The translations under genes were made by a program, and so were the position numbers. The notes beneath the pieces were generated by a model. It was not told the DNA's origin, searched no databases, and saw only the letters and a program-made list of their open reading frames with translations. Shown piece after piece: positions 1 through 64,000 of a stretch of 64,000 nucleotides of DNA. This DNA comes from Deltaproteobacteria bacterium IMCC39524 (GTDB lineage: Bacteria; Desulfobacterota; Desulfuromonadia; Desulfuromonadales; BM103), in assembly GCA_029667085.1 (NCBI GenBank), contig JARUHJ010000001.1, forward strand, positions 248,001 to 312,000. Direction: 5' to 3'. Within the stretch, counting starts at the first letter, position 1. The number at the start of each line of letters is the position of its first letter.

Positions 1-1
1 G

Positions 2-1954
2 CGTGCAGGGCAGGATTTCTTCCCCCTGACCGTAAACTACCAGGAAAAGTTCTATGCCGGCGGGAAAATCCCCGGATCCTTCTTCCGTCGTGAGCGTGGC
101 ACCACCGAGCGCGAGACCTTGATCTGTCGTCTGATCGACCGTCCGATGCGTCCGCTATTCCCTAAAGGTTACATGTTTGAAACCCAACTCATGCCCACCG
201 TCATTTCAGCGGACATGGTCAACGATCCTGACACGATCGCCATGGTTGCAGCTTCAGCAGCCGTTGCTATTTCGGACATTCCTTTCGAAGGGCCGATCGC
301 AGCCGTTCGTGTTGGCCGGGTTGACGGCAAGCTGATTGCCAACCCGACACTCGAGCAGATGGCACAGAGCGATGTCGAAATCGTTGTCTCCGGTTCGAAA
401 GACGCCGTGATGATGGTTGAAGGCGAGTCGGACTTCCTCTCTGAATCAGAAATGCTTGATGCAATCTTCTTCGGCCATGAGTCGTTGCAGCCCCTGATCG
501 ATGCGCAAACCGAGCTGGCCAAACTGGTTGGTCTCGAGAAGCGTGAGTTCATCGTTGCTGAAACCGACGCGGCCCTTGAAGCCAAGGTTGTTGAGTTGGC
601 TGAAGCCAACATCAAGGTTGCTGCCAAGATTCAAACCAAGCAAGAGCGTTATGCTGCTCTTGGCGACAATCGTACCGCAGTCAAGGAAGCCCTTGCTGAA
701 GAGTTTGAAGGTCGTGAAGAAGAGATCAGCGCCATCCTCGGCTCAGTTGAGAAGCGTGTTGTCCGTCAAATGGTTGCTAAAGATCGCGTCCGCATCGACG
801 GTCGTGACATGAGCACCATTCGCCCCATCTCCTGCGAGACAGGCGTTCTGCCACGTTCCCACGGTAGCGCACTCTTCACCCGCGGTGAGACTCAGGCCCT
901 GGTTGCTGCGACTCTCGGCACCAAGGTTGACGAGCAACGTATGGACAATGTCCAGGGCATGGAGTTCAAGAAGTTTATGCTGCACTACAACTTCCCTCCA
1001 TTCTGTGTTGGCGAAACCAGCATGCGTCTCTTCCCCGGCCGTCGTGAGATTGGCCACGGTATGCTTGCAGAGCGCAGCGCTGCTCAGATCCTGCCCAAGC
1101 ATGAAGACTTCCCTTACACGATTCGTATCGTCTCTGACGTTCTCGAGTCGAACGGTTCTTCTTCCATGGCTTCTGTCTGTGGTGCCTCCCTGGCGTTGAT
1201 GGACGCCGGCGTGCCGGTTAAGGAAGCTATCGCCGGTATCGCTATGGGCCTGATCAAGGAAGGCGACGACGTTGCGATCCTTTCCGACATCCTCGGTGAC
1301 GAAGATCACCTCGGCGACATGGACTTCAAGGTTACCGGTTCCGCTGCAGGCATTACAGCTTTGCAGATGGACATCAAGATCTCCGGCGTCACCAAGGAGA
1401 TCATGACCCAGGCGCTGGATCAAGCTAAAGAAGGTCGTATTCACATCCTTGGCGAAATGGCTAAAGCGATCGACGCTCCTCGCGACGATCTCTCCAAGTA
1501 CGCGCCGCGTATTACCAGCATCCGCGTCAAGACCGACCAGGTCCGTACCGTTATCGGTGCTGGCGGCAAGAATGTCCGCGGTGTTATCGAAGCCACAGGC
1601 TGCGCGATCGATATCCAGGACGACGGCACCATCCATATCGCTTCTTCGGACGGCGAGGCCGCCAAGTTGGCGATCAAGATGATCCGTGACCTGATCCAGG
1701 AAGCTGAAGTCGGTAAGCTCTACGAGGGCACCGTCCGCAAGATCATGGAATTCGGCGCCTTTGTGGAAATCTTCCCGGGAACCGATGGTCTCGTTCACAT
1801 CTCTGAGCTTGATAAAGAGCGTGTCCGTGCGGTCACCGATGTCCTGAGCGAAGGGGACAAGGTCCTGGTTAAGTGCATTGGTATTGACAAGCAGGGCAAG
1901 ATCAAGCTGTCCCGCAAAGAAGCTCTCGGTCAGAAAATGCCTGAAGGCGAGTAA
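2..1954 (+). CDS. pnp: Polyribonucleotide nucleotidyltransferase (PNPase), 5'-truncated by window edge
   Basis: PNPase is the phosphorolytic 3'-5' exoribonuclease of mRNA decay. The reading frame is open from base 2, so the gene begins upstream; about 650 codons are present and roughly the first 50-60 residues are missing. The visible part starts in the first RNase PH domain ([20 protein letters not shown], then [13 protein letters not shown]), continues through the helical linker and the second RNase PH domain ([20 protein letters not shown]), and ends with a KH domain whose GxxG loop is GAGGKNVRG (about 1558-1585) and an S1 domain ([20 protein letters not shown], about 1720-1780). The tail after S1 is short. 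An M16 peptidase follows 11 bp downstream, a commonly seen order. An internal TTG at 119 is not the real start. Confidence 0.97.
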
Positions 1955-1965
1955 ATGCTAAATAT

Positions 1966-3228
1966 ATGATTCAACGTACCACCCTCAATAATGGCATCCG
2001 GGTGCTTTCCGAGAAAGTGCCCGGGTGCCATTCTGTTTCACTCGGTGTCTGGGTGAACAATGGCTCACGCCATGAACCCGCCGAAATCAGCGGCATCTCC
2101 CACTTTATAGAACATATGCTTTTCAAGGGCACAGACCGGCGCAGTGCGCAGGCTATCGCCCGAGAAGTCGATTCAGTCGGCGGACTCCTCAACGGCTTTA
2201 CCAGTCGTGAATTCAGCTGTTATTTCGTTAAAATCCTCGCTGAGAAGATGCCGATGGCGGTTGATCTGCTCGGTGACCTGATCTGCAATTCCAAATTCGA
2301 TCTCGACGATATTGAAAAAGAACGTCGCGTTATTCTTCAGGAAATCGCCATGATTGACGACAGCCCTGAAGAATCGATCCACGACCAGTTCACCAGCAAC
2401 TTCTGGTCTGGCCACTCTCTGGGCCGGCCCGTGATAGGCACGCCAGAGATTGTTGGTGACATTGACCGCCAGCAGATGCTCGACTTTATGGGGCAAAGAT
2501 ATGTCGGTAAGAATATCTGTGTCGTGGCTGCCGGAAACCTCGATCACGAAGAACTTGTTGCCCTTGTTGAACACTCTCTCAAAAATGTCCCTGAAAAAGG
2601 TGTTCAACAGAAATCTGCTGTCCCGGTTGTTAGCCGCCGGATAGAGGTTGTGAACCGTGACCTTGAGCAGACCCACATTTGTCTGGGAGTTGAAGGCCTG
2701 CCACAAAATCATGAGGACCGGTACGGAACCTACCTGCTCAACACCATCCTAGGCGGCAATATGAGCTCACGGCTATTTCAAAAGGTTCGTGAAGAGCTTG
2801 GTCTTGCCTATTCGGTTTACAGTTATCATCACAATCATTCCGATAGCGGCGCATTTATCGTCTATGCCGGGACCTCAGCAGAGGGCGCTCCACAGGTGAC
2901 ACGTACCATCCTCGATGAACTGACGCGTCTGCGCCATGAGGCGGTCGGATATGATGAATTGCAAAGTGCCAAAGATTATCTGAAGGGCGGCATGCTGCTC
3001 TCTATGGAGAGCATGGACAATCGCATGACCCGCTTAGCCAAGAATGAGCTTTTTTTGCGTAATGTCGGCATCAGCATTGAGGAAAGTGAAGCGATGATTG
3101 ATGCTGTCACTGTTGACCTGGTCCAGTATTTGGCCGAAACTCTTTTTGTAAACGACACGCTTAACCTGCAGGTAACCGGAAGGGTTAAGCGTTCTGATTT
3201 CCCTGATATCGACCTACAGATAGGGTAG
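1966..3228 (+). CDS. M16 family zinc peptidase (processing peptidase-like)
   Basis: 420-residue M16 metallopeptidase. The inverted zinc motif HFIEH is at H46-E49-H50, with the distal glutamate ligand E126 in LQEIAM, 76 residues later as the family expects. The C-terminal half carries the second M16 domain with the R/Y pair region (GGNMSSRLFQKVREELGLAY, about residues 262-282). There is no signal peptide, so it is probably cytoplasmic. The length matches the single-chain bacterial peptidases encoded next to pnp in many bacteria (YmxG/MlpA type). It starts 11 bp after the pnp stop with a purine-rich GAAGGCGAG stretch upstream, so it is probably co-transcribed with pnp. The physiological substrate is unknown. 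Confidence 0.92.
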   Translation: MIQRTTLNNGIRVLSEKVPGCHSVSLGVWVNNGSRHEPAEISGISHFIEHMLFKGTDRRSAQAIAREVDSVGGLLNGFTSREFSCYFVKILAEKMPMAVDLLGDLICNSKFDLDDIEKERRVILQEIAMIDDSPEESIHDQFTSNFWSGHSLGRPVIGTPEIVGDIDRQQMLDFMGQRYVGKNICVVAAGNLDHEELVALVEHSLKNVPEKGVQQKSAVPVVSRRIEVVNRDLEQTHICLGVEGLPQNHEDRYGTYLLNTILGGNMSSRLFQKVREELGLAYSVYSYHHNHSDSGAFIVYAGTSAEGAPQVTRTILDELTRLRHEAVGYDELQSAKDYLKGGMLLSMESMDNRMTRLAKNELFLRNVGISIEESEAMIDAVTVDLVQYLAETLFVNDTLNLQVTGRVKRSDFPDIDLQIG

Positions 3229-3263
3229 GGCAGCTTTAAGGGTGTAAGATGTAAGCTGTAAGC

Positions 3264-3319
3264 TGAGAACTGAGAACTGAGAGCTGAGAGCTGAGAGCTG
3301 AGAGTTGAGAGTTGAGAGC
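3264..3319 (+). repeat. Heptamer tandem repeat TGAGARY, 8 copies
   Basis: Eight head-to-tail 7-bp units (TGAGAAC x2, TGAGAGC x3, TGAGAGT x2, TGAGAGC) form a purine-rich strand just after the M16 peptidase stop. No open frame or promoter goes with it. It looks like a slipped-strand expansion, and copy number could vary between strains. Confidence 0.9.
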
Positions 3320-3344
3320 TATTGGGCCTTATCCTTTTTTTATG

Positions 3345-3601
3345 TGGTTATCTACTTCACTCAACTAACTTATCGAGGTTAGCAGGCAACCATTTTATCC
3401 TTACAAATCAAGAGGTTTTAAGATCAAAAGAAATATTAATAACAGGGATAGGCAGGATAAAAAGGATAAAGTCAAAATCTTCGGAGTGTGGAGAAACCAC
3501 TAATGTTTGTTTCTTATGGTTTTATCCTATACATCCTGTATATCCCTGTTCAAAAAAAGTTTAAGACCCTATGGCTATTTGTGGAGCGAAGTAGATAACC
3601 A
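3345..3601. mobile_element. MITE-like element with 18-bp terminal inverted repeats
   Basis: The ends are an inverted repeat: TGGTTATCTACTTCACTC at 3345-3362 and its reverse complement, with one mismatch, at 3584-3601. Nested inside is a second 30-bp imperfect inverted repeat (3441-3470 against 3521-3550) built on AACAGGGATA..CAGGAT..GGATAAA. The 257-bp unit has no convincing gene; an 80-codon frame inside has no ribosome site or family match. The structure suggests a non-autonomous mobile element or REP-type palindromic repeat. It fills the gap of about 400 bp between the peptidase and dut. Confidence 0.65.
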
Positions 3602-3628
3602 GATTTTTTAAATGCATTTGAGGGGCTT

Positions 3629-4078
3629 ATGATTCAAGTCAAAGTCAAAAAACTACATCCAGCCGCAATAATCCCAGGCTACATGACCGAGCATGCCGCA
3701 GGTATGGACCTGTGCACTGTGATTGAGTCTCCGTTATCCCTTGCCCCCGGTGAGCGCACTCTTTTGCCAACCGGGCTGGCTATGGAGATCCCTCCCGGCT
3801 TTGAAGGCCAGGTTCGTCCACGATCCGGATTGGCCCTGAAAAAGGGTATTGCTCTCGTTAATTCGCCCGGCACCATCGACGCGGATTACCGCGGTGAAAT
3901 TGGTATTATTATCATCAACCATGGCTCAGAACCGGTTGAGTTTCAACCCGGTGACCGTGTCGCACAGTTGATTATCGCTCCGGTTACCCAGGCGGCCCTC
4001 GTTGAAGCCTCTGAGTTGAATGATTCAACGCGTAACTCAGGCGGGTTCGGACATACGGGAGTCAACGGCAAGTCATGA
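3629..4078 (+). CDS. dut: dUTP diphosphatase
   Basis: 149-residue trimeric dUTPase, hydrolysing dUTP to dUMP and PPi to keep uracil out of DNA and to feed thymidylate synthesis. All five motifs are visible: AGMDL (24-28), PRSG (64-67), [10 protein letters not shown] (81-90, with the catalytic aspartate and base-binding region), PGDRVAQ (107-113) and the C-terminal P-loop-like [10 protein letters not shown] (135-144). The start ATG follows a GAGGGG ribosome site. Its stop overlaps the start of the DUF493 gene by 4 bp (ATGA), so the two are translationally coupled. Confidence 0.97.
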
Positions 4079-4353
4079 TTCCCTCTGATTCTTCACAGGA
4101 GCTGATTAAGTTCCCCTGTCACTTTGAGTTCAAGGCGTTTGGCCCCGGTGGAGAGGGCAGCTCTTTCTTTAGCCAGGTAGAATCTGCTGTCGCCAAGGTT
4201 GTTCAGGTCTCCCGACAGGCCATGAAGACACGTCCAAGCTCTGCAGGTAAGTACCAATGCGTCAGCGTCCTGGTGACCTTGCAGAATCGCACACAGATGG
4301 AAGAAGTTTACGCTCAACTGCGGAAAATTGATGGTTTGAAATATTTGTTGTAG
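4075..4353 (+). CDS. DUF493 (YbeD-like) domain protein
   Basis: 92-residue cytoplasmic protein. The pattern [12 protein letters not shown] near the N-terminus, with a conserved alpha/beta ACT-like layout ending in [14 protein letters not shown], matches the DUF493/YbeD family. In Enterobacteria the ybeD gene sits near lipoate genes, but no molecular role is established. Here it is coupled to dut through an ATGA overlap. Function cannot be assigned beyond family. Confidence 0.85.
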
Positions 4354-4392
4354 TCTGTTTCCGTTGTACTGCCACTCAATGAGGAGAGGGTT

Positions 4393-5007
4393 ATGCTACT
4401 TCATGTCAATCCCGACAATCCCCAGGGACGCCTTATCGATCGTATTGTTGAAACCCTGAAGCAGGGTGGGCTGATTGCTTACCCAACAGATACGACCTAC
4501 GGTATCGGCTGCAATATCTTCAATAGCCGCGGTATCAAGAACATTTACAAGATCAAGCAGCGAGAATCTCGCAAACCATTCTCATTTATCTGCGCTGACC
4601 TCTCAGACGCAGCCAATTATGCTCACGTCAGTAATTTTGCTTTCAAGATTATGAAGCGTCACCTGCCGGGTCCCTATACTTTCGTACTGGAGGCAACCCG
4701 CATCGTCCCCGATAGTCTGACGACCCGTCAGAAGACCGTCGGTATCCGTATTCCTGACGATGAGATCGCGATGGCGATCGTGCGCGAGCTCGGTCACCCC
4801 CTGGTTACGACCAGCGCGAACCTTACCGGAGAAACACCCTTGCACGACCCGCAAGAGATCGATACGATCATGGGTAAACAGCTGGATATCGTTATTGACG
4901 GTGGCATACGATATGGCGACCCTTCAACTGTTATCAGCTTGATTGGCGACCGTATCGAAGTCTTACGCGAAGGCTGCGGTGATATCTCCTGGATAGACCA
5001 ACTATGA
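4393..5007 (+). CDS. Sua5/YciO/YrdC-family protein (L-threonylcarbamoyladenylate synthase type)
   Basis: 204 residues of a YrdC-like fold. The signature IAYPTDTTYGIGCNIFNSRG (about 29-48) and KQRESRKPFSFICADLSD form the nucleotide/threonine pocket. PLVTTSANLTGETPLHDP (about 136-153) is the conserved SAN region. The family makes threonylcarbamoyl-AMP for tRNA t6A37, but the YciO branch, which this length and the DTTYGIGCNIF pattern resemble, may not complement TsaC. The call is therefore family level. A GAGGAGAGG ribosome site precedes the start, and the stop overlaps the start of the PDZ gene (ATGA). Confidence 0.88.
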   Translation: MLLHVNPDNPQGRLIDRIVETLKQGGLIAYPTDTTYGIGCNIFNSRGIKNIYKIKQRESRKPFSFICADLSDAANYAHVSNFAFKIMKRHLPGPYTFVLEATRIVPDSLTTRQKTVGIRIPDDEIAMAIVRELGHPLVTTSANLTGETPLHDPQEIDTIMGKQLDIVIDGGIRYGDPSTVISLIGDRIEVLREGCGDISWIDQL

Positions 5008-5411
5008 ACCCTTTTGTTGCCTTCTTGCTGCTGGGATTGTTTCTCCTGGTGCCAGTCACGAGTGTCTCTGCGGAAGAGCAGAGGTTTGGTGGCGTCGGCC
5101 TGCAAGTTGTCCCGACTATCACAGGTGAGCTTGTGGTGCTGAATGTTCTTGAGGAGACGCCTGCGTCAGAAAAAGGTGTCTTGCCAGGTGACCTGATATT
5201 TCAGGTTGATGATTTTCCTTTGCAGGGAAGTGACTTTGGTGTGGTTGTTTCGGAGCACCTTTGGGGGCCGGTCGACAGCCAGGTTGAAATCTTCTATCGC
5301 CGTCCTGGTATCGCCGGTGTCAGCCGGGTCGTACTCAAACGTTCTTCCCTTGATCCACGTCTAACCGTTACGCCGGCCGCGCAAAACGGTTCAATGAAAA
5401 GCGCAGAATAA
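5004..5411 (+). CDS. Secreted single-PDZ domain protein
   Basis: 135 residues. The N-terminus MNPFVAFLLLGLFLLVPVTSVSA is a Sec signal peptide. The rest is one PDZ domain (VLEETPASEKGVLPGDLIFQ, carboxylate-binding GVLPGD region). No protease domain is present, so it would act as a periplasmic peptide-binding or adaptor module. It is translationally coupled to the YciO-like gene (4-bp overlap) and is followed 2 bp later by the next gene. The partner is unknown. Confidence 0.78.
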   Translation: MNPFVAFLLLGLFLLVPVTSVSAEEQRFGGVGLQVVPTITGELVVLNVLEETPASEKGVLPGDLIFQVDDFPLQGSDFGVVVSEHLWGPVDSQVEIFYRRPGIAGVSRVVLKRSSLDPRLTVTPAAQNGSMKSAE

Positions 5412-5413
5412 TC

Positions 5414-5809
5414 ATGACAATGCAGAAAGAGATCACAGTTGTGCTTTACGGTTGTCATCTTACCAACAATGAGTGGTCACCAGACGTTGATTTTGGCGCA
5501 ATTGATGGGTTTGTTGAGAAACTTAGTACTGACCTATCAACCCTCGGAATTACAGTCAGTTACCGTGAAGAACTTGACACTCTACTTGAAGTTAAGGGCT
5601 ACGGTGACATGTTGAATCTTATCCGCCTGCGTTCCCCCAAAGACAGCATCGGCAACCTTTGCCTCGGACACATTATCGGCCAGAGTAATGATTGTGATTT
5701 CTTCGAAGATATCCGTCGTGGTGTCTCCCGAATTGCCTTTGCCCCCGAGATGATTGAACCGGAAGGAAGCAACAAGGTGGTTTGCCACAACTGCGGGTGT
5801 GGATGTTGA
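5414..5809 (+). CDS. Uncharacterised protein with C-terminal CxxCGCGC
   Basis: 131-residue soluble protein with no signal peptide or membrane segment and no family I recognise. It has scattered cysteines (YGCHL near residue 14, NLCLG, SNDCDF) and ends in HNCGCGC, a compact cluster of four cysteines that could bind zinc or an iron-sulfur centre. It starts 2 bp after the PDZ gene, so it is the last gene of the dut-DUF493-yciO-PDZ run, ending before the hairpin at 5885. The start could be either of the two ATGs at 5414 and 5420. Confidence 0.7.
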   Translation: MTMQKEITVVLYGCHLTNNEWSPDVDFGAIDGFVEKLSTDLSTLGITVSYREELDTLLEVKGYGDMLNLIRLRSPKDSIGNLCLGHIIGQSNDCDFFEDIRRGVSRIAFAPEMIEPEGSNKVVCHNCGCGC

Positions 5810-5884
5810 TTTAAATGGCAAGTAGGACAGACGAGGTTCAATCGGAGAGCAAGCTCCGGCTGAAACTTTTTTAGTGGTGCAACT

Positions 5885-5915
5885 ATGGCCGCCTTTCACA
5901 AGGCGGCCATTTTTA
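5885..5915. terminator. Intrinsic terminator between convergent operons
   Basis: TGGCCGCCTT at 5886-5895 pairs perfectly with AAGGCGGCCA at 5900-5909 around a TCAC loop, followed by ATTTTTATAG. It lies between the plus-strand 131-residue gene and the minus-strand tctA, so it can serve both. The stem resembles the GGCCACC hairpins elsewhere in the window but lacks their conserved flanks. Confidence 0.85.
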
Positions 5916-5938
5916 TAGTCTTTTCTATGTAATTTCAG

Positions 5939-7480
5939 CTAGCTTTCTGAAAGGGTCTTATTCGTGTTGTTGCGCCTGGAGGCGATAAACGAACGTAGCA
6001 TCGGGAAAAACAGAATAAACAGGGTGGCCAGGTTGATTCCGAGAGTCAGTGGCCGTTCCCACATAAAACTGATCGACTCATCGTAGATTAACAGTGCACG
6101 GCGCAGGTTGTCTTCCATCAATCCGCCGAGGATAAAGCCGAGTAACAGCGGAGCCATCGGGAAATTCATCAGGCGCAAAGCCATGGCAGCAACGCAGAAG
6201 AGAACCATCATCAGAATGTCAAAATCGTTGAAGGTGACCAGGTAGACTCCCATCAGAGAGAAGAACAGGATCATCGGTACCATCAGGTTGCGCGGGATGG
6301 CCAGGAGCCTTGCAAAGTAGGGGATCAGCGGCAGGTTGAGAATCAACAGAAAGATGTTGCCCAGGTACATCGACATGATGACACCCCAGAAAACCTCGGG
6401 GCTTTCGGTAAACATGCGCGGGCCCGGCTCAATGCCGTAGGCGATCAGCGCGCCGAGCATGACCGCGGTGGTTCCTGAACCGGGAATGCCGAGGCAGAGC
6501 AGTGGGACAAAGGATCCGGAGCTGGCGGCATTATTGCCTGCTTCAGGTGCTGCCAGACCGATCAAGCTGCCCTTCCCGAAGTTCTCCCGGTCCGCCGGCT
6601 TTGCGATGTTTCGCTCCATGCCGTAGGCCATGAAGGAGCCCAGTGTTGCTCCTGCGCCGGGCAGAACACCAATGATAAAGCCGAGTAGTGAGGAGCGGCC
6701 AATGGTCGGTGCGATTTGTTTGAACTCCTTTTTGGTTACTTTCAGACTCTTGAAACCGATCATTTTCGGCTTGAGACTGTCCGACGACTCATCTCGTTTG
6801 AGGACAATCGATAGTGCTTCGGTCAGAGCAAAGGTCGCCATCGCCAGCAACAGGAATTCGATACCGTCAAGCAGCTCCAGTGAACCGAAAGTGAAACGCT
6901 GCACCCCTGAAGTCTGGTCGGTGCCGACCGTAGCCAGCATCAGGCCCAGGACAACCATTAAGAGCGCTTTTAAGACACCTCCTCGACCTGCAAACGCCGA
7001 TACCGCTGTAAGGCCAAGAATCATCAGCGCAAAGTAGTCCGCCGATTGGAAGCTAGTCGCTACGCTGGCCAGCATCGGCGCAAAAAACATCAGCATGATG
7101 ACCGAGATGGTTCCTCCGGAGAAAGATGCATAAGCAGCTATCGCCAATGCCTTGCCCGGGTAGCCCTGGCGCGCCAAAGGGTAGCCGTCGAGCGCTGTGG
7201 CTACTGTCGCAGCCTCACCTGGAGCATTGATCAGGATTGACGAGGTCGAACCACCAAAAATGGCTCCATAGTAGACACCGGCCAACAGTACCATCCCGGT
7301 AGAGGGCTCTAATCCGTAGGTCACGGGAATCATCAGTGCGACCGCAGTGATGGGTCCCAAACCCGGCAACATGCCAATCAGGCTGCCCATAAAGCAACCA
7401 AACAGGACCATGCCAATATTCATCGGGATCATCGTGGTGCTGATCCCGGTAAGCATGCCGTTAATCATTCCATCCCACAT
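5939..7480 (-). CDS. tctA: Tripartite tricarboxylate transporter, large permease (TctA family)
   Basis: 513-residue polytopic membrane protein, the 12-TM permease of a TTT transporter that imports a carboxylate (citrate-like or other) with Na+/H+. The TctA hallmarks are MLPGLGPITAVALMIPVTYG (about 38-57) and GVYYGAIFGGSTSSILINAP (about 68-87), and the second inverted half has GVLPGAGATLGSFMAYG. The start codon overlaps the stop of tctB by one base (TAATG), so the two are coupled. The gene order C-B-A is the usual one. The substrate cannot be read from the sequence. Confidence 0.95.
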   Translation of the reverse strand: MWDGMINGMLTGISTTMIPMNIGMVLFGCFMGSLIGMLPGLGPITAVALMIPVTYGLEPSTGMVLLAGVYYGAIFGGSTSSILINAPGEAATVATALDGYPLARQGYPGKALAIAAYASFSGGTISVIMLMFFAPMLASVATSFQSADYFALMILGLTAVSAFAGRGGVLKALLMVVLGLMLATVGTDQTSGVQRFTFGSLELLDGIEFLLLAMATFALTEALSIVLKRDESSDSLKPKMIGFKSLKVTKKEFKQIAPTIGRSSLLGFIIGVLPGAGATLGSFMAYGMERNIAKPADRENFGKGSLIGLAAPEAGNNAASSGSFVPLLCLGIPGSGTTAVMLGALIAYGIEPGPRMFTESPEVFWGVIMSMYLGNIFLLILNLPLIPYFARLLAIPRNLMVPMILFFSLMGVYLVTFNDFDILMMVLFCVAAMALRLMNFPMAPLLLGFILGGLMEDNLRRALLIYDESISFMWERPLTLGINLATLFILFFPMLRSFIASRRNNTNKTLSES

Positions 7481-7959
7481 TATAAAACCCCCAAGGTGTA
7501 GAAGAGTTCACCCGGTGCAATGTAAACACCGAGCAGGGACGACATGACGAACCAGAGCAGGATGACCAGTGGTATTGAGGCCAGCAGCATTCTTTTGATC
7601 CGACGTTCGCCAAGAATGTAGAAACCGCACAATAAAAAGAGTATCGAGGAGATGATAAACCCGAGCCACTTCATAAGCATTCCGTAGAAGATCATTCCAA
7701 TGACCAGCAGAATTGCTGTTTTCCAATCCATGCCACGGGTCTCCTCTTTGAGGGAGCGCTTGCCAGCAGGGTCAGCTGTCGGCATCACCAGAATCAGCAA
7801 CGCAATAATCATCCCCAACACCGCCAGCGCGTAGGGCATGGTTCGCGAGGTGAAGAATTCGTTCTGGGCCATGAAGCTTAAGGGTATTTTGAGTGCAAGC
7901 GACCCGTAGGCCATTGAGAAGAGCAGCATAACCAGCGCTCCTACCTTTTCCCGTGCCAT
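7480..7959 (-). CDS. tctB: Tripartite tricarboxylate transporter, small permease (TctB family)
   Basis: 159 residues with four predicted membrane segments (about 9-25, 38-58, 82-117, 126-150) and the pattern MKWLGFIISSILFLLCGFYI typical of TctB. It partners TctA in the inner membrane. It lies 78 bp after tctC and is coupled to tctA. A GC-rich hairpin in the tctC-tctB gap probably reduces read-through or stabilises the tctC message. Confidence 0.9.
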   Translation of the reverse strand: MAREKVGALVMLLFSMAYGSLALKIPLSFMAQNEFFTSRTMPYALAVLGMIIALLILVMPTADPAGKRSLKEETRGMDWKTAILLVIGMIFYGMLMKWLGFIISSILFLLCGFYILGERRIKRMLLASIPLVILLWFVMSSLLGVYIAPGELFYTLGVL

Positions 7960-7986
7960 GAAAAAACCTTTCTTGCTGTGACCCTT

Positions 7987-8011
7987 GGCCTCCCCCTGTC
8001 ACGGGGAGGCC
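7987..8011 (-). promoter_or_regulatory. Intercistronic hairpin between tctC and tctB
   Basis: GGCCTCCCC (7987-7995) and GGGGAGGCC (8003-8011) form a perfect 9-bp stem with a 7-base loop. On the minus strand no T-run follows, so it is not a classic terminator. Such hairpins after the binding-protein gene usually protect the upstream mRNA, giving more TctC than permease. That role is inference. Confidence 0.6.
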
Positions 8012-8037
8012 AACAGTCTCTGTCGTAGGCGTTTTTT

Positions 8038-9021
8038 TTATTGAATAAAGCCAAGCTCGCGCATCATTTCGCCGATCGCTTTTTCCTGGCCTTCGAGGAA
8101 GGAGGTAAACTCGGCACCTGGCTTATAAAGATCCTGCCAACCGCGCTTGTTGCGGATATCTTCCCACTCAGGGGTAGCGTACATCTTCTTCAGTACGTCG
8201 CGATAGGTTTGAGCCTTGGCTTCCGGAAGGCCCGGAGCGCCGAAGAACCCACGCCAGTTGGCGAAGGTTACATCGACACCTGATTCTTTAACGGTTGGAA
8301 CGTCGGGGGCCTGGGAGAGACGCTCATCAGAGGTCACAGCGAGAATGCGTACTTGACCCTGATTGGCAAGGCCAAGAGCTTCACCGAAACCGGTCGAAAG
8401 AACCTGGGTGTCACCGGAAAGGAGGCCAGCCATAGCTTTGCCACCAGCATCGTAAGGAACGTAGACCAGTTTTAAAGGATCGGCGCCGGCGCCCTTGACG
8501 ATCATTGCCGGTACCAAGTGGTCCATACTGCCTTTAACCGAACCACCGGCCATTTTGACTGAGCGTGGGTCTTTTTTGAAGTCGGCAAGAACTTGCTCAA
8601 GTGTCTGATATTTGGAATCCTTCGCAACCACCAATGCCGCATAGTCAGCAATGACTGAAGAAATCGGAGTCAGGTCACGGAACGATTGCGGAAACACTCC
8701 TGTCAACGAACGGATAATAATAGGCGTCGAGTTGACCAGCATTGTGCCTTGCTGCCTCTCTGCTGTACTGATCAGGTGATTCAGGGCTTTACCGCCACCA
8801 CCACCTGACATGTTTTCAAACGAGGCTTGCTTCACTAATCCGGAATCGAGCAACGCCTTGCCGACGCCACGGGCTGTGCCATCCCAGCCACCACCGGCCC
8901 CGCCAGGGATCAGGAAGTGAAGTTCTTCAACTTCGGCAGCAGCAAAGCTGGTGTTTACAGGTAGCCCCATGCAGACCACTGCCAGCAGAATCAGTGATCG
9001 TCCAATCCATCGTTTTTTCAT
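8038..9021 (-). CDS. tctC: Tripartite tricarboxylate transporter substrate-binding protein (TctC/Bug family)
   Basis: 327-residue periplasmic receptor. An N-terminal Sec signal (about residues 1-28, ending NTSFAAA) is followed by the Bug fold; typical stretches are LHFLIPGGAGGGWDGTARGV and ENMSGGGGGKALNHL. It would capture the carboxylate and deliver it to TctAB. I choose the second ATG (9019-9021), because AAGGAG lies six bases upstream of it but directly abuts the first ATG two codons earlier. The divergent sensor kinase suggests substrate-induced expression. Confidence 0.93.
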   Translation of the reverse strand: MKKRWIGRSLILLAVVCMGLPVNTSFAAAEVEELHFLIPGGAGGGWDGTARGVGKALLDSGLVKQASFENMSGGGGGKALNHLISTAERQQGTMLVNSTPIIIRSLTGVFPQSFRDLTPISSVIADYAALVVAKDSKYQTLEQVLADFKKDPRSVKMAGGSVKGSMDHLVPAMIVKGAGADPLKLVYVPYDAGGKAMAGLLSGDTQVLSTGFGEALGLANQGQVRILAVTSDERLSQAPDVPTVKESGVDVTFANWRGFFGAPGLPEAKAQTYRDVLKKMYATPEWEDIRNKRGWQDLYKPGAEFTSFLEGQEKAIGEMMRELGFIQ

Positions 9022-9033
9022 TGTCATCTCCTT

Positions 9034-9253
9034 AAATTAATCAAGGGGCGGCATCATTGCCGAAAGGGTTTAAGTGAGTAATTGTTTTAGGACAGGTTTT
9101 TTACCTGACGTATACGTATTTTAGCAACTGCTAGAACACTGTAAAGAATTGCACCATAATGATTTTTTGATGCATAAAAACCATTTTGGCTATTCTGTTC
9201 ACACAGTTTTCAGGTTATGATTTAATTTAATCTTTTCAGATGGATAGAGATCT
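9034..9253. promoter_or_regulatory. Divergent promoter region between tctCBA and its two-component system
   Basis: This 220-bp AT-rich intergenic region separates tctC (minus) from the sensor kinase (plus). It must hold both promoters and probably the response-regulator site. Candidate sequences are the near-palindrome ACGTATACGTAT (9108-9119) and AT-rich blocks near 9215-9235. I could not fix a -10/-35 pair with confidence. Confidence 0.5.
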
Positions 9254-10876
9254 ATGAGCTTCAATCCAGGCGCCCTGATATCACGCTCCTTACCAACCAG
9301 TCTCAAAGCTCAGATGATCTGCTTGGTGTTTCTGTTAGTCTTTTCTCTCACCCTGATCGCCGGTGGTTTGTATACCGCGATGATAAGCGAAGTCCTCGAG
9401 GATCAGATTGGCAAGAGGGCATTACAGGTTTCACGTACCGTGGCACAATTGCCCATGGTCAAACATCAGATTGTCAAGCCTCGACCTGAAGGAAAGCTGC
9501 AGGCACTTGCTGAACAGATTCGTGAGGAAGTTGGTGCTGAATTCATCGTTATCGGCAACCGCGACGGCATTCGTTTCTCCCACCCGAAACCAGATAGACT
9601 TGGTAAAAAAATGGTCGGCGGTGACAATGCTCCGGCTCTTGAGCGTGGTGAATCCTATGTTTCACGAGCCGTGGGAACTCTCGGTCCGTCTATCCGGGGT
9701 AAAGTGCCGATCTTTGATGAGAGTGGAGGCATTGTCGGAGTCGTCTCTGTAGGCTATCTTCAGGAAAATGTGCGTGTCATCATCCATGACCATCAACTTA
9801 AAGTGGGGGTACTTGTCGGTGTCCTGGTTGTCTTCGGGATTCTTGGTGCCGTCAGCATCTCTAACCGTTTCAAGCGCGCGATATTTGACCTGGAGCCTGA
9901 GCAGATTGCCCGCCTGTTAACCGAACGTGAAACGATTATTGATTCGATCCGCGAGGGAGTTGTCGCCATTGATCGTCATGCAAAGGTCACCGTGGTCAAT
10001 CGGCAAGCTATTGTCATCCTTGGCAAAGATTCGGAGTCGCAAATTATTGGCCAACCAATCAAAGACGTCCTTCCGGGAGCAAAATTGAGCCGTATCCTCT
10101 CCGGAGGAGAGCAGAGACATGATCAGGAACTTGAAGTGAATGGAACCATCATGCTCATTAACACGGTACCGATGATTGAGCAGGATACAATTATCGGTGC
10201 TGTCGCCAGTTTTCGGCGCCGGGACGAACTTGACATACTCGCTAAGCAGTTCTCTCAAGTCAAAGAATACTCCGAAATGTTACGAGCCCAGACCCATGAA
10301 TACTCAAACAAACTCCACACTATTGCCGGGTTGATTCAGATCGACCATGATAAAGAGGCTCTGGAGTTGATCAGCCAGGAAACCGCGGGTTACCAAGGGT
10401 TGATTGCATTTCTCGCTAAGGCTGTACCCTTTCCGGTCCTGGCTGCTTTTATCCTCGGCAAGTACAACCACGCTCAAGAACTGCGCATCGAGTTCGAGAT
10501 CGACCCCGACAGCCAGCTTAAAGACGTGCCGTCTGAACTCAGCCGTGAAAAACTCGTAACCATCCTTGGCAACTTGCTCGACAATGCTTTTGACGCTGCT
10601 CTTCAGGGTGAGCATCAAGCAAAAGTCAAGCTGTCTATGACCGATGTCAGCAACGATCTGGTTTTCGAAGTCGAAGATTCAGGTGCAGGGGTGCCCGCAG
10701 AGAAAAGTGAACAGATCTTCGAAAGGGGCTTCACGACCAAGCAAAACGACCGTGGCCATGGACTCTACCTGGCGAGGAAAGCTCTCAGGGATCTTGGCGG
10801 TCAAATCACCCTGAGTGACAGTGATCTTGGCGGGGCTCTTTTCTCCGTATTCATCCCGAAACAAAGGAGGTTCTGA
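9254..10876 (+). CDS. CitA/DctS-type sensor histidine kinase
   Basis: 540 residues. Two membrane segments (about 22-42 and 178-198) flank a periplasmic sCache ligand domain. Its pattern FIVIGNRDGIRFSHPKPDRL..KKMVGGD is characteristic of CitA/DcuS carboxylate sensors. A cytoplasmic PAS domain follows (about 220-320), then a SpoOB-type H-box AQTHEYSNKLHTIAG with phospho-accepting H348. The HATPase domain has the N-box NLLDNAFDA, DSGAGVP and RGFTTKQNDRGHGLYL. It probably senses the carboxylate carried by tctCBA, which is divergent to it, and phosphorylates the regulator encoded 1 bp downstream. Confidence 0.93.
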   Translation: MSFNPGALISRSLPTSLKAQMICLVFLLVFSLTLIAGGLYTAMISEVLEDQIGKRALQVSRTVAQLPMVKHQIVKPRPEGKLQALAEQIREEVGAEFIVIGNRDGIRFSHPKPDRLGKKMVGGDNAPALERGESYVSRAVGTLGPSIRGKVPIFDESGGIVGVVSVGYLQENVRVIIHDHQLKVGVLVGVLVVFGILGAVSISNRFKRAIFDLEPEQIARLLTERETIIDSIREGVVAIDRHAKVTVVNRQAIVILGKDSESQIIGQPIKDVLPGAKLSRILSGGEQRHDQELEVNGTIMLINTVPMIEQDTIIGAVASFRRRDELDILAKQFSQVKEYSEMLRAQTHEYSNKLHTIAGLIQIDHDKEALELISQETAGYQGLIAFLAKAVPFPVLAAFILGKYNHAQELRIEFEIDPDSQLKDVPSELSREKLVTILGNLLDNAFDAALQGEHQAKVKLSMTDVSNDLVFEVEDSGAGVPAEKSEQIFERGFTTKQNDRGHGLYLARKALRDLGGQITLSDSDLGGALFSVFIPKQRRF

Positions 10877-10877
10877 G

Positions 10878-11567
10878 ATGGATTTCAGCGTGTTGATAGT
10901 TGAGGATGATCCTAAAATTGCGGAGATCCATCGACACTTTACCGAAAAAGTTGGCGGTTTCACCGTCGTTGGCCTTGCAGACAGCCTGGTAGATGCAGAA
11001 AAGATGTGTGAACTTTTCGAACCAGACCTGGTCTTGCTTGACCTGTATTTTCCCGATGGGCTAGGGACTGAGATACTCTGGCGAATTCGCGCCAGTCGTC
11101 AGGCCACTGATGTCATCCTGATCACGGCAGCAAAGGAGTTGGAACCATTGCAAGAGGCCATGCGCGGCGGGGTGTTTGACTACATTCTCAAGCCAGTCAT
11201 GTTCTCCCGCTTCAAGGAGGCCCTTGAGAGTTTTCGTGAACATCGTCGGAGCTTACAAACCGAGACCAGGCTCGACCAGAAGGATATTGACCGCCTCCTG
11301 CACCCCTACAAAGACAGTCAGCCTGGAGAACCAGCTCTGCCAAAGGGAATAGATGCATTTACATTGAATAAGGTTCAGGGAGTTTTCGAAAACCCGCACC
11401 CTGACGGTTTCAGTGCAGAGGAAGTCGGAGCCAAGATCGGAACCAGCCGCACGACCGCTCGTCGCTATCTCGAATATCTCACAGTCAATGGCCAGCTGAC
11501 TGCAGAGTTGATTTACGGTGCCGTCGGTCGTCCTGAGCGTAGATATTTTGTCCGCCGCGTGTCTTAA
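10878..11567 (+). CDS. CitB/DctR-type response regulator
   Basis: 229 residues: a receiver domain (phospho-acceptor D55 in LVLLDLYFPDG, acidic D10-D11 and the KPVMFSRF lysine) and a C-terminal winged-helix-like DNA-binding domain (GAKIGTSRTTARRYLEYL, about 182-199). This is the CitB/DpiA/DctR architecture that normally pairs with CitA-type kinases. The start is the ATG at 10878, with AAAGGAGG seven bases upstream; a longer in-frame extension to 10815 lies inside the kinase gene and is rejected. The likely target is the tctC promoter region. Confidence 0.93.
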   Translation: MDFSVLIVEDDPKIAEIHRHFTEKVGGFTVVGLADSLVDAEKMCELFEPDLVLLDLYFPDGLGTEILWRIRASRQATDVILITAAKELEPLQEAMRGGVFDYILKPVMFSRFKEALESFREHRRSLQTETRLDQKDIDRLLHPYKDSQPGEPALPKGIDAFTLNKVQGVFENPHPDGFSAEEVGAKIGTSRTTARRYLEYLTVNGQLTAELIYGAVGRPERRYFVRRVS

Positions 11568-11592
11568 CGACTTACCTTGAACCACGAAGATA

Positions 11593-11635
11593 GAAGGGGA
11601 CAGAAATCAATCTGTCCCCTTCGGGTTTTGTTTGT
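11593..11635 (+). terminator. Intrinsic terminator after the two-component operon
   Basis: GAAGGGGACAG (11593-11603) pairs with CTGTCCCCTTC (11612-11622) around an 8-base loop and is followed by GGGTTTTG. The AGGGGACAG palindrome is also a common REP-like repeat in Proteobacteria. A related half-copy (GGGGACTGTCCC) occurs near 48830. Confidence 0.75.
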
Positions 11636-11673
11636 CTGGTTTATCACGTCCATCTCCCCGCGCTACGTGGCTG

Positions 11674-11985
11674 TTATCTCTTTTGAAACTTCCTCACGTA
11701 TGCAAGCAACGCCACCATCTCCTGGGATTCCACAGAGATGAGTTTGCCGCCTAGAGCGTCACGAAGACAGGCGTTGATAATATCCTTAAGTTCTTCGTCG
11801 TTAAAATCTCCGATCATATCCAGGCCTTTGCCTTGAGAATGACAGGTTTGGCAGCTTTTCCCTTTGCTACCGAGTTCCGTAGATTCGAAAAGGGTTTTCC
11901 CCAGGCTTAAAGAGGGCGCCTCGTTTGCCTGGCCCTGAACAGCAAGCAAGAAGAACAGACTGAAGAAAAGGATCGATTTATTCAT
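11674..11985 (-). CDS. Small secreted monohaem cytochrome c
   Basis: 103 residues with a Sec signal peptide (MNKSILFFSLFFLLAVQGQA) and one haem-binding motif, CQTCH at 45-49. The following GLDMIGDF or the later SQEMVALL may give the axial methionine. It is a small periplasmic electron carrier, or resembles an SHP-type haem protein. It is convergent with the response regulator and has its own minus-strand promoter region. The redox partner is unknown. Confidence 0.85.
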   Translation of the reverse strand: MNKSILFFSLFFLLAVQGQANEAPSLSLGKTLFESTELGSKGKSCQTCHSQGKGLDMIGDFNDEELKDIINACLRDALGGKLISVESQEMVALLAYVRKFQKR

Positions 11986-12111
11986 GACGCTCTCCCTTAA
12001 ACCGTGTAAAATGAATGCGTTGCATAAACTGTCAATAGATTAGCGCGAATCCTGTTATTGGCAAGTTTCCCCAGAGTTTATTTGCATACGCACATTATTA
12101 GAGGTCGGCCT

Positions 12112-12420
12112 ATGAAAGTCAAACTTGTCATCAGTATCATTCTTATCTCTATTATGGTTCTTTTTGTTTATCTGAATACTGGTCTGGTCTCGATAAATTA
12201 CCTGGCAGGGTCGGTTGATGTCTCTCTCGCTCTCCTGGTTCTTTTTGCTTTTTCTGCAGGTCTAGCCATCGGCTGGCTGCTGAATAGTTACCTGCGTTTT
12301 TCCCGCAATCGCAAGAAATCGAAAGAAGAGGCCAGTCAACAAGCTGAACAGCCCATAACTGAGAGAGAGTCAGCAACATCCACCTCTGGAGAAATAAAAT
12401 CAGATGCGCAGCAAGATTAA
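12112..12420 (+). CDS. LapA (DUF1049)-like two-TM membrane protein
   Basis: 102 residues with two hydrophobic segments (about 2-19 and 38-63) and the family pattern VFVYLNTGLVSINYLAGSVDVSLALLVLFAFSAG in two parts, then a charged Lys/Glu/Ser-rich tail. In E. coli LapA acts with LapB in LPS assembly control; no lapB is visible here. I start at 12112 (MKVKLV), preceded by GAGGTCGG, rather than at an upstream in-frame ATG that would add a non-signal extension. The 3' end overlaps the next gene by 17 bp. Confidence 0.75.
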   Translation: MKVKLVISIILISIMVLFVYLNTGLVSINYLAGSVDVSLALLVLFAFSAGLAIGWLLNSYLRFSRNRKKSKEEASQQAEQPITERESATSTSGEIKSDAQQD

Positions 12421-12832
12421 TCCAATAGAGCAGCTTGTTAAGGATGCCATCAACAATGGTAAACCACTTACCGTTAAAGAGATCAAAGCTCTGCGTGCGG
12501 AAAGTCAAAAAACGTCAAGGATCTTCAAGGGCATTTTCTGGGGCGGTATTCTGATATTCAACCTGGCGCTCTGGGTGCCTTTGCCGATTCAGATCAATCA
12601 GACTCTCCTCTATCTGATCGCTTTTATTGCATTGGTGGTCGCACTTGCTGTGCCACTGCCAGGGCTCAGAAAGCATCAGGCGAGTCTTGAACTGCTTAAG
12701 GTGAACAAGCAGGGCCTTAAAAAGAAAACCGCCAGTGAGGCGGGCAGGGAGTATATCGATCAGGTCAAGCAGCAGGACAGGCCATTTATAAATGCCGAGT
12801 TTGAGCTCCTGGACGGCAGCAAGTGGACCTAG
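12404..12832 (+). CDS. Uncharacterised membrane protein
   Basis: 142 residues. A basic N-terminal cytoplasmic helix (MRSKINPIEQLVKDAINNG..KEIKALRAES) is followed by two membrane helices (about 44-58 and 66-84) and a charged C-terminal domain. I do not recognise the family. It overlaps the end of the LapA-like gene by 17 bp, so the two are translationally linked and may act together in the envelope. Its TAG stop lies at the left boundary of the palindromic element starting at 12831. Confidence 0.65.
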   Translation: MRSKINPIEQLVKDAINNGKPLTVKEIKALRAESQKTSRIFKGIFWGGILIFNLALWVPLPIQINQTLLYLIAFIALVVALAVPLPGLRKHQASLELLKVNKQGLKKKTASEAGREYIDQVKQQDRPFINAEFELLDGSKWT

Positions 12833-12994
12833 CAGCCTGTCAGACAATCAATAAGCTGGCTGCAAATTCGTTTGTTTGGCCCATATTTCAGCTCCTTTTC
12901 GACCAATAGCTACGGCTATTACTCTCAAATGAGCTAAAATCTGATCTCAAACGACCAAATTTTCGCTTCAGCCCTGATTGTCCGACAGACTGCT
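12831..12994. mobile_element. 164-bp palindromic (MITE-like) element
   Basis: The ends are a 20-bp inverted repeat with two mismatches (12831-12850 against 12975-12994, core CTGTCRGACAATCA). The two halves stay complementary with mismatches up to the perfect centre AATAGCTACGGCTATT (12905-12920), so the single strand would fold into one long hairpin. The left end coincides with the stop codon of the preceding gene. No coding capacity. The structure fits a non-autonomous transposon-like repeat. Confidence 0.75.
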
Positions 12995-13070
12995 AGAAGG
13001 CGAATAGCGCTCAGTTCTGGCTGCTAGATACATGTTCGTAAAATCTTGTTCATGGAGGAGGTTGGGGGAC

Positions 13071-13190
13071 ATGAAGAAGCGTTATGTTGCACTTGCAGTG
13101 GTTGCCGGGCTTGGTCTTGCGGCCATTTTCTTTTTGTTCACTCTCGATCTGTCCTCCTTTTGGGACGGGGTCTGTGAAGCCTTTACCTGA
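13071..13190 (+). CDS. 39-residue small membrane protein
   Basis: The frame from the ATG at 13071 encodes 39 residues: a basic start (MKKRYVA), one hydrophobic helix (VVAGLGLAAIFFLFTL) and a short polar tail ending in WDGVCEAFT. The upstream GGAGGAGG at about 13055-13062 is a strong ribosome site. A single cysteine lies in the tail. No family is recognised. A longer overlapping frame in another phase lacks a ribosome site and is not supported. Confidence 0.6.
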   Translation: MKKRYVALAVVAGLGLAAIFFLFTLDLSSFWDGVCEAFT

Positions 13191-13258
13191 AAGCCAAGAT
13201 AACAAGACGGGTTCCGTCTTATCTGGATTGAAACTTATTTATTGTCATCGGGGACCCT

Positions 13259-13762
13259 ATGAACCACAAAATTGTACATAGCCAGAATATATCCAAGAAT
13301 TGCCTCGTCTGCGGCGTTGATAATGCTTTTGGCCTTAAAACCCGCTTTTACGAGACAGAGGGCAATGAGCTCATCGCCGTGTTTACCCCGCTCAATGAGC
13401 ATCAGAGCTATCCCAATGTGATGCATGGTGGTATCTCTGCGACAATCCTCGATGAAGTTATCGGCCGTGCAATCATGATGACAACAGACAGCAACACTTT
13501 TGGTGTGACTGTCAATCTCAACGTTCGCTATAAAAAACCGGTTCCTCTTGGTTCAGAGTTGAAGGCGGTCAGCCGCATTAGCAAGGATCGTGGGCGTATT
13601 TTTGAGGGGACGGGAGAGCTTTACCTGCCTGATGGTGAGATCGCGGTGGAGGCAGAAGGCAAGTATATGAAGCGCCGTCTCGATCAAATTACGACAGAAG
13701 ATTTTACTGCTAACGAGTGGTTTGTCGCAGAGGGTGATTTGCCGGAAGAGATAACTTTTTGA
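13259..13762 (+). CDS. PaaI/4HBT hotdog-fold thioesterase
   Basis: 167 residues with a hotdog fold: NVMHGGISATILDEVIGRAI (about 58-77) holds the HGG motif and the catalytic acid (D71 or E72), followed by FGVTVNLNVRYKKPVPLGSE. The family hydrolyses acyl-CoA or acyl-ACP esters in the cytoplasm; the substrate is not predictable. An N-terminal CLVCG pair (about 16-20), common in the UPF0152/hotdog subgroup, may bind metal. It stands alone, with no gene for more than 600 bp downstream. Confidence 0.85.
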   Translation: MNHKIVHSQNISKNCLVCGVDNAFGLKTRFYETEGNELIAVFTPLNEHQSYPNVMHGGISATILDEVIGRAIMMTTDSNTFGVTVNLNVRYKKPVPLGSELKAVSRISKDRGRIFEGTGELYLPDGEIAVEAEGKYMKRRLDQITTEDFTANEWFVAEGDLPEEITF

Positions 13763-13962
13763 GGGTCAGTAAGAATTACGTAAATCTGTTAATCTGAATA
13801 GCCGTCTTATTGAACGCTATCAATCGGAAGCCGAGGAAACCTCTTTTAGACCCTGTTCCTTAGCGATAAGACATTTTTTTTGTTGCTAAAGCATGCAAAG
13901 ATTGAGCGAGATGTTAAAGTGAAATTAGGGTGAACAAATAACTGTTTGCCTCCTGAATAGAA

Positions 13963-14010
13963 TTGCCCCGTAGACCTCTTCCCCCTCCTTAGGCTATGGG
14001 GCTTTTTTCT
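13963..14010 (+). terminator. GCCCC/GGGGC hairpin, copy 1 of a two-copy family
   Basis: TTGCCCC (13963-13969) pairs with GGGGCT near 13998-14003, followed by a T-run (TTTTTT). The loop contains CTCTTCCCCCTCC. The element at 20622-20668 shares stem, loop pattern CTCTNCCNCCT and T-run, so the two form a repeated terminator-like family. It could end transcription of the thioesterase gene 200 bp upstream. Confidence 0.65.
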
Positions 14011-14027
14011 TAGATGCCAAAACATAC

Positions 14028-14150
14028 GGGACGAAAACAGGCTTCTTGTTGATACAGGTATTTAGGAAGCTATTTGTTTTACAAAATCATGGCCACCAGG
14101 GTTCGATCCTTGGCGGCCATTTCTTATTGGTTAGAAGCCTCAGCGAAAAT
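14028..14150 (+). repeat. GGCCACC-hairpin repeat, copy A
   Basis: Matches the reverse complement of the 62575-62705 copy almost end to end: the GACGAAAA..GGCTTCTTGTTGATA block, TATTTAGGAAGCTATTTGTT, ACAAAATCATGGCC, then the hairpin at 14089-14120 (12-bp stem, loop GTTCGAT), then a T-rich tail. It lies in a 530-bp gene-free gap; the riboswitch of the next gene begins 144 bp later. Confidence 0.8.
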
Positions 14151-14293
14151 TTCTCACAAGTACTCTTAATGACACGGATATTTCAGTAAGTACTTGAAAA
14201 ATAGACGTATTATCTTTGTTAGGCATTGACAGGACAACTATGTCTGTGGCAGGTTAAACATAAGTTGCACGCCATAAACAAACCTTCGGGCTT

Positions 14294-14382
14294 GTCTGAA
14301 AAAGGCAAATCCATCGAAAGATGGAGACGCAAAATTACCGGTCTACAGGGCTTCGGTCCCAGGATGGCGGAATTACCAGATG
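14294..14382 (+). ncRNA. GEMM-I riboswitch aptamer (c-di-GMP-I class or its cGAMP variant)
   Basis: The GEMM-I core is present in order: AAGGCAAATCC, a P2 hairpin closed by a GAAA tetraloop (CCATC-GAAA-GATGG), GACGCAAAATTACCGG, a variable P3 hairpin (CAGGGCTTCGGTCCC), and the conserved 3' strand GGATGGCGGAATTACCAGA. By eye, the base aligned to G20 of the V. cholerae Vc2 aptamer is G, which would favour c-di-GMP, but this alignment is not decisive. A terminator-like hairpin follows 30 bases later. Confidence 0.85.
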
Positions 14383-14411
14383 CGCGAAAAAACTCTATCA
14401 CCCCTCTCTAC

Positions 14412-14433
14412 AGAACCTGATCGGTTCTTCTTT
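14412..14433 (+). terminator. Riboswitch expression-platform hairpin
   Basis: AGAACC (14412-14417) pairs with GGTTCT (14423-14428), followed by TCTTT. It lies between the GEMM-I aptamer and the chosen start at 14455, as a conditional terminator would. The T-run is short, so termination would be weak; sequestering the translation start is an alternative. Confidence 0.5.
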
Positions 14434-14454
14434 CCACATTCAATCCTCTGCCGC

Positions 14455-15279
14455 ATGGTGGTGCTGTTGGCTCTGGTTCTGCCCTGTTTGCTGTGGGGAA
14501 CGAATCTGCGGGCCGAGTCGATTACCGATTTGCCCTCTGAATTCGGTACAGTTGTCTACCAGACGCAAGGCAGTGCCCCCGCGCAATTGTTCATCATCGC
14601 CAACAGTCATCGCAGCATGATCAGCGGTGCCAACGGTGACGCCACACTGCAGGCACAGGTTCAGACCTTCCAGATTTGTGAATGGCTGATCCGTCGTCGG
14701 CCTGTTGCCATGTTGCTTCCTGAAGGATTTTTCGGTAACCGCCCCGCCACTAATCCGGCTGCAGGCCCCGACGAGTGGCTCGATAGCGCGACGCTGACAC
14801 GATGGTTGGCTGATACTTCGAGCTTCGTTAATGCTGAACTTCTGCTTCATCAACAATATGGCATCAACCTCAAGCAGGTTGAAGACCGTGTGCTTTATCA
14901 AAAGGTACGTGATGCCATCCTTACCAGTCAGGTCGACGACACCCAGCAGGGGTTGATCCTCGACGGTCAGATTGAATCTCTGCAGAAACGCCGTTCAGCC
15001 GCGATTCTGCAAAGAGCGAAGGCTCTATCGCAGTCTAACAGCCAGAACAGTGATGTGCCGCAGAGCTCTATTCTGACCATTGGCCTGGCCCATCTCTATG
15101 ACATTCTGGAAGTTATCGAATCAGACGAAATTCAAACCCCGGCTAATGACATAGCTGGAGTAAACCTTTCGTATGTTCCGGTATCGTCGACTTCTGACAA
15201 GCGTTCTGTCGGCATTACCGTCATCGTCCCTCAAAGCCTCCTCGAAAGCCTGCCTCTGGTATCTGACAATCGCACCTGA
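14455..15279 (+). CDS. Riboswitch-controlled secreted protein, TraB/ChaN-like fold (tentative)
   Basis: 274 residues from the ATG at 14455, which gives a clean Sec signal (MVVLLALVLPCLLWGTNLRA). An ATG 25 codons upstream lies in the riboswitch 3' end and is disfavoured. The mature part has LFIIANSHRSMISG early, VAMLLPEGFFG about 55 residues later and ILTIGLAHLYDILEVI near the end. This His..Glu..GxxH layout resembles TraB/GumN and ChaN/EreA-type proteins. The similarity is loose and the activity unknown. The upstream GEMM-I riboswitch indicates control by a cyclic dinucleotide, so a role in surface or biofilm behaviour is plausible. Confidence 0.6.
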   Translation: MVVLLALVLPCLLWGTNLRAESITDLPSEFGTVVYQTQGSAPAQLFIIANSHRSMISGANGDATLQAQVQTFQICEWLIRRRPVAMLLPEGFFGNRPATNPAAGPDEWLDSATLTRWLADTSSFVNAELLLHQQYGINLKQVEDRVLYQKVRDAILTSQVDDTQQGLILDGQIESLQKRRSAAILQRAKALSQSNSQNSDVPQSSILTIGLAHLYDILEVIESDEIQTPANDIAGVNLSYVPVSSTSDKRSVGITVIVPQSLLESLPLVSDNRT

Positions 15280-15552
15280 TTTGCGATTTGTATCTCCTGT
15301 TGAGCCGGGGTCCTTGCCGTACCAGAAAGCGTCTGCACCCTCACAGTTTGTTCCAAAACACTTCAAACTTAAAAATCCCTTTCTTGCAACTTTGTGCTAA
15401 TTGACACTGGTTTTACCTCTGATAATCCTTGTACGCAGGGCATAAGATCGAGCAAAAGTTGTTTTTACCAAAGCTCCAAGCTGTTGCCCTGGGCATGGGG
15501 CTCATTGCTTGTCATCTCTTAAATAGAGAGTTGACAAACTGAAGGGAGAAGA

Positions 15553-15999
15553 ATGATGAAACGAACTATCTACACCACAGCCATGGTCTCCATTGCGGGC
15601 CTGCTGCTTGCGGGTTTGGCTATGGGCAGCGGAATGGACGCAAAAGATGCCGGGAGTTCGGCTGTCGAGGGCCACATGGAAGGCACGGCCATGGAGGCGA
15701 CAACCCAAGAAATGGCTGCTCAACCCCTTAATGTGGATCAGGTTAGAGAGTTACAGAAGTTACTCAATGACCAGGGTTACATCGTCGGAGAACCTGACGG
15801 CATGATCGGGTCGAGTACCACCGAAGCGATCCGGCAGTTCCAGATCGATAACCAGCTGACCAGCAGCGGGACTCCTGATCCTGAAACGCTGCGGCTCCTG
15901 TCACCAGACGTCGAGAAGCAAGAGTTCTTCGGTCTTGCACCTGAATATGGTGAGCAGGAAGGGATGATGGAAGAGGCGCCCAAGAAGTTGGATTACTAA
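15553..15999 (+). CDS. Secreted peptidoglycan-binding (PGB_1) domain protein
   Basis: 148 residues. An N-terminal signal (about 1-25, TTAMVSIAGLLLAGLAMG) is followed by a Met/Ala/Glu-rich linker and one PG_binding_1 domain (VDQVRELQKLLNDQGYIVGE, then DGMIGSSTTEAIRQFQ). No catalytic domain is attached, so it would anchor to or sense the wall. GGGAGAAG precedes the double ATG; either may be used. Repeat copy B lies directly after the stop and probably acts as its terminator. The 273 bp upstream hold nothing recognisable. Confidence 0.82.
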   Translation: MMKRTIYTTAMVSIAGLLLAGLAMGSGMDAKDAGSSAVEGHMEGTAMEATTQEMAAQPLNVDQVRELQKLLNDQGYIVGEPDGMIGSSTTEAIRQFQIDNQLTSSGTPDPETLRLLSPDVEKQEFFGLAPEYGEQEGMMEEAPKKLDY

Positions 16000-16000
16000 A

Positions 16001-16115
16001 CTCAGCCATATCAGAGACATTTAGGAAGCTGATTAATAAACAAAGCTAAGGCCACCTGGAACAATTCTGGGTGGCCGTTTTCTTTTATGTCAGGATCAGC
16101 GAGGATATTGTCTGT
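16001..16115 (+). repeat. GGCCACC-hairpin repeat, copy B
   Basis: Shares CATTTAGGAAGCTGATTAAT and ACAAAGCTAAGGCC with the family consensus. The hairpin at 16050-16076 pairs GGCCACC with GGTGGCC, and the tail TTTTCTTTTATGTCAGGATCAG matches copies C and I. It begins 2 bp after the PGB_1 gene stop. The 5' arm (CACGACTTCTG) is missing or diverged. Confidence 0.75.
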
Positions 16116-16243
16116 TCTTTGAAGAGAATTACTGAAATTCAACAATCTGGAGACTTGACATTGTAAAGTTACCGTTTGGTTGTATTATTTAAAATTGGAA
16201 ATGTACAGTTTGAATTTAAACTCAATTGAAAAGGAGGAAGTTT

Positions 16244-16651
16244 ATGCTAAAGAAACTCATGCGTCCGGTAAGTCTTCTTTTGGTTGTTTCATTCTGTTTA
16301 CTTAACTTTAATGTCCCCAATGCACAGGCGAAGATGGTCGGTACGGATGCCATGATCGCAGAGCAGCAGGCATTAGACCAACAGGCTCAGGTTGCTGACT
16401 TCATGGCACGAGAAGATGTAAAGCAGATAATGACTGAGTATGGGGTTGATCCTGTCGAAGCCCAACAGAGGGTTGACAGCCTTTCGGATGAAGAATTAGC
16501 TAGCCTGGCTAGTTCCATAGATCAATTGCCTGCTGGTGCCGGTGGTGTTGGCGCAGTCGTCGGTGCGGTAGTATTAATCTTCCTGGTCTTACTTATTACT
16601 GACCTTGTCGGTTTAACACATGTTTTTCCTTTCGTTAACCACTCACGGTAA
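16244..16651 (+). CDS. PA2779-family (DUF6627) membrane protein
   Basis: 135 residues. An N-terminal signal (about 1-29, ending PNAQA) is followed by a helical region with many Gln, REDVKQIMTEYGVDPVEAQQRVDSLS, and one C-terminal membrane helix (GGVGAVVGAVVLIFLVLLITDLVGL). This layout and the neighbouring PA2778-type peptidase fit the PA2779 family, whose function is unknown. The start is the ATG at 16244 with AAGGAGG at 16231-16237; an upstream TTG frame start overlaps that ribosome site and is rejected. Confidence 0.8.
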   Translation: MLKKLMRPVSLLLVVSFCLLNFNVPNAQAKMVGTDAMIAEQQALDQQAQVADFMAREDVKQIMTEYGVDPVEAQQRVDSLSDEELASLASSIDQLPAGAGGVGAVVGAVVLIFLVLLITDLVGLTHVFPFVNHSR

Positions 16652-16664
16652 GTGTAAACAGGGT

Positions 16665-17627
16665 ATGCCTTTGAATCAGGTCGGCAATCGGTTGATTGCC
16701 GGCCTGTTGTTTTTGGCTCTGTGTAGTGTGCTTACAGGATGTAGCCTTACCCCGCCGGGTTACTTGTCCGAGCGTTCTGGAAGACCAACGAAGGCCATGG
16801 TTGAAGATGTGCCTTTTTTTGCTCAGGATGATTTGCAGTGCGGTCCGGCAGCTCTTGCGATGGTTTTAAACTGGAGCGGGGTTACTGTTAAGCCATCCGA
16901 GCTATCTTCCGAGGTCTATACTCCCGGTCTCAAAGGCAGCCTACAGAACTCCCTGATTGGATCAGCCCGCAGGCATGGTCGGGTTGCATACCCCATTGAA
17001 GGCATTGACGCACTGATAACCGAGATATCGGCCGGCCATCCAGTTATTGTTCTGGTCAATCTCGGTTTATCCTGGTATCCACAATGGCACTATGCCGTTG
17101 TCATTGGCTATGATCAAGAGAAGGAAGAGGTTCTGCTCCATTCAGGTCCTACGGCCAGGGAAGTCATTAGTTTTTGGACCTTCAATAATATCTGGAAGCG
17201 TAGTGACTACTGGGGGCTTTTGGTCCAACCTCCAACCCGACTACCAGCGATTGCCGAAGAAGATAAGTGGCTTAGTGCCGTCTCGGGGTTAGAGAAGGCA
17301 GGGCAGTGGCAGACTGCCGCAACCGGTTATATGACAGCTTTGGAAAGATGGAATAAAAGTTTCATCGCCTGGATGGGCCTTGGTAATAGCAAATACAATT
17401 TGCATGAATTCGACTCCTCTGCGAATGCTTTCTATCAAGCGATACAGCTTCAACCTGAAAATGGTTTAGCCTATAACAATTTAGCTTATGTCTTGGCGGA
17501 ACAGGGTAAACGGAATGAAGCCTTGAGCGCTGCACAGCGTGCTGTAGATCTTAGTGGCCCATTTCAAGATACATTTCGCCAAACATTAGATGAAATCGAG
17601 GGGATGAAAACGAAAAAAGAGGAATAG
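16665..17627 (+). CDS. PA2778-family C39-type cysteine peptidase lipoprotein with TPRs
   Basis: 320 residues. The lipobox VLTGC (C26) makes it a lipoprotein. A papain-like C39 domain follows, with catalytic C59 in DDLQCGPAALAM and H142 in PQWHYAVVIGYD, and a C-terminal TPR region (about 230-310, AYNNLAYVLAEQGKRNEAL). Start at 16665, 13 bp after the preceding stop; an upstream ATG at 16620 lies inside the previous gene. The pair with the PA2779-type gene is conserved in other Proteobacteria. It may cleave a secreted peptide or act as a bacteriocin-type leader peptidase, but the substrate is unknown. Confidence 0.85.
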   Translation: MPLNQVGNRLIAGLLFLALCSVLTGCSLTPPGYLSERSGRPTKAMVEDVPFFAQDDLQCGPAALAMVLNWSGVTVKPSELSSEVYTPGLKGSLQNSLIGSARRHGRVAYPIEGIDALITEISAGHPVIVLVNLGLSWYPQWHYAVVIGYDQEKEEVLLHSGPTAREVISFWTFNNIWKRSDYWGLLVQPPTRLPAIAEEDKWLSAVSGLEKAGQWQTAATGYMTALERWNKSFIAWMGLGNSKYNLHEFDSSANAFYQAIQLQPENGLAYNNLAYVLAEQGKRNEALSAAQRAVDLSGPFQDTFRQTLDEIEGMKTKKEE

Positions 17628-17661
17628 CAGAAAATCCATCTTAAACCTTGTAAAATAGAAA

Positions 17662-17690
17662 GGCCATCTGGAGATGATCCAAGTGGCCGT
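17662..17690 (+). terminator. Hairpin related to the GGCCACC family (weak copy F)
   Basis: GGCCATCTGG pairs imperfectly with CCAAGTGGCC around GATGAT, followed by GTTCTTAA. It lies 35 bp after the PA2778-type gene, in terminator position. Upstream TTGTAAAATAGAAAGGCC loosely resembles the ACAAAACTATGGCC of full copies; the distal arms are not recognisable. Confidence 0.55.
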
Positions 17691-17789
17691 TCTTAAGCTA
17701 AGAGCATAACTTCTGTTTGAGATAGCATAAGCCCAACTTTGCCAGCATAAGTTATCATCACAAGAGCACAGCATAAGGATGGTTCATTT

Positions 17790-18776
17790 ATGAAGGTCTC
17801 AACAGTGCGTTTGACGGTGACAATATTCGTAGTGATCGGCCTCCTTGGATTCCAGATTGCCTGCGATAGCGCAGAACAGAAGGTCGCTCCTCCTTCCGGA
17901 GTCTCCTCAGATCGCCCGTTTGAGCGCTTCGAGTTCGATTCTGGAGCGCAGCTTGAACAGCTCATTAATGACCTCAACTACACGCCGGAGACGTGGCAAG
18001 CGGGCATTCGTGAAGTGCCCAGACTATACATCACCAACATCCCCCCTCGCTGGCGTGACAAGACCTCCAAAGAGCTTGACGTGTTGACCAAGAAACGAGT
18101 ATTTTTCCGGCTTCTCGGGCCCCTGGTTTTGCACTCCAATGAACTCATTCAGGCCGACCGGGACCGTGTCCTGTTAATCATCAAAGCGCTACAAGGAGGT
18201 GATGAGGTCAGCTCCGAGGATCAGACCTTCTTGCGCGAGACAGCGGCTGCCTACAAAGTGATCGAGGGCGACGCTGATTTTGCTGATCGCGTATTACAAG
18301 ACAAGCTACTTCGTCGTGTCGACACATTACCACCGTCTCTAGTGCTAGCCCAGGCTGCAGAAGAGAGCGGCTGGGGCACCTCCCGTTTCGCAGCTGCGGG
18401 GAATGCATTGTTTGGTATGTGGACCTGGGATGATAAGGGCGTCACGCCCTTACAGCAGCGTTCTGAACTCGGAAACTACAAGATCGCCTCATATGATACA
18501 CCGCTGGAGTCAGTTGTCGCCTACATGCATAACTTAAACACTCACCAAGCCTATAAAGGGCTGCGGGCACGGCGAGCTGAGCTTCGTAAAACGGGAAAAA
18601 AAGTGACTGGATGGGAGCTTGCAAACACGCTAACTAAATACTCCGAACGTGGCCAGGCATATGTCGACTCACTTCACTCACTGATGAATGTGAATAAGCT
18701 TCAGCCAACGGATGATGCCTACCTCGGCGACGGGCCGACGATTCTTCTCATCCCTGTCGGGGAAGGTGCCAATTAA
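17790..18776 (+). CDS. Bax-like glucosaminidase-domain lipoprotein
   Basis: 328 residues. An N-terminal hydrophobic segment ends in QIAC (C25), a possible lipobox. The region after about residue 65 (WQAGIREVPRLYITNIPPRW) is typical of E. coli Bax. The glucosaminidase domain has LPPSLVLAQAAEESGWGTSR with the catalytic glutamate (AEESGWG), and later FRSYDTP-like ASYDTPLESVVAYMHNLNTH. It should cleave the glycan strands of peptidoglycan. It stands alone, with the nearest genes PA2778 upstream and a repeat copy downstream. Confidence 0.88.
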   Translation: MKVSTVRLTVTIFVVIGLLGFQIACDSAEQKVAPPSGVSSDRPFERFEFDSGAQLEQLINDLNYTPETWQAGIREVPRLYITNIPPRWRDKTSKELDVLTKKRVFFRLLGPLVLHSNELIQADRDRVLLIIKALQGGDEVSSEDQTFLRETAAAYKVIEGDADFADRVLQDKLLRRVDTLPPSLVLAQAAEESGWGTSRFAAAGNALFGMWTWDDKGVTPLQQRSELGNYKIASYDTPLESVVAYMHNLNTHQAYKGLRARRAELRKTGKKVTGWELANTLTKYSERGQAYVDSLHSLMNVNKLQPTDDAYLGDGPTILLIPVGEGAN

Positions 18777-18829
18777 GTTGCTTGCCTCTGGGGCCAGGCG
18801 TTGTGGCTGTAGAAAGACCCCAATCATAT

Positions 18830-18945
18830 AAATCACGACTTCTGGGAGGGAAATCGGCTTATTCTTGAGAGGTTAATACACAAAACTATGGCCACCAGGG
18901 CTCGATCCTTGGTGGCCTTTTATTGTTTATCAGGATCAGTAGTAA
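18830..18945 (+). repeat. GGCCACC-hairpin repeat, copy C
   Basis: Contains the 5' arm AAATCACGACTTCTGGGAG, the CGGCTTATTCTTGAGAG block, ACAAAACTATGGCC, the hairpin at 18889-18917 (GGCCACCAGG, loop GCTCGAT, CCTTGGTGGCC) and the tail TTTATTGTTTATCAGGATCAG. It sits 54 bp after the Bax-like gene. The rest of the 277-bp gap to the convergent PilZ gene holds nothing else recognisable. Confidence 0.8.
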
Positions 18946-19053
18946 TTCTGCTTTTGGCCCAATCCGTCTTAATACTTCAAAACGATGCGAGATAAATAGT
19001 AAAGCCCCAACCGGGGGTGGCTGGAGCTTGGTGGTAGAGCTTAAAGACTTTGA

Positions 19054-19563
19054 CTAAGACGGGGTAGACACAAAAGAGCAACCCATAACCTGATCTTTTT
19101 GCCAAACCGGTTTGACGACTTCCTTGGTGAGGGGAAATGGGATAGCCTCTACAGAGTAACCGAGGACTTTGAGTAGACTCTTCTCAGAACAGAGATCGAG
19201 TTCTTTGGGATGAATGTTCAGTTCGAGCCGAACCCCACCTTCGCTTATATCAATAATCTGCGCACTAAAAGTCTTTTTGGTGCCTAGCATTTGAAGCATG
19301 CAAGCACCTTCTTTGATTTTGTACCTTTCAAACTTTCGGGTCTTGTCGGTACTCATTTTCTTGTGCGTCCCAACGCGATAGCCATTGGGAGCAAGGTCCT
19401 CAGGGGCTTCTCTACAAAAATCAATACTGCATTGTAAGCGTCGACAAAGTGTATGCAAAGTCCCTTCACAATAACTTTCCACAAGCAAACGAGATTGTCT
19501 ATCGCTCGACTTGTATCGATAAGTTTTGTAATAGCTACAGTCTTTAGAATGTTCGCAGGACAT
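19054..19563 (-). CDS. Cys-rich N-terminal domain fused to PilZ (c-di-GMP receptor)
   Basis: 169 residues. The N-terminal 70 residues hold a cysteine array (MSCEHSKDC, then SYCEGTLHTLCRRLQCSIDFC) ending in DLAPNGYRVG, a module often seen ahead of signalling domains in Geobacter-type bacteria that may bind metal. The C-terminal PilZ domain has the RKFERY arginine motif and DISEGG, the c-di-GMP contacts. I start at 19563 because AAGAGGTG lies five bases upstream; 24 extra N-terminal codons are possible but lack a ribosome site. It probably transmits c-di-GMP levels to an unknown partner. Confidence 0.82.
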   Translation of the reverse strand: MSCEHSKDCSYYKTYRYKSSDRQSRLLVESYCEGTLHTLCRRLQCSIDFCREAPEDLAPNGYRVGTHKKMSTDKTRKFERYKIKEGACMLQMLGTKKTFSAQIIDISEGGVRLELNIHPKELDLCSEKSLLKVLGYSVEAIPFPLTKEVVKPVWQKDQVMGCSFVSTPS

Positions 19564-19812
19564 AACACCTCTTAAAATAAAATTAAGCTTTTGGAAATTT
19601 AAGCTATTCAAACGCCTTTGTGAAGTAAAAATCATTTAATTATCTATAGTTAACTCTCCAGGAGTGTATCCACTCCCTAGTCACTAAAAGCCAATAACAA
19701 GTTTCTCCATTTTTGAGAATGATAATCTAGACACGCCCCTGAGAAGTTTCGGAGAAGAAACCCTGCCTCGGTGCACATTAATGAAACACTCCTTGAACAC
19801 TCAAATTGTCAC

Positions 19813-20175
19813 TTAGCAGGCCAGAACCTTCTTCGTATTGTATATCAGGCTTGCTTGGTGGACGGGTTTAACAAGGTAGTCAATGGCACCGTGTCTCTTC
19901 GCCTCAACCAGTGACTTCAGGCGAGGACTGCCTGTGATGATTACAATTCTGCAATCTGGCTGAAGAACTTTGAGGCTCAGAATTGCTTCAATACCATTCT
20001 CAGTGCCAAATCCTATGTCCAGGAAAAGTAAATCAAAAGACTCTTGCTGCATTTGCTTGATACAAGAGGTTAATGAGTCTGCTGTTTCAACGTGATACCC
20101 CTCTCCTTGTAAAAACTCAGAGAAGGTGAATCGAATACATTCTTCGTCATCAGCAACCAGGATATTTTTTTTCAT
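19813..20175 (-). CDS. Single-domain response regulator (CheY-like)
   Basis: 120 residues consisting of one receiver domain: acidic DD10-E11, phospho-acceptor D53 in LLFLDIGFG, the threonine in IVIITGSPRL and the lysine in DYLVKPVHQ. There is no output domain, so it acts by phosphotransfer or protein contact. A near-perfect sigma-54 promoter (20237-20252) precedes it on the same strand. The Cys-rich PilZ gene follows 250 bp downstream in the same direction, perhaps a signalling pair. Confidence 0.9.
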   Translation of the reverse strand: MKKNILVADDEECIRFTFSEFLQGEGYHVETADSLTSCIKQMQQESFDLLFLDIGFGTENGIEAILSLKVLQPDCRIVIITGSPRLKSLVEAKRHGAIDYLVKPVHQASLIYNTKKVLAC

Positions 20176-20236
20176 TGATACTCACTCTTCAATTAGTCGG
20201 AAGTTCTATAGTTCGCGTTACAGGCAGAATAGATAG

Positions 20237-20252
20237 AGCAATGCTCGTGCCA
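20237..20252 (-). promoter_or_regulatory. Sigma-54 (-24/-12) promoter
   Basis: Read on the minus strand the site is TGGCACGAGCATTGCT, an exact match to TGGCACG-N4-TTGCW with GG and GC ten bases apart. Transcription would begin near 20226, about 50 bp before the receiver gene start at 20175. This predicts RpoN plus an enhancer-binding protein; no enhancer-binding protein is encoded in the window. Confidence 0.82.
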
Positions 20253-20404
20253 GTGAAAAAAGTTGCGCAGATGAGTGAGCGTGGATCTTTGAAAAAGGTA
20301 GTCTTACCGATGCTTTAACTGGTTCCCTGTTGATAAAATGTAAAATTGATTTTGAAATTCGTTGTGTGTCAGTAGTGTCTGTATGTCACAGATTGGGAAA
20401 GACC

Positions 20405-20455
20405 TTGGCACAGCTATGGCCACCGGGGTCCGATCCTTGGTGGCCTGTTGTGCTT
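20405..20455 (+). repeat. GGCCACC-hairpin repeat, truncated copy D
   Basis: ACAGCTATGGCCACCGGGGTCCGATCCTTGGTGGCC reproduces the hairpin and its left shoulder (stem 20418-20445) but no T-run follows and the distal arms are lost. It lies in the 535-bp gap between the divergent receiver gene and the 31-residue frame. No gene ends upstream on the plus strand, so it is not acting as a gene terminator. Confidence 0.65.
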
Positions 20456-20621
20456 GTGGTGCGCGTTTGCACAGTTCATTTTCGCTCTACTGCGATGAGC
20501 ATTTTACGGGATCACACGTATATTTCTCTTGAAAGAACCGATACATTGACAACAATCAAAGACTTGCTGTGGCAGGCGGGTCTGAGACAAGCTTCTTCAA
20601 AACCTCCTAAAAATATAAAAC

Positions 20622-20668
20622 TTGCCCCACCGCTCTCTACCTCCTGGGCTGTGGGGCTATTTTTTTGG
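20622..20668 (+). terminator. GCCCC/GGGGC hairpin, copy 2 of a two-copy family
   Basis: TTGCCCC at 20622 pairs with GGGGCT at 20653-20658 and runs into TTTTTTT. The loop CTCTCTACCTCCTGGGCTG parallels the 13963-14010 element, and CCTCCT..A lies a similar distance upstream of both. It is a strong terminator by structure, but no plus-strand gene is recognisable in the 440 bp before it. A small RNA ending here is possible. Confidence 0.65.
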
Positions 20669-20711
20669 TATGGTGAAGTACTCATATCATCTAGTCGGAG
20701 GGGACTAGAAC

Positions 20712-20807
20712 ATGAATGAAAAAATAGAGATTTTAGTGCTGATTGTTATGTATGGGTTTATGTTTTTTGCGGGCATAAAACTTCTATTATTTATGTTCAA
20801 AAAATAG
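20712..20807 (+). CDS. Putative 31-residue single-TM protein
   Basis: The ATG at 20712 opens a 31-codon frame with a short polar start (MNEKIE), one membrane helix (ILVLIVMYGFMFFAGIKLLLFMF) and a KK end, the composition of a bacterial small membrane protein. GGAGGGG lies 9-10 bases upstream. Repeat copy E begins about 40 bp after the stop and supplies a strong terminator. No family is recognised; the support is ribosome site, composition and terminator only. Confidence 0.45.
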   Translation: MNEKIEILVLIVMYGFMFFAGIKLLLFMFKK

Positions 20808-20844
20808 AGAGCAGGGCATTGATTCTCATCCTCCCCACGGATGT

Positions 20845-20990
20845 CTCTCAGAAGTCACGACTTCTAAGACGAAATTCATCTTCTGATTTATAGAGTCATA
20901 TAGGAAGTTATTTAATCCTCAAAAATATGGCCGCCCTGGTAACAGGCGGCCTTTTTTATTTTCGGGTTTCCTTGAGATATAATTGCTGCC
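20845..20990 (+). repeat. GGCCACC-hairpin repeat, copy E, with strong terminator
   Basis: Starts with the perfect 7-bp dyad AGAAGTC-AC-GACTTCT (20850-20865), then the TCTTCTGATTTATAGAG block, ATATAGGAAGTTATTTAAT, AAAAATATGGCC and the hairpin GGCCGCCCTGGTAACAGGCGGCC (20929-20951) with a TTTTTT run. This copy has the most terminator-like hairpin and an intact 5' arm. It lies between the 31-residue frame and the cytochrome gene. Confidence 0.75.
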
Positions 20991-21086
20991 AAGTTTTAGG
21001 CTAAGCACATGAAATTATTTTGTTTTGTGCATAATCTGGATTGTTGTTAAAACGTAATTCAACTTTTGTTTTGTGGGGGGGGCTAG

Positions 21087-21416
21087 GTGGATCGTTTATT
21101 TCTTTTGAGTATCGTTCTTTGTAGCGGATTGGTAGTACTTATTTCATGTGCCCCCAAACCCTCCAACGACATCATTGCACCTAATCAAAAAACTAAAAAT
21201 GGCATATCTCTTTATGAAGAGTATTGCGCCAGTTGTCACAGACTCTTCGCCAAAACGACCAAACCACAACGTCGCATTGGTCGTCTGCGTTCATCAATTG
21301 AGCACTTTCCCGCCATGAATAATCTGGATTTTCTGAGTGATGTGCAACTTGAGGCCATTGCCTCTGCATTAGCTACGATCTCTACAGAATATGCGTCCAA
21401 TAAAAACAAACGCTAG
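21087..21416 (+). CDS. Monohaem cytochrome c lipoprotein
   Basis: 109 residues. The signal ends in LIS-C21, a lipobox, so the protein is probably membrane-anchored. A single haem motif CASCH lies at 47-51 in GISLYEEYCASCHRLF, and HFPAMNNLDFLSDVQLEAIASAL gives the distal methionine and C-terminal helix of a class I cytochrome c. The start codon read here may be GTG (21087, GTGGATCG), preceded by a G-run. It is flanked by gene-free stretches of about 280 and 230 bp. Confidence 0.82.
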   Translation: MDRLFLLSIVLCSGLVVLISCAPKPSNDIIAPNQKTKNGISLYEEYCASCHRLFAKTTKPQRRIGRLRSSIEHFPAMNNLDFLSDVQLEAIASALATISTEYASNKNKR

Positions 21417-21644
21417 ACATCAGAAGAGACAAGCTGACTTATATAGCACTCAAGGGACTATTCCTGTAAACCACGATTTAGAAAAAATGATTGTCTTGCG
21501 TATAGGCTTACTATAAGTCTTGTTGCAACTCATTCTGGCATTACCTGGGGATATTTAGTATTCGGCGGGCGCGGAACAAAATCAGGCAATGTCTGTCAGA
21601 CCAAGTTTAGATTACTCCATTTAACTTTTGTCTCTGTAGCTCAC

Positions 21645-22298
21645 TCAATGCAGCGCCCGGCCACATCCTTGTAATATCTTCCCATCCAAAACGACCTTAG
21701 CTTTGCTGGAAAATTCCTCTCCGCTCATCGAATCAAGGCATGACTCTCCAGAAATAATCAAACTCAGCTCATGGCCGGATTCTTTGGACTGATATCTTGT
21801 AATCCTGCTGTTCTTGTCAATCTCAGCTTTTGGTAATCTAAACTCATGCCGTGTTGAACCGTAATCGGTGATCAGAATGATGCTCTTCTGGCTGCGAACT
21901 TCCAAGTGCCAGCCTGGTTCATTGCCAACCGCTCGGTAATCAGCCCCGTTGAGCTTGGCGTGCTCCCAGATAGCCCGGCGTCGATCGTTTTTGCAGCCGA
22001 GATGTTTTACGCCAGAATTCTCAAGTGAAGCCTCCTGCCCATCTATTTGAAAGTGCGTCTGATCGTTACGGTAAGAACCTGGTTCGGTATATGGTAACTG
22101 CACTGTCCCTGAGGGAAGGAACAACCACGCCTCTGTGTTGTCGGTTCGAGCGACAAACTCAAGGGTATCACTACAGGCGAAAACAAATGTTTGCCCAGTT
22201 GTTTGAAAAGAAGAGGCAGTTGGTACCTTTGAGGGGGCTGTTGCACAAGCACCTAAGAGTAACAATAATAGTAAGCTTGGTCTTTTCAGGGTTGGCAT
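21645..22298 (-). CDS. Lipoprotein with MliC-like lysozyme-inhibitor domain plus a second domain
   Basis: 217 residues. The lipobox is LLGAC. The first domain (about 35-95) follows the MliC/PliC pattern: FVFACSDTLEFVARTDNTEAWLFLPSGTVQLPY, and GCK near its end. The second domain begins YRAVGNEPGWHLEV, the GNEPGW signature of COG3650-type proteins often fused to META or MliC domains, and has a Cys pair (SCLDSMSGEEF, QGCGRAL). It would sit in the outer membrane and may block host or rival lysozymes. I start at the ATG at 22298, with TAAGGA upstream; a GTG eight codons earlier is possible. Confidence 0.75.
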   Translation of the reverse strand: MPTLKRPSLLLLLLLGACATAPSKVPTASSFQTTGQTFVFACSDTLEFVARTDNTEAWLFLPSGTVQLPYTEPGSYRNDQTHFQIDGQEASLENSGVKHLGCKNDRRRAIWEHAKLNGADYRAVGNEPGWHLEVRSQKSIILITDYGSTRHEFRLPKAEIDKNSRITRYQSKESGHELSLIISGESCLDSMSGEEFSSKAKVVLDGKILQGCGRALH

Positions 22299-22451
22299 TT
22301 TCAATCGTTTCCTTACCTGCACAAAAGGGCCCTTTCCCGGAGCCGCTGTTTATAAGAAAATCAATAAGTTCTGGTTCTATTTTCTTGGAATTCTGGCTGA
22401 TAAGGTTAGAATGTCAAGTGATGTTCATTGTATCAACTGTAACCTCTGAAA

Positions 22452-24293
22452 ATGACCACCTTTATCGGATCCCCTTGTATGCGTTTGCCGCAAATTAACG
22501 AGACATATACCTCCCTCTCTTCGTTGTCACTGAGGTGGAGTTGTCTTCTGATTTTACTCTTTATCACGACAATGCTTTTTGTCTCGCCGGTTTTCGCTGC
22601 GCCAGCAAGCGTAGAAATCCAGGTCGTTGGTGTAAAAGGAGCACTGAAGGATAACGTTGTTGCCGCTCTAGCCCTTCCTTCAGGAATCGTGCGTGGGGGA
22701 AAAGTCTATCAGCGTTGGCTCCTTCGTTTTGTTGATCAGGTTCCTGAGCTGGTTGAAACAGCACTTCAGCCTTTCGGTTATTACCACAGCGACATCAAAG
22801 TCGAGTTGAAGGAGCAGGGTGACTCTTACCTTGTCAATGTGGAGATAAAAACAACAGCGCCCGTAAGAGTTCGATCCCTTGACCTGTGGTTGGTTGGCGC
22901 TGGAGTCGAGGAGAAGGAACTGCAGAAAGAAAAGCGTTTATTTCCTCAGCAGTCGGGAGACGTCTTACACCATGAAACTTATGAAGACGGTAAAAAAGCC
23001 CTCCGCCAGAAAGCGATCGACCTGGGCTACCTGAAAGCAACCTACAAAAAGAGCCGGGTTACTGTGCATGCCGAAGAAGGGGCCGCCGATATTGAGATGA
23101 CCCTCGACACCGGGCCGCTCTATAAGTTCGGTCCAGTCACCATTGAAGGCGGCCTTGATCGTTTCGATGAAGACTTTCTGCGTCGCTTTCTCTCCTTCAA
23201 AACGGGTGATACCTTCTCACATAAGGAGCTGCATCGCACCCGTCTCAACTTCTACCAGTCCAGTCGTTTTAAAGAAGTCGCCATGGAACCACTGCTCAAT
23301 CAGGTCGAAGACCTCGCGGTCCCTATCCATGTGACCTTGGTTACTGGCAAACAACAGCATTGGCGCACGGGCATTGGTTACGGAACCAACACTGGCGCCC
23401 GGGTTTCACTCAACTATGAAAACACCCAGGTGAGTGAGTTGCCTCATGTCTATAACTTCGACGTCCTTGCCTCGGAAAAAGGCCAGTCTCTTGAGACCCG
23501 CTATACAATCCCTCTCTCCGGACATGTCGAGAACAAGTTGATAGGCAAGTTGGGCTATATCCGCGAAGATCTAAGCGCCTACGAAACAGAGATTTACTAC
23601 GCTGAGATGGAGGTGAAACACGGCTTTGATAATGACAAAATCGGCTCTGCTTTTCTGCGCTACTCATTTGAGGAGAGTGATGTCGGCACCGATGACAATC
23701 AATCAAAGCTACTGATCCCTGGCCTGCGCTTTTCCCATCGTTCTTACGATGATCTGATCAATCCCAAGAAGGGTTACCAGCTTCGATACGAAGCACGCGG
23801 CAGTTACGATGGGCCTCTGTCTGATATAACCTTTGGCCAGGTGATCGCTGCCGGCAGCTTTATGTGGCCTCTCGGTAAACGATTGACCCTGCATAGCCGT
23901 GCAGAAGCAGCGACCACCTTCTATAAAGATGATTTCACCGAGCTTCCAGCGTCCCTGCGTTTCTTTGTCGGCGGCAATAACAGTGTTCGTGGCTATAATT
24001 ATAAGTCTCGTGGTCCGGAAGATGAAAATGGAGATGTTATCGGTGGGGACTCGCTTCTGGTCGGAAGCCTGGAGTGCGAGTATGCTTTGACTGATGATTG
24101 GGGACTGGCGGTTTTCTATGATGTCGGCAGCGCTTTTGATGTCAGCGATAAAGATCCTGAGTTTGTCAGCGGCGCGGGGGTCGGTGTGCGTCGTTACACT
24201 TTGATCGGTCCGATCAAAATTGACCTGGCAACGCGCGTCAGTGAGTCCGGGAACAAAGTGACCCTCCATCTGAGTGTAGGTTTCGATATATGA
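22452..24293 (+). CDS. tamA: Translocation and assembly module outer-membrane protein TamA
   Basis: 613-residue Omp85/BamA-superfamily protein. A signal region (hydrophobic about 28-48, ending VFAAPA) is followed by POTRA repeats (about 50-310; HYHSDIKVEL-type and GPLYKFGPVTIEGGL) and a C-terminal beta-barrel starting near WRTGIGYGTNTGARVSLNYE. The barrel includes the Omp85 motif FFVGGNNSVRGYNY and ends in HLSVGFDI with a terminal hydrophobic strand. The start may instead be the ATG at 22479; neither has a strong ribosome site. It forms the TAM complex with TamB, encoded next with a 4-bp overlap, which moves proteins or lipids to the outer membrane. Confidence 0.92.
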   Translation: MTTFIGSPCMRLPQINETYTSLSSLSLRWSCLLILLFITTMLFVSPVFAAPASVEIQVVGVKGALKDNVVAALALPSGIVRGGKVYQRWLLRFVDQVPELVETALQPFGYYHSDIKVELKEQGDSYLVNVEIKTTAPVRVRSLDLWLVGAGVEEKELQKEKRLFPQQSGDVLHHETYEDGKKALRQKAIDLGYLKATYKKSRVTVHAEEGAADIEMTLDTGPLYKFGPVTIEGGLDRFDEDFLRRFLSFKTGDTFSHKELHRTRLNFYQSSRFKEVAMEPLLNQVEDLAVPIHVTLVTGKQQHWRTGIGYGTNTGARVSLNYENTQVSELPHVYNFDVLASEKGQSLETRYTIPLSGHVENKLIGKLGYIREDLSAYETEIYYAEMEVKHGFDNDKIGSAFLRYSFEESDVGTDDNQSKLLIPGLRFSHRSYDDLINPKKGYQLRYEARGSYDGPLSDITFGQVIAAGSFMWPLGKRLTLHSRAEAATTFYKDDFTELPASLRFFVGGNNSVRGYNYKSRGPEDENGDVIGGDSLLVGSLECEYALTDDWGLAVFYDVGSAFDVSDKDPEFVSGAGVGVRRYTLIGPIKIDLATRVSESGNKVTLHLSVGFDI

Positions 24294-27200
24294 GACGCTG
24301 GATTCTTGCCATATCTGTGCTGAGCCTCTTTTCTGGCCTGGCCTTGACTGCTTTCACCGGATGGTTGCTCAGCACAACGGCTGGAGCGGTCTGGCTGCTT
24401 GATACAGTTGCATCTGCCGCAGGAGCAGAGGTGACAAGCGATCGTGTCGAAGGCCGTCTGGCTGATGAGCTAATGATTGACACCCTTGTCTTTGCCTGGC
24501 CGGACACCCAGATAGAGGTTCACAAAATCAAGCTCGATTGGGACCCTCTCAGCGTCTTGGGGACGTCTCTGCAGATCCATCTTCTTGAAGTCGATCATTT
24601 TATCATTCGTGATTCCAGCCCAGAAAACATAGCGGACTCAAAGGACCAGGGCAGTGAAGGGGAACAGAGTGCCATCGACTTCTCCGTTGATGACCTCAGG
24701 TTCTTACCGGCCTGGCTGGTCCTGGAGATAGAAGAACTTCGCTTTGAAAATTTTATCCTTGAGGATTCGACGGGAGCAGTGACCATCTTCGACTCCATTT
24801 CCGGGGCATTTGTCGCCTCTCGGCAGCAGATTGTTTCTTCTGCGTTCAGCTACCTTTCACCCTTCGTTGATTTTAAAGGTCACTTTGACTGGGATCTTGA
24901 AACACCTCACCTGGAGATGATTGCGGACGTTCATCTGCCGGCAGAACTGGTCGATCACCAGATGTTCAAAGATATCGATGTTCCGGTTGATTTCCCGGGC
25001 GTCCTTTCGCTCGACGGCGACTGGAATGATTTCTCAGGGCCGGTCAGCTTTGGAACAGAGACAGAAGATTTTTCGAAAGTTTGGTTGGCGGCTGATGCAC
25101 AAGGTTCCTGGCAGGGCATCAACTTTGATAATCTGCATGGCCATTACCTGGGAGGCCAGCTTGCAGGCGAGTTGGACCTCTGGTGGATTGATTCCTACCG
25201 TATTCACGGCAAGATTCTCGGTACCGGCCTGAACCCCGGCATTTTCCTGAATGATCTGCAGGGGCTCGCTACTCTGGATATCGCGGGTGAGCTTTTTGTT
25301 CCTTATGATGAAACACCTCTTACTGCCAGCATCAGTGCCAAGGTTGTTAATGGCCAACTGCGTGGCACAAACGTTTCCGGAGGTCTGGCGCTTGATTGGC
25401 AACACGGTGATTTGTATGAGATTGCCATCGATTTAAGTAGCGAGGACTCACGTCTGTTCATGCAGGGTAAACCTGCAGAACGTCTTGATATTGATGCGTC
25501 CACAAACGACCTGAGCTCGATCTACGCGGGCCTCACCGGGAGCTTGAACAGCTCGGGTTGGCTACGTTGGTCGGAGGGTTATCTGACCGGGGAGCTAAGT
25601 GGAGCAGGTTCTGATATCGCCTGGCATGAGGCTTCGTTAGAGAGCTTCACTTATCAGGGCCGCCACCTGGCAAAACAATCACCGATAGAACTCGTTATTG
25701 ATGGCGAAGATTTACATCATGAGTTCATGCAGGTTGAGCAGCTGCATGCAGAAGTGTCCGGCTCTTTGCAAGCACACGATCTTTTACTCGCGATCAATGA
25801 CCAGACAGCCAGGCTGAAGGCCAATTTGACAGGCAAGTACCTCGATGAGGCATGGAGAGGGCAACTCCTGACATTGACAGGTGAATCCTCTCGGCTCGGT
25901 TCCTGGTCTCTTAAGGAGCCATCAAACCTGGCATGGAGCGATGAAAGTTTCACCCTTGAGAATTTCGTTCTTGAGGGTTCAAGCGGTGGCTCTTTAGCGC
26001 TGGCAATCACAGACCTGGGTGCCTCCAGGGACTCAAGCTTGTCCCTCGACTGGTCCGACGTACGCCATGATTGGCTTGAATACCTGTATCCTCCCTTTCC
26101 TGTCTCCGGCAAAAGTTCGGGACAGTTCGTCATGAAGACAGTCGATCAAAAACCGGTCTCATTAATGGCGCAGCTGTCGGGAAATCTCAGCCTGCAAAAT
26201 GATTACTCTCCCCTCGAGATTCCTTCTGTCACCCTCAACCTGGAATGGATTGATACGGGCCTTGGTCTTTATCTTTTAGCCAAGACAGAGGCAGGTGAAC
26301 ACATTGAACTCAACGTGGCCTCCACGCAACCACCAAGCTTAGAGGAGCTGCCTGAACAACTCTCTTTGGCGATGAATTGGCAAGATATTGACCTGAACCG
26401 TCTAAGCCCACTTCGCGAAGGGTTGCAAGTTCAGGGAAGCAGCCTCGGGCGTGCCGATTTTGAAATTCTTGACGGGGCACTGCAGCAGGCCAAAGCTGAC
26501 TTCACAGCAGAGGCAAATATGCAGCTGGGAACAAAGGTTTTCGGTTTCAGTGCTCTGAATGCCGCTCTGTTCTGGGAAGAAAACAACTTTCACTCAGAGG
26601 CACAGGTCAAAGGGGTTCATGATGGCCTGTTGTCTGTAAAGATGACTTCGTCAGCAGACCCGGCTTACCGCTGGCCGGTCTCAGGCGACGTTGAGCTGTC
26701 GCTTGACAATTTCGACCTGCGCTCCTTAACGCCTTTCCTGACCGATAAGGTTGATCTTGTCGGCTTGATTCGTGGCAGCTCCAGTGGCTATTGGCGTGAG
26801 AATGGCGACATTGCCTTCCGGGGGGAGTTCGGTGCCGTTGATGACACGATAGCCTGGAAGCTTCAAGACGGTCAGGTGGCTGGTGCTTTTCAAGGTGCTG
26901 AAGTGGATTGGAATTGGCAGGGCAGTCACCTGGAGGGACAACTGGCGTTGCAACTGGAGTCAGGGGGCGATTTGCACGGCCGTTGGCAGCTTCCCTTCTC
27001 AGCCCATTGGCCATTCGATTTTAAAACCGACGGGCCGATCACGGCTGACCTTAAAGGTGGCGCGCAACTCTCCGAAATCATTCCATTCTTTGCTTCTGGT
27101 GTGCTCCAGGATGTGCGGGGAGAGGTTACCAGTGATCTGCGTATCTCCGGCTCCTTAACCTCTCCACAGTTTTCGGGAACCCTGGAGGTGTCAGACGCAG

Positions 27201-28207
27201 GCGCTTATCTGCCATTTACTGGAGCCACCATAGATGATCTGTTGTTGCACATATCTTTACAAGATGATGAAATTCATCTCGACAAGCTGCTTTTAAAAGC
27301 TGGAGAGGGGGAGCTGCTTGGCTCAGGTCTCGTAAAATTTGATCAATGGAAGCTCAAAGATTACAGCTTTGAGGTGTCGGGAGAGCGTCTGCATCTCTAT
27401 AATTTCCCTGAATTACAACTTTTCGCCAGCCCTGATTTGAGATTCAGTGGAGATTTATCACGTTCGGAGGTAAAGGGCAGTATCCTGATTCCTGAGATGA
27501 ATCTGATTGATAAGTCAACCGGGGAGCATTCCGTCCCCAGTGATGACGTCGTCATCTCAGGACAAGAAACTGATGAACGTAAGAAATTACAGTTCGATAC
27601 GGATATCCAGGTGATTGTTGAGCTTGGTGAGAATGTGAAGGTCAAGACCGAAGGGGTGGAAACAAGGCTTGAGGGTGGTGTCACAATTACCAGGGACGAG
27701 AAGCGACATCTGGCAGGTTGGGGCGAGATTCGCCTGGTCGGCGGCACTTACAAGGCTTACGGGACAAGCCTGGCGATCAAGCAAGGGGTGATGAGCTATT
27801 CTGGCGATCCTCTCGTTAATCCCAAGCTACGGGTCTTCGCTGCGAGAGATGTTGGCAGGGTCCAGGCCGGAGTCCATATTACGGGTACTGCACAAAACCC
27901 GGTTGTGTCCCTGGCTTCAAATCCTGCTATGCCAGAAAGAGATATCCTCGGCTATCTCTTCATGGGCAGGCCTATCAGCAGAGATAGCGAGGAAGGTGAT
28001 GCCCTGGCTATCGGCGCTGGAGCTCTTATCCCCAACTACGGTGGGGCCTTTGCCGATTATGGTATTGTCGAATTAGATCTCGATGGTTTACTGAATGATA
28101 ATGGCGGGGTTCGTTTCCGCAAGCGTCTGTCCGAATCCTGGGAAATCAGTTCGACCTTGGGCACCGAAAGCGGTATTGATCTGTTTTACATCCTTGACTT
28201 TGATTGA
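24290..28207 (+). CDS. tamB: Translocation and assembly module inner-membrane protein TamB
   Basis: 1305 residues, near the usual TamB length. A single N-terminal membrane anchor (about 5-27) precedes a long AsmA-like beta-helical groove of repeated strands. The C-terminal DUF490 domain (about 950-1305) includes RLVGGTYKAYGTSLAIKQG, VMSYSGDPLVNPKL, PERDILGYLFMGRP and the end DLFYILDFD. TamB spans the periplasm and is now viewed as a phospholipid-transport bridge. The start overlaps the tamA stop (ATGA), so the two are coupled. Confidence 0.93.
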   Translation: MRRWILAISVLSLFSGLALTAFTGWLLSTTAGAVWLLDTVASAAGAEVTSDRVEGRLADELMIDTLVFAWPDTQIEVHKIKLDWDPLSVLGTSLQIHLLEVDHFIIRDSSPENIADSKDQGSEGEQSAIDFSVDDLRFLPAWLVLEIEELRFENFILEDSTGAVTIFDSISGAFVASRQQIVSSAFSYLSPFVDFKGHFDWDLETPHLEMIADVHLPAELVDHQMFKDIDVPVDFPGVLSLDGDWNDFSGPVSFGTETEDFSKVWLAADAQGSWQGINFDNLHGHYLGGQLAGELDLWWIDSYRIHGKILGTGLNPGIFLNDLQGLATLDIAGELFVPYDETPLTASISAKVVNGQLRGTNVSGGLALDWQHGDLYEIAIDLSSEDSRLFMQGKPAERLDIDASTNDLSSIYAGLTGSLNSSGWLRWSEGYLTGELSGAGSDIAWHEASLESFTYQGRHLAKQSPIELVIDGEDLHHEFMQVEQLHAEVSGSLQAHDLLLAINDQTARLKANLTGKYLDEAWRGQLLTLTGESSRLGSWSLKEPSNLAWSDESFTLENFVLEGSSGGSLALAITDLGASRDSSLSLDWSDVRHDWLEYLYPPFPVSGKSSGQFVMKTVDQKPVSLMAQLSGNLSLQNDYSPLEIPSVTLNLEWIDTGLGLYLLAKTEAGEHIELNVASTQPPSLEELPEQLSLAMNWQDIDLNRLSPLREGLQVQGSSLGRADFEILDGALQQAKADFTAEANMQLGTKVFGFSALNAALFWEENNFHSEAQVKGVHDGLLSVKMTSSADPAYRWPVSGDVELSLDNFDLRSLTPFLTDKVDLVGLIRGSSSGYWRENGDIAFRGEFGAVDDTIAWKLQDGQVAGAFQGAEVDWNWQGSHLEGQLALQLESGGDLHGRWQLPFSAHWPFDFKTDGPITADLKGGAQLSEIIPFFASGVLQDVRGEVTSDLRISGSLTSPQFSGTLEVSDAGAYLPFTGATIDDLLLHISLQDDEIHLDKLLLKAGEGELLGSGLVKFDQWKLKDYSFEVSGERLHLYNFPELQLFASPDLRFSGDLSRSEVKGSILIPEMNLIDKSTGEHSVPSDDVVISGQETDERKKLQFDTDIQVIVELGENVKVKTEGVETRLEGGVTITRDEKRHLAGWGEIRLVGGTYKAYGTSLAIKQGVMSYSGDPLVNPKLRVFAARDVGRVQAGVHITGTAQNPVVSLASNPAMPERDILGYLFMGRPISRDSEEGDALAIGAGALIPNYGGAFADYGIVELDLDGLLNDNGGVRFRKRLSESWEISSTLGTESGIDLFYILDFD

Positions 28208-28263
28208 TACCAGGGAAACTCTGTTGAGGTATGATGTCAAATTAATAAGCAAAGGATCCAGTC

Positions 28264-29802
28264 ATGCTTGCAAAACTTCTCCCTTATCTCTTGCTGCTCT
28301 CCATCATCACGTCTGGTTGCGCCATTAATCCGGTCACCGGGGAGAAAGAATTCAACTTTGTCTCCCAGGACACTGAACTGAAGATTGGCGCTGAACAGTA
28401 CGCACCGAGTCGTCAGATGCAGGGTGGTGATTATTTGACCGACCCTCAGATCACGGCATACGTGAGCAGCGTCGGCAACCGGATTGCCGCATTCAGTGAT
28501 CGAAAACTTCCTTACGAATTCAAAGTTATCAACGATTCTACGCCCAACGCCTGGGCCTTGCCGGGTGGCAAGATCGCGATCAATCGTGGTTTGCTCGTTG
28601 AACTGCAAAGTGAAGCCGAGTTAGCCGCTGTGCTCAGTCATGAGATTGTGCACGCAGCCGCTCGCCACAGCGCCGAGGGGATGGAGCGGGGCATGCTGAT
28701 GCAAGGCGCTGTGATGGCTGCCGGGTTGGCTGTTGGCGGAACTGGTTATGCAGATTATGTCGTTGGTGGGGCTGGTCTTGCCGCCAACTTGATTAACCAG
28801 AAGTATGGCCGGGAGGCCGAGAGCGAATCTGATTATTACGGGATGAAATACATGGTTCGCGCCGGGTATGATCCGACGGCTGCCGTCACCTTACAGGAAA
28901 CTTTTGTCCGGTTGGCCGAGGGTAAAAACAGTAGCTGGTTGGAGGGCTTGTTCTCCAGCCATCCTCCTTCACGGGCGCGTGTGGAGGCTAACCGCAGGAC
29001 ACTGAAAGAATTTCCACCCGGTGGTGAGGTTGGGCGGGAGCGCTATCGGGCCAAGATTGCTTCCCTGCTCAAGAATAAAGCGGCTTACGATCATCTTGAT
29101 GCCGGCCGTAAGGCCCTCAAGGCCGGCAAGACCGACACTGCCCTGTCTGACGCAGAAAAAGCCCTTGAAATGGAGCCTCGCGAGCCTCTGTTCCATTCTT
29201 TACGTGGTGATGTTCGCTTTAAACAGAACCGCTACCAGGATGCTGTGATCAATTATGATCGTGCGTTGCAGCTTAATAATGATTTCTTCCTCTTCTATCT
29301 GCAGCGGGGTTTGGCCAACGAGAAGCTGGGCTATGGTGACAAGGCCTACAATGACCTCGAACAGAGCGTGAAGCGCTTGCCAACCGCTCCCGCGATGAAG
29401 GCCCTGGGCGACATTTCACAAGCCAGAGGCAATCACCAGGAAGCAAAGGCCTTTTATCGCAACGCTGCGGGCTCAAAAACTCCAGACGGAAAGGAGGCTC
29501 TGGCCTCTCTGATCCGTCTGGACCTGCAGGACAACCCGCAAAATTACCTCCCTGTGCGTTTCGGCCTTGACAGTCAGAAATACCTAGTCGCCCAGGTTGA
29601 TAACTCCACGAATGAAACCGTTACCGATGTTATTGTCAGCATTGAGTTTATTGATGCCAGAGGTCGTCGGCAGCAAGCGCAATACAAAGTCAGTGGACAC
29701 ATTGGCCCGGGCAAAAAGGCTATGGTCAGCACCGGGATTGGTCCTGATCCCAAGATCTCAAATGTTAAGGGAGGCGTGGTTAAGGCACGTCTGGGTCCTT
29801 AA
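28264..29802 (+). CDS. M48 peptidase lipoprotein with TPR repeats (BepA/LoiP-like)
   Basis: 512 residues. The N-terminus ends in TSGC19, a probable lipobox, followed by AINPVTGEKEFNFVS, typical of M48 lipoproteins. The zinc motif is HEIVH (126-130) in AVLSHEIVHAAARH, with the third ligand in GREAESESDYYGM (E186 or E188). TPR-like repeats occupy about 270-410 (AGKTDTALSDAEKALEMEP, YQDAVINYDRALQLN). The C-terminus is a beta-rich domain. BepA-type enzymes degrade misassembled outer-membrane proteins, which fits its position 56 bp after tamAB. Confidence 0.9.
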   Translation: MLAKLLPYLLLLSIITSGCAINPVTGEKEFNFVSQDTELKIGAEQYAPSRQMQGGDYLTDPQITAYVSSVGNRIAAFSDRKLPYEFKVINDSTPNAWALPGGKIAINRGLLVELQSEAELAAVLSHEIVHAAARHSAEGMERGMLMQGAVMAAGLAVGGTGYADYVVGGAGLAANLINQKYGREAESESDYYGMKYMVRAGYDPTAAVTLQETFVRLAEGKNSSWLEGLFSSHPPSRARVEANRRTLKEFPPGGEVGRERYRAKIASLLKNKAAYDHLDAGRKALKAGKTDTALSDAEKALEMEPREPLFHSLRGDVRFKQNRYQDAVINYDRALQLNNDFFLFYLQRGLANEKLGYGDKAYNDLEQSVKRLPTAPAMKALGDISQARGNHQEAKAFYRNAAGSKTPDGKEALASLIRLDLQDNPQNYLPVRFGLDSQKYLVAQVDNSTNETVTDVIVSIEFIDARGRRQQAQYKVSGHIGPGKKAMVSTGIGPDPKISNVKGGVVKARLGP

Positions 29803-29913
29803 CGTTAGGTTTTTAATCTCATGACGGGGATCAGTTTTCTCGCCTCAAAAAAACTCTCTCTGTAGGGTTCTTTGGCTCAGCTTTCATTGTTATTGTTTTT
29901 AAGGAGTTCAAGA

Positions 29914-30420
29914 ATGGAGCAACCTGTTACAGAAGAAGCTGTCTTGCCACGCCTGATGGCCAGCAATGCCTTACGCGCCAACCTGTCTAAGCATATGACC
30001 TTGAATCAGATGGCTGATCAAAAGGCCTCGATGATTATGACGGCAGCGTCCTTGATGTTGACGATATCGGTGACTCAGTACGACAAACTCGGTTTGCAGA
30101 TTTTTGCAATCCTGATGGCGACAGGGGGGATGGCGATCCTTTTTTCCATCTTTGCCATTATCCCCGTTTTACATGTTAAAGGTGTTCTCAACCTTTTTTA
30201 TTTCAGGTCTTTTGAGCAAGTCAGTGAAGAAGAGTTCAAAACTGCTTTTAAAGAAACGCTGGCTGACAAGGACAAACTCTACGATGCGTACCTTCGAGAG
30301 ATTTATTATCTCGGTAAGCATCGATTGACCCGGAAATATTTCTGGATTCGCAACGGATTGTGGTCACTCCTGACCGGTTTGGTTGTTGCCGCACTCTTAA
30401 CCTGTTTGCGATTTTTCTAG
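29914..30420 (+). CDS. Pycsar effector-like (DUF5706) transmembrane protein
   Basis: 168 residues. The core NQMADQKASMIMTAASLMLTIS (about 35-56) begins the first membrane helix, with a second at about 65-87 and a third near the C-terminus (LWSLLTGLVVAALLTCLRF). The DQKAS motif at the start of the first helix is the DUF5706/Pycsar-TM signature. In Pycsar systems such proteins are cyclic-pyrimidine-triggered membrane-disrupting effectors encoded beside a cyclase; no cyclase is here. I start at 29914 with AAGGAG upstream; an in-frame TTG 14 codons earlier is not supported. The assignment is by pattern only. Confidence 0.65.
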   Translation: MEQPVTEEAVLPRLMASNALRANLSKHMTLNQMADQKASMIMTAASLMLTISVTQYDKLGLQIFAILMATGGMAILFSIFAIIPVLHVKGVLNLFYFRSFEQVSEEEFKTAFKETLADKDKLYDAYLREIYYLGKHRLTRKYFWIRNGLWSLLTGLVVAALLTCLRFF

Positions 30421-30548
30421 ATAATTAATGGTTGTGGAAAAAATCTTAACAATCTCGGTAAGTTGTTGAAAAACAGTCTTTTTCTGCTTGCGCTGCAGGT
30501 AAAAGATGATAGTAGTTAAGTATATATAGAACTATGCGGAGGTGTGCC

Positions 30549-30791
30549 ATGTCTGAACATGCATTTCTTAGCAAAACGGAGCGCCCATACATCGATGTTA
30601 TCCTGAAAGACGGCACATATCACCATTTCACTCCCCGTGTGCTTAACGTTCTTCTGGAGAGTCATCGTGTCCATAAGTTCAAGAGGTCAGAAGGTTGGGC
30701 CACCGTTGGAGTTGATCCGGTTAGAACCAAGAAAATGGCGCCTGTTAACGGGCGTTTCAGTGGACCTGACCGCAGGATGACGACTCATTAG
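30549..30791 (+). CDS. GSU3473-family small protein
   Basis: 80 residues, soluble, basic. The pattern YIDVILKDGTYHHFTPRVLNVLL..HKFKRSEGWATVGVDPVR and the end FSGPDRRM match a small family widespread in Geobacter relatives, named after GSU3473, whose role is unknown. The start is the ATG at 30549 with GCGGAGGTG just upstream; an ATG five codons earlier overlaps that ribosome site. The upstream AT-rich TATATATAG probably belongs to its promoter. Confidence 0.72.
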   Translation: MSEHAFLSKTERPYIDVILKDGTYHHFTPRVLNVLLESHRVHKFKRSEGWATVGVDPVRTKKMAPVNGRFSGPDRRMTTH

Positions 30792-30921
30792 GGTTCTGCG
30801 TTATTCTTTTCTTATCTCTGTTCGTTGACCTGCATTGACCGGTGCGGGTTTTTTTGTGTTTTTTATTCGGAGTTCTTTTCTTGAGTGTTCTTTGCTTCAT
30901 CCCCAAACAGCTGATAGCTGC

Positions 30922-31347
30922 TCACTCTTCACTTTTGTCAGCCTTCGGCCGATATTCCCAACCTCGATCAGACATACACTTTTCCAGAATATCATCCAGG
31001 TACTCGGGGTGGTAGTCGAGCTCTCCCGGGTAGCCGGTGTATTCGGTGGGGACATCATGAATCGGCTCTGAGTTGATGTTGATCGTAGACGTGGGGTTAC
31101 GGTCAGGTCGCCAGGTACCCATCTCGTTCTCTGCCATAAAATCATCTTGTGTCTGACTGTCTTTGAGGTATGGTTCTCCTGTTGGTGTTCCTGGCTTGTA
31201 TTGTCGGGCAGCATAAGCCCGGCATTCTTCGAGATCCACACTTGACTCTTCCCGGGATGGTTCACGCTTGTCCTGCCAGGTGTAGGGTGTCTGTGAGGCA
31301 CAACTGAAGAGGCCGATCGAGGTTAGCAAGAGCAGGTACTTAATCAT
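30922..31347 (-). CDS. Uncharacterised lipoprotein
   Basis: 141 residues. MIKYLLLLTSIGLFSCAS is a lipoprotein signal with acylated C16. The mature part is polar, rich in Tyr, Glu and Pro, with two further cysteines (LEECRAYAARQY and LEKCMSDRGWEY) that may form a disulfide; the second resembles the C-x-RGW/Y ending of small outer-membrane-linked lipoproteins. No family is assigned. It is convergent with the GSU3473-family gene and divergent from the sigma-54-controlled small gene. Confidence 0.7.
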   Translation of the reverse strand: MIKYLLLLTSIGLFSCASQTPYTWQDKREPSREESSVDLEECRAYAARQYKPGTPTGEPYLKDSQTQDDFMAENEMGTWRPDRNPTSTININSEPIHDVPTEYTGYPGELDYHPEYLDDILEKCMSDRGWEYRPKADKSEE

Positions 31348-31436
31348 GGAATCATCCTTTCGTTGAAAATGGCGAGATTGAATTACACCTGGTTCTTTAA
31401 TGGTGAGATTCTATCATGGCCTTGCTCTTGAGCAAA

Positions 31437-31452
31437 TGGCATAGCGCTTGCT
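31437..31452 (+). promoter_or_regulatory. Sigma-54 (-24/-12) promoter
   Basis: TGGCATAGCGCTTGCT fits TGGCACG-N4-TTGCW with GG and GC exactly ten bases apart and one or two mismatches in the -24 box. The start of transcription would be near 31463, 51 bp before the 47-codon gene at 31514. Confidence 0.7.
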
Positions 31453-31513
31453 AATTAACTAAAGTCAGGGGCAAGAAAAGATTTGCAGGCATAACCATAT
31501 TCTGGAGGCCTTT

Positions 31514-31657
31514 ATGAAGCTCATCAGTATTGACACTTCAAAATGCGAGCGAGAAGAGAAAGAAGTCGTTGAGGGGTTTTGTCTTTCTTATGACATGATG
31601 AAAGGGGTCTGCTTGGAGACAATGGAAGCCTGTGATGCAATACCTGAAAGTGACTAA
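31514..31657 (+). CDS. 47-residue cysteine-containing protein
   Basis: The frame from the ATG at 31514 encodes 47 residues, acidic, with three cysteines spaced through it (SKCERE, GFCLSYD, GVCLET, and EACDAIPE as a fourth). It has no membrane segment. TGGAGGCC lies seven bases upstream and a sigma-54 promoter 60 bp upstream, which together make it a credible gene. Four cysteines in 47 residues suggest metal binding. No family is recognised. The following 266 bp hold no clear feature. Confidence 0.6.
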   Translation: MKLISIDTSKCEREEKEVVEGFCLSYDMMKGVCLETMEACDAIPESD

Positions 31658-31923
31658 TAAACAGGACCTTAATAGTGCCTTTTGATACTGCATTGTGAGG
31701 CTCTTTGGTTCGTTCCTATTGAATTGTATCACTCTTGATAACTATTTGATTGCGGCCTCATAATGGAATGCTTTTTGGAGTTCTTTTCTACGGCTTTTCC
31801 TGTTAATCTCTCTAGCCGATCAAACAAATTGTGTCTTAAAGACAGTGCAAAAAATGCATTGTTAGTCAAGGCAAAGGATAACTTACAGCTCTCGGATCAC
31901 TGCTCCGGAAGGCCCTTAGGCTT

Positions 31924-32190
31924 ATGATGCGCTATCGCGATATCTATATGAAAACGATCGACAAGTGGGGGGAAGAAGCCCAATACGATCAGATGATCGA
32001 AGAGTGTGCGGAACTGATTGCCACTCTACAGCATTTTGCCCGGGGCAAGGTGGAGAAGAATGTGGTCGTTGATGAACTCGCTGATGTGTTCCTCATGGTT
32101 GGTCAGTTGACCTATATGTTCGGCGAGGATGATTTACATGCAGCGGTTGAAACTAAAATTGCCAAGTTAAAACTTCTTCTCGAAGAGTAA
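31924..32190 (+). CDS. MazG-like nucleotide pyrophosphohydrolase
   Basis: 88 residues with the MazG/all-alpha NTP pyrophosphatase motif EXXE (E27-E30 in MIEECAELI) and EXXD (E51-D54 in DELADVFL), which bind Mg2+ and the triphosphate. The length matches single-domain members. It would hydrolyse non-canonical or excess NTPs to NMP and PPi. The first ATG of a double ATG is taken. Its neighbours are not functionally related. Confidence 0.78.
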   Translation: MMRYRDIYMKTIDKWGEEAQYDQMIEECAELIATLQHFARGKVEKNVVVDELADVFLMVGQLTYMFGEDDLHAAVETKIAKLKLLLEE

Positions 32191-32255
32191 AAACTGTTTT
32201 TTGTTGCTCCTAATGATTTTGTGAATTTGCTTATTTCTACCTGGAGGTAGCTAGG

Positions 32256-32960
32256 ATGACCCAGAACAACCTGAAGATTCTTCTGGTTGATGATGTCGAT
32301 TTTTTTCGAGATGTGATGTGCGACTATTTCAAGCGTACACCGGCGACTATCATTACGGCCTCAGATGGCGAAGAAGCGATTAATGTCGCTATGCGTGAGT
32401 GGCCTGACCTTATTTATATGGACGTCGGTATGCCTGGAATGAGCGGCATTGACGTTTGTAAGAAATTTAAAGCTCATCCGCAGCTGAAGAAGATCCCGGT
32501 CCTGTTGGTTTTCACCCCTGATCGTGATGCAACGATAAAAGAAGTTGAAGCCTCCGGTTGTGATGGTTACCTGGCCAAGCCGTTTGGCCGTGAAGAATTT
32601 CTTAACCTTGGTCATCGTCACCTCTTCAACATCGAACGTCGTGAACGTCGCGTTCCTTGCCAGATGACGGTTGATTTTGAAATCAACGGTACGGCCTACC
32701 AGGCGCGCGGTGTCGATATCAGTCTGCATGGTCTCTATGTGGAGTTTCGCGACGAAATCCCACCAAACAAACGTGTGAAAGCCTCCTTTTTGCTGCCAAC
32801 GATAAGCTCTAAAAAGATTGAAGTCTCAGGGCGGATAGCTTGGGTGAACCAGGGTTTCCCCCGGCAGAACATGGGCCTGGCACAAGGTTTTGGTATCGAA
32901 TTCCATTCAATCGATATGGCTTCGGTAGATATTGTCAAAGCCTATCTGGATAAGAACTGA
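32256..32960 (+). CDS. Response regulator with PilZ output domain
   Basis: 234 residues. The receiver domain (about 6-125) has DD12-13, phospho-acceptor D56 in LIYMDVGMPG and K in GYLAKPFGRE. The PilZ domain (about 128-232) opens with RRERRVPCQM, the arginine pair that binds c-di-GMP, and continues with GVDISLHGLYVEF. It joins phosphorylation to c-di-GMP sensing, as in many Geobacter and Myxococcus gliding or pilus regulators. CTGGAGGTAG precedes the ATG. No cognate kinase is adjacent. Confidence 0.9.
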   Translation: MTQNNLKILLVDDVDFFRDVMCDYFKRTPATIITASDGEEAINVAMREWPDLIYMDVGMPGMSGIDVCKKFKAHPQLKKIPVLLVFTPDRDATIKEVEASGCDGYLAKPFGREEFLNLGHRHLFNIERRERRVPCQMTVDFEINGTAYQARGVDISLHGLYVEFRDEIPPNKRVKASFLLPTISSKKIEVSGRIAWVNQGFPRQNMGLAQGFGIEFHSIDMASVDIVKAYLDKN

Positions 32961-32962
32961 TT

Positions 32963-33505
32963 ATGACAACCACTCTCCTTGATTTACTCAGAAAACGTCG
33001 CAGTATTCGCCAGTTCACAAAACAGGCGATAGAGCCTGAAAAGATTGATGCGCTCATCGAAGCCGCTGTTCGCACACCGACGTCACGAGGCAACAACCCC
33101 TGGGAATTTATCGTCGTCACCGACCCAGGGATGCTGGAGCGACTCGGTCAGGCCAAAGCTCATGGTTCCGGATTTGTTGCAAATGCCACTTTGGCGATTG
33201 TTTTTGCTGCTGATACGACGAAGAGTGATGTCTGGACAGAAGACTGCTCCATCGCTGCCATGATGGTGCAAATGGCCGCCGAAGATCTTGGCCTCGGCAG
33301 TTGCTGGGCTCAAATCCGTTTACGCCCCCATAATGAACAATGCAGCGCTGAAGACTACATCAAAGAGCTGTTGGCACTCCCTGCGTCCCACGCTGTTGAA
33401 TGTATCGTCGGCATAGGCTATTCAGCTGAAGAGAAACCTGGTCATGCAGTAGAATCACTCCCTTTTGATCAGGTCCATCGTGAAAAGTACGGCCGTAAAG
33501 AGTAG
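32963..33505 (+). CDS. Nitroreductase-family FMN oxidoreductase
   Basis: 180 residues. The N-terminal LLRKRRSIRQFTKQAIEPEKI and the RTPTSRGNNPWEFIVV region are the FMN-binding signature, and VECIVGIGYSAEEKPGHAVE is the usual late motif. The family reduces nitro groups, quinones or related compounds with NAD(P)H as a dimer. It starts 2 bp after the receiver-PilZ stop, so it is probably in the same transcript, though no functional tie is obvious. Confidence 0.88.
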   Translation: MTTTLLDLLRKRRSIRQFTKQAIEPEKIDALIEAAVRTPTSRGNNPWEFIVVTDPGMLERLGQAKAHGSGFVANATLAIVFAADTTKSDVWTEDCSIAAMMVQMAAEDLGLGSCWAQIRLRPHNEQCSAEDYIKELLALPASHAVECIVGIGYSAEEKPGHAVESLPFDQVHREKYGRKE

Positions 33506-33655
33506 GGGAGAGTAACAAGCCCTTGTTCAGAAGTGAAAACATACATTCTCTCCAGTTCATCCAAACCCTCTAGCTCGCCTTTCTCTTGCTCTCTGTTAAT
33601 ATTAATTCTGTAACGATACAGTTACATTATTGTTAGCACTCAACGGAGGCCTTCT

Positions 33656-33874
33656 ATGACGTACGGCGAATCGCGAATTTATAAAAAAGTGGAAATCATC
33701 GGTACCTCGAGTGAAAGCGTTGAAGGCGCAATTCAGGGAGCCGTCGACCGTGCCAAGGAGTCTTTGGAAAAACTCTCCTGGTTCGAAGTTCAGGAAGTTC
33801 GTGGTCACATCGATGACGACGGCAAAGTTTCTGAGTATCAGGTTGTCTTGAAAATTGCTTTTGAACTCTCCTGA
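33656..33874 (+). CDS. Dodecin-family flavin-binding protein
   Basis: 72 residues. YKKVEIIGTSSESVEGAIQ and VDRAKESLEKLSWFEVQEVRG with a beta-alpha-beta-beta layout are typical of dodecins, which form 12-mers storing riboflavin or FMN. The tryptophan in LSWFEV is the residue that stacks on the flavin in bacterial dodecins. CGGAGG precedes the start. The upstream neighbour is an FMN enzyme, although 150 bp separate them. Confidence 0.9.
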   Translation: MTYGESRIYKKVEIIGTSSESVEGAIQGAVDRAKESLEKLSWFEVQEVRGHIDDDGKVSEYQVVLKIAFELS

Positions 33875-33931
33875 TTGAGACTTTATCGTTAGCAAACAAT
33901 AACTTGCACCGCTGATCAAGTCTGTGATATG

Positions 33932-33976
33932 ACACTGCCGGGTGACACATTTGTGTTACCCGGCAGTGTGTTTTAA
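33932..33976 (+). terminator. Strong intrinsic terminator after dodecin gene
   Basis: ACACTGCCGGGTGACAC (33932-33948) pairs with GTGTTACCCGGCAGTGT (33953-33969), 17 bp with one G-T pair, loop ATTT, then GTTTTAA. Confidence 0.9.
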
Positions 33977-34110
33977 CGAAGCCTCCACACCTCCCATGCC
34001 TGTTGATGTTTTATTTGCAGGCCATTTCGTTTATATAAGCTGCCGTATTTGTTGGTTTATCATGGGTTTTCACGTCTAAAGATTCTGCTGTATTAATTTT
34101 AATCGAGTGT

Positions 34111-34127
34111 TTGGAACAGCCCTTGCT
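34111..34127 (+). promoter_or_regulatory. Sigma-54 (-24/-12) promoter candidate
   Basis: TTGGAACAGCCCTTGCT places GG and GC ten bases apart and has a perfect TTGCT -12 box; the -24 box is TTGGAACA instead of YTGGCACG. Transcription would start near 34138, about 40-50 bp before the DUF882 gene. Confidence 0.55.
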
Positions 34128-34174
34128 ATGTATGAATACGAAACCAACGTATCTATACATCTTTAACTTCAAGG

Positions 34175-34768
34175 TTGACGCGTATCATGCAGCAAGACGA
34201 ACAACTTATTGAAAAGTTACCAGACCTGAATCGCCGCCAGATCCTCAAGGCAGGTGTTTTAGGTTCCTTCTTTTGTTTATTCCCTATGCAGGCTTTAGCA
34301 AAGTTTTCTTTAACTGGCGTACAAGAACGAAGCCTGAGCCTACTTAATACACATACTGGCGAACGCCTGAAAGAGGTTGTCTATTGGGAACAGGGCAACT
34401 ACGTCCTCGATGCACTTGAACACTTGAATCATGTTCTGCGTGATCATCGCACTAACGAAGTCCATCCGATTGACCCGATGACTCTCGACCTGATGGCTGC
34501 GATCTCTCGAAAAGTAGAGGCAAAGCGGCCTTTCGAGATTATCTCCGGTTACCGTTCACCGCAAACCAACAAAGCCCTTAACAAACAATCGCGCGGTGTC
34601 GCCAAGAACAGCTATCATATGCAGGGCAAAGCGATTGATTTACGTCTGCCAGGAGTTCCACTCAAAGCCGTTCGCAAGGCAGCTCTTGAACTTAGAATGG
34701 GCGGGGTAGGGTATTACGCGAAATCAGATTTTGTCCATATTGACTCTGGCAAGGTACGTAGCTGGTAA
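34175..34768 (+). CDS. DUF882 / YcbK-like M15 peptidase, Tat-exported
   Basis: 197 residues. The N-terminus carries a twin-arginine-type signal: NRRQILKAGVLGSFFCLFPMQALA (shown in parts NRRQILKAG and the following hydrophobic stretch). The M15-like domain has FEIISGYRSPQTNKAL, SYHMQGKAIDLRL (HxxGxAxD zinc motif) and FVHIDSG (third ligand). DUF882/YcbK proteins are peptidoglycan peptidase relatives acting in the periplasm. The start may be the ATG at 34187. It has a sigma-54-like promoter and the terminator at 34872. Confidence 0.87.
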   Translation: MTRIMQQDEQLIEKLPDLNRRQILKAGVLGSFFCLFPMQALAKFSLTGVQERSLSLLNTHTGERLKEVVYWEQGNYVLDALEHLNHVLRDHRTNEVHPIDPMTLDLMAAISRKVEAKRPFEIISGYRSPQTNKALNKQSRGVAKNSYHMQGKAIDLRLPGVPLKAVRKAALELRMGGVGYYAKSDFVHIDSGKVRSW

Positions 34769-34783
34769 AAGAGTTTATGTTTG

Positions 34784-34900
34784 TAGTAGAAACACGGAAT
34801 AAATGGGAATAAGCTAAATAAATGGGAAGTTTTTGCAAGCAATAATATATTCTGAATAAAAAGCTTATACGAAGGCCCTCCAATTGGAGGGCCTTTTTTT
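34784..34900 (+). terminator. TAGAAACACGG-repeat with intrinsic terminator, copy 1
   Basis: A block TAGAAACACGGAATAAATG (34787-34805) is followed about 65 bp later by the stem AAGGCCCTCCAA/TTGGAGGGCCTT (34872-34895) and T7. The same two parts recur in order at 40604-40720, so this is a repeated 3'-end module. Here it terminates the DUF882 gene. Confidence 0.75.
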
Positions 34901-34950
34901 AGTTTTGAAGACATACCGTCTTGAAATATAGAAATCACATGATATTAGTT

Positions 34951-35005
34951 AAATCTGACACTGTGTCAGTTTTGTGATGGTCGACATGTTAAATCAGGGT
35001 TTAAC
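34951..35005. promoter_or_regulatory. Palindromic operator candidates upstream of the TetR gene
   Basis: CTGACAC-T-GTGTCAG (34955-34969) is a perfect 15-bp palindrome with AAA/TTT symmetry outside it, the size expected of a TetR-family site. A second dyad, GTTAAA-N6-TTTAAC, lies at 34988-35005. Both are within 110 bp of the tetR start. Binding is inference. Confidence 0.55.
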
Positions 35006-35063
35006 GAGTTGAAAACACTGATTCAATGATGTTTCTCAACACGAATATCTAAAGGTGTGAGTG

Positions 35064-35741
35064 ATGCCAGTCAGTAAGCAACTATCGTCTCCTCTTCACT
35101 TGAGTCCTAAACCTTCTCTCAGGGTAACTAAATCCGAGCGCACACGTACTGCAATCCTCAATGCGGCATTGGATTTTGTCTGGGTGCACCCGTTTCACGA
35201 AATGACCGTCAGCTCATTGATGGACTCAACAGGAGTGAGCCGTGCGACATTTTACCAGTATTTCAGTGACCTGCATGAATTGATGGAGACCTTGCTGGAC
35301 TTTCTGCAAGAAGAAATTTTTGTTGCTGCCGCGCCTTGGATTAGCGGAACCGGCGATCCTGTCTCTTTGATGTATGAGGCCCTGGATGGGTTGGTTCGTG
35401 TCTGTTATGAACGAGGCCCATTGTTGAAAGCAATATTTGATTCGGCTACTGCCGACAAACGTTTTGAAAACGCCTGGGAAAAGTTTTTAGGTGGGTTCGA
35501 TGATGCCGGTTGTGCTCGAATTAAAGCAGATCAGGAGCAGGGCCTGATTCCGGACTTTGACCCTTACAGTGTCATGTTTGCGCTCAATCGACTTGATGCT
35601 TATACGCTTATCAGTGCGTTTGGACAGCACCCAAGGAAAGAGCCCGAACCAATCCGTGAAGCACTGGCTCGAATTTGGGCTTCTTCGCTTTATGGTGCCG
35701 AATATATCGGGACCGGATCCTCGACTCTCAACCGAACATAA
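35064..35741 (+). CDS. TetR-family transcriptional regulator
   Basis: 225 residues. The N-terminal HTH reads SERTRTAILNAALDFVWVHP and MTVSSLMDSTGVSRATFYQYF (about 30-75), the canonical TetR DNA-binding fold. The rest is a helical ligand domain. ATG at 35064 follows AAAGGTG; a GTG one codon earlier is also in frame. It likely represses itself and the DUF1254 operon 53 bp downstream via the palindromes upstream. The ligand is unknown. Confidence 0.9.
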   Translation: MPVSKQLSSPLHLSPKPSLRVTKSERTRTAILNAALDFVWVHPFHEMTVSSLMDSTGVSRATFYQYFSDLHELMETLLDFLQEEIFVAAAPWISGTGDPVSLMYEALDGLVRVCYERGPLLKAIFDSATADKRFENAWEKFLGGFDDAGCARIKADQEQGLIPDFDPYSVMFALNRLDAYTLISAFGQHPRKEPEPIREALARIWASSLYGAEYIGTGSSTLNRT

Positions 35742-35794
35742 GCAATCAGAGCAAAGTAAAATTAATTGTTTAACTTATACGAGGAGAACGTCTA

Positions 35795-37330
35795 ATGAAG
35801 AAAGTATGCATCAAAGTCTACTTGAGCATTGCAGTAACGTTTCTCATTACACAGTTTATGTGCTTACCGATTGGAGCACAGGTCAGCAAGGAAGTTCTGG
35901 ATTCAATTTCGACTCCAGATCAGGTAGAGACGTCGATCGGCACTCTAAAGTTTCTTGATGGGGCGCCCTATCCCGAAACGGCTGACAAAGTTTATGACTA
36001 CCTAGACACGATGCGCGGTGTGGATGCTTTTCTAAAAGGCATGCCCGGCGCATCCTTACAGGCACTGATTCATGGCAATCACGAGTTAGGTGCAACGGCG
36101 TCTCACCAGGTGATGATCATGGATAAACTGATGGATTCCACATCACTCTTTCTGACTGGAAACACGTCCACAATGTATGTCTTACCCACGCTTAACCTGA
36201 AACGCGATGGCGCAACTGTGCTCGAAGCGCCGCCGGGCATGCTGGGCGCCTTTAATGATGCATGGTTCCGTTACATGCAGGACATTGGTCCTGCCGGGCC
36301 CGACAAGGGCAAGGGCGGCAAATACCTGGTGCTTCCGCCCGATTATGAGGGCGAAATTCCCGAGGGTTATTTCGTTGTCCCATCCAAGACATACAACGTA
36401 TGGGTTTTCATGCGTGCCTCTATAGCCAAGGGACTGGAGCCGGCGGCTAAGAATGTGGAACAGAACCTGCTGATTTACCCCCTGTCGAAAAAAGAAAATC
36501 CCCCCGAAATGGAGTTCATCAGCGGTTCATTTGTTTCGTTCAACACGATTCACGCGAATAACTACTTGTTTTATGAGCACCTCAACGAGTGGATCCAGGA
36601 AGAGCATCTCGACATGCTGGACCCGGAAACACGCGGCCTGTTTGCCTCGATCGGTATTGAAAAAGGTAAGCCTTTCAAGCCTGATGAACGCATGAAGAAC
36701 ATACTCACAGATGCAGTGAAGATCGCCAACGCCACCGCCCGTTCCATCGTGTGGCACCCTCGTACCGATGGAACCATGAAGGGTATAAGGATTTATCCTG
36801 ATACGGACAGTGCCTGGCTGATGGGTTGGGTGGACAAGAATGTTTTTTTTAACGGCAAAGATGGCAAAACCATGAATTCTGACGCTCGCGTGATGTTCCA
36901 TTACCCCTATACCGCTGTGACTCCGGCCATGGCGGTCAGCAAAGCCGGGGTAGGTTCGGACTACGGAATTGCTTACGTCGATTCAAACAAGATGCCTTTT
37001 GATGGCAGTAAAACGTACAAGCTGAATCTGCCCGCAAATCCTCCGGCCAAGGCGTTTTGGGCGCTGACGATGTATGACAACCAAACCCGCTCGCAACTTC
37101 AAACCAGCCAGAAGTTCCCAACCGTCGGCAGCCAGACCAAAGGTCTCAGGCAAAACGAGGACGGCTCGTACGATATCTACTTTTCGCCGGAGCCACCGAA
37201 AGGTTTTGAGAACAACTGGCTTGCAACCGTGCCGGGGAAAGGCTGGTTTGTCGCGTTGCGGATGTACGGACCGCTTGAGCCCTGGATTGAGAAAACCTGG
37301 CGCCCTGGTGAAATCGAATTGGTGAAATAG
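35795..37330 (+). CDS. DUF1254/DUF1214 domain protein (long form), secreted
   Basis: 511 residues. A signal peptide (about 1-28, ending PIGAQ) precedes the DUF1254 domain (DTMRGVDAFLKGMPGASLQAL, then NTSTMYVLPTLNLKRDG) and the C-terminal DUF1214 domain (YKLNLPANPPAKAFWALTMYDNQTRSQL, PEPPKGFENNWLATVPGKGW). These domains occur in many marine and soil bacteria, often next to TetR regulators; biochemical function is not established. GAGGAGAACG precedes the start. Another DUF1214-type gene follows 53 bp downstream. Confidence 0.9.
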   Translation: MKKVCIKVYLSIAVTFLITQFMCLPIGAQVSKEVLDSISTPDQVETSIGTLKFLDGAPYPETADKVYDYLDTMRGVDAFLKGMPGASLQALIHGNHELGATASHQVMIMDKLMDSTSLFLTGNTSTMYVLPTLNLKRDGATVLEAPPGMLGAFNDAWFRYMQDIGPAGPDKGKGGKYLVLPPDYEGEIPEGYFVVPSKTYNVWVFMRASIAKGLEPAAKNVEQNLLIYPLSKKENPPEMEFISGSFVSFNTIHANNYLFYEHLNEWIQEEHLDMLDPETRGLFASIGIEKGKPFKPDERMKNILTDAVKIANATARSIVWHPRTDGTMKGIRIYPDTDSAWLMGWVDKNVFFNGKDGKTMNSDARVMFHYPYTAVTPAMAVSKAGVGSDYGIAYVDSNKMPFDGSKTYKLNLPANPPAKAFWALTMYDNQTRSQLQTSQKFPTVGSQTKGLRQNEDGSYDIYFSPEPPKGFENNWLATVPGKGWFVALRMYGPLEPWIEKTWRPGEIELVK

Positions 37331-37383
37331 TTGAGAATTGAACAACACCTGATAGCGAAAAGTCATACACAGGAGAATCAGAT

Positions 37384-38421
37384 ATGAGAGCACAATCCAG
37401 ATTACAGCGATCCCTCCAGGCATTCTTATTAGGGTCGTGCCTTTCAATTTTTGCCCTGACATCGGCGTATGCTGAGGATGCACCCAACGTCACCGCCGAC
37501 AACTACGTCCGTGCCGAGTCGGACTTTCAGATGAAAGGCTACATCGAGAGCTTCGACAATTTCGGGAAGTTCCATCACAACCGGAAGCCCTATGATGTGG
37601 ACAACCAGATTACCATTCGGGGCAACCGGGACACGCTCTACTCGTTCGGCGTATGGGATCTGAGGTCTCCGGTCACGATCACAATGCCGGAGACCAAGGG
37701 GCGCTACCAGTCCTTGATGATCGTGAGTCAGGATCATTCGATCTGGGGGCTCTACGGCCCCAAAACCGGCACCCTGACAGAAGAAAAGGTCGGAACGCGA
37801 TATGTGCTCCTGACCATTCGAACCTTTGCGGATCCGAATGACGAGGAAGACATGAAGGAGGCGTATCGACTTCAGGAAGCCGTAGTCGTCGAGCAGGCGG
37901 ATCTTGGAGAGTTCGAGGTGCCCGACTGGAAGAAGGACGAGGTGGAGAAGATGCGGGAGACGATCAACGTGGTCGCCTCCACCGTCACGGATTCCGGAAA
38001 GCTGTTCGGCAAGAAGGAAGATCTGGATCCGGTCTACTGGATGCTGGGTGCCGCCCTTGGTTGGGGCGGACTGCCGGCAGAAGCCGCCAGCTACGTGAAC
38101 GTTGTCCCGGAGAAAAACGACGGGAAGACCGCCTACACCCTTACCGCGAAGGACGTGCCGGTGGACGCCTTCTGGTCCGTGACCCTCTACGACGACAAGG
38201 GATTGATGCCGGTCAACGAGTACAACGCCTACTCCTTCAACAATGTCACGGCCAAGAAGGACAAAGACGGCAGCATCACCATTCGCTTCGGCGGTGATCC
38301 CAAGGCGGACAACTTCCTGCCGATCGTGCCAGGCTGGAATTACATCGTCAGGTTATATAAGCCGAAGAAGGAAATCCTGGATGGAAGTTGGACATTCCCG
38401 GAGCCGAAAGCCGTTAAATAG
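37384..38421 (+). CDS. DUF1254/DUF1214 domain protein (short form), secreted
   Basis: 345 residues. A signal peptide (about 1-31, ending TSAYA) is followed by IRGNRDTLYSFGVWDLRSPV and a C-terminal DUF1214 stretch: YTLTAKDVPVDAFWSVTLYDDKG, then FGGDPKADNFLPIVPGWNY. Homologous to part of the preceding protein but not a copy. Codon third positions are strongly G/C (many CTG, CCG, GAC, AAG), more than in the upstream gene, which suggests a different origin. CAGGAGAATCAG precedes the ATG. Confidence 0.88.
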   Translation: MRAQSRLQRSLQAFLLGSCLSIFALTSAYAEDAPNVTADNYVRAESDFQMKGYIESFDNFGKFHHNRKPYDVDNQITIRGNRDTLYSFGVWDLRSPVTITMPETKGRYQSLMIVSQDHSIWGLYGPKTGTLTEEKVGTRYVLLTIRTFADPNDEEDMKEAYRLQEAVVVEQADLGEFEVPDWKKDEVEKMRETINVVASTVTDSGKLFGKKEDLDPVYWMLGAALGWGGLPAEAASYVNVVPEKNDGKTAYTLTAKDVPVDAFWSVTLYDDKGLMPVNEYNAYSFNNVTAKKDKDGSITIRFGGDPKADNFLPIVPGWNYIVRLYKPKKEILDGSWTFPEPKAVK

Positions 38422-38531
38422 AGTTTGTACGTGGGACTGTTTAAATCAACGCGTCCGCTCGCGGGCGACTTCGAAAAGACTTTACAAACGATTTCTATTT
38501 GGCTTCGTGGAAAGCCTGGAGGTACTGATTT

Positions 38532-39299
38532 GTGATTTACCATTTACAACGTTTAGCTTTTAGTCTTGCCATAGCTCTCTGTTGTTCCTTGGCGTTAACA
38601 ACTCCCGTCATTGCTGAAACACAGGTCAGCGACGAGAACTGGGAGTTTGGCGGAGCTGCTTATCTTTGGGCTGCAGGGGTAGAAGGGACGGATTCGGCTG
38701 GAGATGAGATCGATGTTTCATTCTCTGACATCGTGAAGGATCTTGATGGTGGCCTCATGGGCATCATCTCCGCCCGTAAAGGCAAGTGGACGCTGCTTGC
38801 AGATATCATCTACCTGAGCATTAATCAAGAAACCAGTTCAACTGCGAATATTATCGGAGTCCCGGAAAAGGTTGATGTTGATGTGAAGCTGGAGGGTTTC
38901 GTCTCGACTTTGCTTGCCGCCTATCGTGTCCAGGAGAGTGACATGACCAGTGTCGACCTTCTGGTTGGTGCTCGCTACTTTAGAGTGGATGTCGATTTAG
39001 ATGTTGATGTTGGGGCAAGTAAGACCAAAGCTTCAGATTCCGGGGATGTTCTGGACGGCATCATTGGTGCCCAGGTGTTATTAAACCTCAGTGACAAGTG
39101 GTATCTCTCCTGCTATGCAGACGTAGGGACCGGAGACAGCAAGCGGACCTGGCAGGTATGGCCCGGTTTCGGTTATCGGCTTGAAAAGGTTGATGTGGTT
39201 GCGGGTTACCGCCACCTTGAGTGGGAGAGTGATGATGGTGACACTATCGACGACATAAACTTCAGCGGCCCTATGCTTGGTTTCAAGACACAATTTTAA
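38532..39299 (+). CDS. Outer-membrane beta-barrel protein
   Basis: 255 residues with a signal peptide (about 1-29, ending TPVIA) and a mature part of amphipathic strands: WEFGGAAYLWAAGVEG, WTLLADIIYLSINQE, a closing strand PMLGFKTQF with terminal phenylalanine. The start is a GTG with GGAGGT eight bases upstream. It may be the outer-membrane partner of the DUF1254 proteins, 110 bp upstream, but substrate and function are not evident. Confidence 0.78.
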   Translation: MIYHLQRLAFSLAIALCCSLALTTPVIAETQVSDENWEFGGAAYLWAAGVEGTDSAGDEIDVSFSDIVKDLDGGLMGIISARKGKWTLLADIIYLSINQETSSTANIIGVPEKVDVDVKLEGFVSTLLAAYRVQESDMTSVDLLVGARYFRVDVDLDVDVGASKTKASDSGDVLDGIIGAQVLLNLSDKWYLSCYADVGTGDSKRTWQVWPGFGYRLEKVDVVAGYRHLEWESDDGDTIDDINFSGPMLGFKTQF

Positions 39300-39351
39300 C
39301 AATTGATAATCAATCATTTTTACAAATTGCTTTCACAGGACAGGCTTTTCA

Positions 39352-40353
39352 ATGGCTTTGAGACTCGCCCACATTTACCTGCCCAAAGACAGTTCCGGAC
39401 TTTTGGATGACCTGACAGAAAAGTTCAATATCATCGAGCATTACGAACTGGAAGAGAAAAACTGGAACGAGGTCAAACTTCTTCTCGATGCAGAGATGTC
39501 TGAACCGGTATTGGATTACATGGAAAATCGATTTGGTCAACAACCAGGTTTTCGGGTGATCGTTACGCCGGTGGAAGCCGTTATTCCCCGTCTGGAAGTG
39601 GAAGAGAAGGCTGAGACAGTCGAAGACAGCCAAAAGAGCGAGAATGAAGCAAAGAGAATCCACCGTGAAGAATTGTACGAGGATATCAACAATGTTTCTT
39701 CTGTTGGTCGCACATTTATACTGCTGGTGATTCTGTCCGCCTGTGTTGCGGCGATCGGCCTTTTGCGAGCCAACGTTGCCATTATCATCGGCGCTATGGT
39801 CATTGCGCCACTGTTGGGCCCGAATATGGGCATTGCGCTTGCCGCAACCCTCGGTGATTCGGCTTTGGCGAAACGATCCTTTAAGACAGTGTCTGTCGGG
39901 ATTGGCGTTGCGTTGATCATCGCAGTTGCCTTGGGATGGTTTGCTCAGGTTGACGTAACAAATCCAGAAATAGCCGGCCGCTTACAGGTGAGTTACGCAG
40001 ATTTTGTTCTCGCACTTGCATCGGGGGCTGCTGGTGCGCTCTCTTTTACCTCAGGAGTACCGGGAAGCCTCATCGGTGTCATGGTGGCCGTTGCCTTGCT
40101 GCCCCCCTTGATGGTCTTCGGACTGCTCATAGGAGACGGCCAGTTTCATCAAAGTTATCAAGCCTTCCTGTTGCTCATGACCAACGTGGTCTGCGTTAAC
40201 ATTTCTGGCGTGGCGATGTTTCTCTTTCAGGGAGTTCGGCCCAACAGGTGGTGGGAGGCAAAAAAAGCTAAAAAACAAACACGGATCGCTATTGCGGTCT
40301 GGTTTTTTTTATTGGCCATGCTCGCCATTTTGATTCAACTTGACTTTAGATAA
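39352..40353 (+). CDS. TIGR00341/DUF389 membrane protein
   Basis: 333 residues. A soluble N-terminal region (about 1-115) with ferredoxin-like strands and an acidic linker is followed by seven or so membrane helices; ANVAIIIGAMVIAPLLGPNM is the DUF389 signature. The family is widespread and without assigned activity, though transport is suspected. It starts 52 bp after the barrel gene. Confidence 0.88.
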   Translation: MALRLAHIYLPKDSSGLLDDLTEKFNIIEHYELEEKNWNEVKLLLDAEMSEPVLDYMENRFGQQPGFRVIVTPVEAVIPRLEVEEKAETVEDSQKSENEAKRIHREELYEDINNVSSVGRTFILLVILSACVAAIGLLRANVAIIIGAMVIAPLLGPNMGIALAATLGDSALAKRSFKTVSVGIGVALIIAVALGWFAQVDVTNPEIAGRLQVSYADFVLALASGAAGALSFTSGVPGSLIGVMVAVALLPPLMVFGLLIGDGQFHQSYQAFLLLMTNVVCVNISGVAMFLFQGVRPNRWWEAKKAKKQTRIAIAVWFFLLAMLAILIQLDFR

Positions 40354-40459
40354 GCTGGAGCCTTGAATTGAGAGAGTCAGGTGTCCGGTCGGGATCGAAC
40401 TGGTGGGACAGTAAAGGGCTGAGTGCTGATTTTATTTATAACCAAAATCGCTCAAGGAA

Positions 40460-40530
40460 ATTCCCATTTATTCAGCCTGAAATGCGGAACATTCCCATTT
40501 TTTAGAGGGTCTTTTGCCAGAATCAATAAA
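40460..40530. repeat. TTCCCATTTATT / AATAAATGGGAA short repeats
   Basis: Within 40460-40535 the motif TTCCCATTTATT appears direct, TTCCCATTTTTT again, then AATAAATGGGAA inverted. The same word occurs in the 34784-34900 module (AATAAATGGGAA). The 577-bp gap to the alkyl sulfatase holds these, a repeat-terminator module and a G-run at about 40819-40830, but no gene. Confidence 0.6.
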
Positions 40531-40603
40531 TGGGAAAATAGGGTAGGTCGCTGAAATCGTAAGATTTCCATTTCCCAACTATTCGAGGTCCTACAATTTG
40601 GTT

Positions 40604-40720
40604 GTAGAAACACGGAATAAATGTGATTACGCCACATATATAAGAACACTCCCTATGCGATAATTTAGTGAGAATAATCGATACTTAAAAAGCCCTCCAA
40701 ACTGGAGAGCTTTTTTTGTG
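40604..40720 (+). terminator. TAGAAACACGG-repeat with intrinsic terminator, copy 2
   Basis: GTAGAAACACGGAATAAATG (about 40605-40624) is followed by the stem AAAGCCCTCCA/TGGAGAGCTTT (40688-40712) and TTTTT. It matches the 34784-34900 module in both parts but the segment between differs. It lies 250 bp after the TIGR00341 gene. Confidence 0.7.
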
Positions 40721-40930
40721 CTCGAGTTGTATGTTGATTGAATGGGAATAAGTTCTAATCCATTCAAATGCTCACAGGATCGTATAGCCCTCCTTTTATA
40801 GCATTCAATATTTTTTTTGGGGGGGGGGGAACTTTTAATTTTATCTGTTATAAATTACGAATACCTTACCAAGTTAGTAAGTTATTTGGCGCTCATAAAC
40901 ATTCGATCCAACATTTAAGGGAGATTTTAC

Positions 40931-43018
40931 ATGTCTTGTTTTAAAGCAATCAGTCTTTTGGTCTCCATGCTTGCATTGTCGATAACTTGTTTTGCTGCTG
41001 GTGGCGGTGAGATTGTCAAGGCTGACCCCGACAAACACTTTGACCCCAAGGGCAAGCTGCCCTCGGAGTTTACTGTCGAGTTCCAGAATGGGCAGAGAAA
41101 ATCCCTGCCTTTTGAAGATAAGCGTGATTTCGATGAAGCCAAACAGGGCTTTATCGCGGCCCCAGAGTACAAGCAGATCATGGCCGATGCCGGTCACGTC
41201 GCGTGGGACATGGGCAGCTACGAATTCCTCTTGACCGATAAGGAATACGACACTATCCATCCCTCGCTTCAACGTCAGGCCGTACTTAACATGGCTTATG
41301 GCCTGTACGAAGTACTGCCCGAAAAGATCTACCAGGTGCGCGGTTACGACCTCGCCAACATCACCTTCGTTAAGGGCGACACTGGCTGGATCATTTTCGA
41401 CCCGCTCACGGCCAAAGAGACTGCTGCTGCTGCCCTGAAGTTCATCAACGAAAAACTCGGTGAGCGGCCTGTGGTCGCGGTCGTCTATTCCCACTCTCAT
41501 GCCGATCACTTCGGAGGCGTCCGGGGTGTGGCTGACCAGGCGGACGTAATGAGCGGCAAAATCAAGATCATCGCTCCGGTAGGGTTCATGGATCACGCTG
41601 TGGCCGAGAATGTTTATGCCGGCAACGCTATGACGCGACGCCTTTTCTATCAGTACGGTGTGCTTTTGCCGCGTAGCCCGTTCGGCCATGTCGATCAGTC
41701 GATCGGCAAGAATACGGCAGCCGGCAACCTGGGCCTGATTCCACCAACCGTTATAGTCGAGGATGATTTCGAGGAGATGACAGTTGATGGTGTCAAGATG
41801 GTCTTCCAGAACACCCCGGGGACTGAAGCACCCGCGGAGATGAACACTTACTTCCCGGAGTGGAAAGCCTTCTGGGCCGCGGAAAACATCACAGGGACAG
41901 TGCATAACATCTACACCCTGCGCGGTGCTCTGGTACGAGACGCCCTCGCATGGTCAAAGGGAATCAACGCAGCTCTCTATCATTTCGGCAAGGACGCCGA
42001 AGTTATGTTCGCTTCGCACAGCTGGCCCCGTTGGGGTAATGAGCGTATTCAGGAAGTCATGCGTTCCCAGCGAGACATCTACGCCAATCTGAATAACGAA
42101 GTGCTGCATCTTGCCAATTCGGGTGTTACGGTCAATGAAATTCACAACGTCTATAGCCCACCGAAGAGCTTGCAGAATCAATGGTCCGCCCACAGCTACC
42201 ATGGCTCTGAAGAACACAACAGCCGCGCAGTAGTTAATCGTTACCTGGGCTATTGGGATGCCAACCCGGCGACCCTGATACCACTCTCTCCGCGCGATTC
42301 TGCTCCACTCTATGTGGAGATGATGGGTGGCGCCGAGCCGATTATCAAAAAGGGCAAGGAGCTCTATAGCGAAGGTAAGTATCGTCACGCTATGGAGATC
42401 CTCAATAAACTGGTTTTTGCCGAACCTGAGAATCAGGTCGCCAAAGATCTTTTGGCGGATGTTTACGAGCAAATTGGCTATCAGAAAGAAAGCCCGAGTG
42501 TGCGCAACAGCTTCCTGGCCGGTGCTTATGAGTTGCGTAACGGCATCCCCTCCGGAGCCTCACCCAAGACCAGTGGCCCTGACATGATCAGCGCCATGTC
42601 GACCGAGCTGTGGCTTGACTTTCTCGCGATTCGTCTCGACAGTAAAAAGGCGGATGGGAAGGAGTTCGTCATCAATCTTGTGACACCTGATAATGGCGAA
42701 AAGTTCGTAGTTGAGCTGAGTAATGCCACCTTGACCAACATCGTTGGTTTCCAGGCTGAAGATGCGGACCTGACGGTCACTATCGACCGTGCCGATCTCG
42801 AGAAAACCATGATGGGCGTCGTCAGCATGGATGAGCAGATCACATCCGGCAAAGCCAAACTGGTCGGCGACCCTAAGCCAATCGATCAGCTGAAGTCTAT
42901 GCTTGTTCAGTTCGACATAGGTTTCGAGATTCTGCCAGGCACGGGCGCCAAGGACCTGACTCCGGAGAAAGGTGCGTTTGCCCATGAGCCGCCTGCGATT
43001 GATGCTCTTACAGATTGA
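40931..43018 (+). CDS. Secreted alkyl sulfatase (class III, metallo-beta-lactamase fold)
   Basis: 695 residues. A Sec signal (MSCFKAISLLVSMLALSITCFA) leads to an MBL domain with the di-zinc motif HSHADH in VVYSHSHADHFGGVRGV (about 187-200) and further ligands in the GTEAPAEMNTYFPEWKAFWAAEN region, as in SdsA1 of Pseudomonas. A dimerisation domain and a C-terminal SCP2-like domain (about 560-680) complete the family architecture. It hydrolyses primary alkyl sulfates such as SDS to alcohol and sulfate in the periplasm or outside. It is followed by an arylsulfatase and a phosphatase. Confidence 0.93.
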   Translation: MSCFKAISLLVSMLALSITCFAAGGGEIVKADPDKHFDPKGKLPSEFTVEFQNGQRKSLPFEDKRDFDEAKQGFIAAPEYKQIMADAGHVAWDMGSYEFLLTDKEYDTIHPSLQRQAVLNMAYGLYEVLPEKIYQVRGYDLANITFVKGDTGWIIFDPLTAKETAAAALKFINEKLGERPVVAVVYSHSHADHFGGVRGVADQADVMSGKIKIIAPVGFMDHAVAENVYAGNAMTRRLFYQYGVLLPRSPFGHVDQSIGKNTAAGNLGLIPPTVIVEDDFEEMTVDGVKMVFQNTPGTEAPAEMNTYFPEWKAFWAAENITGTVHNIYTLRGALVRDALAWSKGINAALYHFGKDAEVMFASHSWPRWGNERIQEVMRSQRDIYANLNNEVLHLANSGVTVNEIHNVYSPPKSLQNQWSAHSYHGSEEHNSRAVVNRYLGYWDANPATLIPLSPRDSAPLYVEMMGGAEPIIKKGKELYSEGKYRHAMEILNKLVFAEPENQVAKDLLADVYEQIGYQKESPSVRNSFLAGAYELRNGIPSGASPKTSGPDMISAMSTELWLDFLAIRLDSKKADGKEFVINLVTPDNGEKFVVELSNATLTNIVGFQAEDADLTVTIDRADLEKTMMGVVSMDEQITSGKAKLVGDPKPIDQLKSMLVQFDIGFEILPGTGAKDLTPEKGAFAHEPPAIDALTD

Positions 43019-43047
43019 TGAGTGGTTACAACTGACGATCAAAATGG

Positions 43048-43082
43048 CGAGCGGAGTATTAACTCTGCTCGTCGTTTTTTTT
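43048..43082 (+). terminator. Intrinsic terminator after alkyl sulfatase gene
   Basis: CGAGCGGAGT (43048-43057) pairs with ACTCTGCTCG (43062-43071), one mismatch, loop ATTA, then a run of T (43074-43082). The remaining 250 bp before the arylsulfatase gene hold no other recognisable feature. Confidence 0.88.
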
Positions 43083-43338
43083 ACCAACGCTTGCTAAATC
43101 TTTAAGACCTTTTATTGTTAAACATTAACCATTTGTCATGCTTGTGGGCAACTATTAAGAGGCGGTGTCTCAGCACCAATCCGATGTGGGATTTAAGAGA
43201 ACACCATGAAACACAAGAAGAAAAGAACTTTAGCTCATTAATTAAGAGGGGTAACCACCGTTTGTCACTTTTCTGGGACATTTAGAATGGCGGAAAACAT
43301 TACACCCTGTGACGAACCCATAACGAAAGGAGAGTGTC

Positions 43339-44916
43339 ATGAGGCTGAACAGATTGTATTTCGCGAGTTTTGCTCTAGTTGCTATGACGGTATTTATACC
43401 ACCAGCTGCAACCCACGTGCAGGCAGCAGAGAAGAAGCCCAATATCCTCGTGATATGGGGTGATGACGTCGGTCAAAGTAATATCAGCGCCTACACCAGG
43501 GGGTTGGTCGGTTATAAAACCCCTAACATTGACCGGATTGCCAATGAAGGCATCCTTTTTACTGATTATTATGGCGAGCAATCCTGTACCGCTGGTCGCT
43601 CATCTTTTATCATGGGTCAGAGCGTTTTCCGCACCGGCCTGTCTAAGGTCGGACTGCCGGGCGCCAAGGAAGGGATGCAGGTTGAAGATCCGAGCATTGC
43701 CGTGCTGTTAAAGGACCAGGGGTATACCACAGGACAATTCGGCAAAAACCACCTCGGTGACCGTGACGAGCACCTGCCGACCAACCATGGTTTCGATGAG
43801 TTTTACGGCAACCTGTACCACTTGAATGCAGAAGAAGAGCCGGAAAATGAGGATTACTTCAAGAATCCCGAATTGAAGAAAAAGTTCGGCCCGCGCGGCG
43901 TGATTCACTCCTGGGCCGAGGCTGACGGGACACAGAAGATTGAAGATACTGGCCCGCTGACCAAAAAACGAATGGAAACCGTCGATGACGATACGTCTGA
44001 TGTCGCTATCGCATTCATCAAGAAGGCTCACGAGGAAGGAACACCCTGGTTTGTCTGGTGGAGCGGAACGCGCATGCATTTCCGCACCCATGTCAAGGAG
44101 GAATTGCGAGGCATAAGCGGTCAGGACGAGTATGCCGATGGCATGATTGAGCATGACATGCATATCGGCAAATTCCTGAAAGCTCTCGATGAGTTGGGGA
44201 TAGCAGACAACACCATCGTGCACTATTCGACTGATAACGGTCCACACTACAACACCTGGCCCGATGCTGCCGCTACACCCTTTCGAGGCGAAAAGAACAC
44301 CAACTGGGAAGGTGGCTGGCGTGTCCCGGCGGCCGTTCGCTGGCCTGGCGTGATCATGCCCGGTTCGGTCAGTAACGGTGTCGTGCATCACATGGATTGG
44401 TTGCCGACCTTCGTCGCTGCCGCTGGCAAGAAAGATATCAAGGAAGATTTGCTGGACGGATACACCTCAAAGGCCCTTTCGCGTGATTACAAGATTCATT
44501 TGGATGGCTATGACCTCACGGAGCACTTGAAAAACCCGGACGAGGTCGAAAGCCCGCGCAAGGAGATCTTCTATTTCTCTGACGACGGCGATTTGACGGC
44601 GTTGCGTTATAGCGACTGGAAGATCATCTTCATGGAGCAGAAGGCCACTGGCACCTTCCGTGTTTGGATGGAGCCTTTCGTCCCGATGCGAGTTCCTATG
44701 ATTGAAAACCTCCGGCGTGATCCCTATGAGAGAGCATCAATAACCTCGAACACTTATTTTGATTGGATGCTTGATCGAGCCTTTCTGCTGGTGCCTGCAC
44801 AGGCCTACGTAGGGAATTTCTTGAAGACATTCAAGGATTATCCGCCACGTCAGAAAGCGGCCAGTTTTAGTCTCGACAAGGTTATGGAACAGATGCAACA
44901 GCCTGCCTCGCACTGA
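43339..44916 (+). CDS. Type I arylsulfatase (formylglycine-dependent), secreted
   Basis: 525 residues. A signal peptide (about 1-29, ending THVQA) precedes KPNILVIWGDDVGQSNISAY, the metal-binding start of type I sulfatases. The formylglycine site is CTAGR at C83-R87 in GEQSCTAGRSSFI, with Ala in place of the commoner Pro. TTGQFGKNHLGD and STDNGPHYNTWPD supply other active-site residues. C83 must be oxidised by FGE or anSME; neither gene is in the window. It would release sulfate from aryl or sugar sulfates outside the cytoplasm. AAAGGAGAG precedes the ATG. Confidence 0.92.
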   Translation: MRLNRLYFASFALVAMTVFIPPAATHVQAAEKKPNILVIWGDDVGQSNISAYTRGLVGYKTPNIDRIANEGILFTDYYGEQSCTAGRSSFIMGQSVFRTGLSKVGLPGAKEGMQVEDPSIAVLLKDQGYTTGQFGKNHLGDRDEHLPTNHGFDEFYGNLYHLNAEEEPENEDYFKNPELKKKFGPRGVIHSWAEADGTQKIEDTGPLTKKRMETVDDDTSDVAIAFIKKAHEEGTPWFVWWSGTRMHFRTHVKEELRGISGQDEYADGMIEHDMHIGKFLKALDELGIADNTIVHYSTDNGPHYNTWPDAAATPFRGEKNTNWEGGWRVPAAVRWPGVIMPGSVSNGVVHHMDWLPTFVAAAGKKDIKEDLLDGYTSKALSRDYKIHLDGYDLTEHLKNPDEVESPRKEIFYFSDDGDLTALRYSDWKIIFMEQKATGTFRVWMEPFVPMRVPMIENLRRDPYERASITSNTYFDWMLDRAFLLVPAQAYVGNFLKTFKDYPPRQKAASFSLDKVMEQMQQPASH

Positions 44917-44933
44917 GGTTATACTCATCTCAA

Positions 44934-44966
44934 GGGGCGCACCGTGAATGGTGCGCCCCTTTCTAA
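44934..44966 (+). terminator. Intrinsic terminator after arylsulfatase gene
   Basis: GGGGCGCACC (44934-44943) and GGTGCGCCCC (44950-44959) form a perfect 10-bp stem, loop GTGAAT, then TTTCTAA. Confidence 0.9.
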
Positions 44967-45012
44967 ATGCTTTTAGTTTGAAGCTACGGATAATTAGTAA
45001 AGGTTTTACGTT

Positions 45013-46722
45013 ATGAAATCAGCTAAGTTGAAGGTTATGTTTGGTCTTTTAATGTGTTTTTTCATGCTGACTGTGTCTGTTGTACAGGCGAGTTCTGCTC
45101 CAAAATTGGTATTACAGATCACCATTGATGCCCTGCGAGGCGATCTACCGACCCGTTACTATGACCGCCTGGGTGAAAACGGTTTCCGCTACCTCTGGGA
45201 GAAGGGGACCGTCTATAAGGATGCTCATCATGCTCACGCCAACACCGAGACCATCGTCGGTCATGCAACCCTGGCGACCGGAGCGCACCCTGCCACACAC
45301 GGTATGATCGGCAACGTCTGGTTTGACCGCACCGAAAACCGGACCATGTATAACATCGAGGATGACCGTTATAAGCTGCTGACGGTCGGCGCTGGTGTCG
45401 ACCAGGATGCCGAGATCGATTCGACCCAGAAGGCGGCCAAGAGCGACGGTCGCTCGCCGTCAGCGATCATGGTAACAACAACCGGCGATGAACTGGCGCT
45501 CAATACCGCCGGGCGTGCCAAGGTTTTTGCCGTGTCGGTCAAGGATCGCGGCGCCGTGTCGATGGCCGGACATGCCGGCAAAGCCTTCTGGTTCTCCAAG
45601 GCCAGTGGCGAATTCGTGACCAGCAATTACTACTACGACGCTTACCCCGAATGGGTCAACGAGTGGAACGCGCGCAAGCTCTCCTCAGCCTATTCCGGCA
45701 AAGCCTGGGAGCTGTTGCATGATCAGGGCAGTTACCTGTTCGGCGATGCCGATGACAAGGCTTGGGAAACCGACCTGGCCGGCTTCGGCAGGACTTTCCC
45801 GCACCCCTACGGAGAAGCGGACGGCAAATACTACACAACCCTGTTGACGCTGAGCCCAGCCGGGGATGAGTTGACCCTGTCTTTTGCCAAGGAATTGATC
45901 AGCAAGGAGCAGTTGGGCCAGGATGATATCCCCGATTTTCTCGGCGTCAGTTTCTCTTCCACCGATTATGTAGGTCACATTTTCGGTCCGTCCAGCCTGG
46001 AAACAGAAGATAACCTCTTGCGCCTCGATCGGTCGCTTGCCGATCTGCTGGCCTTCATTGACAAGCAGGTTGGTCTCGACAACACGCTGATCGTCCTTTC
46101 TGCTGACCACGGCGGCCCGGAGGTTCCTGGCTACCTGAATGAATTCGGCATTGACGCTGGCTATTCTGACCCTGAAAAATGGGACAAGCAGCCGGCTCTG
46201 GCGGTTTTAAAAAATGAGTTCGGTGTCGATAAGGAGCTGATTTCCGGCTACAATCACCCTTATGTCTACCTCAATCAAGAGGTGATCCAGCAACGTGAGC
46301 TGGATCCTCGCGAGGTTGAGCAGGCGATCGCTGCAGAACTGCTGCAATTCGAGGGAATTGCCCAGGCCGTCGGCAGCACTGCATTGCGTGAGGGAAACCT
46401 GCCGGATACCACGCTGAACCAGGCAATCCTCAAGAACTTCAACCCGAACCGTTCCGGTGACATCTATGTGGTCTTTAAACCGCATTGGTTTATTAATGAT
46501 TTTGACGGCCTGAGTGTGGCCGCGACCCATGGTTCACCCTGGAAGTATGATACCTACGTACCGATTGTTTTTGTCGGAGCGAATATCCCTGCGCAGCATA
46601 TTGAACGCCGGGTGCTGACCGTTGATGTTGCGCCAACTCTGACAGCGCTTCTCGGTATCAAGCCGCCTTCGGGAGCGGCGGGCGTTCCTTTGGTTGAAGT
46701 CTTTGGCGGGCAAGAACGATAA
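45013..46722 (+). CDS. Secreted alkaline phosphatase-superfamily enzyme (PafA-like)
   Basis: 569 residues. A signal peptide (about 1-27, ending VVQASS) is followed by LQITIDALRGDLPTRYYDRL with a metal-binding aspartate, and AHANTETIVGHATLATGAHP with a Thr nucleophile (T78 or T80) as in PafA and nucleotide pyrophosphatases. SADHGGPEVPG (about 361-371) and ATHGSPWKYDTYVPIVF give the remaining metal ligands. A phosphate monoesterase is likely, diesterase possible. With the two sulfatases upstream it makes a row of secreted ester hydrolases. Confidence 0.88.
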   Translation: MKSAKLKVMFGLLMCFFMLTVSVVQASSAPKLVLQITIDALRGDLPTRYYDRLGENGFRYLWEKGTVYKDAHHAHANTETIVGHATLATGAHPATHGMIGNVWFDRTENRTMYNIEDDRYKLLTVGAGVDQDAEIDSTQKAAKSDGRSPSAIMVTTTGDELALNTAGRAKVFAVSVKDRGAVSMAGHAGKAFWFSKASGEFVTSNYYYDAYPEWVNEWNARKLSSAYSGKAWELLHDQGSYLFGDADDKAWETDLAGFGRTFPHPYGEADGKYYTTLLTLSPAGDELTLSFAKELISKEQLGQDDIPDFLGVSFSSTDYVGHIFGPSSLETEDNLLRLDRSLADLLAFIDKQVGLDNTLIVLSADHGGPEVPGYLNEFGIDAGYSDPEKWDKQPALAVLKNEFGVDKELISGYNHPYVYLNQEVIQQRELDPREVEQAIAAELLQFEGIAQAVGSTALREGNLPDTTLNQAILKNFNPNRSGDIYVVFKPHWFINDFDGLSVAATHGSPWKYDTYVPIVFVGANIPAQHIERRVLTVDVAPTLTALLGIKPPSGAAGVPLVEVFGGQER

Positions 46723-46920
46723 GGCCCTTTCTTTTCGGATTGGGGGCACTTACATGAGACTCTTCAGTGTGAGTGCCTCCTCAGTGAAGAACAGAAGAGG
46801 CCTGCTCTGATCATCCCAGCTTTAAGTTTTATTTAACCTGTCTTTATGCTAAAGTCCGACCTAAGTTACTAATCACATTGAAGTTAGCGTAACCAAGTAC
46901 CTCGGGACGATTAATTTCTC

Positions 46921-48195
46921 ATGAAGCAATCCAGGCGGTCGATCACCGATCTTATCCTGCACCTGCATCCGCACACCGTGCCCCGGGAAACGCTACGAGT
47001 TTCTCTGAGCTGGGGATTGGGCGGGATGGCCGCGGTGCTGGTCGGCCTGTTGTTTCTGACTGGCATCCTGCAACTCTTCGTTTACCAATCGTCTGTTCAT
47101 CAAGCCTATGCCTCTGTTCTGATCCTGACCCGGGAGGTGCCCTTCGGCTTGTGGGTCCGCAATATTCATCACTGGAGTGCCAACCTGCTGGTTGTTGCTG
47201 CCGTGCTGCACCTGCTGCGGGTAGCTTTGACCGGCGCGTTCGGGCAGGGCAGGCGCCTCAACTGGGTCGTCGGCCTGTTCCTGCTTTTCCTGCTGCTCTC
47301 TGCTAACTTCACCGGCTATCTGCTGCCCTGGGACCAGCTTGCTTACTGGGCAGTTACCATCTGCACCAGCATGCTCGGCTACATTCCGATCTGCGGGCCC
47401 TGGCTACTGGAACTCTTCCGCGGCGGTTCAGAAATCGGTGGCCCGACCTTGGCCAATTTCTTTGTCCTGCATGTCGCCTTCATCCCCGGCAGCCTGTTTG
47501 TCCTGATGCTCTGGCACTTCTGGTTGGTTCGCCGGGCCGGCGGCCTGGTGCAGGTTAAAAAGGACGAACAGGTTCCAGTCGACCGTGTGCCGACCGTCCC
47601 CGACCTGGTGGTACGTGAAGCGGCCTTCGGTCTGTTGCTGATCGCTTTTGTGCTGATTCTGGCGATTGTCTGGGACGCTCCCTTGCTGGAGCAGGCCAAC
47701 CCGGGCATGAGCCCCAACCCGGCCAAAGCCCCCTGGTATTTCCTCGGCTTCCAGGAGCTGCTGCTGCACCTGCACCCGGTCTTCGCCACCCTTGTCTGGC
47801 CGCTGATGGGTGCTCTGGCTTTTCTGTGTGTCCCATTCTGGGCCGACAGCTCTCTACCGACTGGAGTCTGGTTCGGATCAGCGCGTGGGCGGACTTTGGC
47901 GGTCTGGACTTCAGCGGTTGGCGCGGGGGCAACCCTGGCCCTTGTCTTGACAGACAACCTGTTGCTGCAGTCGGCCGCGCCGGTGTCCAATACCCTGATG
48001 ACTCGTGGCCTGCTGCCGACGGGTTTGTTGATTGCCCTGTTGGCAGGCCTTTATTTTTTGCTGGTCAGGAAACTGAAATACACGCGTGCCGAGACCGTGA
48101 TGGCCGGCATCATCCTGACGTTGGTTGTATTGACGGCCTGCACGATTATCGGCGTCTGGTTTCGTGGTCCGGAGATGCATTTGAGTTGGCCATAG
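46921..48195 (+). CDS. Cytochrome b subunit of a bc-type quinol oxidoreductase
   Basis: 424 residues, polytopic. The N-terminal four-helix part binds two b haems: IHHWSANLLVVAAVLHLLRV and FVLHVAFIPGSLFVLMLWHFW carry the paired histidines, with LLPWDQLAYWAVTI near the quinol site. The C-terminal part (about 225-424), equivalent to cytochrome b6f subunit IV, has PNPAKAPWYFLGFQELLLHL. This single-chain b protein heads an operon with a Rieske protein and an eight-haem cytochrome, so electrons should pass from menaquinol to periplasmic cytochromes. Confidence 0.92.
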   Translation: MKQSRRSITDLILHLHPHTVPRETLRVSLSWGLGGMAAVLVGLLFLTGILQLFVYQSSVHQAYASVLILTREVPFGLWVRNIHHWSANLLVVAAVLHLLRVALTGAFGQGRRLNWVVGLFLLFLLLSANFTGYLLPWDQLAYWAVTICTSMLGYIPICGPWLLELFRGGSEIGGPTLANFFVLHVAFIPGSLFVLMLWHFWLVRRAGGLVQVKKDEQVPVDRVPTVPDLVVREAAFGLLLIAFVLILAIVWDAPLLEQANPGMSPNPAKAPWYFLGFQELLLHLHPVFATLVWPLMGALAFLCVPFWADSSLPTGVWFGSARGRTLAVWTSAVGAGATLALVLTDNLLLQSAAPVSNTLMTRGLLPTGLLIALLAGLYFLLVRKLKYTRAETVMAGIILTLVVLTACTIIGVWFRGPEMHLSWP

Positions 48196-48291
48196 GGCCG
48201 TGACGCGGAACGCGGTACGAGGGACGTAAAAATCTATGATCTAGAACTGCGTGCATGGCTTTTATCTGCGGCTAAGAATAAGGTTTTAAAG

Positions 48292-48801
48292 ATGGTTGAA
48301 AACCAAAATAAAGAAACGACAGAAAATCCTGACCGCCGTCGGTTCCTGAACCAAGTCTGGGCGTTTTTTGGTCTCGTGGCTGCAGCCGAATTCGGCTGGC
48401 TGGGTCTGTCGTTCATGAACTCACGCAAGGAGCGCAATCGTCCGGCCAAGACGGAGAGTATTGTCACTGCCGGGTCAGTCGAACGGTTCACGCCGGGCAC
48501 AGTGACCGCTGTTCCTGTTGGTCAGTTCTACTTGGCTTGTTTAGGTGATGGTAGTTTCCTCGCTTTATCGCGAACCTGCACTCATCTTGGCTGTTCGGTG
48601 CCTTGGGACGAAGAGAAGAACAAGTTTGTCTGCCCGTGCCATGGCTCCACGTTCAGCCTGACCGGTGAAGTGCTGACGGCACCTGCTCCGCGGCCACTGG
48701 ATACTTATCCGGTGCGGATTGAGAACGGGATTGTGAAGGTTGATACTTCTGTCACGCAGAAACGTGAGAGGTTTGAACCGGCACAGGCGACACGGATTTG
48801 A
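48292..48801 (+). CDS. Rieske iron-sulfur protein
   Basis: 169 residues. A cytoplasmic start with RRRFLNQVWAFFGLVAAAEF leads into one membrane anchor. The Rieske domain has CTHLGC (about 103-108) and CPCHGSTF (about 120-127), which bind the [2Fe-2S] cluster through two Cys and two His. It lies 96 bp after the cytochrome b gene; the gap contains a GCGGAACGCGGTACGAGGG stretch that recurs near 57415. It is part of the bc-type complex. Confidence 0.93.
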   Translation: MVENQNKETTENPDRRRFLNQVWAFFGLVAAAEFGWLGLSFMNSRKERNRPAKTESIVTAGSVERFTPGTVTAVPVGQFYLACLGDGSFLALSRTCTHLGCSVPWDEEKNKFVCPCHGSTFSLTGEVLTAPAPRPLDTYPVRIENGIVKVDTSVTQKRERFEPAQATRI

Positions 48802-48871
48802 CCTCGGGACGAGGGACGCGAAAGTCTAGGGGACTGTCCCTTGGTGGACTGTCCCCGGATTATCAAAACAG

Positions 48872-51148
48872 ATGAAGCAATCATCTACTGACATAAATCG
48901 CTGGGAACGGATCGCATTGGCTGCGGCCATTGTCATCCTATTGTCTCCAGCACTCTACCTGCTCAAGGCGCAGACTGTTGAACCTCTTCCTGCTGCCGGG
49001 CCTGTGGAGTTTGTTGGTAGTGAGAAGTGCAAGAAATGTCATGAAACCGCCTATAACAAGTGGAAGGGTTCTCATCATGATCTGGCCATGGACGTGGCCA
49101 ATGACACGACGGTGCTGGGCGACTTTAATGATGTCAGTTATACCGACCCATACAACAAGGTCACCTCTCGCTTCTATCGCAAAGGCGATAAATACTTTGT
49201 GCAGACCGAGGGGCCGGATGGACAGCCCGGCGAATTTGAGATCACGTACACCTTTGGTTTTTATCCTTTGCAGCAGTACCTGGTGCCGTTTCCTGATGGA
49301 CGGCTGCAATGTCTGAACATCGCCTGGGATATCGAGAAGAAGGTCTGGTACCGCTTGCCGCCATACGAAGTGGAAGGACCGGATGACTGGCTGCACTGGA
49401 CCAGAGGAGGGCAGACTTGGAACGTTATGTGTGCCGAGTGCCACTCAACCCGGCTGAACAAGGGTTTTGAACCTGATACCGGGACCTATCAAACCACCTG
49501 GTTCGAGATCGATGTTGGTTGTGAAGCTTGCCACGGTCCAGGATCGAAACATCTGGCCTGGGCGGACAAGCCTGCATTCGCAAGGGCAAAAACTGCGAAC
49601 TATGATCTTGAAATCCACACCAACAGTCTTGAGACCACAGAACAGATTAAGCTCTGCGCACCCTGTCATTCCCGGCGTTTTCAGCTTGGTGATAACCAGC
49701 ATGTCGAGGGTGAGTTGCTCGATGTCATGGTACCGCAACTTCTAAACGAAGGGCTCTACTATCCTGACGGCCAGATCCTCGACGAGGTCTATGTCTATGG
49801 ATCCTTTGTGCAGAGCAAGATGTACCAGCACGGCGTGCGCTGCAGCGATTGTCACGACGTCCACAGCCTCAAGCGCCACAAGGAGAAGAATGACCTTTGC
49901 ACCCAGTGTCATCGCGCAGAAACTTATGACAGCAAGGAACATCACTTCCACAAAAAAGTTCACAATGGCCAGCCGAGTGAAGGTCACCTCTGCGTCAAGT
50001 GCCATATGCCGGGTCGCATCTACATGGGAGCCGACTATCGACCCGACCACAGCCTGCGCATTCCCCGTCCTGATCTGAGCGCCGAGCTCGGTACCCCGAA
50101 TGCCTGCTCGGCAATAGGCTGCCATGCTGACAAGCCGTTGTCGTGGAATGTCGAGCATTACACCAAGTGGTACGGGGAGACCCGCAAGCCGCATTACGGC
50201 ACCATCATCGCCGCTGGTCGCGCTCGTCAACCAGAGGCCGAGGTCGACCTGATCCGCTTAGCTGAAGACCCGTTGGTGCCGACTATTGCCCGTGCGACCG
50301 GACTGGAACTATTGCGTTCTTATCCCAGCCCTGCCAGTCAGGCGACTTTAGCCAAGGCACTAGAGGATGATGACGCGCTGTTACGCTATACAGCGATTCG
50401 CAGCCTGGAATATTTTGATGCTGAAACCCGGCTGAAACGGATCGCACCGAAACTCTATGATCCGGTCAAGGCGGTGCGTATGGAAGCTGCCATGATGTTG
50501 TCGGTTCTGCCGGAAGAGCGGTTGCGAGAGGATGATCGGGAAGCGTTTCGCCAGGGGCTTGCGGAATATCGTGAAGCAATGCTCTATAACGCCGATCTCG
50601 CCGCCCAGCGCTACAATATCGGCAACCTGGCTGCTAATCTCGGTGACGAGAACCAGGCTGTTGCAGCCTACCTCAAGGCCATTGCCATCGACGACCAGTT
50701 CTACCCGGCCATGGTCAACCTGGCCATGCTGTACAACCGGCAGGGCAATAATGCTGAAGCCGAGAAATTGTTGCGGGATGTGGTCGATCAGTATCCACAG
50801 CTTTACGAAACCGCTTATTCTCTCGGTTTGCTGCTCGCCGAGATGCAGCGCTACGTGGAGGCCGAAAAATACCTGCATCAGGCTGCTGCCGGGATGCCTG
50901 ACTACGGCCGCATCCATTATAACCATGGCCAGGTTTTGCTGGTACTGAACCGGGAAGAGCAGGCCGAAAGTTCATTGCGCAAGGCACTGTCGGTTGAACC
51001 GCTGAACCTGGACTACTTTGTCGTATTGGCCAATCATTACCTCAAGTCCGGGCGCCCCGCGCTGGCGAAAAAGCTTGCTGAAAACACCATTCAGCAATTC
51101 CCCGATCATGCCGCGGCACGCAGCTTGTTGCAGCAACTGGGTCAATAA
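48872..51148 (+). CDS. Octahaem cytochrome c with HEAT-like and TPR domains
   Basis: 758 residues. An N-terminal anchor or signal (about 14-32) precedes a multihaem domain with seven CXXCH sites (CKKCH, CAECH, CEACH, CAPCH, CSDCH, CTQCH, CVKCH) and one CX4CH (CSAIGCH), so up to eight haems in the first 430 residues. GSEKCKKCHETAYNKWKGSH resembles the cytochrome c554/NrfA-like superfamily start. HEAT-type repeats follow (LRYTAIRSLEYFDAETRL) and then TPRs (YYPAMVNLAMLYNRQGN-type) to the end. It is the third gene of the cytochrome b/Rieske operon and probably its electron acceptor or a terminal reductase. Confidence 0.9.
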   Translation: MKQSSTDINRWERIALAAAIVILLSPALYLLKAQTVEPLPAAGPVEFVGSEKCKKCHETAYNKWKGSHHDLAMDVANDTTVLGDFNDVSYTDPYNKVTSRFYRKGDKYFVQTEGPDGQPGEFEITYTFGFYPLQQYLVPFPDGRLQCLNIAWDIEKKVWYRLPPYEVEGPDDWLHWTRGGQTWNVMCAECHSTRLNKGFEPDTGTYQTTWFEIDVGCEACHGPGSKHLAWADKPAFARAKTANYDLEIHTNSLETTEQIKLCAPCHSRRFQLGDNQHVEGELLDVMVPQLLNEGLYYPDGQILDEVYVYGSFVQSKMYQHGVRCSDCHDVHSLKRHKEKNDLCTQCHRAETYDSKEHHFHKKVHNGQPSEGHLCVKCHMPGRIYMGADYRPDHSLRIPRPDLSAELGTPNACSAIGCHADKPLSWNVEHYTKWYGETRKPHYGTIIAAGRARQPEAEVDLIRLAEDPLVPTIARATGLELLRSYPSPASQATLAKALEDDDALLRYTAIRSLEYFDAETRLKRIAPKLYDPVKAVRMEAAMMLSVLPEERLREDDREAFRQGLAEYREAMLYNADLAAQRYNIGNLAANLGDENQAVAAYLKAIAIDDQFYPAMVNLAMLYNRQGNNAEAEKLLRDVVDQYPQLYETAYSLGLLLAEMQRYVEAEKYLHQAAAGMPDYGRIHYNHGQVLLVLNREEQAESSLRKALSVEPLNLDYFVVLANHYLKSGRPALAKKLAENTIQQFPDHAAARSLLQQLGQ

Positions 51149-51296
51149 CATTTCAACACTTTTGAGATGAAAACCGTTTTTTTCTTGTTAGAGTTAAGCG
51201 TGAAGCCATAGAACCTACAAACACCTTAATGCTGTCCGTGAGTTAATGCTAAGTATGATGTGTTTCTCGATTCCCTTTCAAAAGAGGTCAATAATC

Positions 51297-52571
51297 ATGA
51301 GTTCCTATCGTGTTGTTCTGTTCGCTGTATTGACGATCTGCTTGTTGCCCTTTTCAACCCAAGCCGCCGGACTCTGGCTCTACGAGCAGGCAGCACCGGA
51401 TATGGGTCTCGCTGCAGCCGGTCGCGCTGCTCTGGCCCAGGATGCATCGACGGTGGCCTATAACCCCGCTGGGATGACCCTTTTGGATCGCGATCAGCTC
51501 GAAGGCGGTCTGCTTGGCATATTTGTGACCGCCAAGTTCGATTCAGACTCCACCACTTTTAGTGGAGGTGATGGCGGCGATGCCGGAGGCTTTGTGCCAG
51601 CGGGAAGTTTTTCCTACGTGTACGGACTCTCTGATGACCTTAAACTCGGTGTGGCAATGGGCTCCAATTTCGGTCTGGGGCTTGATTACGGCTCACAATG
51701 GTCTGGCCGCTACTACGTTCAGGAAGGGGAAATAGTCGTCATGGGGGTTAATCCGAATGTCGGCTACCGGGTCAACGATTGGCTCTCGGTCGGCGCCGGT
51801 TTCAGCATCCTGTATGGCGAGTTGAACCAAAAAGTTGCGGTCAACAATCCTTTGAACAACCCTGACGGCCAACTGAAGCTCGATGCGGACGACTTGGGTT
51901 ATGGCTATAATTTGGGTGTTCTGGTTGAACCTTCGCCAAAGACCCGCCTGGGGTTGACCTATCGATCCAAGATTGATCTTGAATTTGACGATGCGGTCAG
52001 CGCCCGGAACCTATCGCCCGCGCTGTCGACGATTATTGACCTGGCTCTCGGTTCAAACCGGAAAGTTGATATGGAGCTAACCGTGCCTCAGGCCGTGATG
52101 TTCAGCATCTTCAACCAATTGAACGACCAGTGGGCGATCATGGGCAACGTTGGTTGGCAGGACCAGTCGGATTTTGGCAAGACCGGCATCAGCCTGGCAT
52201 CGTCCGCCGGCTCAAACTCGGTGACAGCAGATCGTAATTTCCATGACACATGGCATTATGCTTTCGGCACCCAATATCGGTTCGCACCGCAGTGGTTGCT
52301 CTCGGCCGGAGTTGCTTATGACGATTCACCCGTTGATGATGAAGATCGCACCCCGGATATGCCGCTTGACCGCCAGATTCGATACGCTACGGGCTTACAG
52401 TACGACCTGAGTGAAGATGTGACTATCGGTGCGGCCTACACATTCCTTGATACTGGCGACGCGAAGATCGAAATTGACGGTGCAGACAATCCTTTGCGCG
52501 GTGAGTTAGTCGGTGATTACAGCTCCAACTACGTGAACTTTTTCAATGTGAACGTAGTTTACCGGTTCTGA
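51297..52571 (+). CDS. FadL/OmpP1-family outer-membrane porin
   Basis: 424 residues. A signal peptide (about 1-24, ending STQA) is followed by AGLWLYEQAAPDMGLAAAGR and ALAQDASTVAYNPAGMTLLD, the FadL N-terminal hatch pattern with NPAGM. A 14-strand barrel ends in FFNVNVVYRF. Members transport long-chain fatty acids or hydrophobic aromatics across the outer membrane. I start at 51297 with AAAGAGGTC upstream; 17 extra codons upstream are not signal-like. Alkyl alcohols released by the alkyl sulfatase 8 kb away would be plausible cargo, but this is speculation. Confidence 0.9.
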   Translation: MSSYRVVLFAVLTICLLPFSTQAAGLWLYEQAAPDMGLAAAGRAALAQDASTVAYNPAGMTLLDRDQLEGGLLGIFVTAKFDSDSTTFSGGDGGDAGGFVPAGSFSYVYGLSDDLKLGVAMGSNFGLGLDYGSQWSGRYYVQEGEIVVMGVNPNVGYRVNDWLSVGAGFSILYGELNQKVAVNNPLNNPDGQLKLDADDLGYGYNLGVLVEPSPKTRLGLTYRSKIDLEFDDAVSARNLSPALSTIIDLALGSNRKVDMELTVPQAVMFSIFNQLNDQWAIMGNVGWQDQSDFGKTGISLASSAGSNSVTADRNFHDTWHYAFGTQYRFAPQWLLSAGVAYDDSPVDDEDRTPDMPLDRQIRYATGLQYDLSEDVTIGAAYTFLDTGDAKIEIDGADNPLRGELVGDYSSNYVNFFNVNVVYRF

Positions 52572-52682
52572 TCTGCAATCTGCCCAGTGATCTCAGCGAA
52601 GACATGCCTGTTGGCTATGTCTTCCAGTTCCTGGATGCGCAGTGTTTCCATTTGTTCAGTGAGTAATGCGGGAAAAGAGGAG

Positions 52683-52718
52683 GGGTGTAATCCTTTTGGA
52701 TCACGCCCTTACTTTTGT
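52683..52718 (+). terminator. Hairpin terminator after the FadL gene
   Basis: GGGTGTAATCC (52683-52693) pairs with GGATCACGCCC (52698-52708), one mismatch, loop TTTT, followed by TTACTTTTG. The rest of the 325-bp gap up to the next gene shows nothing else recognisable. Confidence 0.65.
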
Positions 52719-52896
52719 GGTGCCTCGAATTAGCAAGAACTGTTCAGACCAGTCTGTTTTGGTTTCTCTGTTCATCTGGCAATGTCTCTTTAAATAAACA
52801 CCGTTAGTGCTAAACTACTGAAAGTCATCGAAGTATTTATGTGAGTGAACACTTATTCTGCTTGTTGAGGCCGGGATAAAATTGCCATACTTTAAT

Positions 52897-53835
52897 ATGT
52901 ACTTATCGCCTTTTTTTAATGTCATTAGCCTGCTCAGGTTTATGATTGTTCTGTCTTTGTTGTTTTTTTATCAGACTTCTTTTGCTGAGGAGCTGGAACC
53001 CCGCCGTTGGAGCCATCTGCCGATCAATACGAACTTTATCGGTGGCGGCTATGCCTACACCGAGGCGGATATTGGTTTCGACCCTGTCCTCAAGATTGAA
53101 GATGCCGACGTCGAACTGCACACCTGGGTCGCGAAGTATATTCGGACCTTCTCATTATTGGATAAGACGGCTAGGGTCAGCCTTTTACAGGCCTATCAGG
53201 AGGGTCGCTGGTCCGGATTGGTTAATGGCACACCCACATCGATCAGGCGGAGTGGTTGGAGCGATACGATACTGCGCTTTGCAATCAATCTCTATGGCGC
53301 ACCACCACTTCAGGGCAAGGAGTACGCAGCCTACCGAGCCGCCGCAGAGGTTGAGACCCTGGTCAGTGCCGGTCTGGGAGTGCAGTTGCCGACCGGTGAC
53401 TACATGAATGACAAACTGATCAATCTCGGTACCAACCGTTTTACCTTTCGGCCACAGTTCGGGGTGACGCATAAGCGCGGCAAATGGTCGACGGAAGTCA
53501 CCGGCATTGTTGCTCTGTATACCGATAATGATGATTTCTTTAACGGCAACAAGCTTGAGCAGGAGCCTCTCTATATCGTTCACGGGCACCTCATTTACGA
53601 TTTCCGTCCTGGAGTCTGGGCAGGTCTGAGTGCCGGGTATAATTATGGTGGCAAGTCTACTGTAGAAGGCGATAAAAAGGATGATCTCAAGCAGAATCTG
53701 GGCTGGGCCTTAAGCTTCGGCTTTCCTCTGTCTCGTCACCTGGGTGTCAAGGTGGCTTACGCCGGCACCCGCACGCAGGAAAAAACCGGAATCGACTCAG
53801 ATACTTTCGCTGTCGGACTCTCTGCGTTCTGGTAG
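52897..53835 (+). CDS. Outer-membrane protein, MetA-pathway phenol-degradation transporter family
   Basis: About 312 residues from the ATG at 52897; a TTG five codons earlier and an ATG at 52942 are alternatives. The signal segment is MIVLSLLFFYQTSFA. The mature part follows the Phenol_MetA_deg barrel pattern: LPINTNFIGGGYAYTEADI, GLGVQLPTGDYMNDKLINLG and a last strand DTFAVGLSAFW ending in an aromatic residue. The family is linked to uptake of aromatic or hydrophobic compounds. It is followed by the palindromic repeat at 53903. Confidence 0.8.
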   Translation: MYLSPFFNVISLLRFMIVLSLLFFYQTSFAEELEPRRWSHLPINTNFIGGGYAYTEADIGFDPVLKIEDADVELHTWVAKYIRTFSLLDKTARVSLLQAYQEGRWSGLVNGTPTSIRRSGWSDTILRFAINLYGAPPLQGKEYAAYRAAAEVETLVSAGLGVQLPTGDYMNDKLINLGTNRFTFRPQFGVTHKRGKWSTEVTGIVALYTDNDDFFNGNKLEQEPLYIVHGHLIYDFRPGVWAGLSAGYNYGGKSTVEGDKKDDLKQNLGWALSFGFPLSRHLGVKVAYAGTRTQEKTGIDSDTFAVGLSAFW

Positions 53836-53902
53836 ATTTTGGTTCAAGGTTTTTTACCTGTTTAACTGGTTAAGCTTTTCTGTGTTTTCTTCGGTAGTCT
53901 CA

Positions 53903-53935
53903 GCCCAACAGATTATTAATCTGTTGGGCTGTTTG
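53903..53935 (+). repeat. 32-bp palindrome, left copy (also a terminator)
   Basis: AGCCCAACAGATTATTAATCTGTTGGGCT is a perfect hairpin (12-bp arms) followed by GTTTGTTT. An inverted copy lies at 54558-54590. It is placed to terminate the barrel gene. Confidence 0.85.
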
Positions 53936-54557
53936 TTTACATGTTTTTGACTTTGATCTTGATTGCCGTCTTCCCGTCGAGTGCTGCCGAACAGAATGAA
54001 ATTAATCCGATAAACGAAGAAAAACTGTCTGAGCGATAGCGAGTTTTTTTCTTCGCGGATTGATTTTATGGCGTGAGGGTATCCGTGATTGCCGAAGGCA
54101 ATTATGGACAAACGGAGGGCGTGTTTCTTTGCTTACTTTCTTTCGCACGTGCAAAGAAAGTGAGGCGCCTGCCGGGCGCGACCGGCACCAGTTATGAATA
54201 AAGATGAACACGTCGCTTTCGACCTTATCCGTATTTACATGGAGAGGGTCCACGACTTTTTAATCCATGTCTATCTGAGCAAAAAGTCAAAAAACAAAAC
54301 CCAGGGGTTGCGCCCCCTGCCGGCGCCTTACTCTTTTTGCTCGCACAAAATGAGTAAGCAGAAAAATGCGCCCCAATGCCTTGCCCGCTGCGCGGGAAAC
54401 CGATGTCGAAAAGATGAACGTCGGCAGTGCGAAAACTCGGCTGACGCCTCAAACAGTTCGCCCTGCTGATCGCCGTTAATCCATTCGTCATCGGCTGCGG
54501 CAACAGGGGTAAAAAACCAGGCAAAACATACAAAGACACAAACTAAGAACACAATAA
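53936..54557. other. Gene-free, repeat-rich segment between inverted palindromes
   Basis: About 620 bp without a supportable gene. Near 54128-54172 a dyad CTTTGCTTACTTTCTTTCGC/GTGCAAAGAAAGTGAG resembles REP-type repeats. At each end, just inside the palindromes, short hydrophobic frames point inward (MFLTLILIAVFPSSAAEQNE on plus at 53941, MFLVCVFVCFAWFFTPVAAA on minus at 54552); their DNA is partly alike. They may be remnants of one duplicated secreted-protein gene start. Neither has a ribosome site. Confidence 0.55.
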
Positions 54558-54590
54558 ACAGCCCAACAGATTAATAATCTGTTGGGCTGC
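54558..54590 (-). repeat. 32-bp palindrome, right copy (also a terminator for katG)
   Basis: Inverted copy of the 53903-53935 palindrome; read on the minus strand the two match over about 34 bp including the GTTT after the stem. It lies 60 bp past the katG stop and would end katG transcription. Confidence 0.85.
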
Positions 54591-54648
54591 CTTCATATTT
54601 GCTGTGCAGGGTCCATTTCAGAAGTTCTCTAAAATGTTTTTGTTGCGC

Positions 54649-56856
<2,208 letters not shown>

Positions 56857-57140
56857 TCATTTATCGTCAGTGTCTTCATGCAGTCTGATAAGTGTCTTCT
56901 GACGGCTCTTTTTATCGAATGTCTCGACAGGGTCTAATATCAATGTGAGACTTGTTGATTCGTTAAAAGGAAACCCTTCGTCCTATATCTTTCAGAGTAT
57001 TCGTAATAATTGTTGCAGAAGCTGGAATTAACGAATAACCTTAGCCGCATTATCATGTTCTATGATATCGCGGTTTTTATCTCGCGCAATTCTACTAACA
57101 GCATTTACTCTCATGCCTGTCTGCCCAGTATGGAAAAAGA

Positions 57141-57407
57141 ATGAGTAAACAGAAGAAACTAAAAAAGAAATCCTCTGGCAATAAGCCGCAAGCTCAAAGT
57201 CGACCAACTCCCCAAAAAAAAGACAGTGTTTTTACGGAAGCGTGGGAGAATATGAGTGAGGACTTTGGCAAGTTCATGCCTGCTTTCCTGCAAAAAGGAC
57301 TCAAGGGCGGTAAACGCAAAGTCTGGGTTATGGTTGCAATGACTTTTGTCGAGCTTGTGGTTCTTGGTGTGGTTGGTAAATTTATTTATGATTGGTTTGT
57401 TGAGTAA
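57141..57407 (+). CDS. Small basic single-TM protein
   Basis: 88 residues. A very basic N-terminus (MSKQKKLKKKSSGNKPQAQS) is followed by a short amphipathic region (VFTEAWENMSEDFGKFMPAFL) and one C-terminal membrane helix (VWVMVAMTFVELVVLGVVGKF). No family is recognised. The upstream ATGGAAAAAGA stretch gives only a weak ribosome site. It is probably an inner-membrane protein with its N-terminus in the cytoplasm. Confidence 0.6.
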   Translation: MSKQKKLKKKSSGNKPQAQSRPTPQKKDSVFTEAWENMSEDFGKFMPAFLQKGLKGGKRKVWVMVAMTFVELVVLGVVGKFIYDWFVE

Positions 57408-57535
57408 TGGCGCGTGGAACGCGGTATGAGGGTCGTGGTTTAAATCAAAAAGCAAGCAACCAGAGAGCGCATGAATATTAATTGCCCATGAAGGTGTTTG
57501 CCGCCTTCCTCCTACCGATCTTTTAAGGAGTTTTT

Positions 57536-57781
57536 ATGAAAAACGATGATGCTGGAATGCCGATCGGCATAACGCTCGAACCTGGGACTTACTATCGGTG
57601 TAAATGTGGAAAGTCTCAGAACCAGCCATTTTGTGATGAATCTCACAGTGGCAGCGAAAGTTCTCCCGTGGAATTTAAAGTCAAGCGTCGTCAGAAAGTG
57701 TTTCTCTGTGGTTGCGGCCTGACCGGTGATGAGCCTTATTGTGATGGCAGCTGCGGTGTCTCACTGCCCGGGCGAGAGTAA
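57536..57781 (+). CDS. Double CDGSH-type iron-sulfur protein with altered second site
   Basis: 81 residues. The first site is C22-x-C24-x8-C33-x3-H37 (RCKCGKSQNQPFCDESH), the usual 3Cys-1His [2Fe-2S] pattern of CDGSH/miniNEET proteins. The second is C58-x-C60-x8-C69-x3-C73 (LCGCGLTGDEPYCDGSC), with Cys where His is expected. The protein is cytoplasmic. AAGGAG precedes the ATG. A His-to-Cys ligand change should shift redox potential and cluster stability. The gene stands alone. Confidence 0.87.
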   Translation: MKNDDAGMPIGITLEPGTYYRCKCGKSQNQPFCDESHSGSESSPVEFKVKRRQKVFLCGCGLTGDEPYCDGSCGVSLPGRE

Positions 57782-57983
57782 TCCGCATCAATATCGTTCC
57801 GTTTCTTGATATCTTGCCTCTATCTGGAGTGAATTGCTAGCTCACTCCAGGAGGCATGATCCCCCTTTCATCTCCTGCGGTTTTTTCCTTTCGCGAATAG
57901 CTGTCCCTTCTCAAACCTGCACCCTGAAATTTAAATAGTATAATGTCACCGTAACGAAACGATTTGTACGGGCAGGGTGGGGT

Positions 57984-58652
57984 ATGAAAATTGGTCTGAT
58001 TAGTGATGTTCACGCAACGTTGCAGCCCTTACGGGAGGCTCTTGCCCTCTTCGAGGATGAAGGTGTTGAGACGATCTTGTGTGCTGGGGATGTTGCCGGT
58101 TATGGAAAACAACTGGACGAGACTGTTCAGATTTTGATCGACAGTCGCTGTCGCGTTGTTATGGGCAACCATGATCTCTGGTGGCTTGAACGTTCCGGGT
58201 TTGACCATGAAGGTGTTGCTGCCTCGTATCTAGGCAACCTGCCTGCAGTGATTGAGTTCAAGGCCGCAGGAAAGATGATTTACATGGTCCACGCCAGCCC
58301 GCCGGACTCTTTGATGGATGGCATCAAGCTGTTGGATGAAAAGGCCGCTCTTATCCAGCAGGAAAGACACTCCTGGTCATGTTGCCTCAGAAATTTCCAC
58401 TGTGACGTCCTTGTTGTCGGTCATACGCATCAAGTCTTTGCGGAACAGCTCGGCAACCCTCTGGTCATCAACCCGGGCAGTACATTGTTCAATCACACTT
58501 GTGCGATTTTGACTTTACCTGAGATGAGGGTTCAGGTTTTCCCCTTAAGTGGTAAAAACCCGGTCTTGAGCTGGAACTGGGGGATGGAGGCTGCTGCATG
58601 GGTTAAGGCTAATCCCGTAGCAAACGCAAAGGCCCGAAAACGCAAAGCCTGA
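57984..58652 (+). CDS. Calcineurin-like metallophosphoesterase (YfcE/MJ0936 type)
   Basis: 222 residues. The di-metal motifs are all present: GLISDVHA (D8, H10), LCAGDVAGYG (D36), MGNHDLWW (N62-H63), MVHASPP and VVGHTHQVF. The GHTH and the preceding VLVVGHTHQ match the Cys/YfcE-like phosphodiesterase branch. It probably cleaves phosphodiesters in the cytoplasm; the substrate is open. GGGCAGGGTGGGG precedes the start. The C-terminus is basic (ANAKARKRKA). Confidence 0.88.
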   Translation: MKIGLISDVHATLQPLREALALFEDEGVETILCAGDVAGYGKQLDETVQILIDSRCRVVMGNHDLWWLERSGFDHEGVAASYLGNLPAVIEFKAAGKMIYMVHASPPDSLMDGIKLLDEKAALIQQERHSWSCCLRNFHCDVLVVGHTHQVFAEQLGNPLVINPGSTLFNHTCAILTLPEMRVQVFPLSGKNPVLSWNWGMEAAAWVKANPVANAKARKRKA

Positions 58653-58799
58653 TGCTTATGTTCGTGACCTTTGCCAGTAACGAAAAGGTCCTCTCAGCGT
58701 CTTCGCGTCTCTAGTGTTAAATAGCTTCCCCTTAAATGAAAGGCTCTGTTAGCGTTCTGTGTTGATATTTGGTGCATCAAGTATCCATAAGGTGAAGGT

Positions 58800-59492
58800 T
58801 TATTTTGACCTCTGCCGAATGAATGCCATTTTTGGGTTGGCCAACTTTTCAGGTGAACCAACCCAGGCATAAGCAAGAAGAGAAGGTTCAAGATCACTGG
58901 TCGTTATCCGATGAGGGTGCTCAGGAGGATTGAGAATCAGAGAACCAGGAGCATAGACTCCAACATCATTTTCTGCAATGGCGCCGCTCAAGCAGAAATA
59001 TGATTCACTTATCCCTTGATGATTATGTGTGGGATAGGTTGTCCCCGGCGCAAACAACACCAACCCAAGAATCAGTTCTTCCGATACGATTGGACCTTTG
59101 GGGCTCATAAATTCAGAGAAAGCATACTTATCGCTCAATCCAGGTGGCATCTTTTCGTAACCGAACTCCCAATAGAGTTGGTCGCGAATACGTTCAATCA
59201 CCCGGGCAAGTGGGGCCGTAGAATAAGACAGCCCGCTATCGAGCGCCCTTGATAAATGTGCACAGACAGGTTTTTCCGATGCTTGAATCTGTTTCATAGG
59301 CGGGTCATTGTTCAGCAGCCGCGACAATCGATGACGAACTTCTTTTTGGTGTGAACGAATATGCGAGCTGCCACCGGCAGAGCTGAAACGGTAGAGATTG
59401 TAGACTTCGCGTAGCAGATATTGCCAGTCAGGGAAGTGTCTCAACCGGTAGGGGTAGGACGTGTCATCCAAGCAGTCAACCATTGCATCCAC
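58800..59492 (-). CDS. DMSP-lyase-like cupin (DddL/DddQ/DddW superfamily)
   Basis: 230 residues. An N-terminal helical part (about 1-115) precedes a cupin barrel with motif 1 THNHQGISESYFCLSG (H156, H158, E163, Y165) and motif 2 GSLILNPPEHPHRITT (H192, H194). This arrangement with the N-terminal helices is that of the PF16867-type DMSP lyases, which split dimethylsulfoniopropionate into acrylate and dimethyl sulfide. Some cupins with this layout may act on other substrates. No DMSP transporter or acrylate gene is nearby. The start is the ATG at 59492. Confidence 0.65.
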   Translation of the reverse strand: MDAMVDCLDDTSYPYRLRHFPDWQYLLREVYNLYRFSSAGGSSHIRSHQKEVRHRLSRLLNNDPPMKQIQASEKPVCAHLSRALDSGLSYSTAPLARVIERIRDQLYWEFGYEKMPPGLSDKYAFSEFMSPKGPIVSEELILGLVLFAPGTTYPTHNHQGISESYFCLSGAIAENDVGVYAPGSLILNPPEHPHRITTSDLEPSLLAYAWVGSPEKLANPKMAFIRQRSK

Positions 59493-59650
59493 TTTCTCGA
59501 TTATGGTGTAAACGGTTTAGCTTAAAAACGTGCACTACGTAATATACACTATTTTTATAAACCAGCCAGATCCTGCGGTCAAACTCCAGTCATTCTGCGG
59601 GCTCCCTGTTTCGGAGTAAATTCGTTTCAGAAGTACTTACCTATAAGAAA

Positions 59651-59690
59651 ATGGTCACCCAGAGTTGCTCCAAGTGGCCATCATTTTGTC
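59651..59690 (-). repeat. GGCCACC-hairpin repeat, weak copy G
   Basis: Read on minus: ACAAAATGATGGCCACTTGG..CTGGGTGACCAT, the family hairpin with mismatches, preceded by GACGACAAAATGATGG. It lies between the DMSP-lyase-like gene start and the repeat-protein stop. On the minus strand it is followed by TTTTCTTATAG, which resembles the family tail. Confidence 0.5.
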
Positions 59691-59714
59691 GTCTTGACTG
59701 GAGACCACATAAGA

Positions 59715-59750
59715 GAAAGCCCCCGGATCCAATGTTGAGGGCTTTCGATT
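59715..59750 (-). terminator. Terminator of the secreted repeat-protein gene
   Basis: GAAAGCCC (59715-59722) and GGGCTTTC (59739-59746) form the stem; a similar GAAAGCCTTC/GAAGGCTTTC hairpin occurs at 63820-63851. Read on minus it lies about 20 bp past the stop of the SEDDRY-repeat gene. Confidence 0.65.
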
Positions 59751-59765
59751 TATATCGTTGGGCAT

Positions 59766-60341
59766 TCATTCCCAAAACTGGTCATTTCCTCTGATCCGGT
59801 CATTTCCTCTGATCCGGTCATTTCCTCTGATCCGGTCATTTCCTCTATACCGGTCATTTTCTCTGAACCGGTCATCTTCTCTGAACCGGTCATCTTCTCT
59901 GAACCGGTCATCTTCTCTGAACCGGTCATCTTCTCTGAACCGGTCATTTTCTCTGTATCGATCATCTTTTCTGAACCGGTCATTTTCTCTGTATCGTTCA
60001 TTTCCTCTGAACTGGTCATCTTCTCTGTATCGATCATCTTCTCTGTATCGATCATCTTCACTGTATCGATCATCTTCACTGTATCGATCATCGTCTCTGT
60101 ATCGATCATCGTCTCTGTATCGATCATCTTCACTGTATCGATCATCTTCACTGTATCGATCATCTTCACTGTATCGATCATCTTCACTGTATCGATCATC
60201 TTCACTGTATCGATCATCTTCACTAATCCGTCCATGATTGTAATTTTCATCATCGTAGGATTTAGTGCGATAATCATCAGCAAAGACTACTTGAAATAAT
60301 CCCAACAGAAAGCAAGCAACAAGAATATAGATGTTCTTCAT
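59766..60341 (-). CDS. Secreted low-complexity protein with about 25 hexapeptide repeats (SEDDRY type)
   Basis: 191 residues from the ATG at 60341, which has GGGAGAG four bases upstream. A signal peptide (MKNIYILVACFLLGLFQVVFA) is followed by a short linker (DDYRTKSYDDENYNHGR) and then about 25 six-residue units grading from SEDDRY and RDDDRY to REDDRF, RENDRF and RGNDRI. The product is almost wholly Asp/Glu/Arg/Tyr or Phe and should be disordered. Because the DNA unit is 18 bp, other frames on both strands also stay open; only this one has a signal peptide and ribosome site. No family is known to me. Confidence 0.7.
   Translation of the reverse strand: MKNIYILVACFLLGLFQVVFADDYRTKSYDDENYNHGRISEDDRYSEDDRYSEDDRYSEDDRYSEDDRYSEDDRYRDDDRYRDDDRYSEDDRYSEDDRYREDDRYREDDQFRGNERYRENDRFRKDDRYRENDRFREDDRFREDDRFREDDRFREDDRFRENDRYRGNDRIRGNDRIRGNDRIRGNDQFWE
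59772..60228. repeat. 18-bp tandem repeat array
   Basis: About 25 head-to-tail units of 18 bp, plus-strand form TCTTCACTGTATCGATCA, diverging stepwise to TCTCTGATCCGGTCATTT. It encodes the hexapeptide repeats of the secreted protein on the minus strand. Neighbouring units are identical in blocks, which indicates recent expansion. Confidence 0.92.
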
Positions 60342-60609
60342 TTGTCTCTCCCATCTCTTTGTTTCATAAGCCATAATTTGTTGAAGATTATCACAACTTA
60401 AACAACTCAAATATATTTAGCTCTGTTAGCGTTCCGACGAAGCTAATAGATAACATATGTTTTTTTTGAATTTAGTTAACTACATAAGGTGTGGAAGGCT
60501 GAGATCCCAAGAAATCATCCTCCAGAATTTTGAGCTCTGATAATGGAGTCATCGTGCCAGTTTTTAGGTTGCCTGAAATTCAAGAATTGCATAGACCGGG
60601 ATATAGGAA

Positions 60610-60843
60610 TTATGGTTTACATTTCTTGCATGGGCGATAGCCGATCTCGATAGCATCCTCACGAGTCTCGAAGATCTCTACACAGCTTTCACAGTTAAAG
60701 TCCCGGCAATCTGCATTATGGAAGGTTTTGCTTTTAACGTCGCCGTGGTATGACTCAGCAGCTACAGCAAAGCTGACAAATAGTAGAGCGAAGATAACGG
60801 CAAAAACACAAATTTGGTGCAAATAATGGCAACTTTTGTTCAT
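60610..60843 (-). CDS. Secreted Ada-type Cys4 metal-binding protein
   Basis: 77 residues from the ATG at 60843, preceded by CTGGGGGGAG. A signal peptide (about 1-28, ending VAVA-like SFAVAAES) leads to a compact domain YHGDVKSKTFHNADCRDFNCESC..RPCKKCKP. FHNADC, EDAIEIGYRPCKKC match the Ada zinc-binding fold (FHxxxC, GYRPCKxC), which also occurs in secreted nucleases and adaptor proteins. Here it is the whole protein. Function unknown. Confidence 0.75.
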   Translation of the reverse strand: MNKSCHYLHQICVFAVIFALLFVSFAVAAESYHGDVKSKTFHNADCRDFNCESCVEIFETREDAIEIGYRPCKKCKP

Positions 60844-60997
60844 GATTTCTCCCCCCAGGAGGTCAAAGAAAATCACACAAAATAAGTTTTTTCCAATTTT
60901 ACCTGATAATTAGTTGAGGTCAAAGATGGGGGGCTAAGAAGTTGTTACGAAAAAGTCAGACTGATCAAGATAAGGCAATGTTGCCAGCGCCCTCAAT

Positions 60998-61145
60998 ACC
61001 TTGACAAGAATAAAAGGCTACCCGTTTCCAGGTGGCCGTAGTTTTATGGTTTATAGATCTTTTTAAATACCACTAGCAAATTGAATTCGCGACTATCAAT
61101 AAGAAGGCTATTTGCATCTCAGAAGTCGTGACTTGAAAGAAAAAG
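60998..61145 (-). repeat. GGCCACC-hairpin repeat, copy H
   Basis: Read on minus: AAGTCACGACTTCTGAGATG, AGCCTTCTTATTGATAG, then about 45 diverged bases, then the hairpin ACGGCCACCTGG..GGGTAGCC (61014-61040) and TTTTATTCTTGTCA. It begins about 35 bp past the stop of the minus-strand lipoprotein gene, in terminator position. It occupies most of the 338-bp gap. Confidence 0.75.
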
Positions 61146-61181
61146 CTGCTTCAGCCTAAGGGGTGAAGGTGGGCAAAGCCT

Positions 61182-62036
61182 TTACTTGGACTGATTGTAA
61201 TGAATCAAAGTGTCGGGGCCAAAGGAGAGAGATCCTATAATGATTTCGTAGTCAGCAAGGTTTTGCGCGAAAGTCGATTCGTCGGATGATAGTGATATTG
61301 ATGTGATACACGTATCATCTTCACCACAATTGCTAAAGAAAACTCTCTGAATCTCTTTCACAGCTAAATCATTAACTGGTGGTGTGCCTGGGGCATTCAC
61401 ATACGCCGCTCTTCCACCGGCCCAGAGTCCCTTGTTCTTGAGCCTTTTATAAGTTGATGCGTTTATATTCAGGACATTGCAAAAGTTGTTGCAGTTTTTA
61501 ATATCGATCGGGTCATAGTCTACATCAATGATCATTTCGTATCTTGGGTCGTTTAGCTTTGTGTTGGTTTGGTCGGCCTCATATTCGTAACTTTTGTCGT
61601 GAAAATATTCATAGACCGAATTACTTGATGATCCACGAAGTTTCGCATTAAGGTATTTAGACTTCACGGAATCATAAAAACTAAGGAAAAGAAGTTTTTT
61701 ATAATAATCGTCTGTTTCCATAAAAGTTCTGTCGGTCGAGACAAGGATCATTCCCCCTGTTCTATTTATGAAAACCCCTTTAATTTTTGAAATGTTATAT
61801 ACCGAAGAGGACTCAGATATTGATTGTGGAATTTCATCTATCTCGTGCAAACCGAGAGGAACTTTAAAAGAAAATTCATTTTCAGGGTCTATGTAATGCC
61901 TGCTCGTGACAATAGGCTGAGCAACCGGAGCACATGCACAGAGGATAAACAGAAAAATCAAGAAGAAATATAGATTGTTGACCAACACAAAGCCAACATA
62001 AGCACTAGTATTGTCCTGCATTTTGATTCTTTCCAT
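61182..62036 (-). CDS. Uncharacterised low-GC lipoprotein
   Basis: 284 residues. The N-terminus has a membrane segment ending LCACAP, a lipobox-like site (about C33-C35). The mature part is beta-rich, with paired cysteines NCNNFCN (about 185) and NCGEDDTC (about 237-244). FSFKVPLGLHEIDEIP near residue 55 resembles the start of domains that read peptide-bound surface lipoproteins, but I recognise no family. Codon use is AT-rich compared with the rest of the window, suggesting transfer. The start could also be the ATG at 62021 (MQDNTS). Confidence 0.65.
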   Translation of the reverse strand: MERIKMQDNTSAYVGFVLVNNLYFFLIFLFILCACAPVAQPIVTSRHYIDPENEFSFKVPLGLHEIDEIPQSISESSSVYNISKIKGVFINRTGGMILVSTDRTFMETDDYYKKLLFLSFYDSVKSKYLNAKLRGSSSNSVYEYFHDKSYEYEADQTNTKLNDPRYEMIIDVDYDPIDIKNCNNFCNVLNINASTYKRLKNKGLWAGGRAAYVNAPGTPPVNDLAVKEIQRVFFSNCGEDDTCITSISLSSDESTFAQNLADYEIIIGSLSFGPDTLIHYNQSK

Positions 62037-62159
62037 CCCCCATGGAAACCATCAAATATGATGTAAAAACTTTATCCCCCCAATAGATAAAGTCAAACGA
62101 TAGCTTTTTATTTGCCTTCGTACATCGATTTGATTGTTCAAGATTGACCGTAACGTTTA

Positions 62160-62285
62160 ATTCTCACTAACCTGACAAAAAGAAAATTGTCACTCGGAAT
62201 CGATCCAGGTGGCCATTACTTTGTTATCTTAATTTTAGCTATCAACAAGAAGCCGTTTTTAATCTCAGAAGTCGTGATTTAATAG
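62160..62285 (-). repeat. GGCCACC-hairpin repeat, copy I
   Basis: Read on minus: AAATCACGACTTCTGAGATT, AAAAACGGCTTCTTGTTGATAG, CTAAAATTAAGATAACAAAG, hairpin ATGGCCACCTGGATCGATTC..GTGAC (62187-62215), tail AATTTTCTTTTTGTCAGG. It starts 8 bp past the stop of the zinc-ribbon gene and fills the gap before the lipoprotein gene. Confidence 0.8.
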
Positions 62286-62292
62286 AATAAAT

Positions 62293-62466
62293 CTACGGGA
62301 TCTTTGGCCCATCAATCGTGACGATATAGTCTCTGTTGCATGATCGGCATGTAGCTATGACGAAATTTTTGAGACGATAATCGGAACCTACAAAATAGTT
62401 CAGAGATATGTCATTTTGGTGTTTGCAGTTTTCACAAGTTGAAGTTACCGATCCGACATCTAACAT
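62293..62466 (-). CDS. 57-residue zinc-ribbon-like protein
   Basis: From the ATG at 62466 (AAGGAGAAG upstream) the frame gives 57 residues with two CxxC knuckles, CENC and CRSC, 28 residues apart in a beta-rich context (NDISLNYFVGSDYRLKNFVIATCRSC). This is a rubredoxin-like zinc ribbon. A 17-codon N-terminal extension is open but lacks a ribosome site. No signal peptide; probably a cytoplasmic nucleic-acid- or protein-binding module. Confidence 0.68.
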   Translation of the reverse strand: MLDVGSVTSTCENCKHQNDISLNYFVGSDYRLKNFVIATCRSCNRDYIVTIDGPKIP

Positions 62467-62574
62467 GTTTCTTCTCCTTTTGAGAGTACGATCTGACAGT
62501 AGCAAATAGGTGCTCAAAAAAACCTCACAAATGGCTGATTGTTAAGGAGAAATAATAGTTTTTTAATTTAATGT

Positions 62575-62705
62575 ACTAACACCTACTGACAATCATGGCC
62601 ACCAAGGATCGAACCCTGGTGGCCATGATTTTGTGGACTATTTAGTTTCCTGAATACCTCTATCAATAAGAGCCGTTTTTCGTCTCCGAAGTTGTGATTT
62701 ATTGC
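62575..62705 (-). repeat. GGCCACC-hairpin repeat, copy J
   Basis: Read on minus: AAATCACAACTTCGGAGACG, AAAAACGGCTCTTATTGATA, GAGGTATTCAGGAAACTA, ACAAAATCATGGCC, then the near-perfect palindrome AATCATGGCCACCA..TGGTGGCCATGATT (62591-62630). It lies between two divergent gene starts (zinc-ribbon on minus, methyltransferase-like on plus), where no gene needs a terminator. Confidence 0.82.
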
Positions 62706-62857
62706 CCCTGTATCTAGTAACTTTGGGACGATTCAAACCGCTACTTTGCAAGCGCCAGCTCCAAAAAGCCAAGGAACTGCTATAATTGACTGTCTACACC
62801 GGCCGGCGACCATTTGACATCAAGTCGAATGGACCGGCCGCCTGGCAAAGGCTCTAT

Positions 62858-63667
62858 ATGAACCGTCTGCAGCTCATGGAGATCGAAGACCAATCCTGGT
62901 GCCCCGCAGCCCTGCGTAACGGGACGACTGATTTCCTGCAGACGGTGATGGCCTTGGCTGATCCCTATGCGCCAGTGCGGCCTTTGCTGCTTGAGGCCCT
63001 CAAGCGCTGTGGCACGCGGCGGATCATTGATCTCTGCTCAGGTGGCAGTGGCCCCTGGCAACGCTTTTTCCCGTCGCTCCAGCAGGCTTTGGGGCTACCG
63101 CTGCAGCTTTCGTTGACGGACCTGTACCCTAATCCCCATGCGGGCATGGAGCTCCAGCGGCAGTATCCGCAACAGGTCGGCTGGTGGCCCGAACCGGTCG
63201 ATGCACAAAGGCCACCGGAACAACTGCGGGGGTTTTACACGCTCTTTACCTCGGGGCACCATTTCAGTCCTGAGGCGCTGGGACGCATCCTGCGGCAGGC
63301 TGTGGAGAAAGGGCAGGGGATTGCACTGTTTGAATTGAGCCACAGGTCGTTTCTGGCTCTGTTTCTGGTGTTGCTGACGCCCCTGGCCGTGTTGCTGGTG
63401 ATCCCGTTCTGCCGGCCTGTTCGCCTGTCATGCCTGTTCTGGGTCTACCTGGTTCCGCTGGTACCGTTGCTGGCTCTGTTTGACGGAATTGTTTCCTGTC
63501 TTCGCACCTACAAGCCCGAAGAACTGCGCGGCATTGTCGCTCGTCTTGGGGAGAGTGGCTACAATTGGCAGATCGGCGAACAGCCCTCCGACCGCGGGCT
63601 GCCCCCGCTCACCTACCTGATCGGCATTCCCCGCAGCGACCAACCAACCGAAAGGCCTGGTTCATAA
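62858..63667 (+). CDS. Methyltransferase-like protein with internal membrane helices
   Basis: 269 residues from the ATG at 62858 with AAAGG upstream; the frame is open further 5' from a TTG. RRIIDLCSGGSGPWQRFFPS (about 54-73) resembles the SAM-binding glycine loop of class I methyltransferases, and LSLTDLYPNP the following acidic strand. A hydrophobic hairpin (FLALFLVLLTPLAVLLVIPF and LFWVYLVPLVPLLALFDGI) then interrupts the fold, so it may be membrane-tethered. The late TYKPEELRGIVARLGESGYNW is family-like. Substrate unknown. Higher GC than the small genes to its left. Confidence 0.7.
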   Translation: MNRLQLMEIEDQSWCPAALRNGTTDFLQTVMALADPYAPVRPLLLEALKRCGTRRIIDLCSGGSGPWQRFFPSLQQALGLPLQLSLTDLYPNPHAGMELQRQYPQQVGWWPEPVDAQRPPEQLRGFYTLFTSGHHFSPEALGRILRQAVEKGQGIALFELSHRSFLALFLVLLTPLAVLLVIPFCRPVRLSCLFWVYLVPLVPLLALFDGIVSCLRTYKPEELRGIVARLGESGYNWQIGEQPSDRGLPPLTYLIGIPRSDQPTERPGS

Positions 63668-63780
63668 CCCAGATCCGGCTTCATCAGCGCGAAACAATCG
63701 TCCCCGCCCACGGCTATCCACAGTCCTTTCCTCCAGGATGTTTCCAATTGGCCTGTATCCTGAGTTGCCTGACAAACAGT

Positions 63781-63812
63781 CATGACCACCCCGACAGATT
63801 CAGGAGGCCTGT
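63781..63812 (+). repeat. Possible degenerate GGCCACC-hairpin (copy L)
   Basis: CATGACCACC..GGAGGCCTG keeps the stem pattern with mismatches, preceded by ACAAACAGT. It is too diverged to call with confidence. The remaining bases to the window end include one terminator and nothing else recognisable. Confidence 0.3.
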
Positions 63813-63819
63813 AATGTAA

Positions 63820-63860
63820 GAAAGCCTTCGATCCGGAGATTGAAGGCTTTCGTGTTTTAT
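63820..63860 (+). terminator. Intrinsic terminator
   Basis: GAAAGCCTTC (63820-63829) pairs with GAAGGCTTTC (63842-63851), followed by GTGTTTTATAA. It lies 150 bp after the methyltransferase-like gene. The stem is related to the terminator at 59715-59746. Confidence 0.8.
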
Positions 63861-64000
63861 AAATGGTGATAATTAGGAAAGACTCCCCGTTGTCCAGAAG
63901 TCGTATTGCTAACCATTCATCCCTTCAACACAGAAGTCACGAAACACAAGTGACTCTGGAACCAGCTATCAGCCGTTCATGATGAATGGTTTTGTGCTTG

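Follow-up and report, generated by a model that had tools for sequence, protein, structure and literature searches.

Integrons are the best-known bacterial platform for gathering genes as cassettes, and their attC sites carry the R'' and R' motifs RYYYAAC and GTTRRRY. According to the available part of PMC8618304, integrons rely on a tyrosine integrase, an attI site and attC sites that are recognised as folded single strands, and chromosomal integrons and CALINs consist of long arrays, in which cassettes that mostly carry one gene are separated by a site conserved within the lineage; different strains have cassettes in common, and some arrays lack a recombinase. All of these array features are found again in the intergenic elements described here, which lie in a 64-kb stretch of DNA (the window, i.e., the whole stretch analysed) and elsewhere in the same genome and in other environmental bacteria of its group; on the other hand, no integron integrase or attC motifs were found here, and the core of the element resembles a serine-type crossover site in double-stranded DNA.

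The res systems of Tn3/gamma-delta and Sin resolve plasmid dimers or transposon cointegrates (PMC9943657 and PMC2428073, in the sections available). The enzyme family over its full length and the location of the site beside the gene are the same in our case, and the crossover site cut with a 2-nt stagger and the accessory sites described in these excerpts would have their counterparts here; the res lengths are 114 and 86 bp, respectively, compared to about 110 bp here. Different from these systems, up to 30 of our sites occur on one 50-kb contig, a search for a Tn3 transposase gave no match, the site includes a terminator-like hairpin, and the gene stands head-on to the site. The pdif (Xer) modules of Acinetobacter are similar in that genes are flanked by site-specific sites and are thought to be mobile as modules, but they use Xer tyrosine recombinases, whereas the core here looks to be of the serine type, and the two are set apart by description (PMC7399989, available portion). 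For TIME-COMPs, a miniature element circularised together with a gene is speculated to have entered an existing copy, and TnpR can delete the segment between direct res sites (PMC13367494, as far as its available text goes). In contrast to our elements, Tn3-derived miniature elements and TIME-COMPs need a Tn3-family transposase and terminal repeats, and they form pairs around one gene instead of long arrays (same portion of PMC13367494). Based on the results presented below, it is likely that the elements serve as res-type sites in a cassette system that resembles integrons and is driven by a resolvase.

Architecture of the element

At its left end, the element has two inverted arms that flank a centre of 2 bp (site I); this centre reads AC in 149 of 156 copies. 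The symmetry of the arms is highest at the 2-bp centre, with 7.04 of 11 matches, and seven other spacings give 1.8-4.3; the left-end, symmetry and breakpoint-pair analyses cover the copies with a full left end. Inverted half-sites around a fixed 2-bp centre are arranged as in a serine-recombinase crossover site. By sequence, one further inverted repeat, CTTATTGATA-GAGG-TATTCAGTAAG (site II), lies to the right of site I, and it is followed by a terminator-like hairpin. Measured from the ATTCAG of site II, the hairpin lies at 31 bp in 151 of 208 cases and at 20 bp in 39; the two spacer classes are one helical turn apart.

The pairing of the hairpin is kept by changes on both sides: at two inner pairs, A-T is changed to T-A in 18 of 185 cells and G-C to A-T in 38 of 176. 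The T-rich tail ending in TTTGTCAGGATCAG, which had been counted as part of the element, is absent from some copies; conservation drops 10-16 bp past the hairpin. The sequence past the conserved hairpin edge is a leader common to many, not all, downstream genes, and where present, it has a ribosome-binding-site-like end. Visual inspection indicates a fold-back for the right part of the site only. In part of the copies, a short complement, TTCTTA/TAAGAA, is found between the left edge and the leader.

The inverted repeat around AC that makes up the conserved left part is, judging from its sequence, better read as a putative protein-binding site than as RNA. In addition, none of the copies attains the gathering score of an Rfam family, and a known RNA is rejected at these thresholds. 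The element is a genuine repeat and goes beyond a terminator. A relaxed core pattern had no match in the same genome.

Copies, arrays and shared cassettes

A profile search of the window recovered all eight predicted copies at their positions and three weaker ones (F, G and a match at 51149-51205). On the plus strand, copy A (14028-14128, 118.6 bits) has a decayed site I, a site II-like repeat and a hairpin at 14091-14118. Copy B (16013-16095, 64.9 bits, model positions 58-159) has lost its left part with site I, and only the right part, the end of site II and the hairpin, is left. Copy F (17651-17690) is a weak hairpin remnant of 13.2 bits, a near-palindrome that the profile reports on the minus strand. 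Copy C (18824-18930, 109.9 bits) consists of site I (TCATATAAATC-AC-GACTTCTGGGA, AC at 18835-18836), a shortened site II and the hairpin; copy D (20410-20449, 25.7 bits, model positions 87-126) consists of the hairpin only; and copy E (20846-20960, 71.2 bits) has site I (TCTCAGAAGTC-AC-GACTTCTAAGA, AC at 20857-20858), site II and the hairpin. The plus-strand match at 51149-51205 (13.9 bits, E 0.0043, model positions 17-73) covers the left part from site I to site II and is probably a decayed copy; the stretch homologous to its region at locus L114 stops about 100 bp before a full copy.

On the minus strand, copy G (59631-59689, 24.7 bits) is a hairpin part, and copy H (60998-61140, 74.6 bits) has site I (AC at 61129-61128), an insertion in the middle and the hairpin. 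Copy I (62165-62286, 66.2 bits) has site I (AC at 62275-62274), only the left half of site II, a shortened spacer and the hairpin, while copy J (62590-62705, 115.3 bits) has site I (AC at 62695-62694), site II and the hairpin (62597-62624). Copy K (63741-63879) is a compact, second-type site with AC at 63867-63866 and its own hairpin, after which a remnant of the main-type hairpin follows.

The intervals between these copies hold genes of different kinds. On the plus strand, copies A and B enclose a 299-aa gene without a Pfam match (14380-15279) and a second gene with the peptidoglycan-binding domain PF01471 (15553-15999); two overlapping genes, DUF6627 and a peptidase C39-like gene with TPR (16226-17627), lie between copies B and F, and a glucosaminidase gene (PF01832, 17790-18776) lies between F and C. 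Minus-strand genes are a PilZ-domain gene and a response-regulator gene between copies C and D (19054-20175) and a 284-aa gene without a Pfam match between I and H (61182-62036). A relative of the segment from C to D (18873-20452), 91% identical to it, lies on contig C14 of the genome. The copies of the window look partly decayed, and dense arrays are found on other contigs of the same genome.

The blocks of the element recur beyond chance: a search of the genome with copy J gave 46 matches, including short palindrome matches and with 40 of 116 candidates scored, and the best non-self match has an E value of 1.6e-27. In all, 102 copies of at least 35 bits were counted within 332,463 analysed bases of the genome; most of these stretches were picked for prior copy matches, and the densities are not genome averages. 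Weaker profile matches (<35 bits) were left out of the orientation and tally counts. The common descent and dispersal of the copies proposed in the original prediction are right, as is the terminator-like hairpin; the RAYT-type repeat and the RNA family are the parts that found no support. Only eight copies were seen at that stage, and the arrays, the cross-genome cassettes and the adjacent recombinase could not be recognised.

Neighbouring copies, in this and foreign genomes taken together, are co-oriented in 166 of 171 cases (some loci overlap in this count), with a median gap of 1.2 kb. Among 75 intervals of the genome, those longer than 5 kb being omitted, exactly one ORF of at least 100 aa is present in 37, more than one in 23 and none in 15. 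The one-orientation, mostly single-gene layout of integrons is found for the sites and, less strictly, for the genes, the longest ORF running in the direction of the site in 47 of 60 intervals and opposite to it in 13. Near-identical cassettes recur in other neighbourhoods and other genomes, and stretches of 94-99% identity run from copy to copy in different neighbourhoods. On contig C11, the gene at which the orientation switches is part of a 1385-bp insertion-sequence-like unit that is present twice inside elements. The exact element pattern had no match in IMG/VR, and a blastn search of plasmids and phages with copy J gave none.

The adjoining recombinase, cassette boundaries and other explanations

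A gene for a small serine recombinase of 190 aa stands head-on against the hairpin of the element. Its product matches PF00239 (E 3.1e-37) and is a full-length relative of the DNA invertase 4m6f, which we take to be the Gin invertase (E 1.1e-26), and of gamma-delta resolvase (2e-26), both chains being aligned over about 180 residues. The HTH_23 match reaches only 21.2 bits, below the cut-off; an N-terminal catalytic and a C-terminal HTH part are nevertheless found from the PF00239 and full-length chain matches. The genome holds two intact copies of the gene, two broken ones on C11 and a 69% fragment on C2.

An element of at least 69 bits adjoins eight of the ten recombinase genes with at least 78% identity; of the other two close homologues, one has the element hairpin only and one has none. 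No element is adjacent to the 15 distinct homologues of at most 50% identity. Within the genus, a close recombinase gene occurs in five of six genomes with sites and in none of five without sites. The exception, G017, has 41 pattern matches and no close recombinase, which leaves its sites either orphaned or dependent on a different enzyme. Across the class, a GC hairpin lies within 110 bp after the gene at 24 of 30 homologue loci, compared to 0.34 expected in shuffles; outside the genus, main-type profile matches are found beside the gene at only 4 of 25 loci (19-75 bits). In genomes G062 and G041, the compact site beside the recombinase gene recurs nearby.

Two congeners differ at one locus by a cassette of about 700 bp that starts at the site centre, and copy K is the start point of the ~700-bp cassette in congener G016; this is the only filled/unfilled locus found, and its sites are partly decayed. 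Copy J was also considered as proof of insertion, as the homology to congener G013, in which no site could be found, ends at 62716, at the site edge; the other neighbour differs, however, and the case was rejected.

The mapped breakpoints are mixed and do not fall cleanly at AC. In changepoint fits, the six pairs that share their upstream side had a common optimum of -7, with single pairs ranging from -7 to +54, and the 16 that share their downstream side had one of +31, with a range from -6 to +37. The expectation that the right half-site accompanies its gene is poorly borne out: among 22 strong pairs, 12-13 of the 13 bases are common in seven and at most 10 in 15, several of which have 98-99% identical genes. 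The strong upstream pairs number only seven, including one near-duplicate and two whose register is shifted by 1 and 38 bases, and three of the seven differ in the centre.

These breakpoints bear on an explanation in which a terminator-like repeat has been dispersed, ordinary homologous recombination between its copies shuffles the genes, and the resolvase unit is just a passenger. The scatter of downstream-side breakpoints across the element's first 37 bp and the fits not centred on AC agree with it, as do the pair-keeping changes of the hairpin, which a terminator would show, and G017 with its many sites and no close recombinase. However, an AC-centred left palindrome is not needed by a terminator, neighbouring copies nearly always share one orientation, the enzyme attached in most of the close cases is a site-specific recombinase, and the break at the filled/unfilled locus falls on the AC centre. 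We regard this explanation as rather unlikely.

It is very unlikely that the element is a non-autonomous transposable repeat, of the RAYT/REP type or a Tn3-derived miniature, that is spread by a transposase and has its res site as a by-product. Single copies do occur, on C10 and on C1 in one stretch each, the genome has a Y1_Tnp gene, the TTCTTA/TAAGAA complement lies between the left edge and the leader in part of the copies, and Tn3-derived miniature elements can carry res sites (PMC13367494, available text), but Tn3 transposase (PF01526) was found in none of the eight genomes searched, and the copies lie in co-oriented intergenic arrays. The RAYT-type repeat of the original prediction is not supported either: the 3.3-kb locus of C4:213892, the sole Y1_Tnp gene detected in the genome, is free of elements.

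Finally, it is scarcely credible that the elements are unusual attC sites of a classical integron or CALIN served by a tyrosine integrase: the array layout, lineage-conserved sites and shared cassettes fit chromosomal integrons as presented in the available part of PMC8618304, but paired R''/R' motifs occur in 0 of 176 sites in either orientation (one in shuffles in each orientation), the fold-back seen by eye is limited to the right part, none of the nine tyrosine recombinases (PF00589) of the genome reaches the integron-integrase cut-off (the best, the XerD, has 149 vs 265 bits), and among the 30 of 48 PF00589 matches with loci in eight array genomes, XerC and XerD orthologues are common to seven, the eighth has only ~40% relatives, and otherwise one integrase of the genome has an 87% relative in one genome. 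A core of the 11-6-11 tyrosine-recombinase (dif-like) type was likewise rejected, as only XerC/XerD are widely shared and the symmetry favours the 2-bp centre.

A candidate cassette system and its meaning

In the proposed resolvase-driven cassette system, the complete element would be the recombination site of a small serine recombinase of the resolvase/invertase type. Site I, with two 11-bp inverted half-sites around AC, would be the crossover site, site II a putative accessory inverted repeat, and the hairpin a two-way transcription terminator, often followed by the leader. Sites in direct repeat would split the DNA into cassettes, often of one gene each. The recombinase would bind two sites, bring them together, cut each at AC and reseal the ends, and a cassette (a site, the following gene and the next left half-site) would leave as a circle; more rarely, a circle may enter an existing site. 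The terminator would block read-through between neighbouring cassettes, and the recombinase gene, head-on to the hairpin, is itself part of some units. Serine resolvases mostly delete between direct sites, so the arrays are expected to shrink, which counts against this reading.

Whether this is a new gene-capture class, in which arrays are built, shuffled and exchanged between species by a serine recombinase that itself travels in units, seems to us an evenly balanced question; the same judgement covers res-type sites that include a two-way terminator and a leader, an invention independent of integrons, an old age in the order and the growth of large arrays within one genus. The recombinase and related sites recur in several families of the order, and this is the basis for the age. 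Going by titles and the starts of abstracts, no paper recognisable as a description of serine-recombinase cassette arrays was found in the open-access literature, which is not proof of absence. An AC-centred palindrome and a terminator beside a small serine recombinase may serve as a search image for other lineages. If the interpretation is true, the sites may provide a compact recombination tool, and the question is raised of how a deletion-prone resolvase lets arrays grow; a platform built on an unrelated enzyme would mean that cassette arrays evolved more than once.

Anatomy of the element and its copies in the window

Sequence comparison confirmed that the eight copies first listed, A to E on the plus strand and H to J on the minus strand, are all present and mutually related. 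A profile made from copies of the own genome gives 65-119 bits to A, B, C, E, H, I and J and 26 bits to D, which consists of the hairpin only; weaker matches of 13-25 bits lie at 17634-17690, 51149-51205 and 59631-59689, and a compact second-type site is found at 63866 on the minus strand. Conservation begins sharply approximately 12 bp before the core (site I), an inverted repeat TCTTATAAGTC-AC-GACTTCTGAGA whose arms match at a mean of 7.04 of 11 positions with the 2-bp centre and at 1.8-4.3 when any of seven alternative spacings is used; 149 of 156 copies have AC as this centre. Next comes another inverted repeat, CTTATTGATA-GAGG-TATTCAGTAAG (site II), and the distance from its ATTCAG to the hairpin is 31 bp in 151 of 208 copies and 20 bp in 39, lengths that differ by one helical turn. 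In the hairpin, GGCCACC...GGTGGCC, pairing is kept through two-sided substitutions. Since A's stand on its 5′ side and T's on its 3′ side, the hairpin reads as a putative two-way terminator. In addition, a promoter-like TTGATM-16..19-TWWAWT is present in 91 of 208 copies. The shared tail of the original prediction stood in part: a leader 3′ of the hairpin, ending in the ribosome-binding-site-like AGGAGGAT, is common to many copies, and other copies carry different sequence there. An RNA family is not favoured, as no Rfam family reached its gathering score with the window copies, nor is a RAYT-type repeat, the genome's single Y1 transposase gene being unlinked to the element.

Several other features were observed in the window. 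A c-di-GMP-I riboswitch (14294-14380, plus strand, 80 bits) lies immediately 5′ of a gene without a Pfam match (14380-15279). The palindrome CAGCCCAACAGATTATTAATCTGTTGGGCTG occurs twice, at 53901-53931 and 54559-54589 (97% alike, 658 bp apart), possibly as terminators or the ends of a small mobile unit. An array of 18-bp tandem repeats (59686-60271) lies within open frames of both strands, and two 80-nt stretches, 34780-34859 and 40598-40677, are 71% alike and look unrelated to the element. A match to Cis8_sRNA (Ruegeria) at 6297-6424 on the plus strand (60.8 bits against a gathering score of 58), antisense inside a 513-aa ORF, is probably a chance or coding match.

Arrays, cassettes and their distribution

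With copy J as the query, the own genome yielded 46 matches, and many of these lie in clusters. Among 20 own-genome regions fetched, the stretches with matches comprise 332,463 bases, window included, and hold 119 profile matches, 102 of which reach at least 35 bits; at this threshold, contig C11 (50.5 kb) holds 30 copies, the end of C3 13, C12 12, C13 10 and the window 7. Because several own contigs terminate within arrays, these may be parts of one large array split up by assembly. Across all analysed loci, own and foreign, some of the foreign ones overlapping or from near-identical contigs, neighbouring copies are co-oriented in 166 of 171 cases and the median gap between them is 1233 bp. 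The 75 own-genome intervals contain exactly one ORF of at least 100 aa in 37 cases, more in 23 and none in 15, and the longest ORF has the orientation of the site in 47 intervals and the opposite one in 13. The compact site (TCACCATTTATAAAACACGAAA plus hairpin) was seen at C11 26062, C12 7574 and C3 end 15498 as well as at window 63870, the copy named above; it resembles a form found in other families.

Pfam searches of 110 array ORFs of at least 115 aa, some of them surely spurious, revealed varied accessory genes in the cassettes (the DNA between directly repeated elements), many of them singletons, with 7 response regulators, 4 glyoxalases, 4 histidine-kinase ATPase domains and 3 resolvases. 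Defence families such as PifA, QatA, PDC-S20 and SduA gave single matches each among these ORFs. An all-against-all comparison found stretches 94-99% identical, from copy to copy, in different own and foreign neighbourhoods, for example C12:18147-20255 and foreign locus L094 (99.0%), C13:16308-17023 and L100 (97.5%), and C3 end:13059-13599 and L066 (94.7%). An insertion-sequence-like unit of 1385 bp with ends GAGCCTTTTGCAAAAG was observed at L036:9208-10592 and, across two loci, at L036:19568-20000 with L037:1-952; both copies (99.6% identical) lie within elements near TTATTGA, one at an array orientation switch, and the unit may target element sites.

A search across 136 genomes of the order located the main-type core in 8: four belong to the window's genus and have 49, 41, 40 and 23 matches, and the remaining four have a single match each. 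With this pattern, large arrays were seen only in that genus. When the core pattern was relaxed, 26 of the 136 genomes had matches, 33 in total, against 2 for a reversed control; the own genome had none. Scanning named genomes with a pattern recovered 57 stretches, of which 52 bear a Desulfuromonadales or Deltaproteobacteria label, and a metagenome-assembled genome named Desulfofustis, outside the 136, carries 8 copies in two loci. Array pieces occur in assemblies named as unrelated taxa: L105 and L107 (JAQYVS, Desulfofustis), L078 and L117 (SDWK, Shewanella) and L090 (CAJQPF, Flavobacteriales). L117 and the Desulfuromonadales contig L116 share 94-99% identity, so at least L117 seems to have been wrongly binned; real transfer could account for the others. 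The element had no match in plasmid, phage or viral collections.

A small serine recombinase adjoining the element

The 3′ end of a 190-aa recombinase gene abuts the hairpin end of the element. The gene is intact on C13 and C2 and broken twice on C11, with a 69% fragment elsewhere on C2, and its product is related over its full length to gamma-delta resolvase and to a DNA invertase of solved structure. Ten distinct genes have at least 78% identity, and eight of them have an adjoining element of at least 69 bits; the exceptions are in genome G014 (hairpin part only, 22 bits) and G011 (a broken gene without a main-type element). No adjacent element was found for the 15 distinct genes with at most 50% identity, whose loci are short and where the profile would miss divergent sites. 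Within the genus, a close gene is present in five of six site-bearing genomes (absent from congener G017) and in none of five site-free genomes; across the class, it is present in 31 of 277 genomes at E <= 1e-40. At 24 of 30 homologue loci from the class search, a GC hairpin lies at most 110 bp 3′ of the gene, versus 0.34 expected in shuffles. Among 25 homologue loci outside the ten, plus the G011 gene again, a main-type match lies beside the gene in four (L217, 75 bits; L235, 56; L219, 33; L220, 19), and an ...AATCACC... core was recognized by eye at several others.

In some genomes, gene-adjoining sites also recur nearby. In the complete genome G062, the compact site 3′ of the gene recurs 2-3 kb away, and a G062 copy used as query gave five matches there including itself, the gene-side copy not being among them at that threshold. 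Similarly, the site beside a broken second gene copy in G041 recurs approximately 10 kb away and less clearly at 14 kb, and G088, G112 and G125 show similar, weaker repeats. Separately, a 194-aa tyrosine recombinase with a catalytic domain only lies beside a divergent 481-aa one at loci L060 and L063 (C5:198973-200439 of the own genome), where no element was found.

Change of cassette partners and interpretation

Near 63870 (minus strand), one flank in the window ends in GGGAGTCTTTCCTAATTATC and is followed by ACC, the compact site and a remnant hairpin, after which the second flank begins. Congener G016 also has this first flank, ending there in GGGAGTCTTTCTTATTTATC; a cassette and then a full main-type site come next, before the second flank, which both genomes share. 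The difference begins at the AC centre, and the cassette carries a 221-aa methyltransferase-like gene (read from the sequence by eye). At the copy J locus, congener G013 has no site: homology stops at window 62716, near the site's outer edge, and the next gene differs from the window's.

Seven strong pairs share the upstream but not the downstream cassette. Their left half-sites have a mean identity of 0.73, versus 0.55 in random pairs, although two of the seven pairs are offset by 1 and 38 bases, and the centre is identical in four. C3 end 13493 and L066 4839 (98% over 300 bp) are identical up to the AC centre and diverge from the next base; in C13 13430 and L082 6236 (98%), divergence begins at the seventh base past it. 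In 22 strong downstream-sharing pairs, 12-13 of the 13 right half-site bases are common in 7 and at most 10 in 15 (random mean, 9.7). A changepoint fit gave a common optimum of -7 for six upstream pairs (single values, -7 to +54) and of +31 for 16 downstream pairs (-6 to +37). Together, the pair comparisons and the fit place the change of partners in the element's left part, although the fit does not point to AC in particular. The breakpoint spread counts against a pure site-I mechanism and could be explained by gene conversion between sites.

A Tn3 origin is set aside, its transposase being found in none of 8 genomes searched. The element arrays would work like integrons, yet none of the own tyrosine recombinases scored above an integron-integrase cut-off, and paired attC motifs were found in none of 176 sites. 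Searches of open-access papers yielded no recognized description of such serine-recombinase cassette arrays. On the sequence evidence, the element is best read as a res-type recombination site that would delimit gene cassettes and be served by the small serine recombinase, with strand exchange, circles and terminator function as putative parts; by sequence it resembles a resolvase-res system, from which it differs in its use in arrays.
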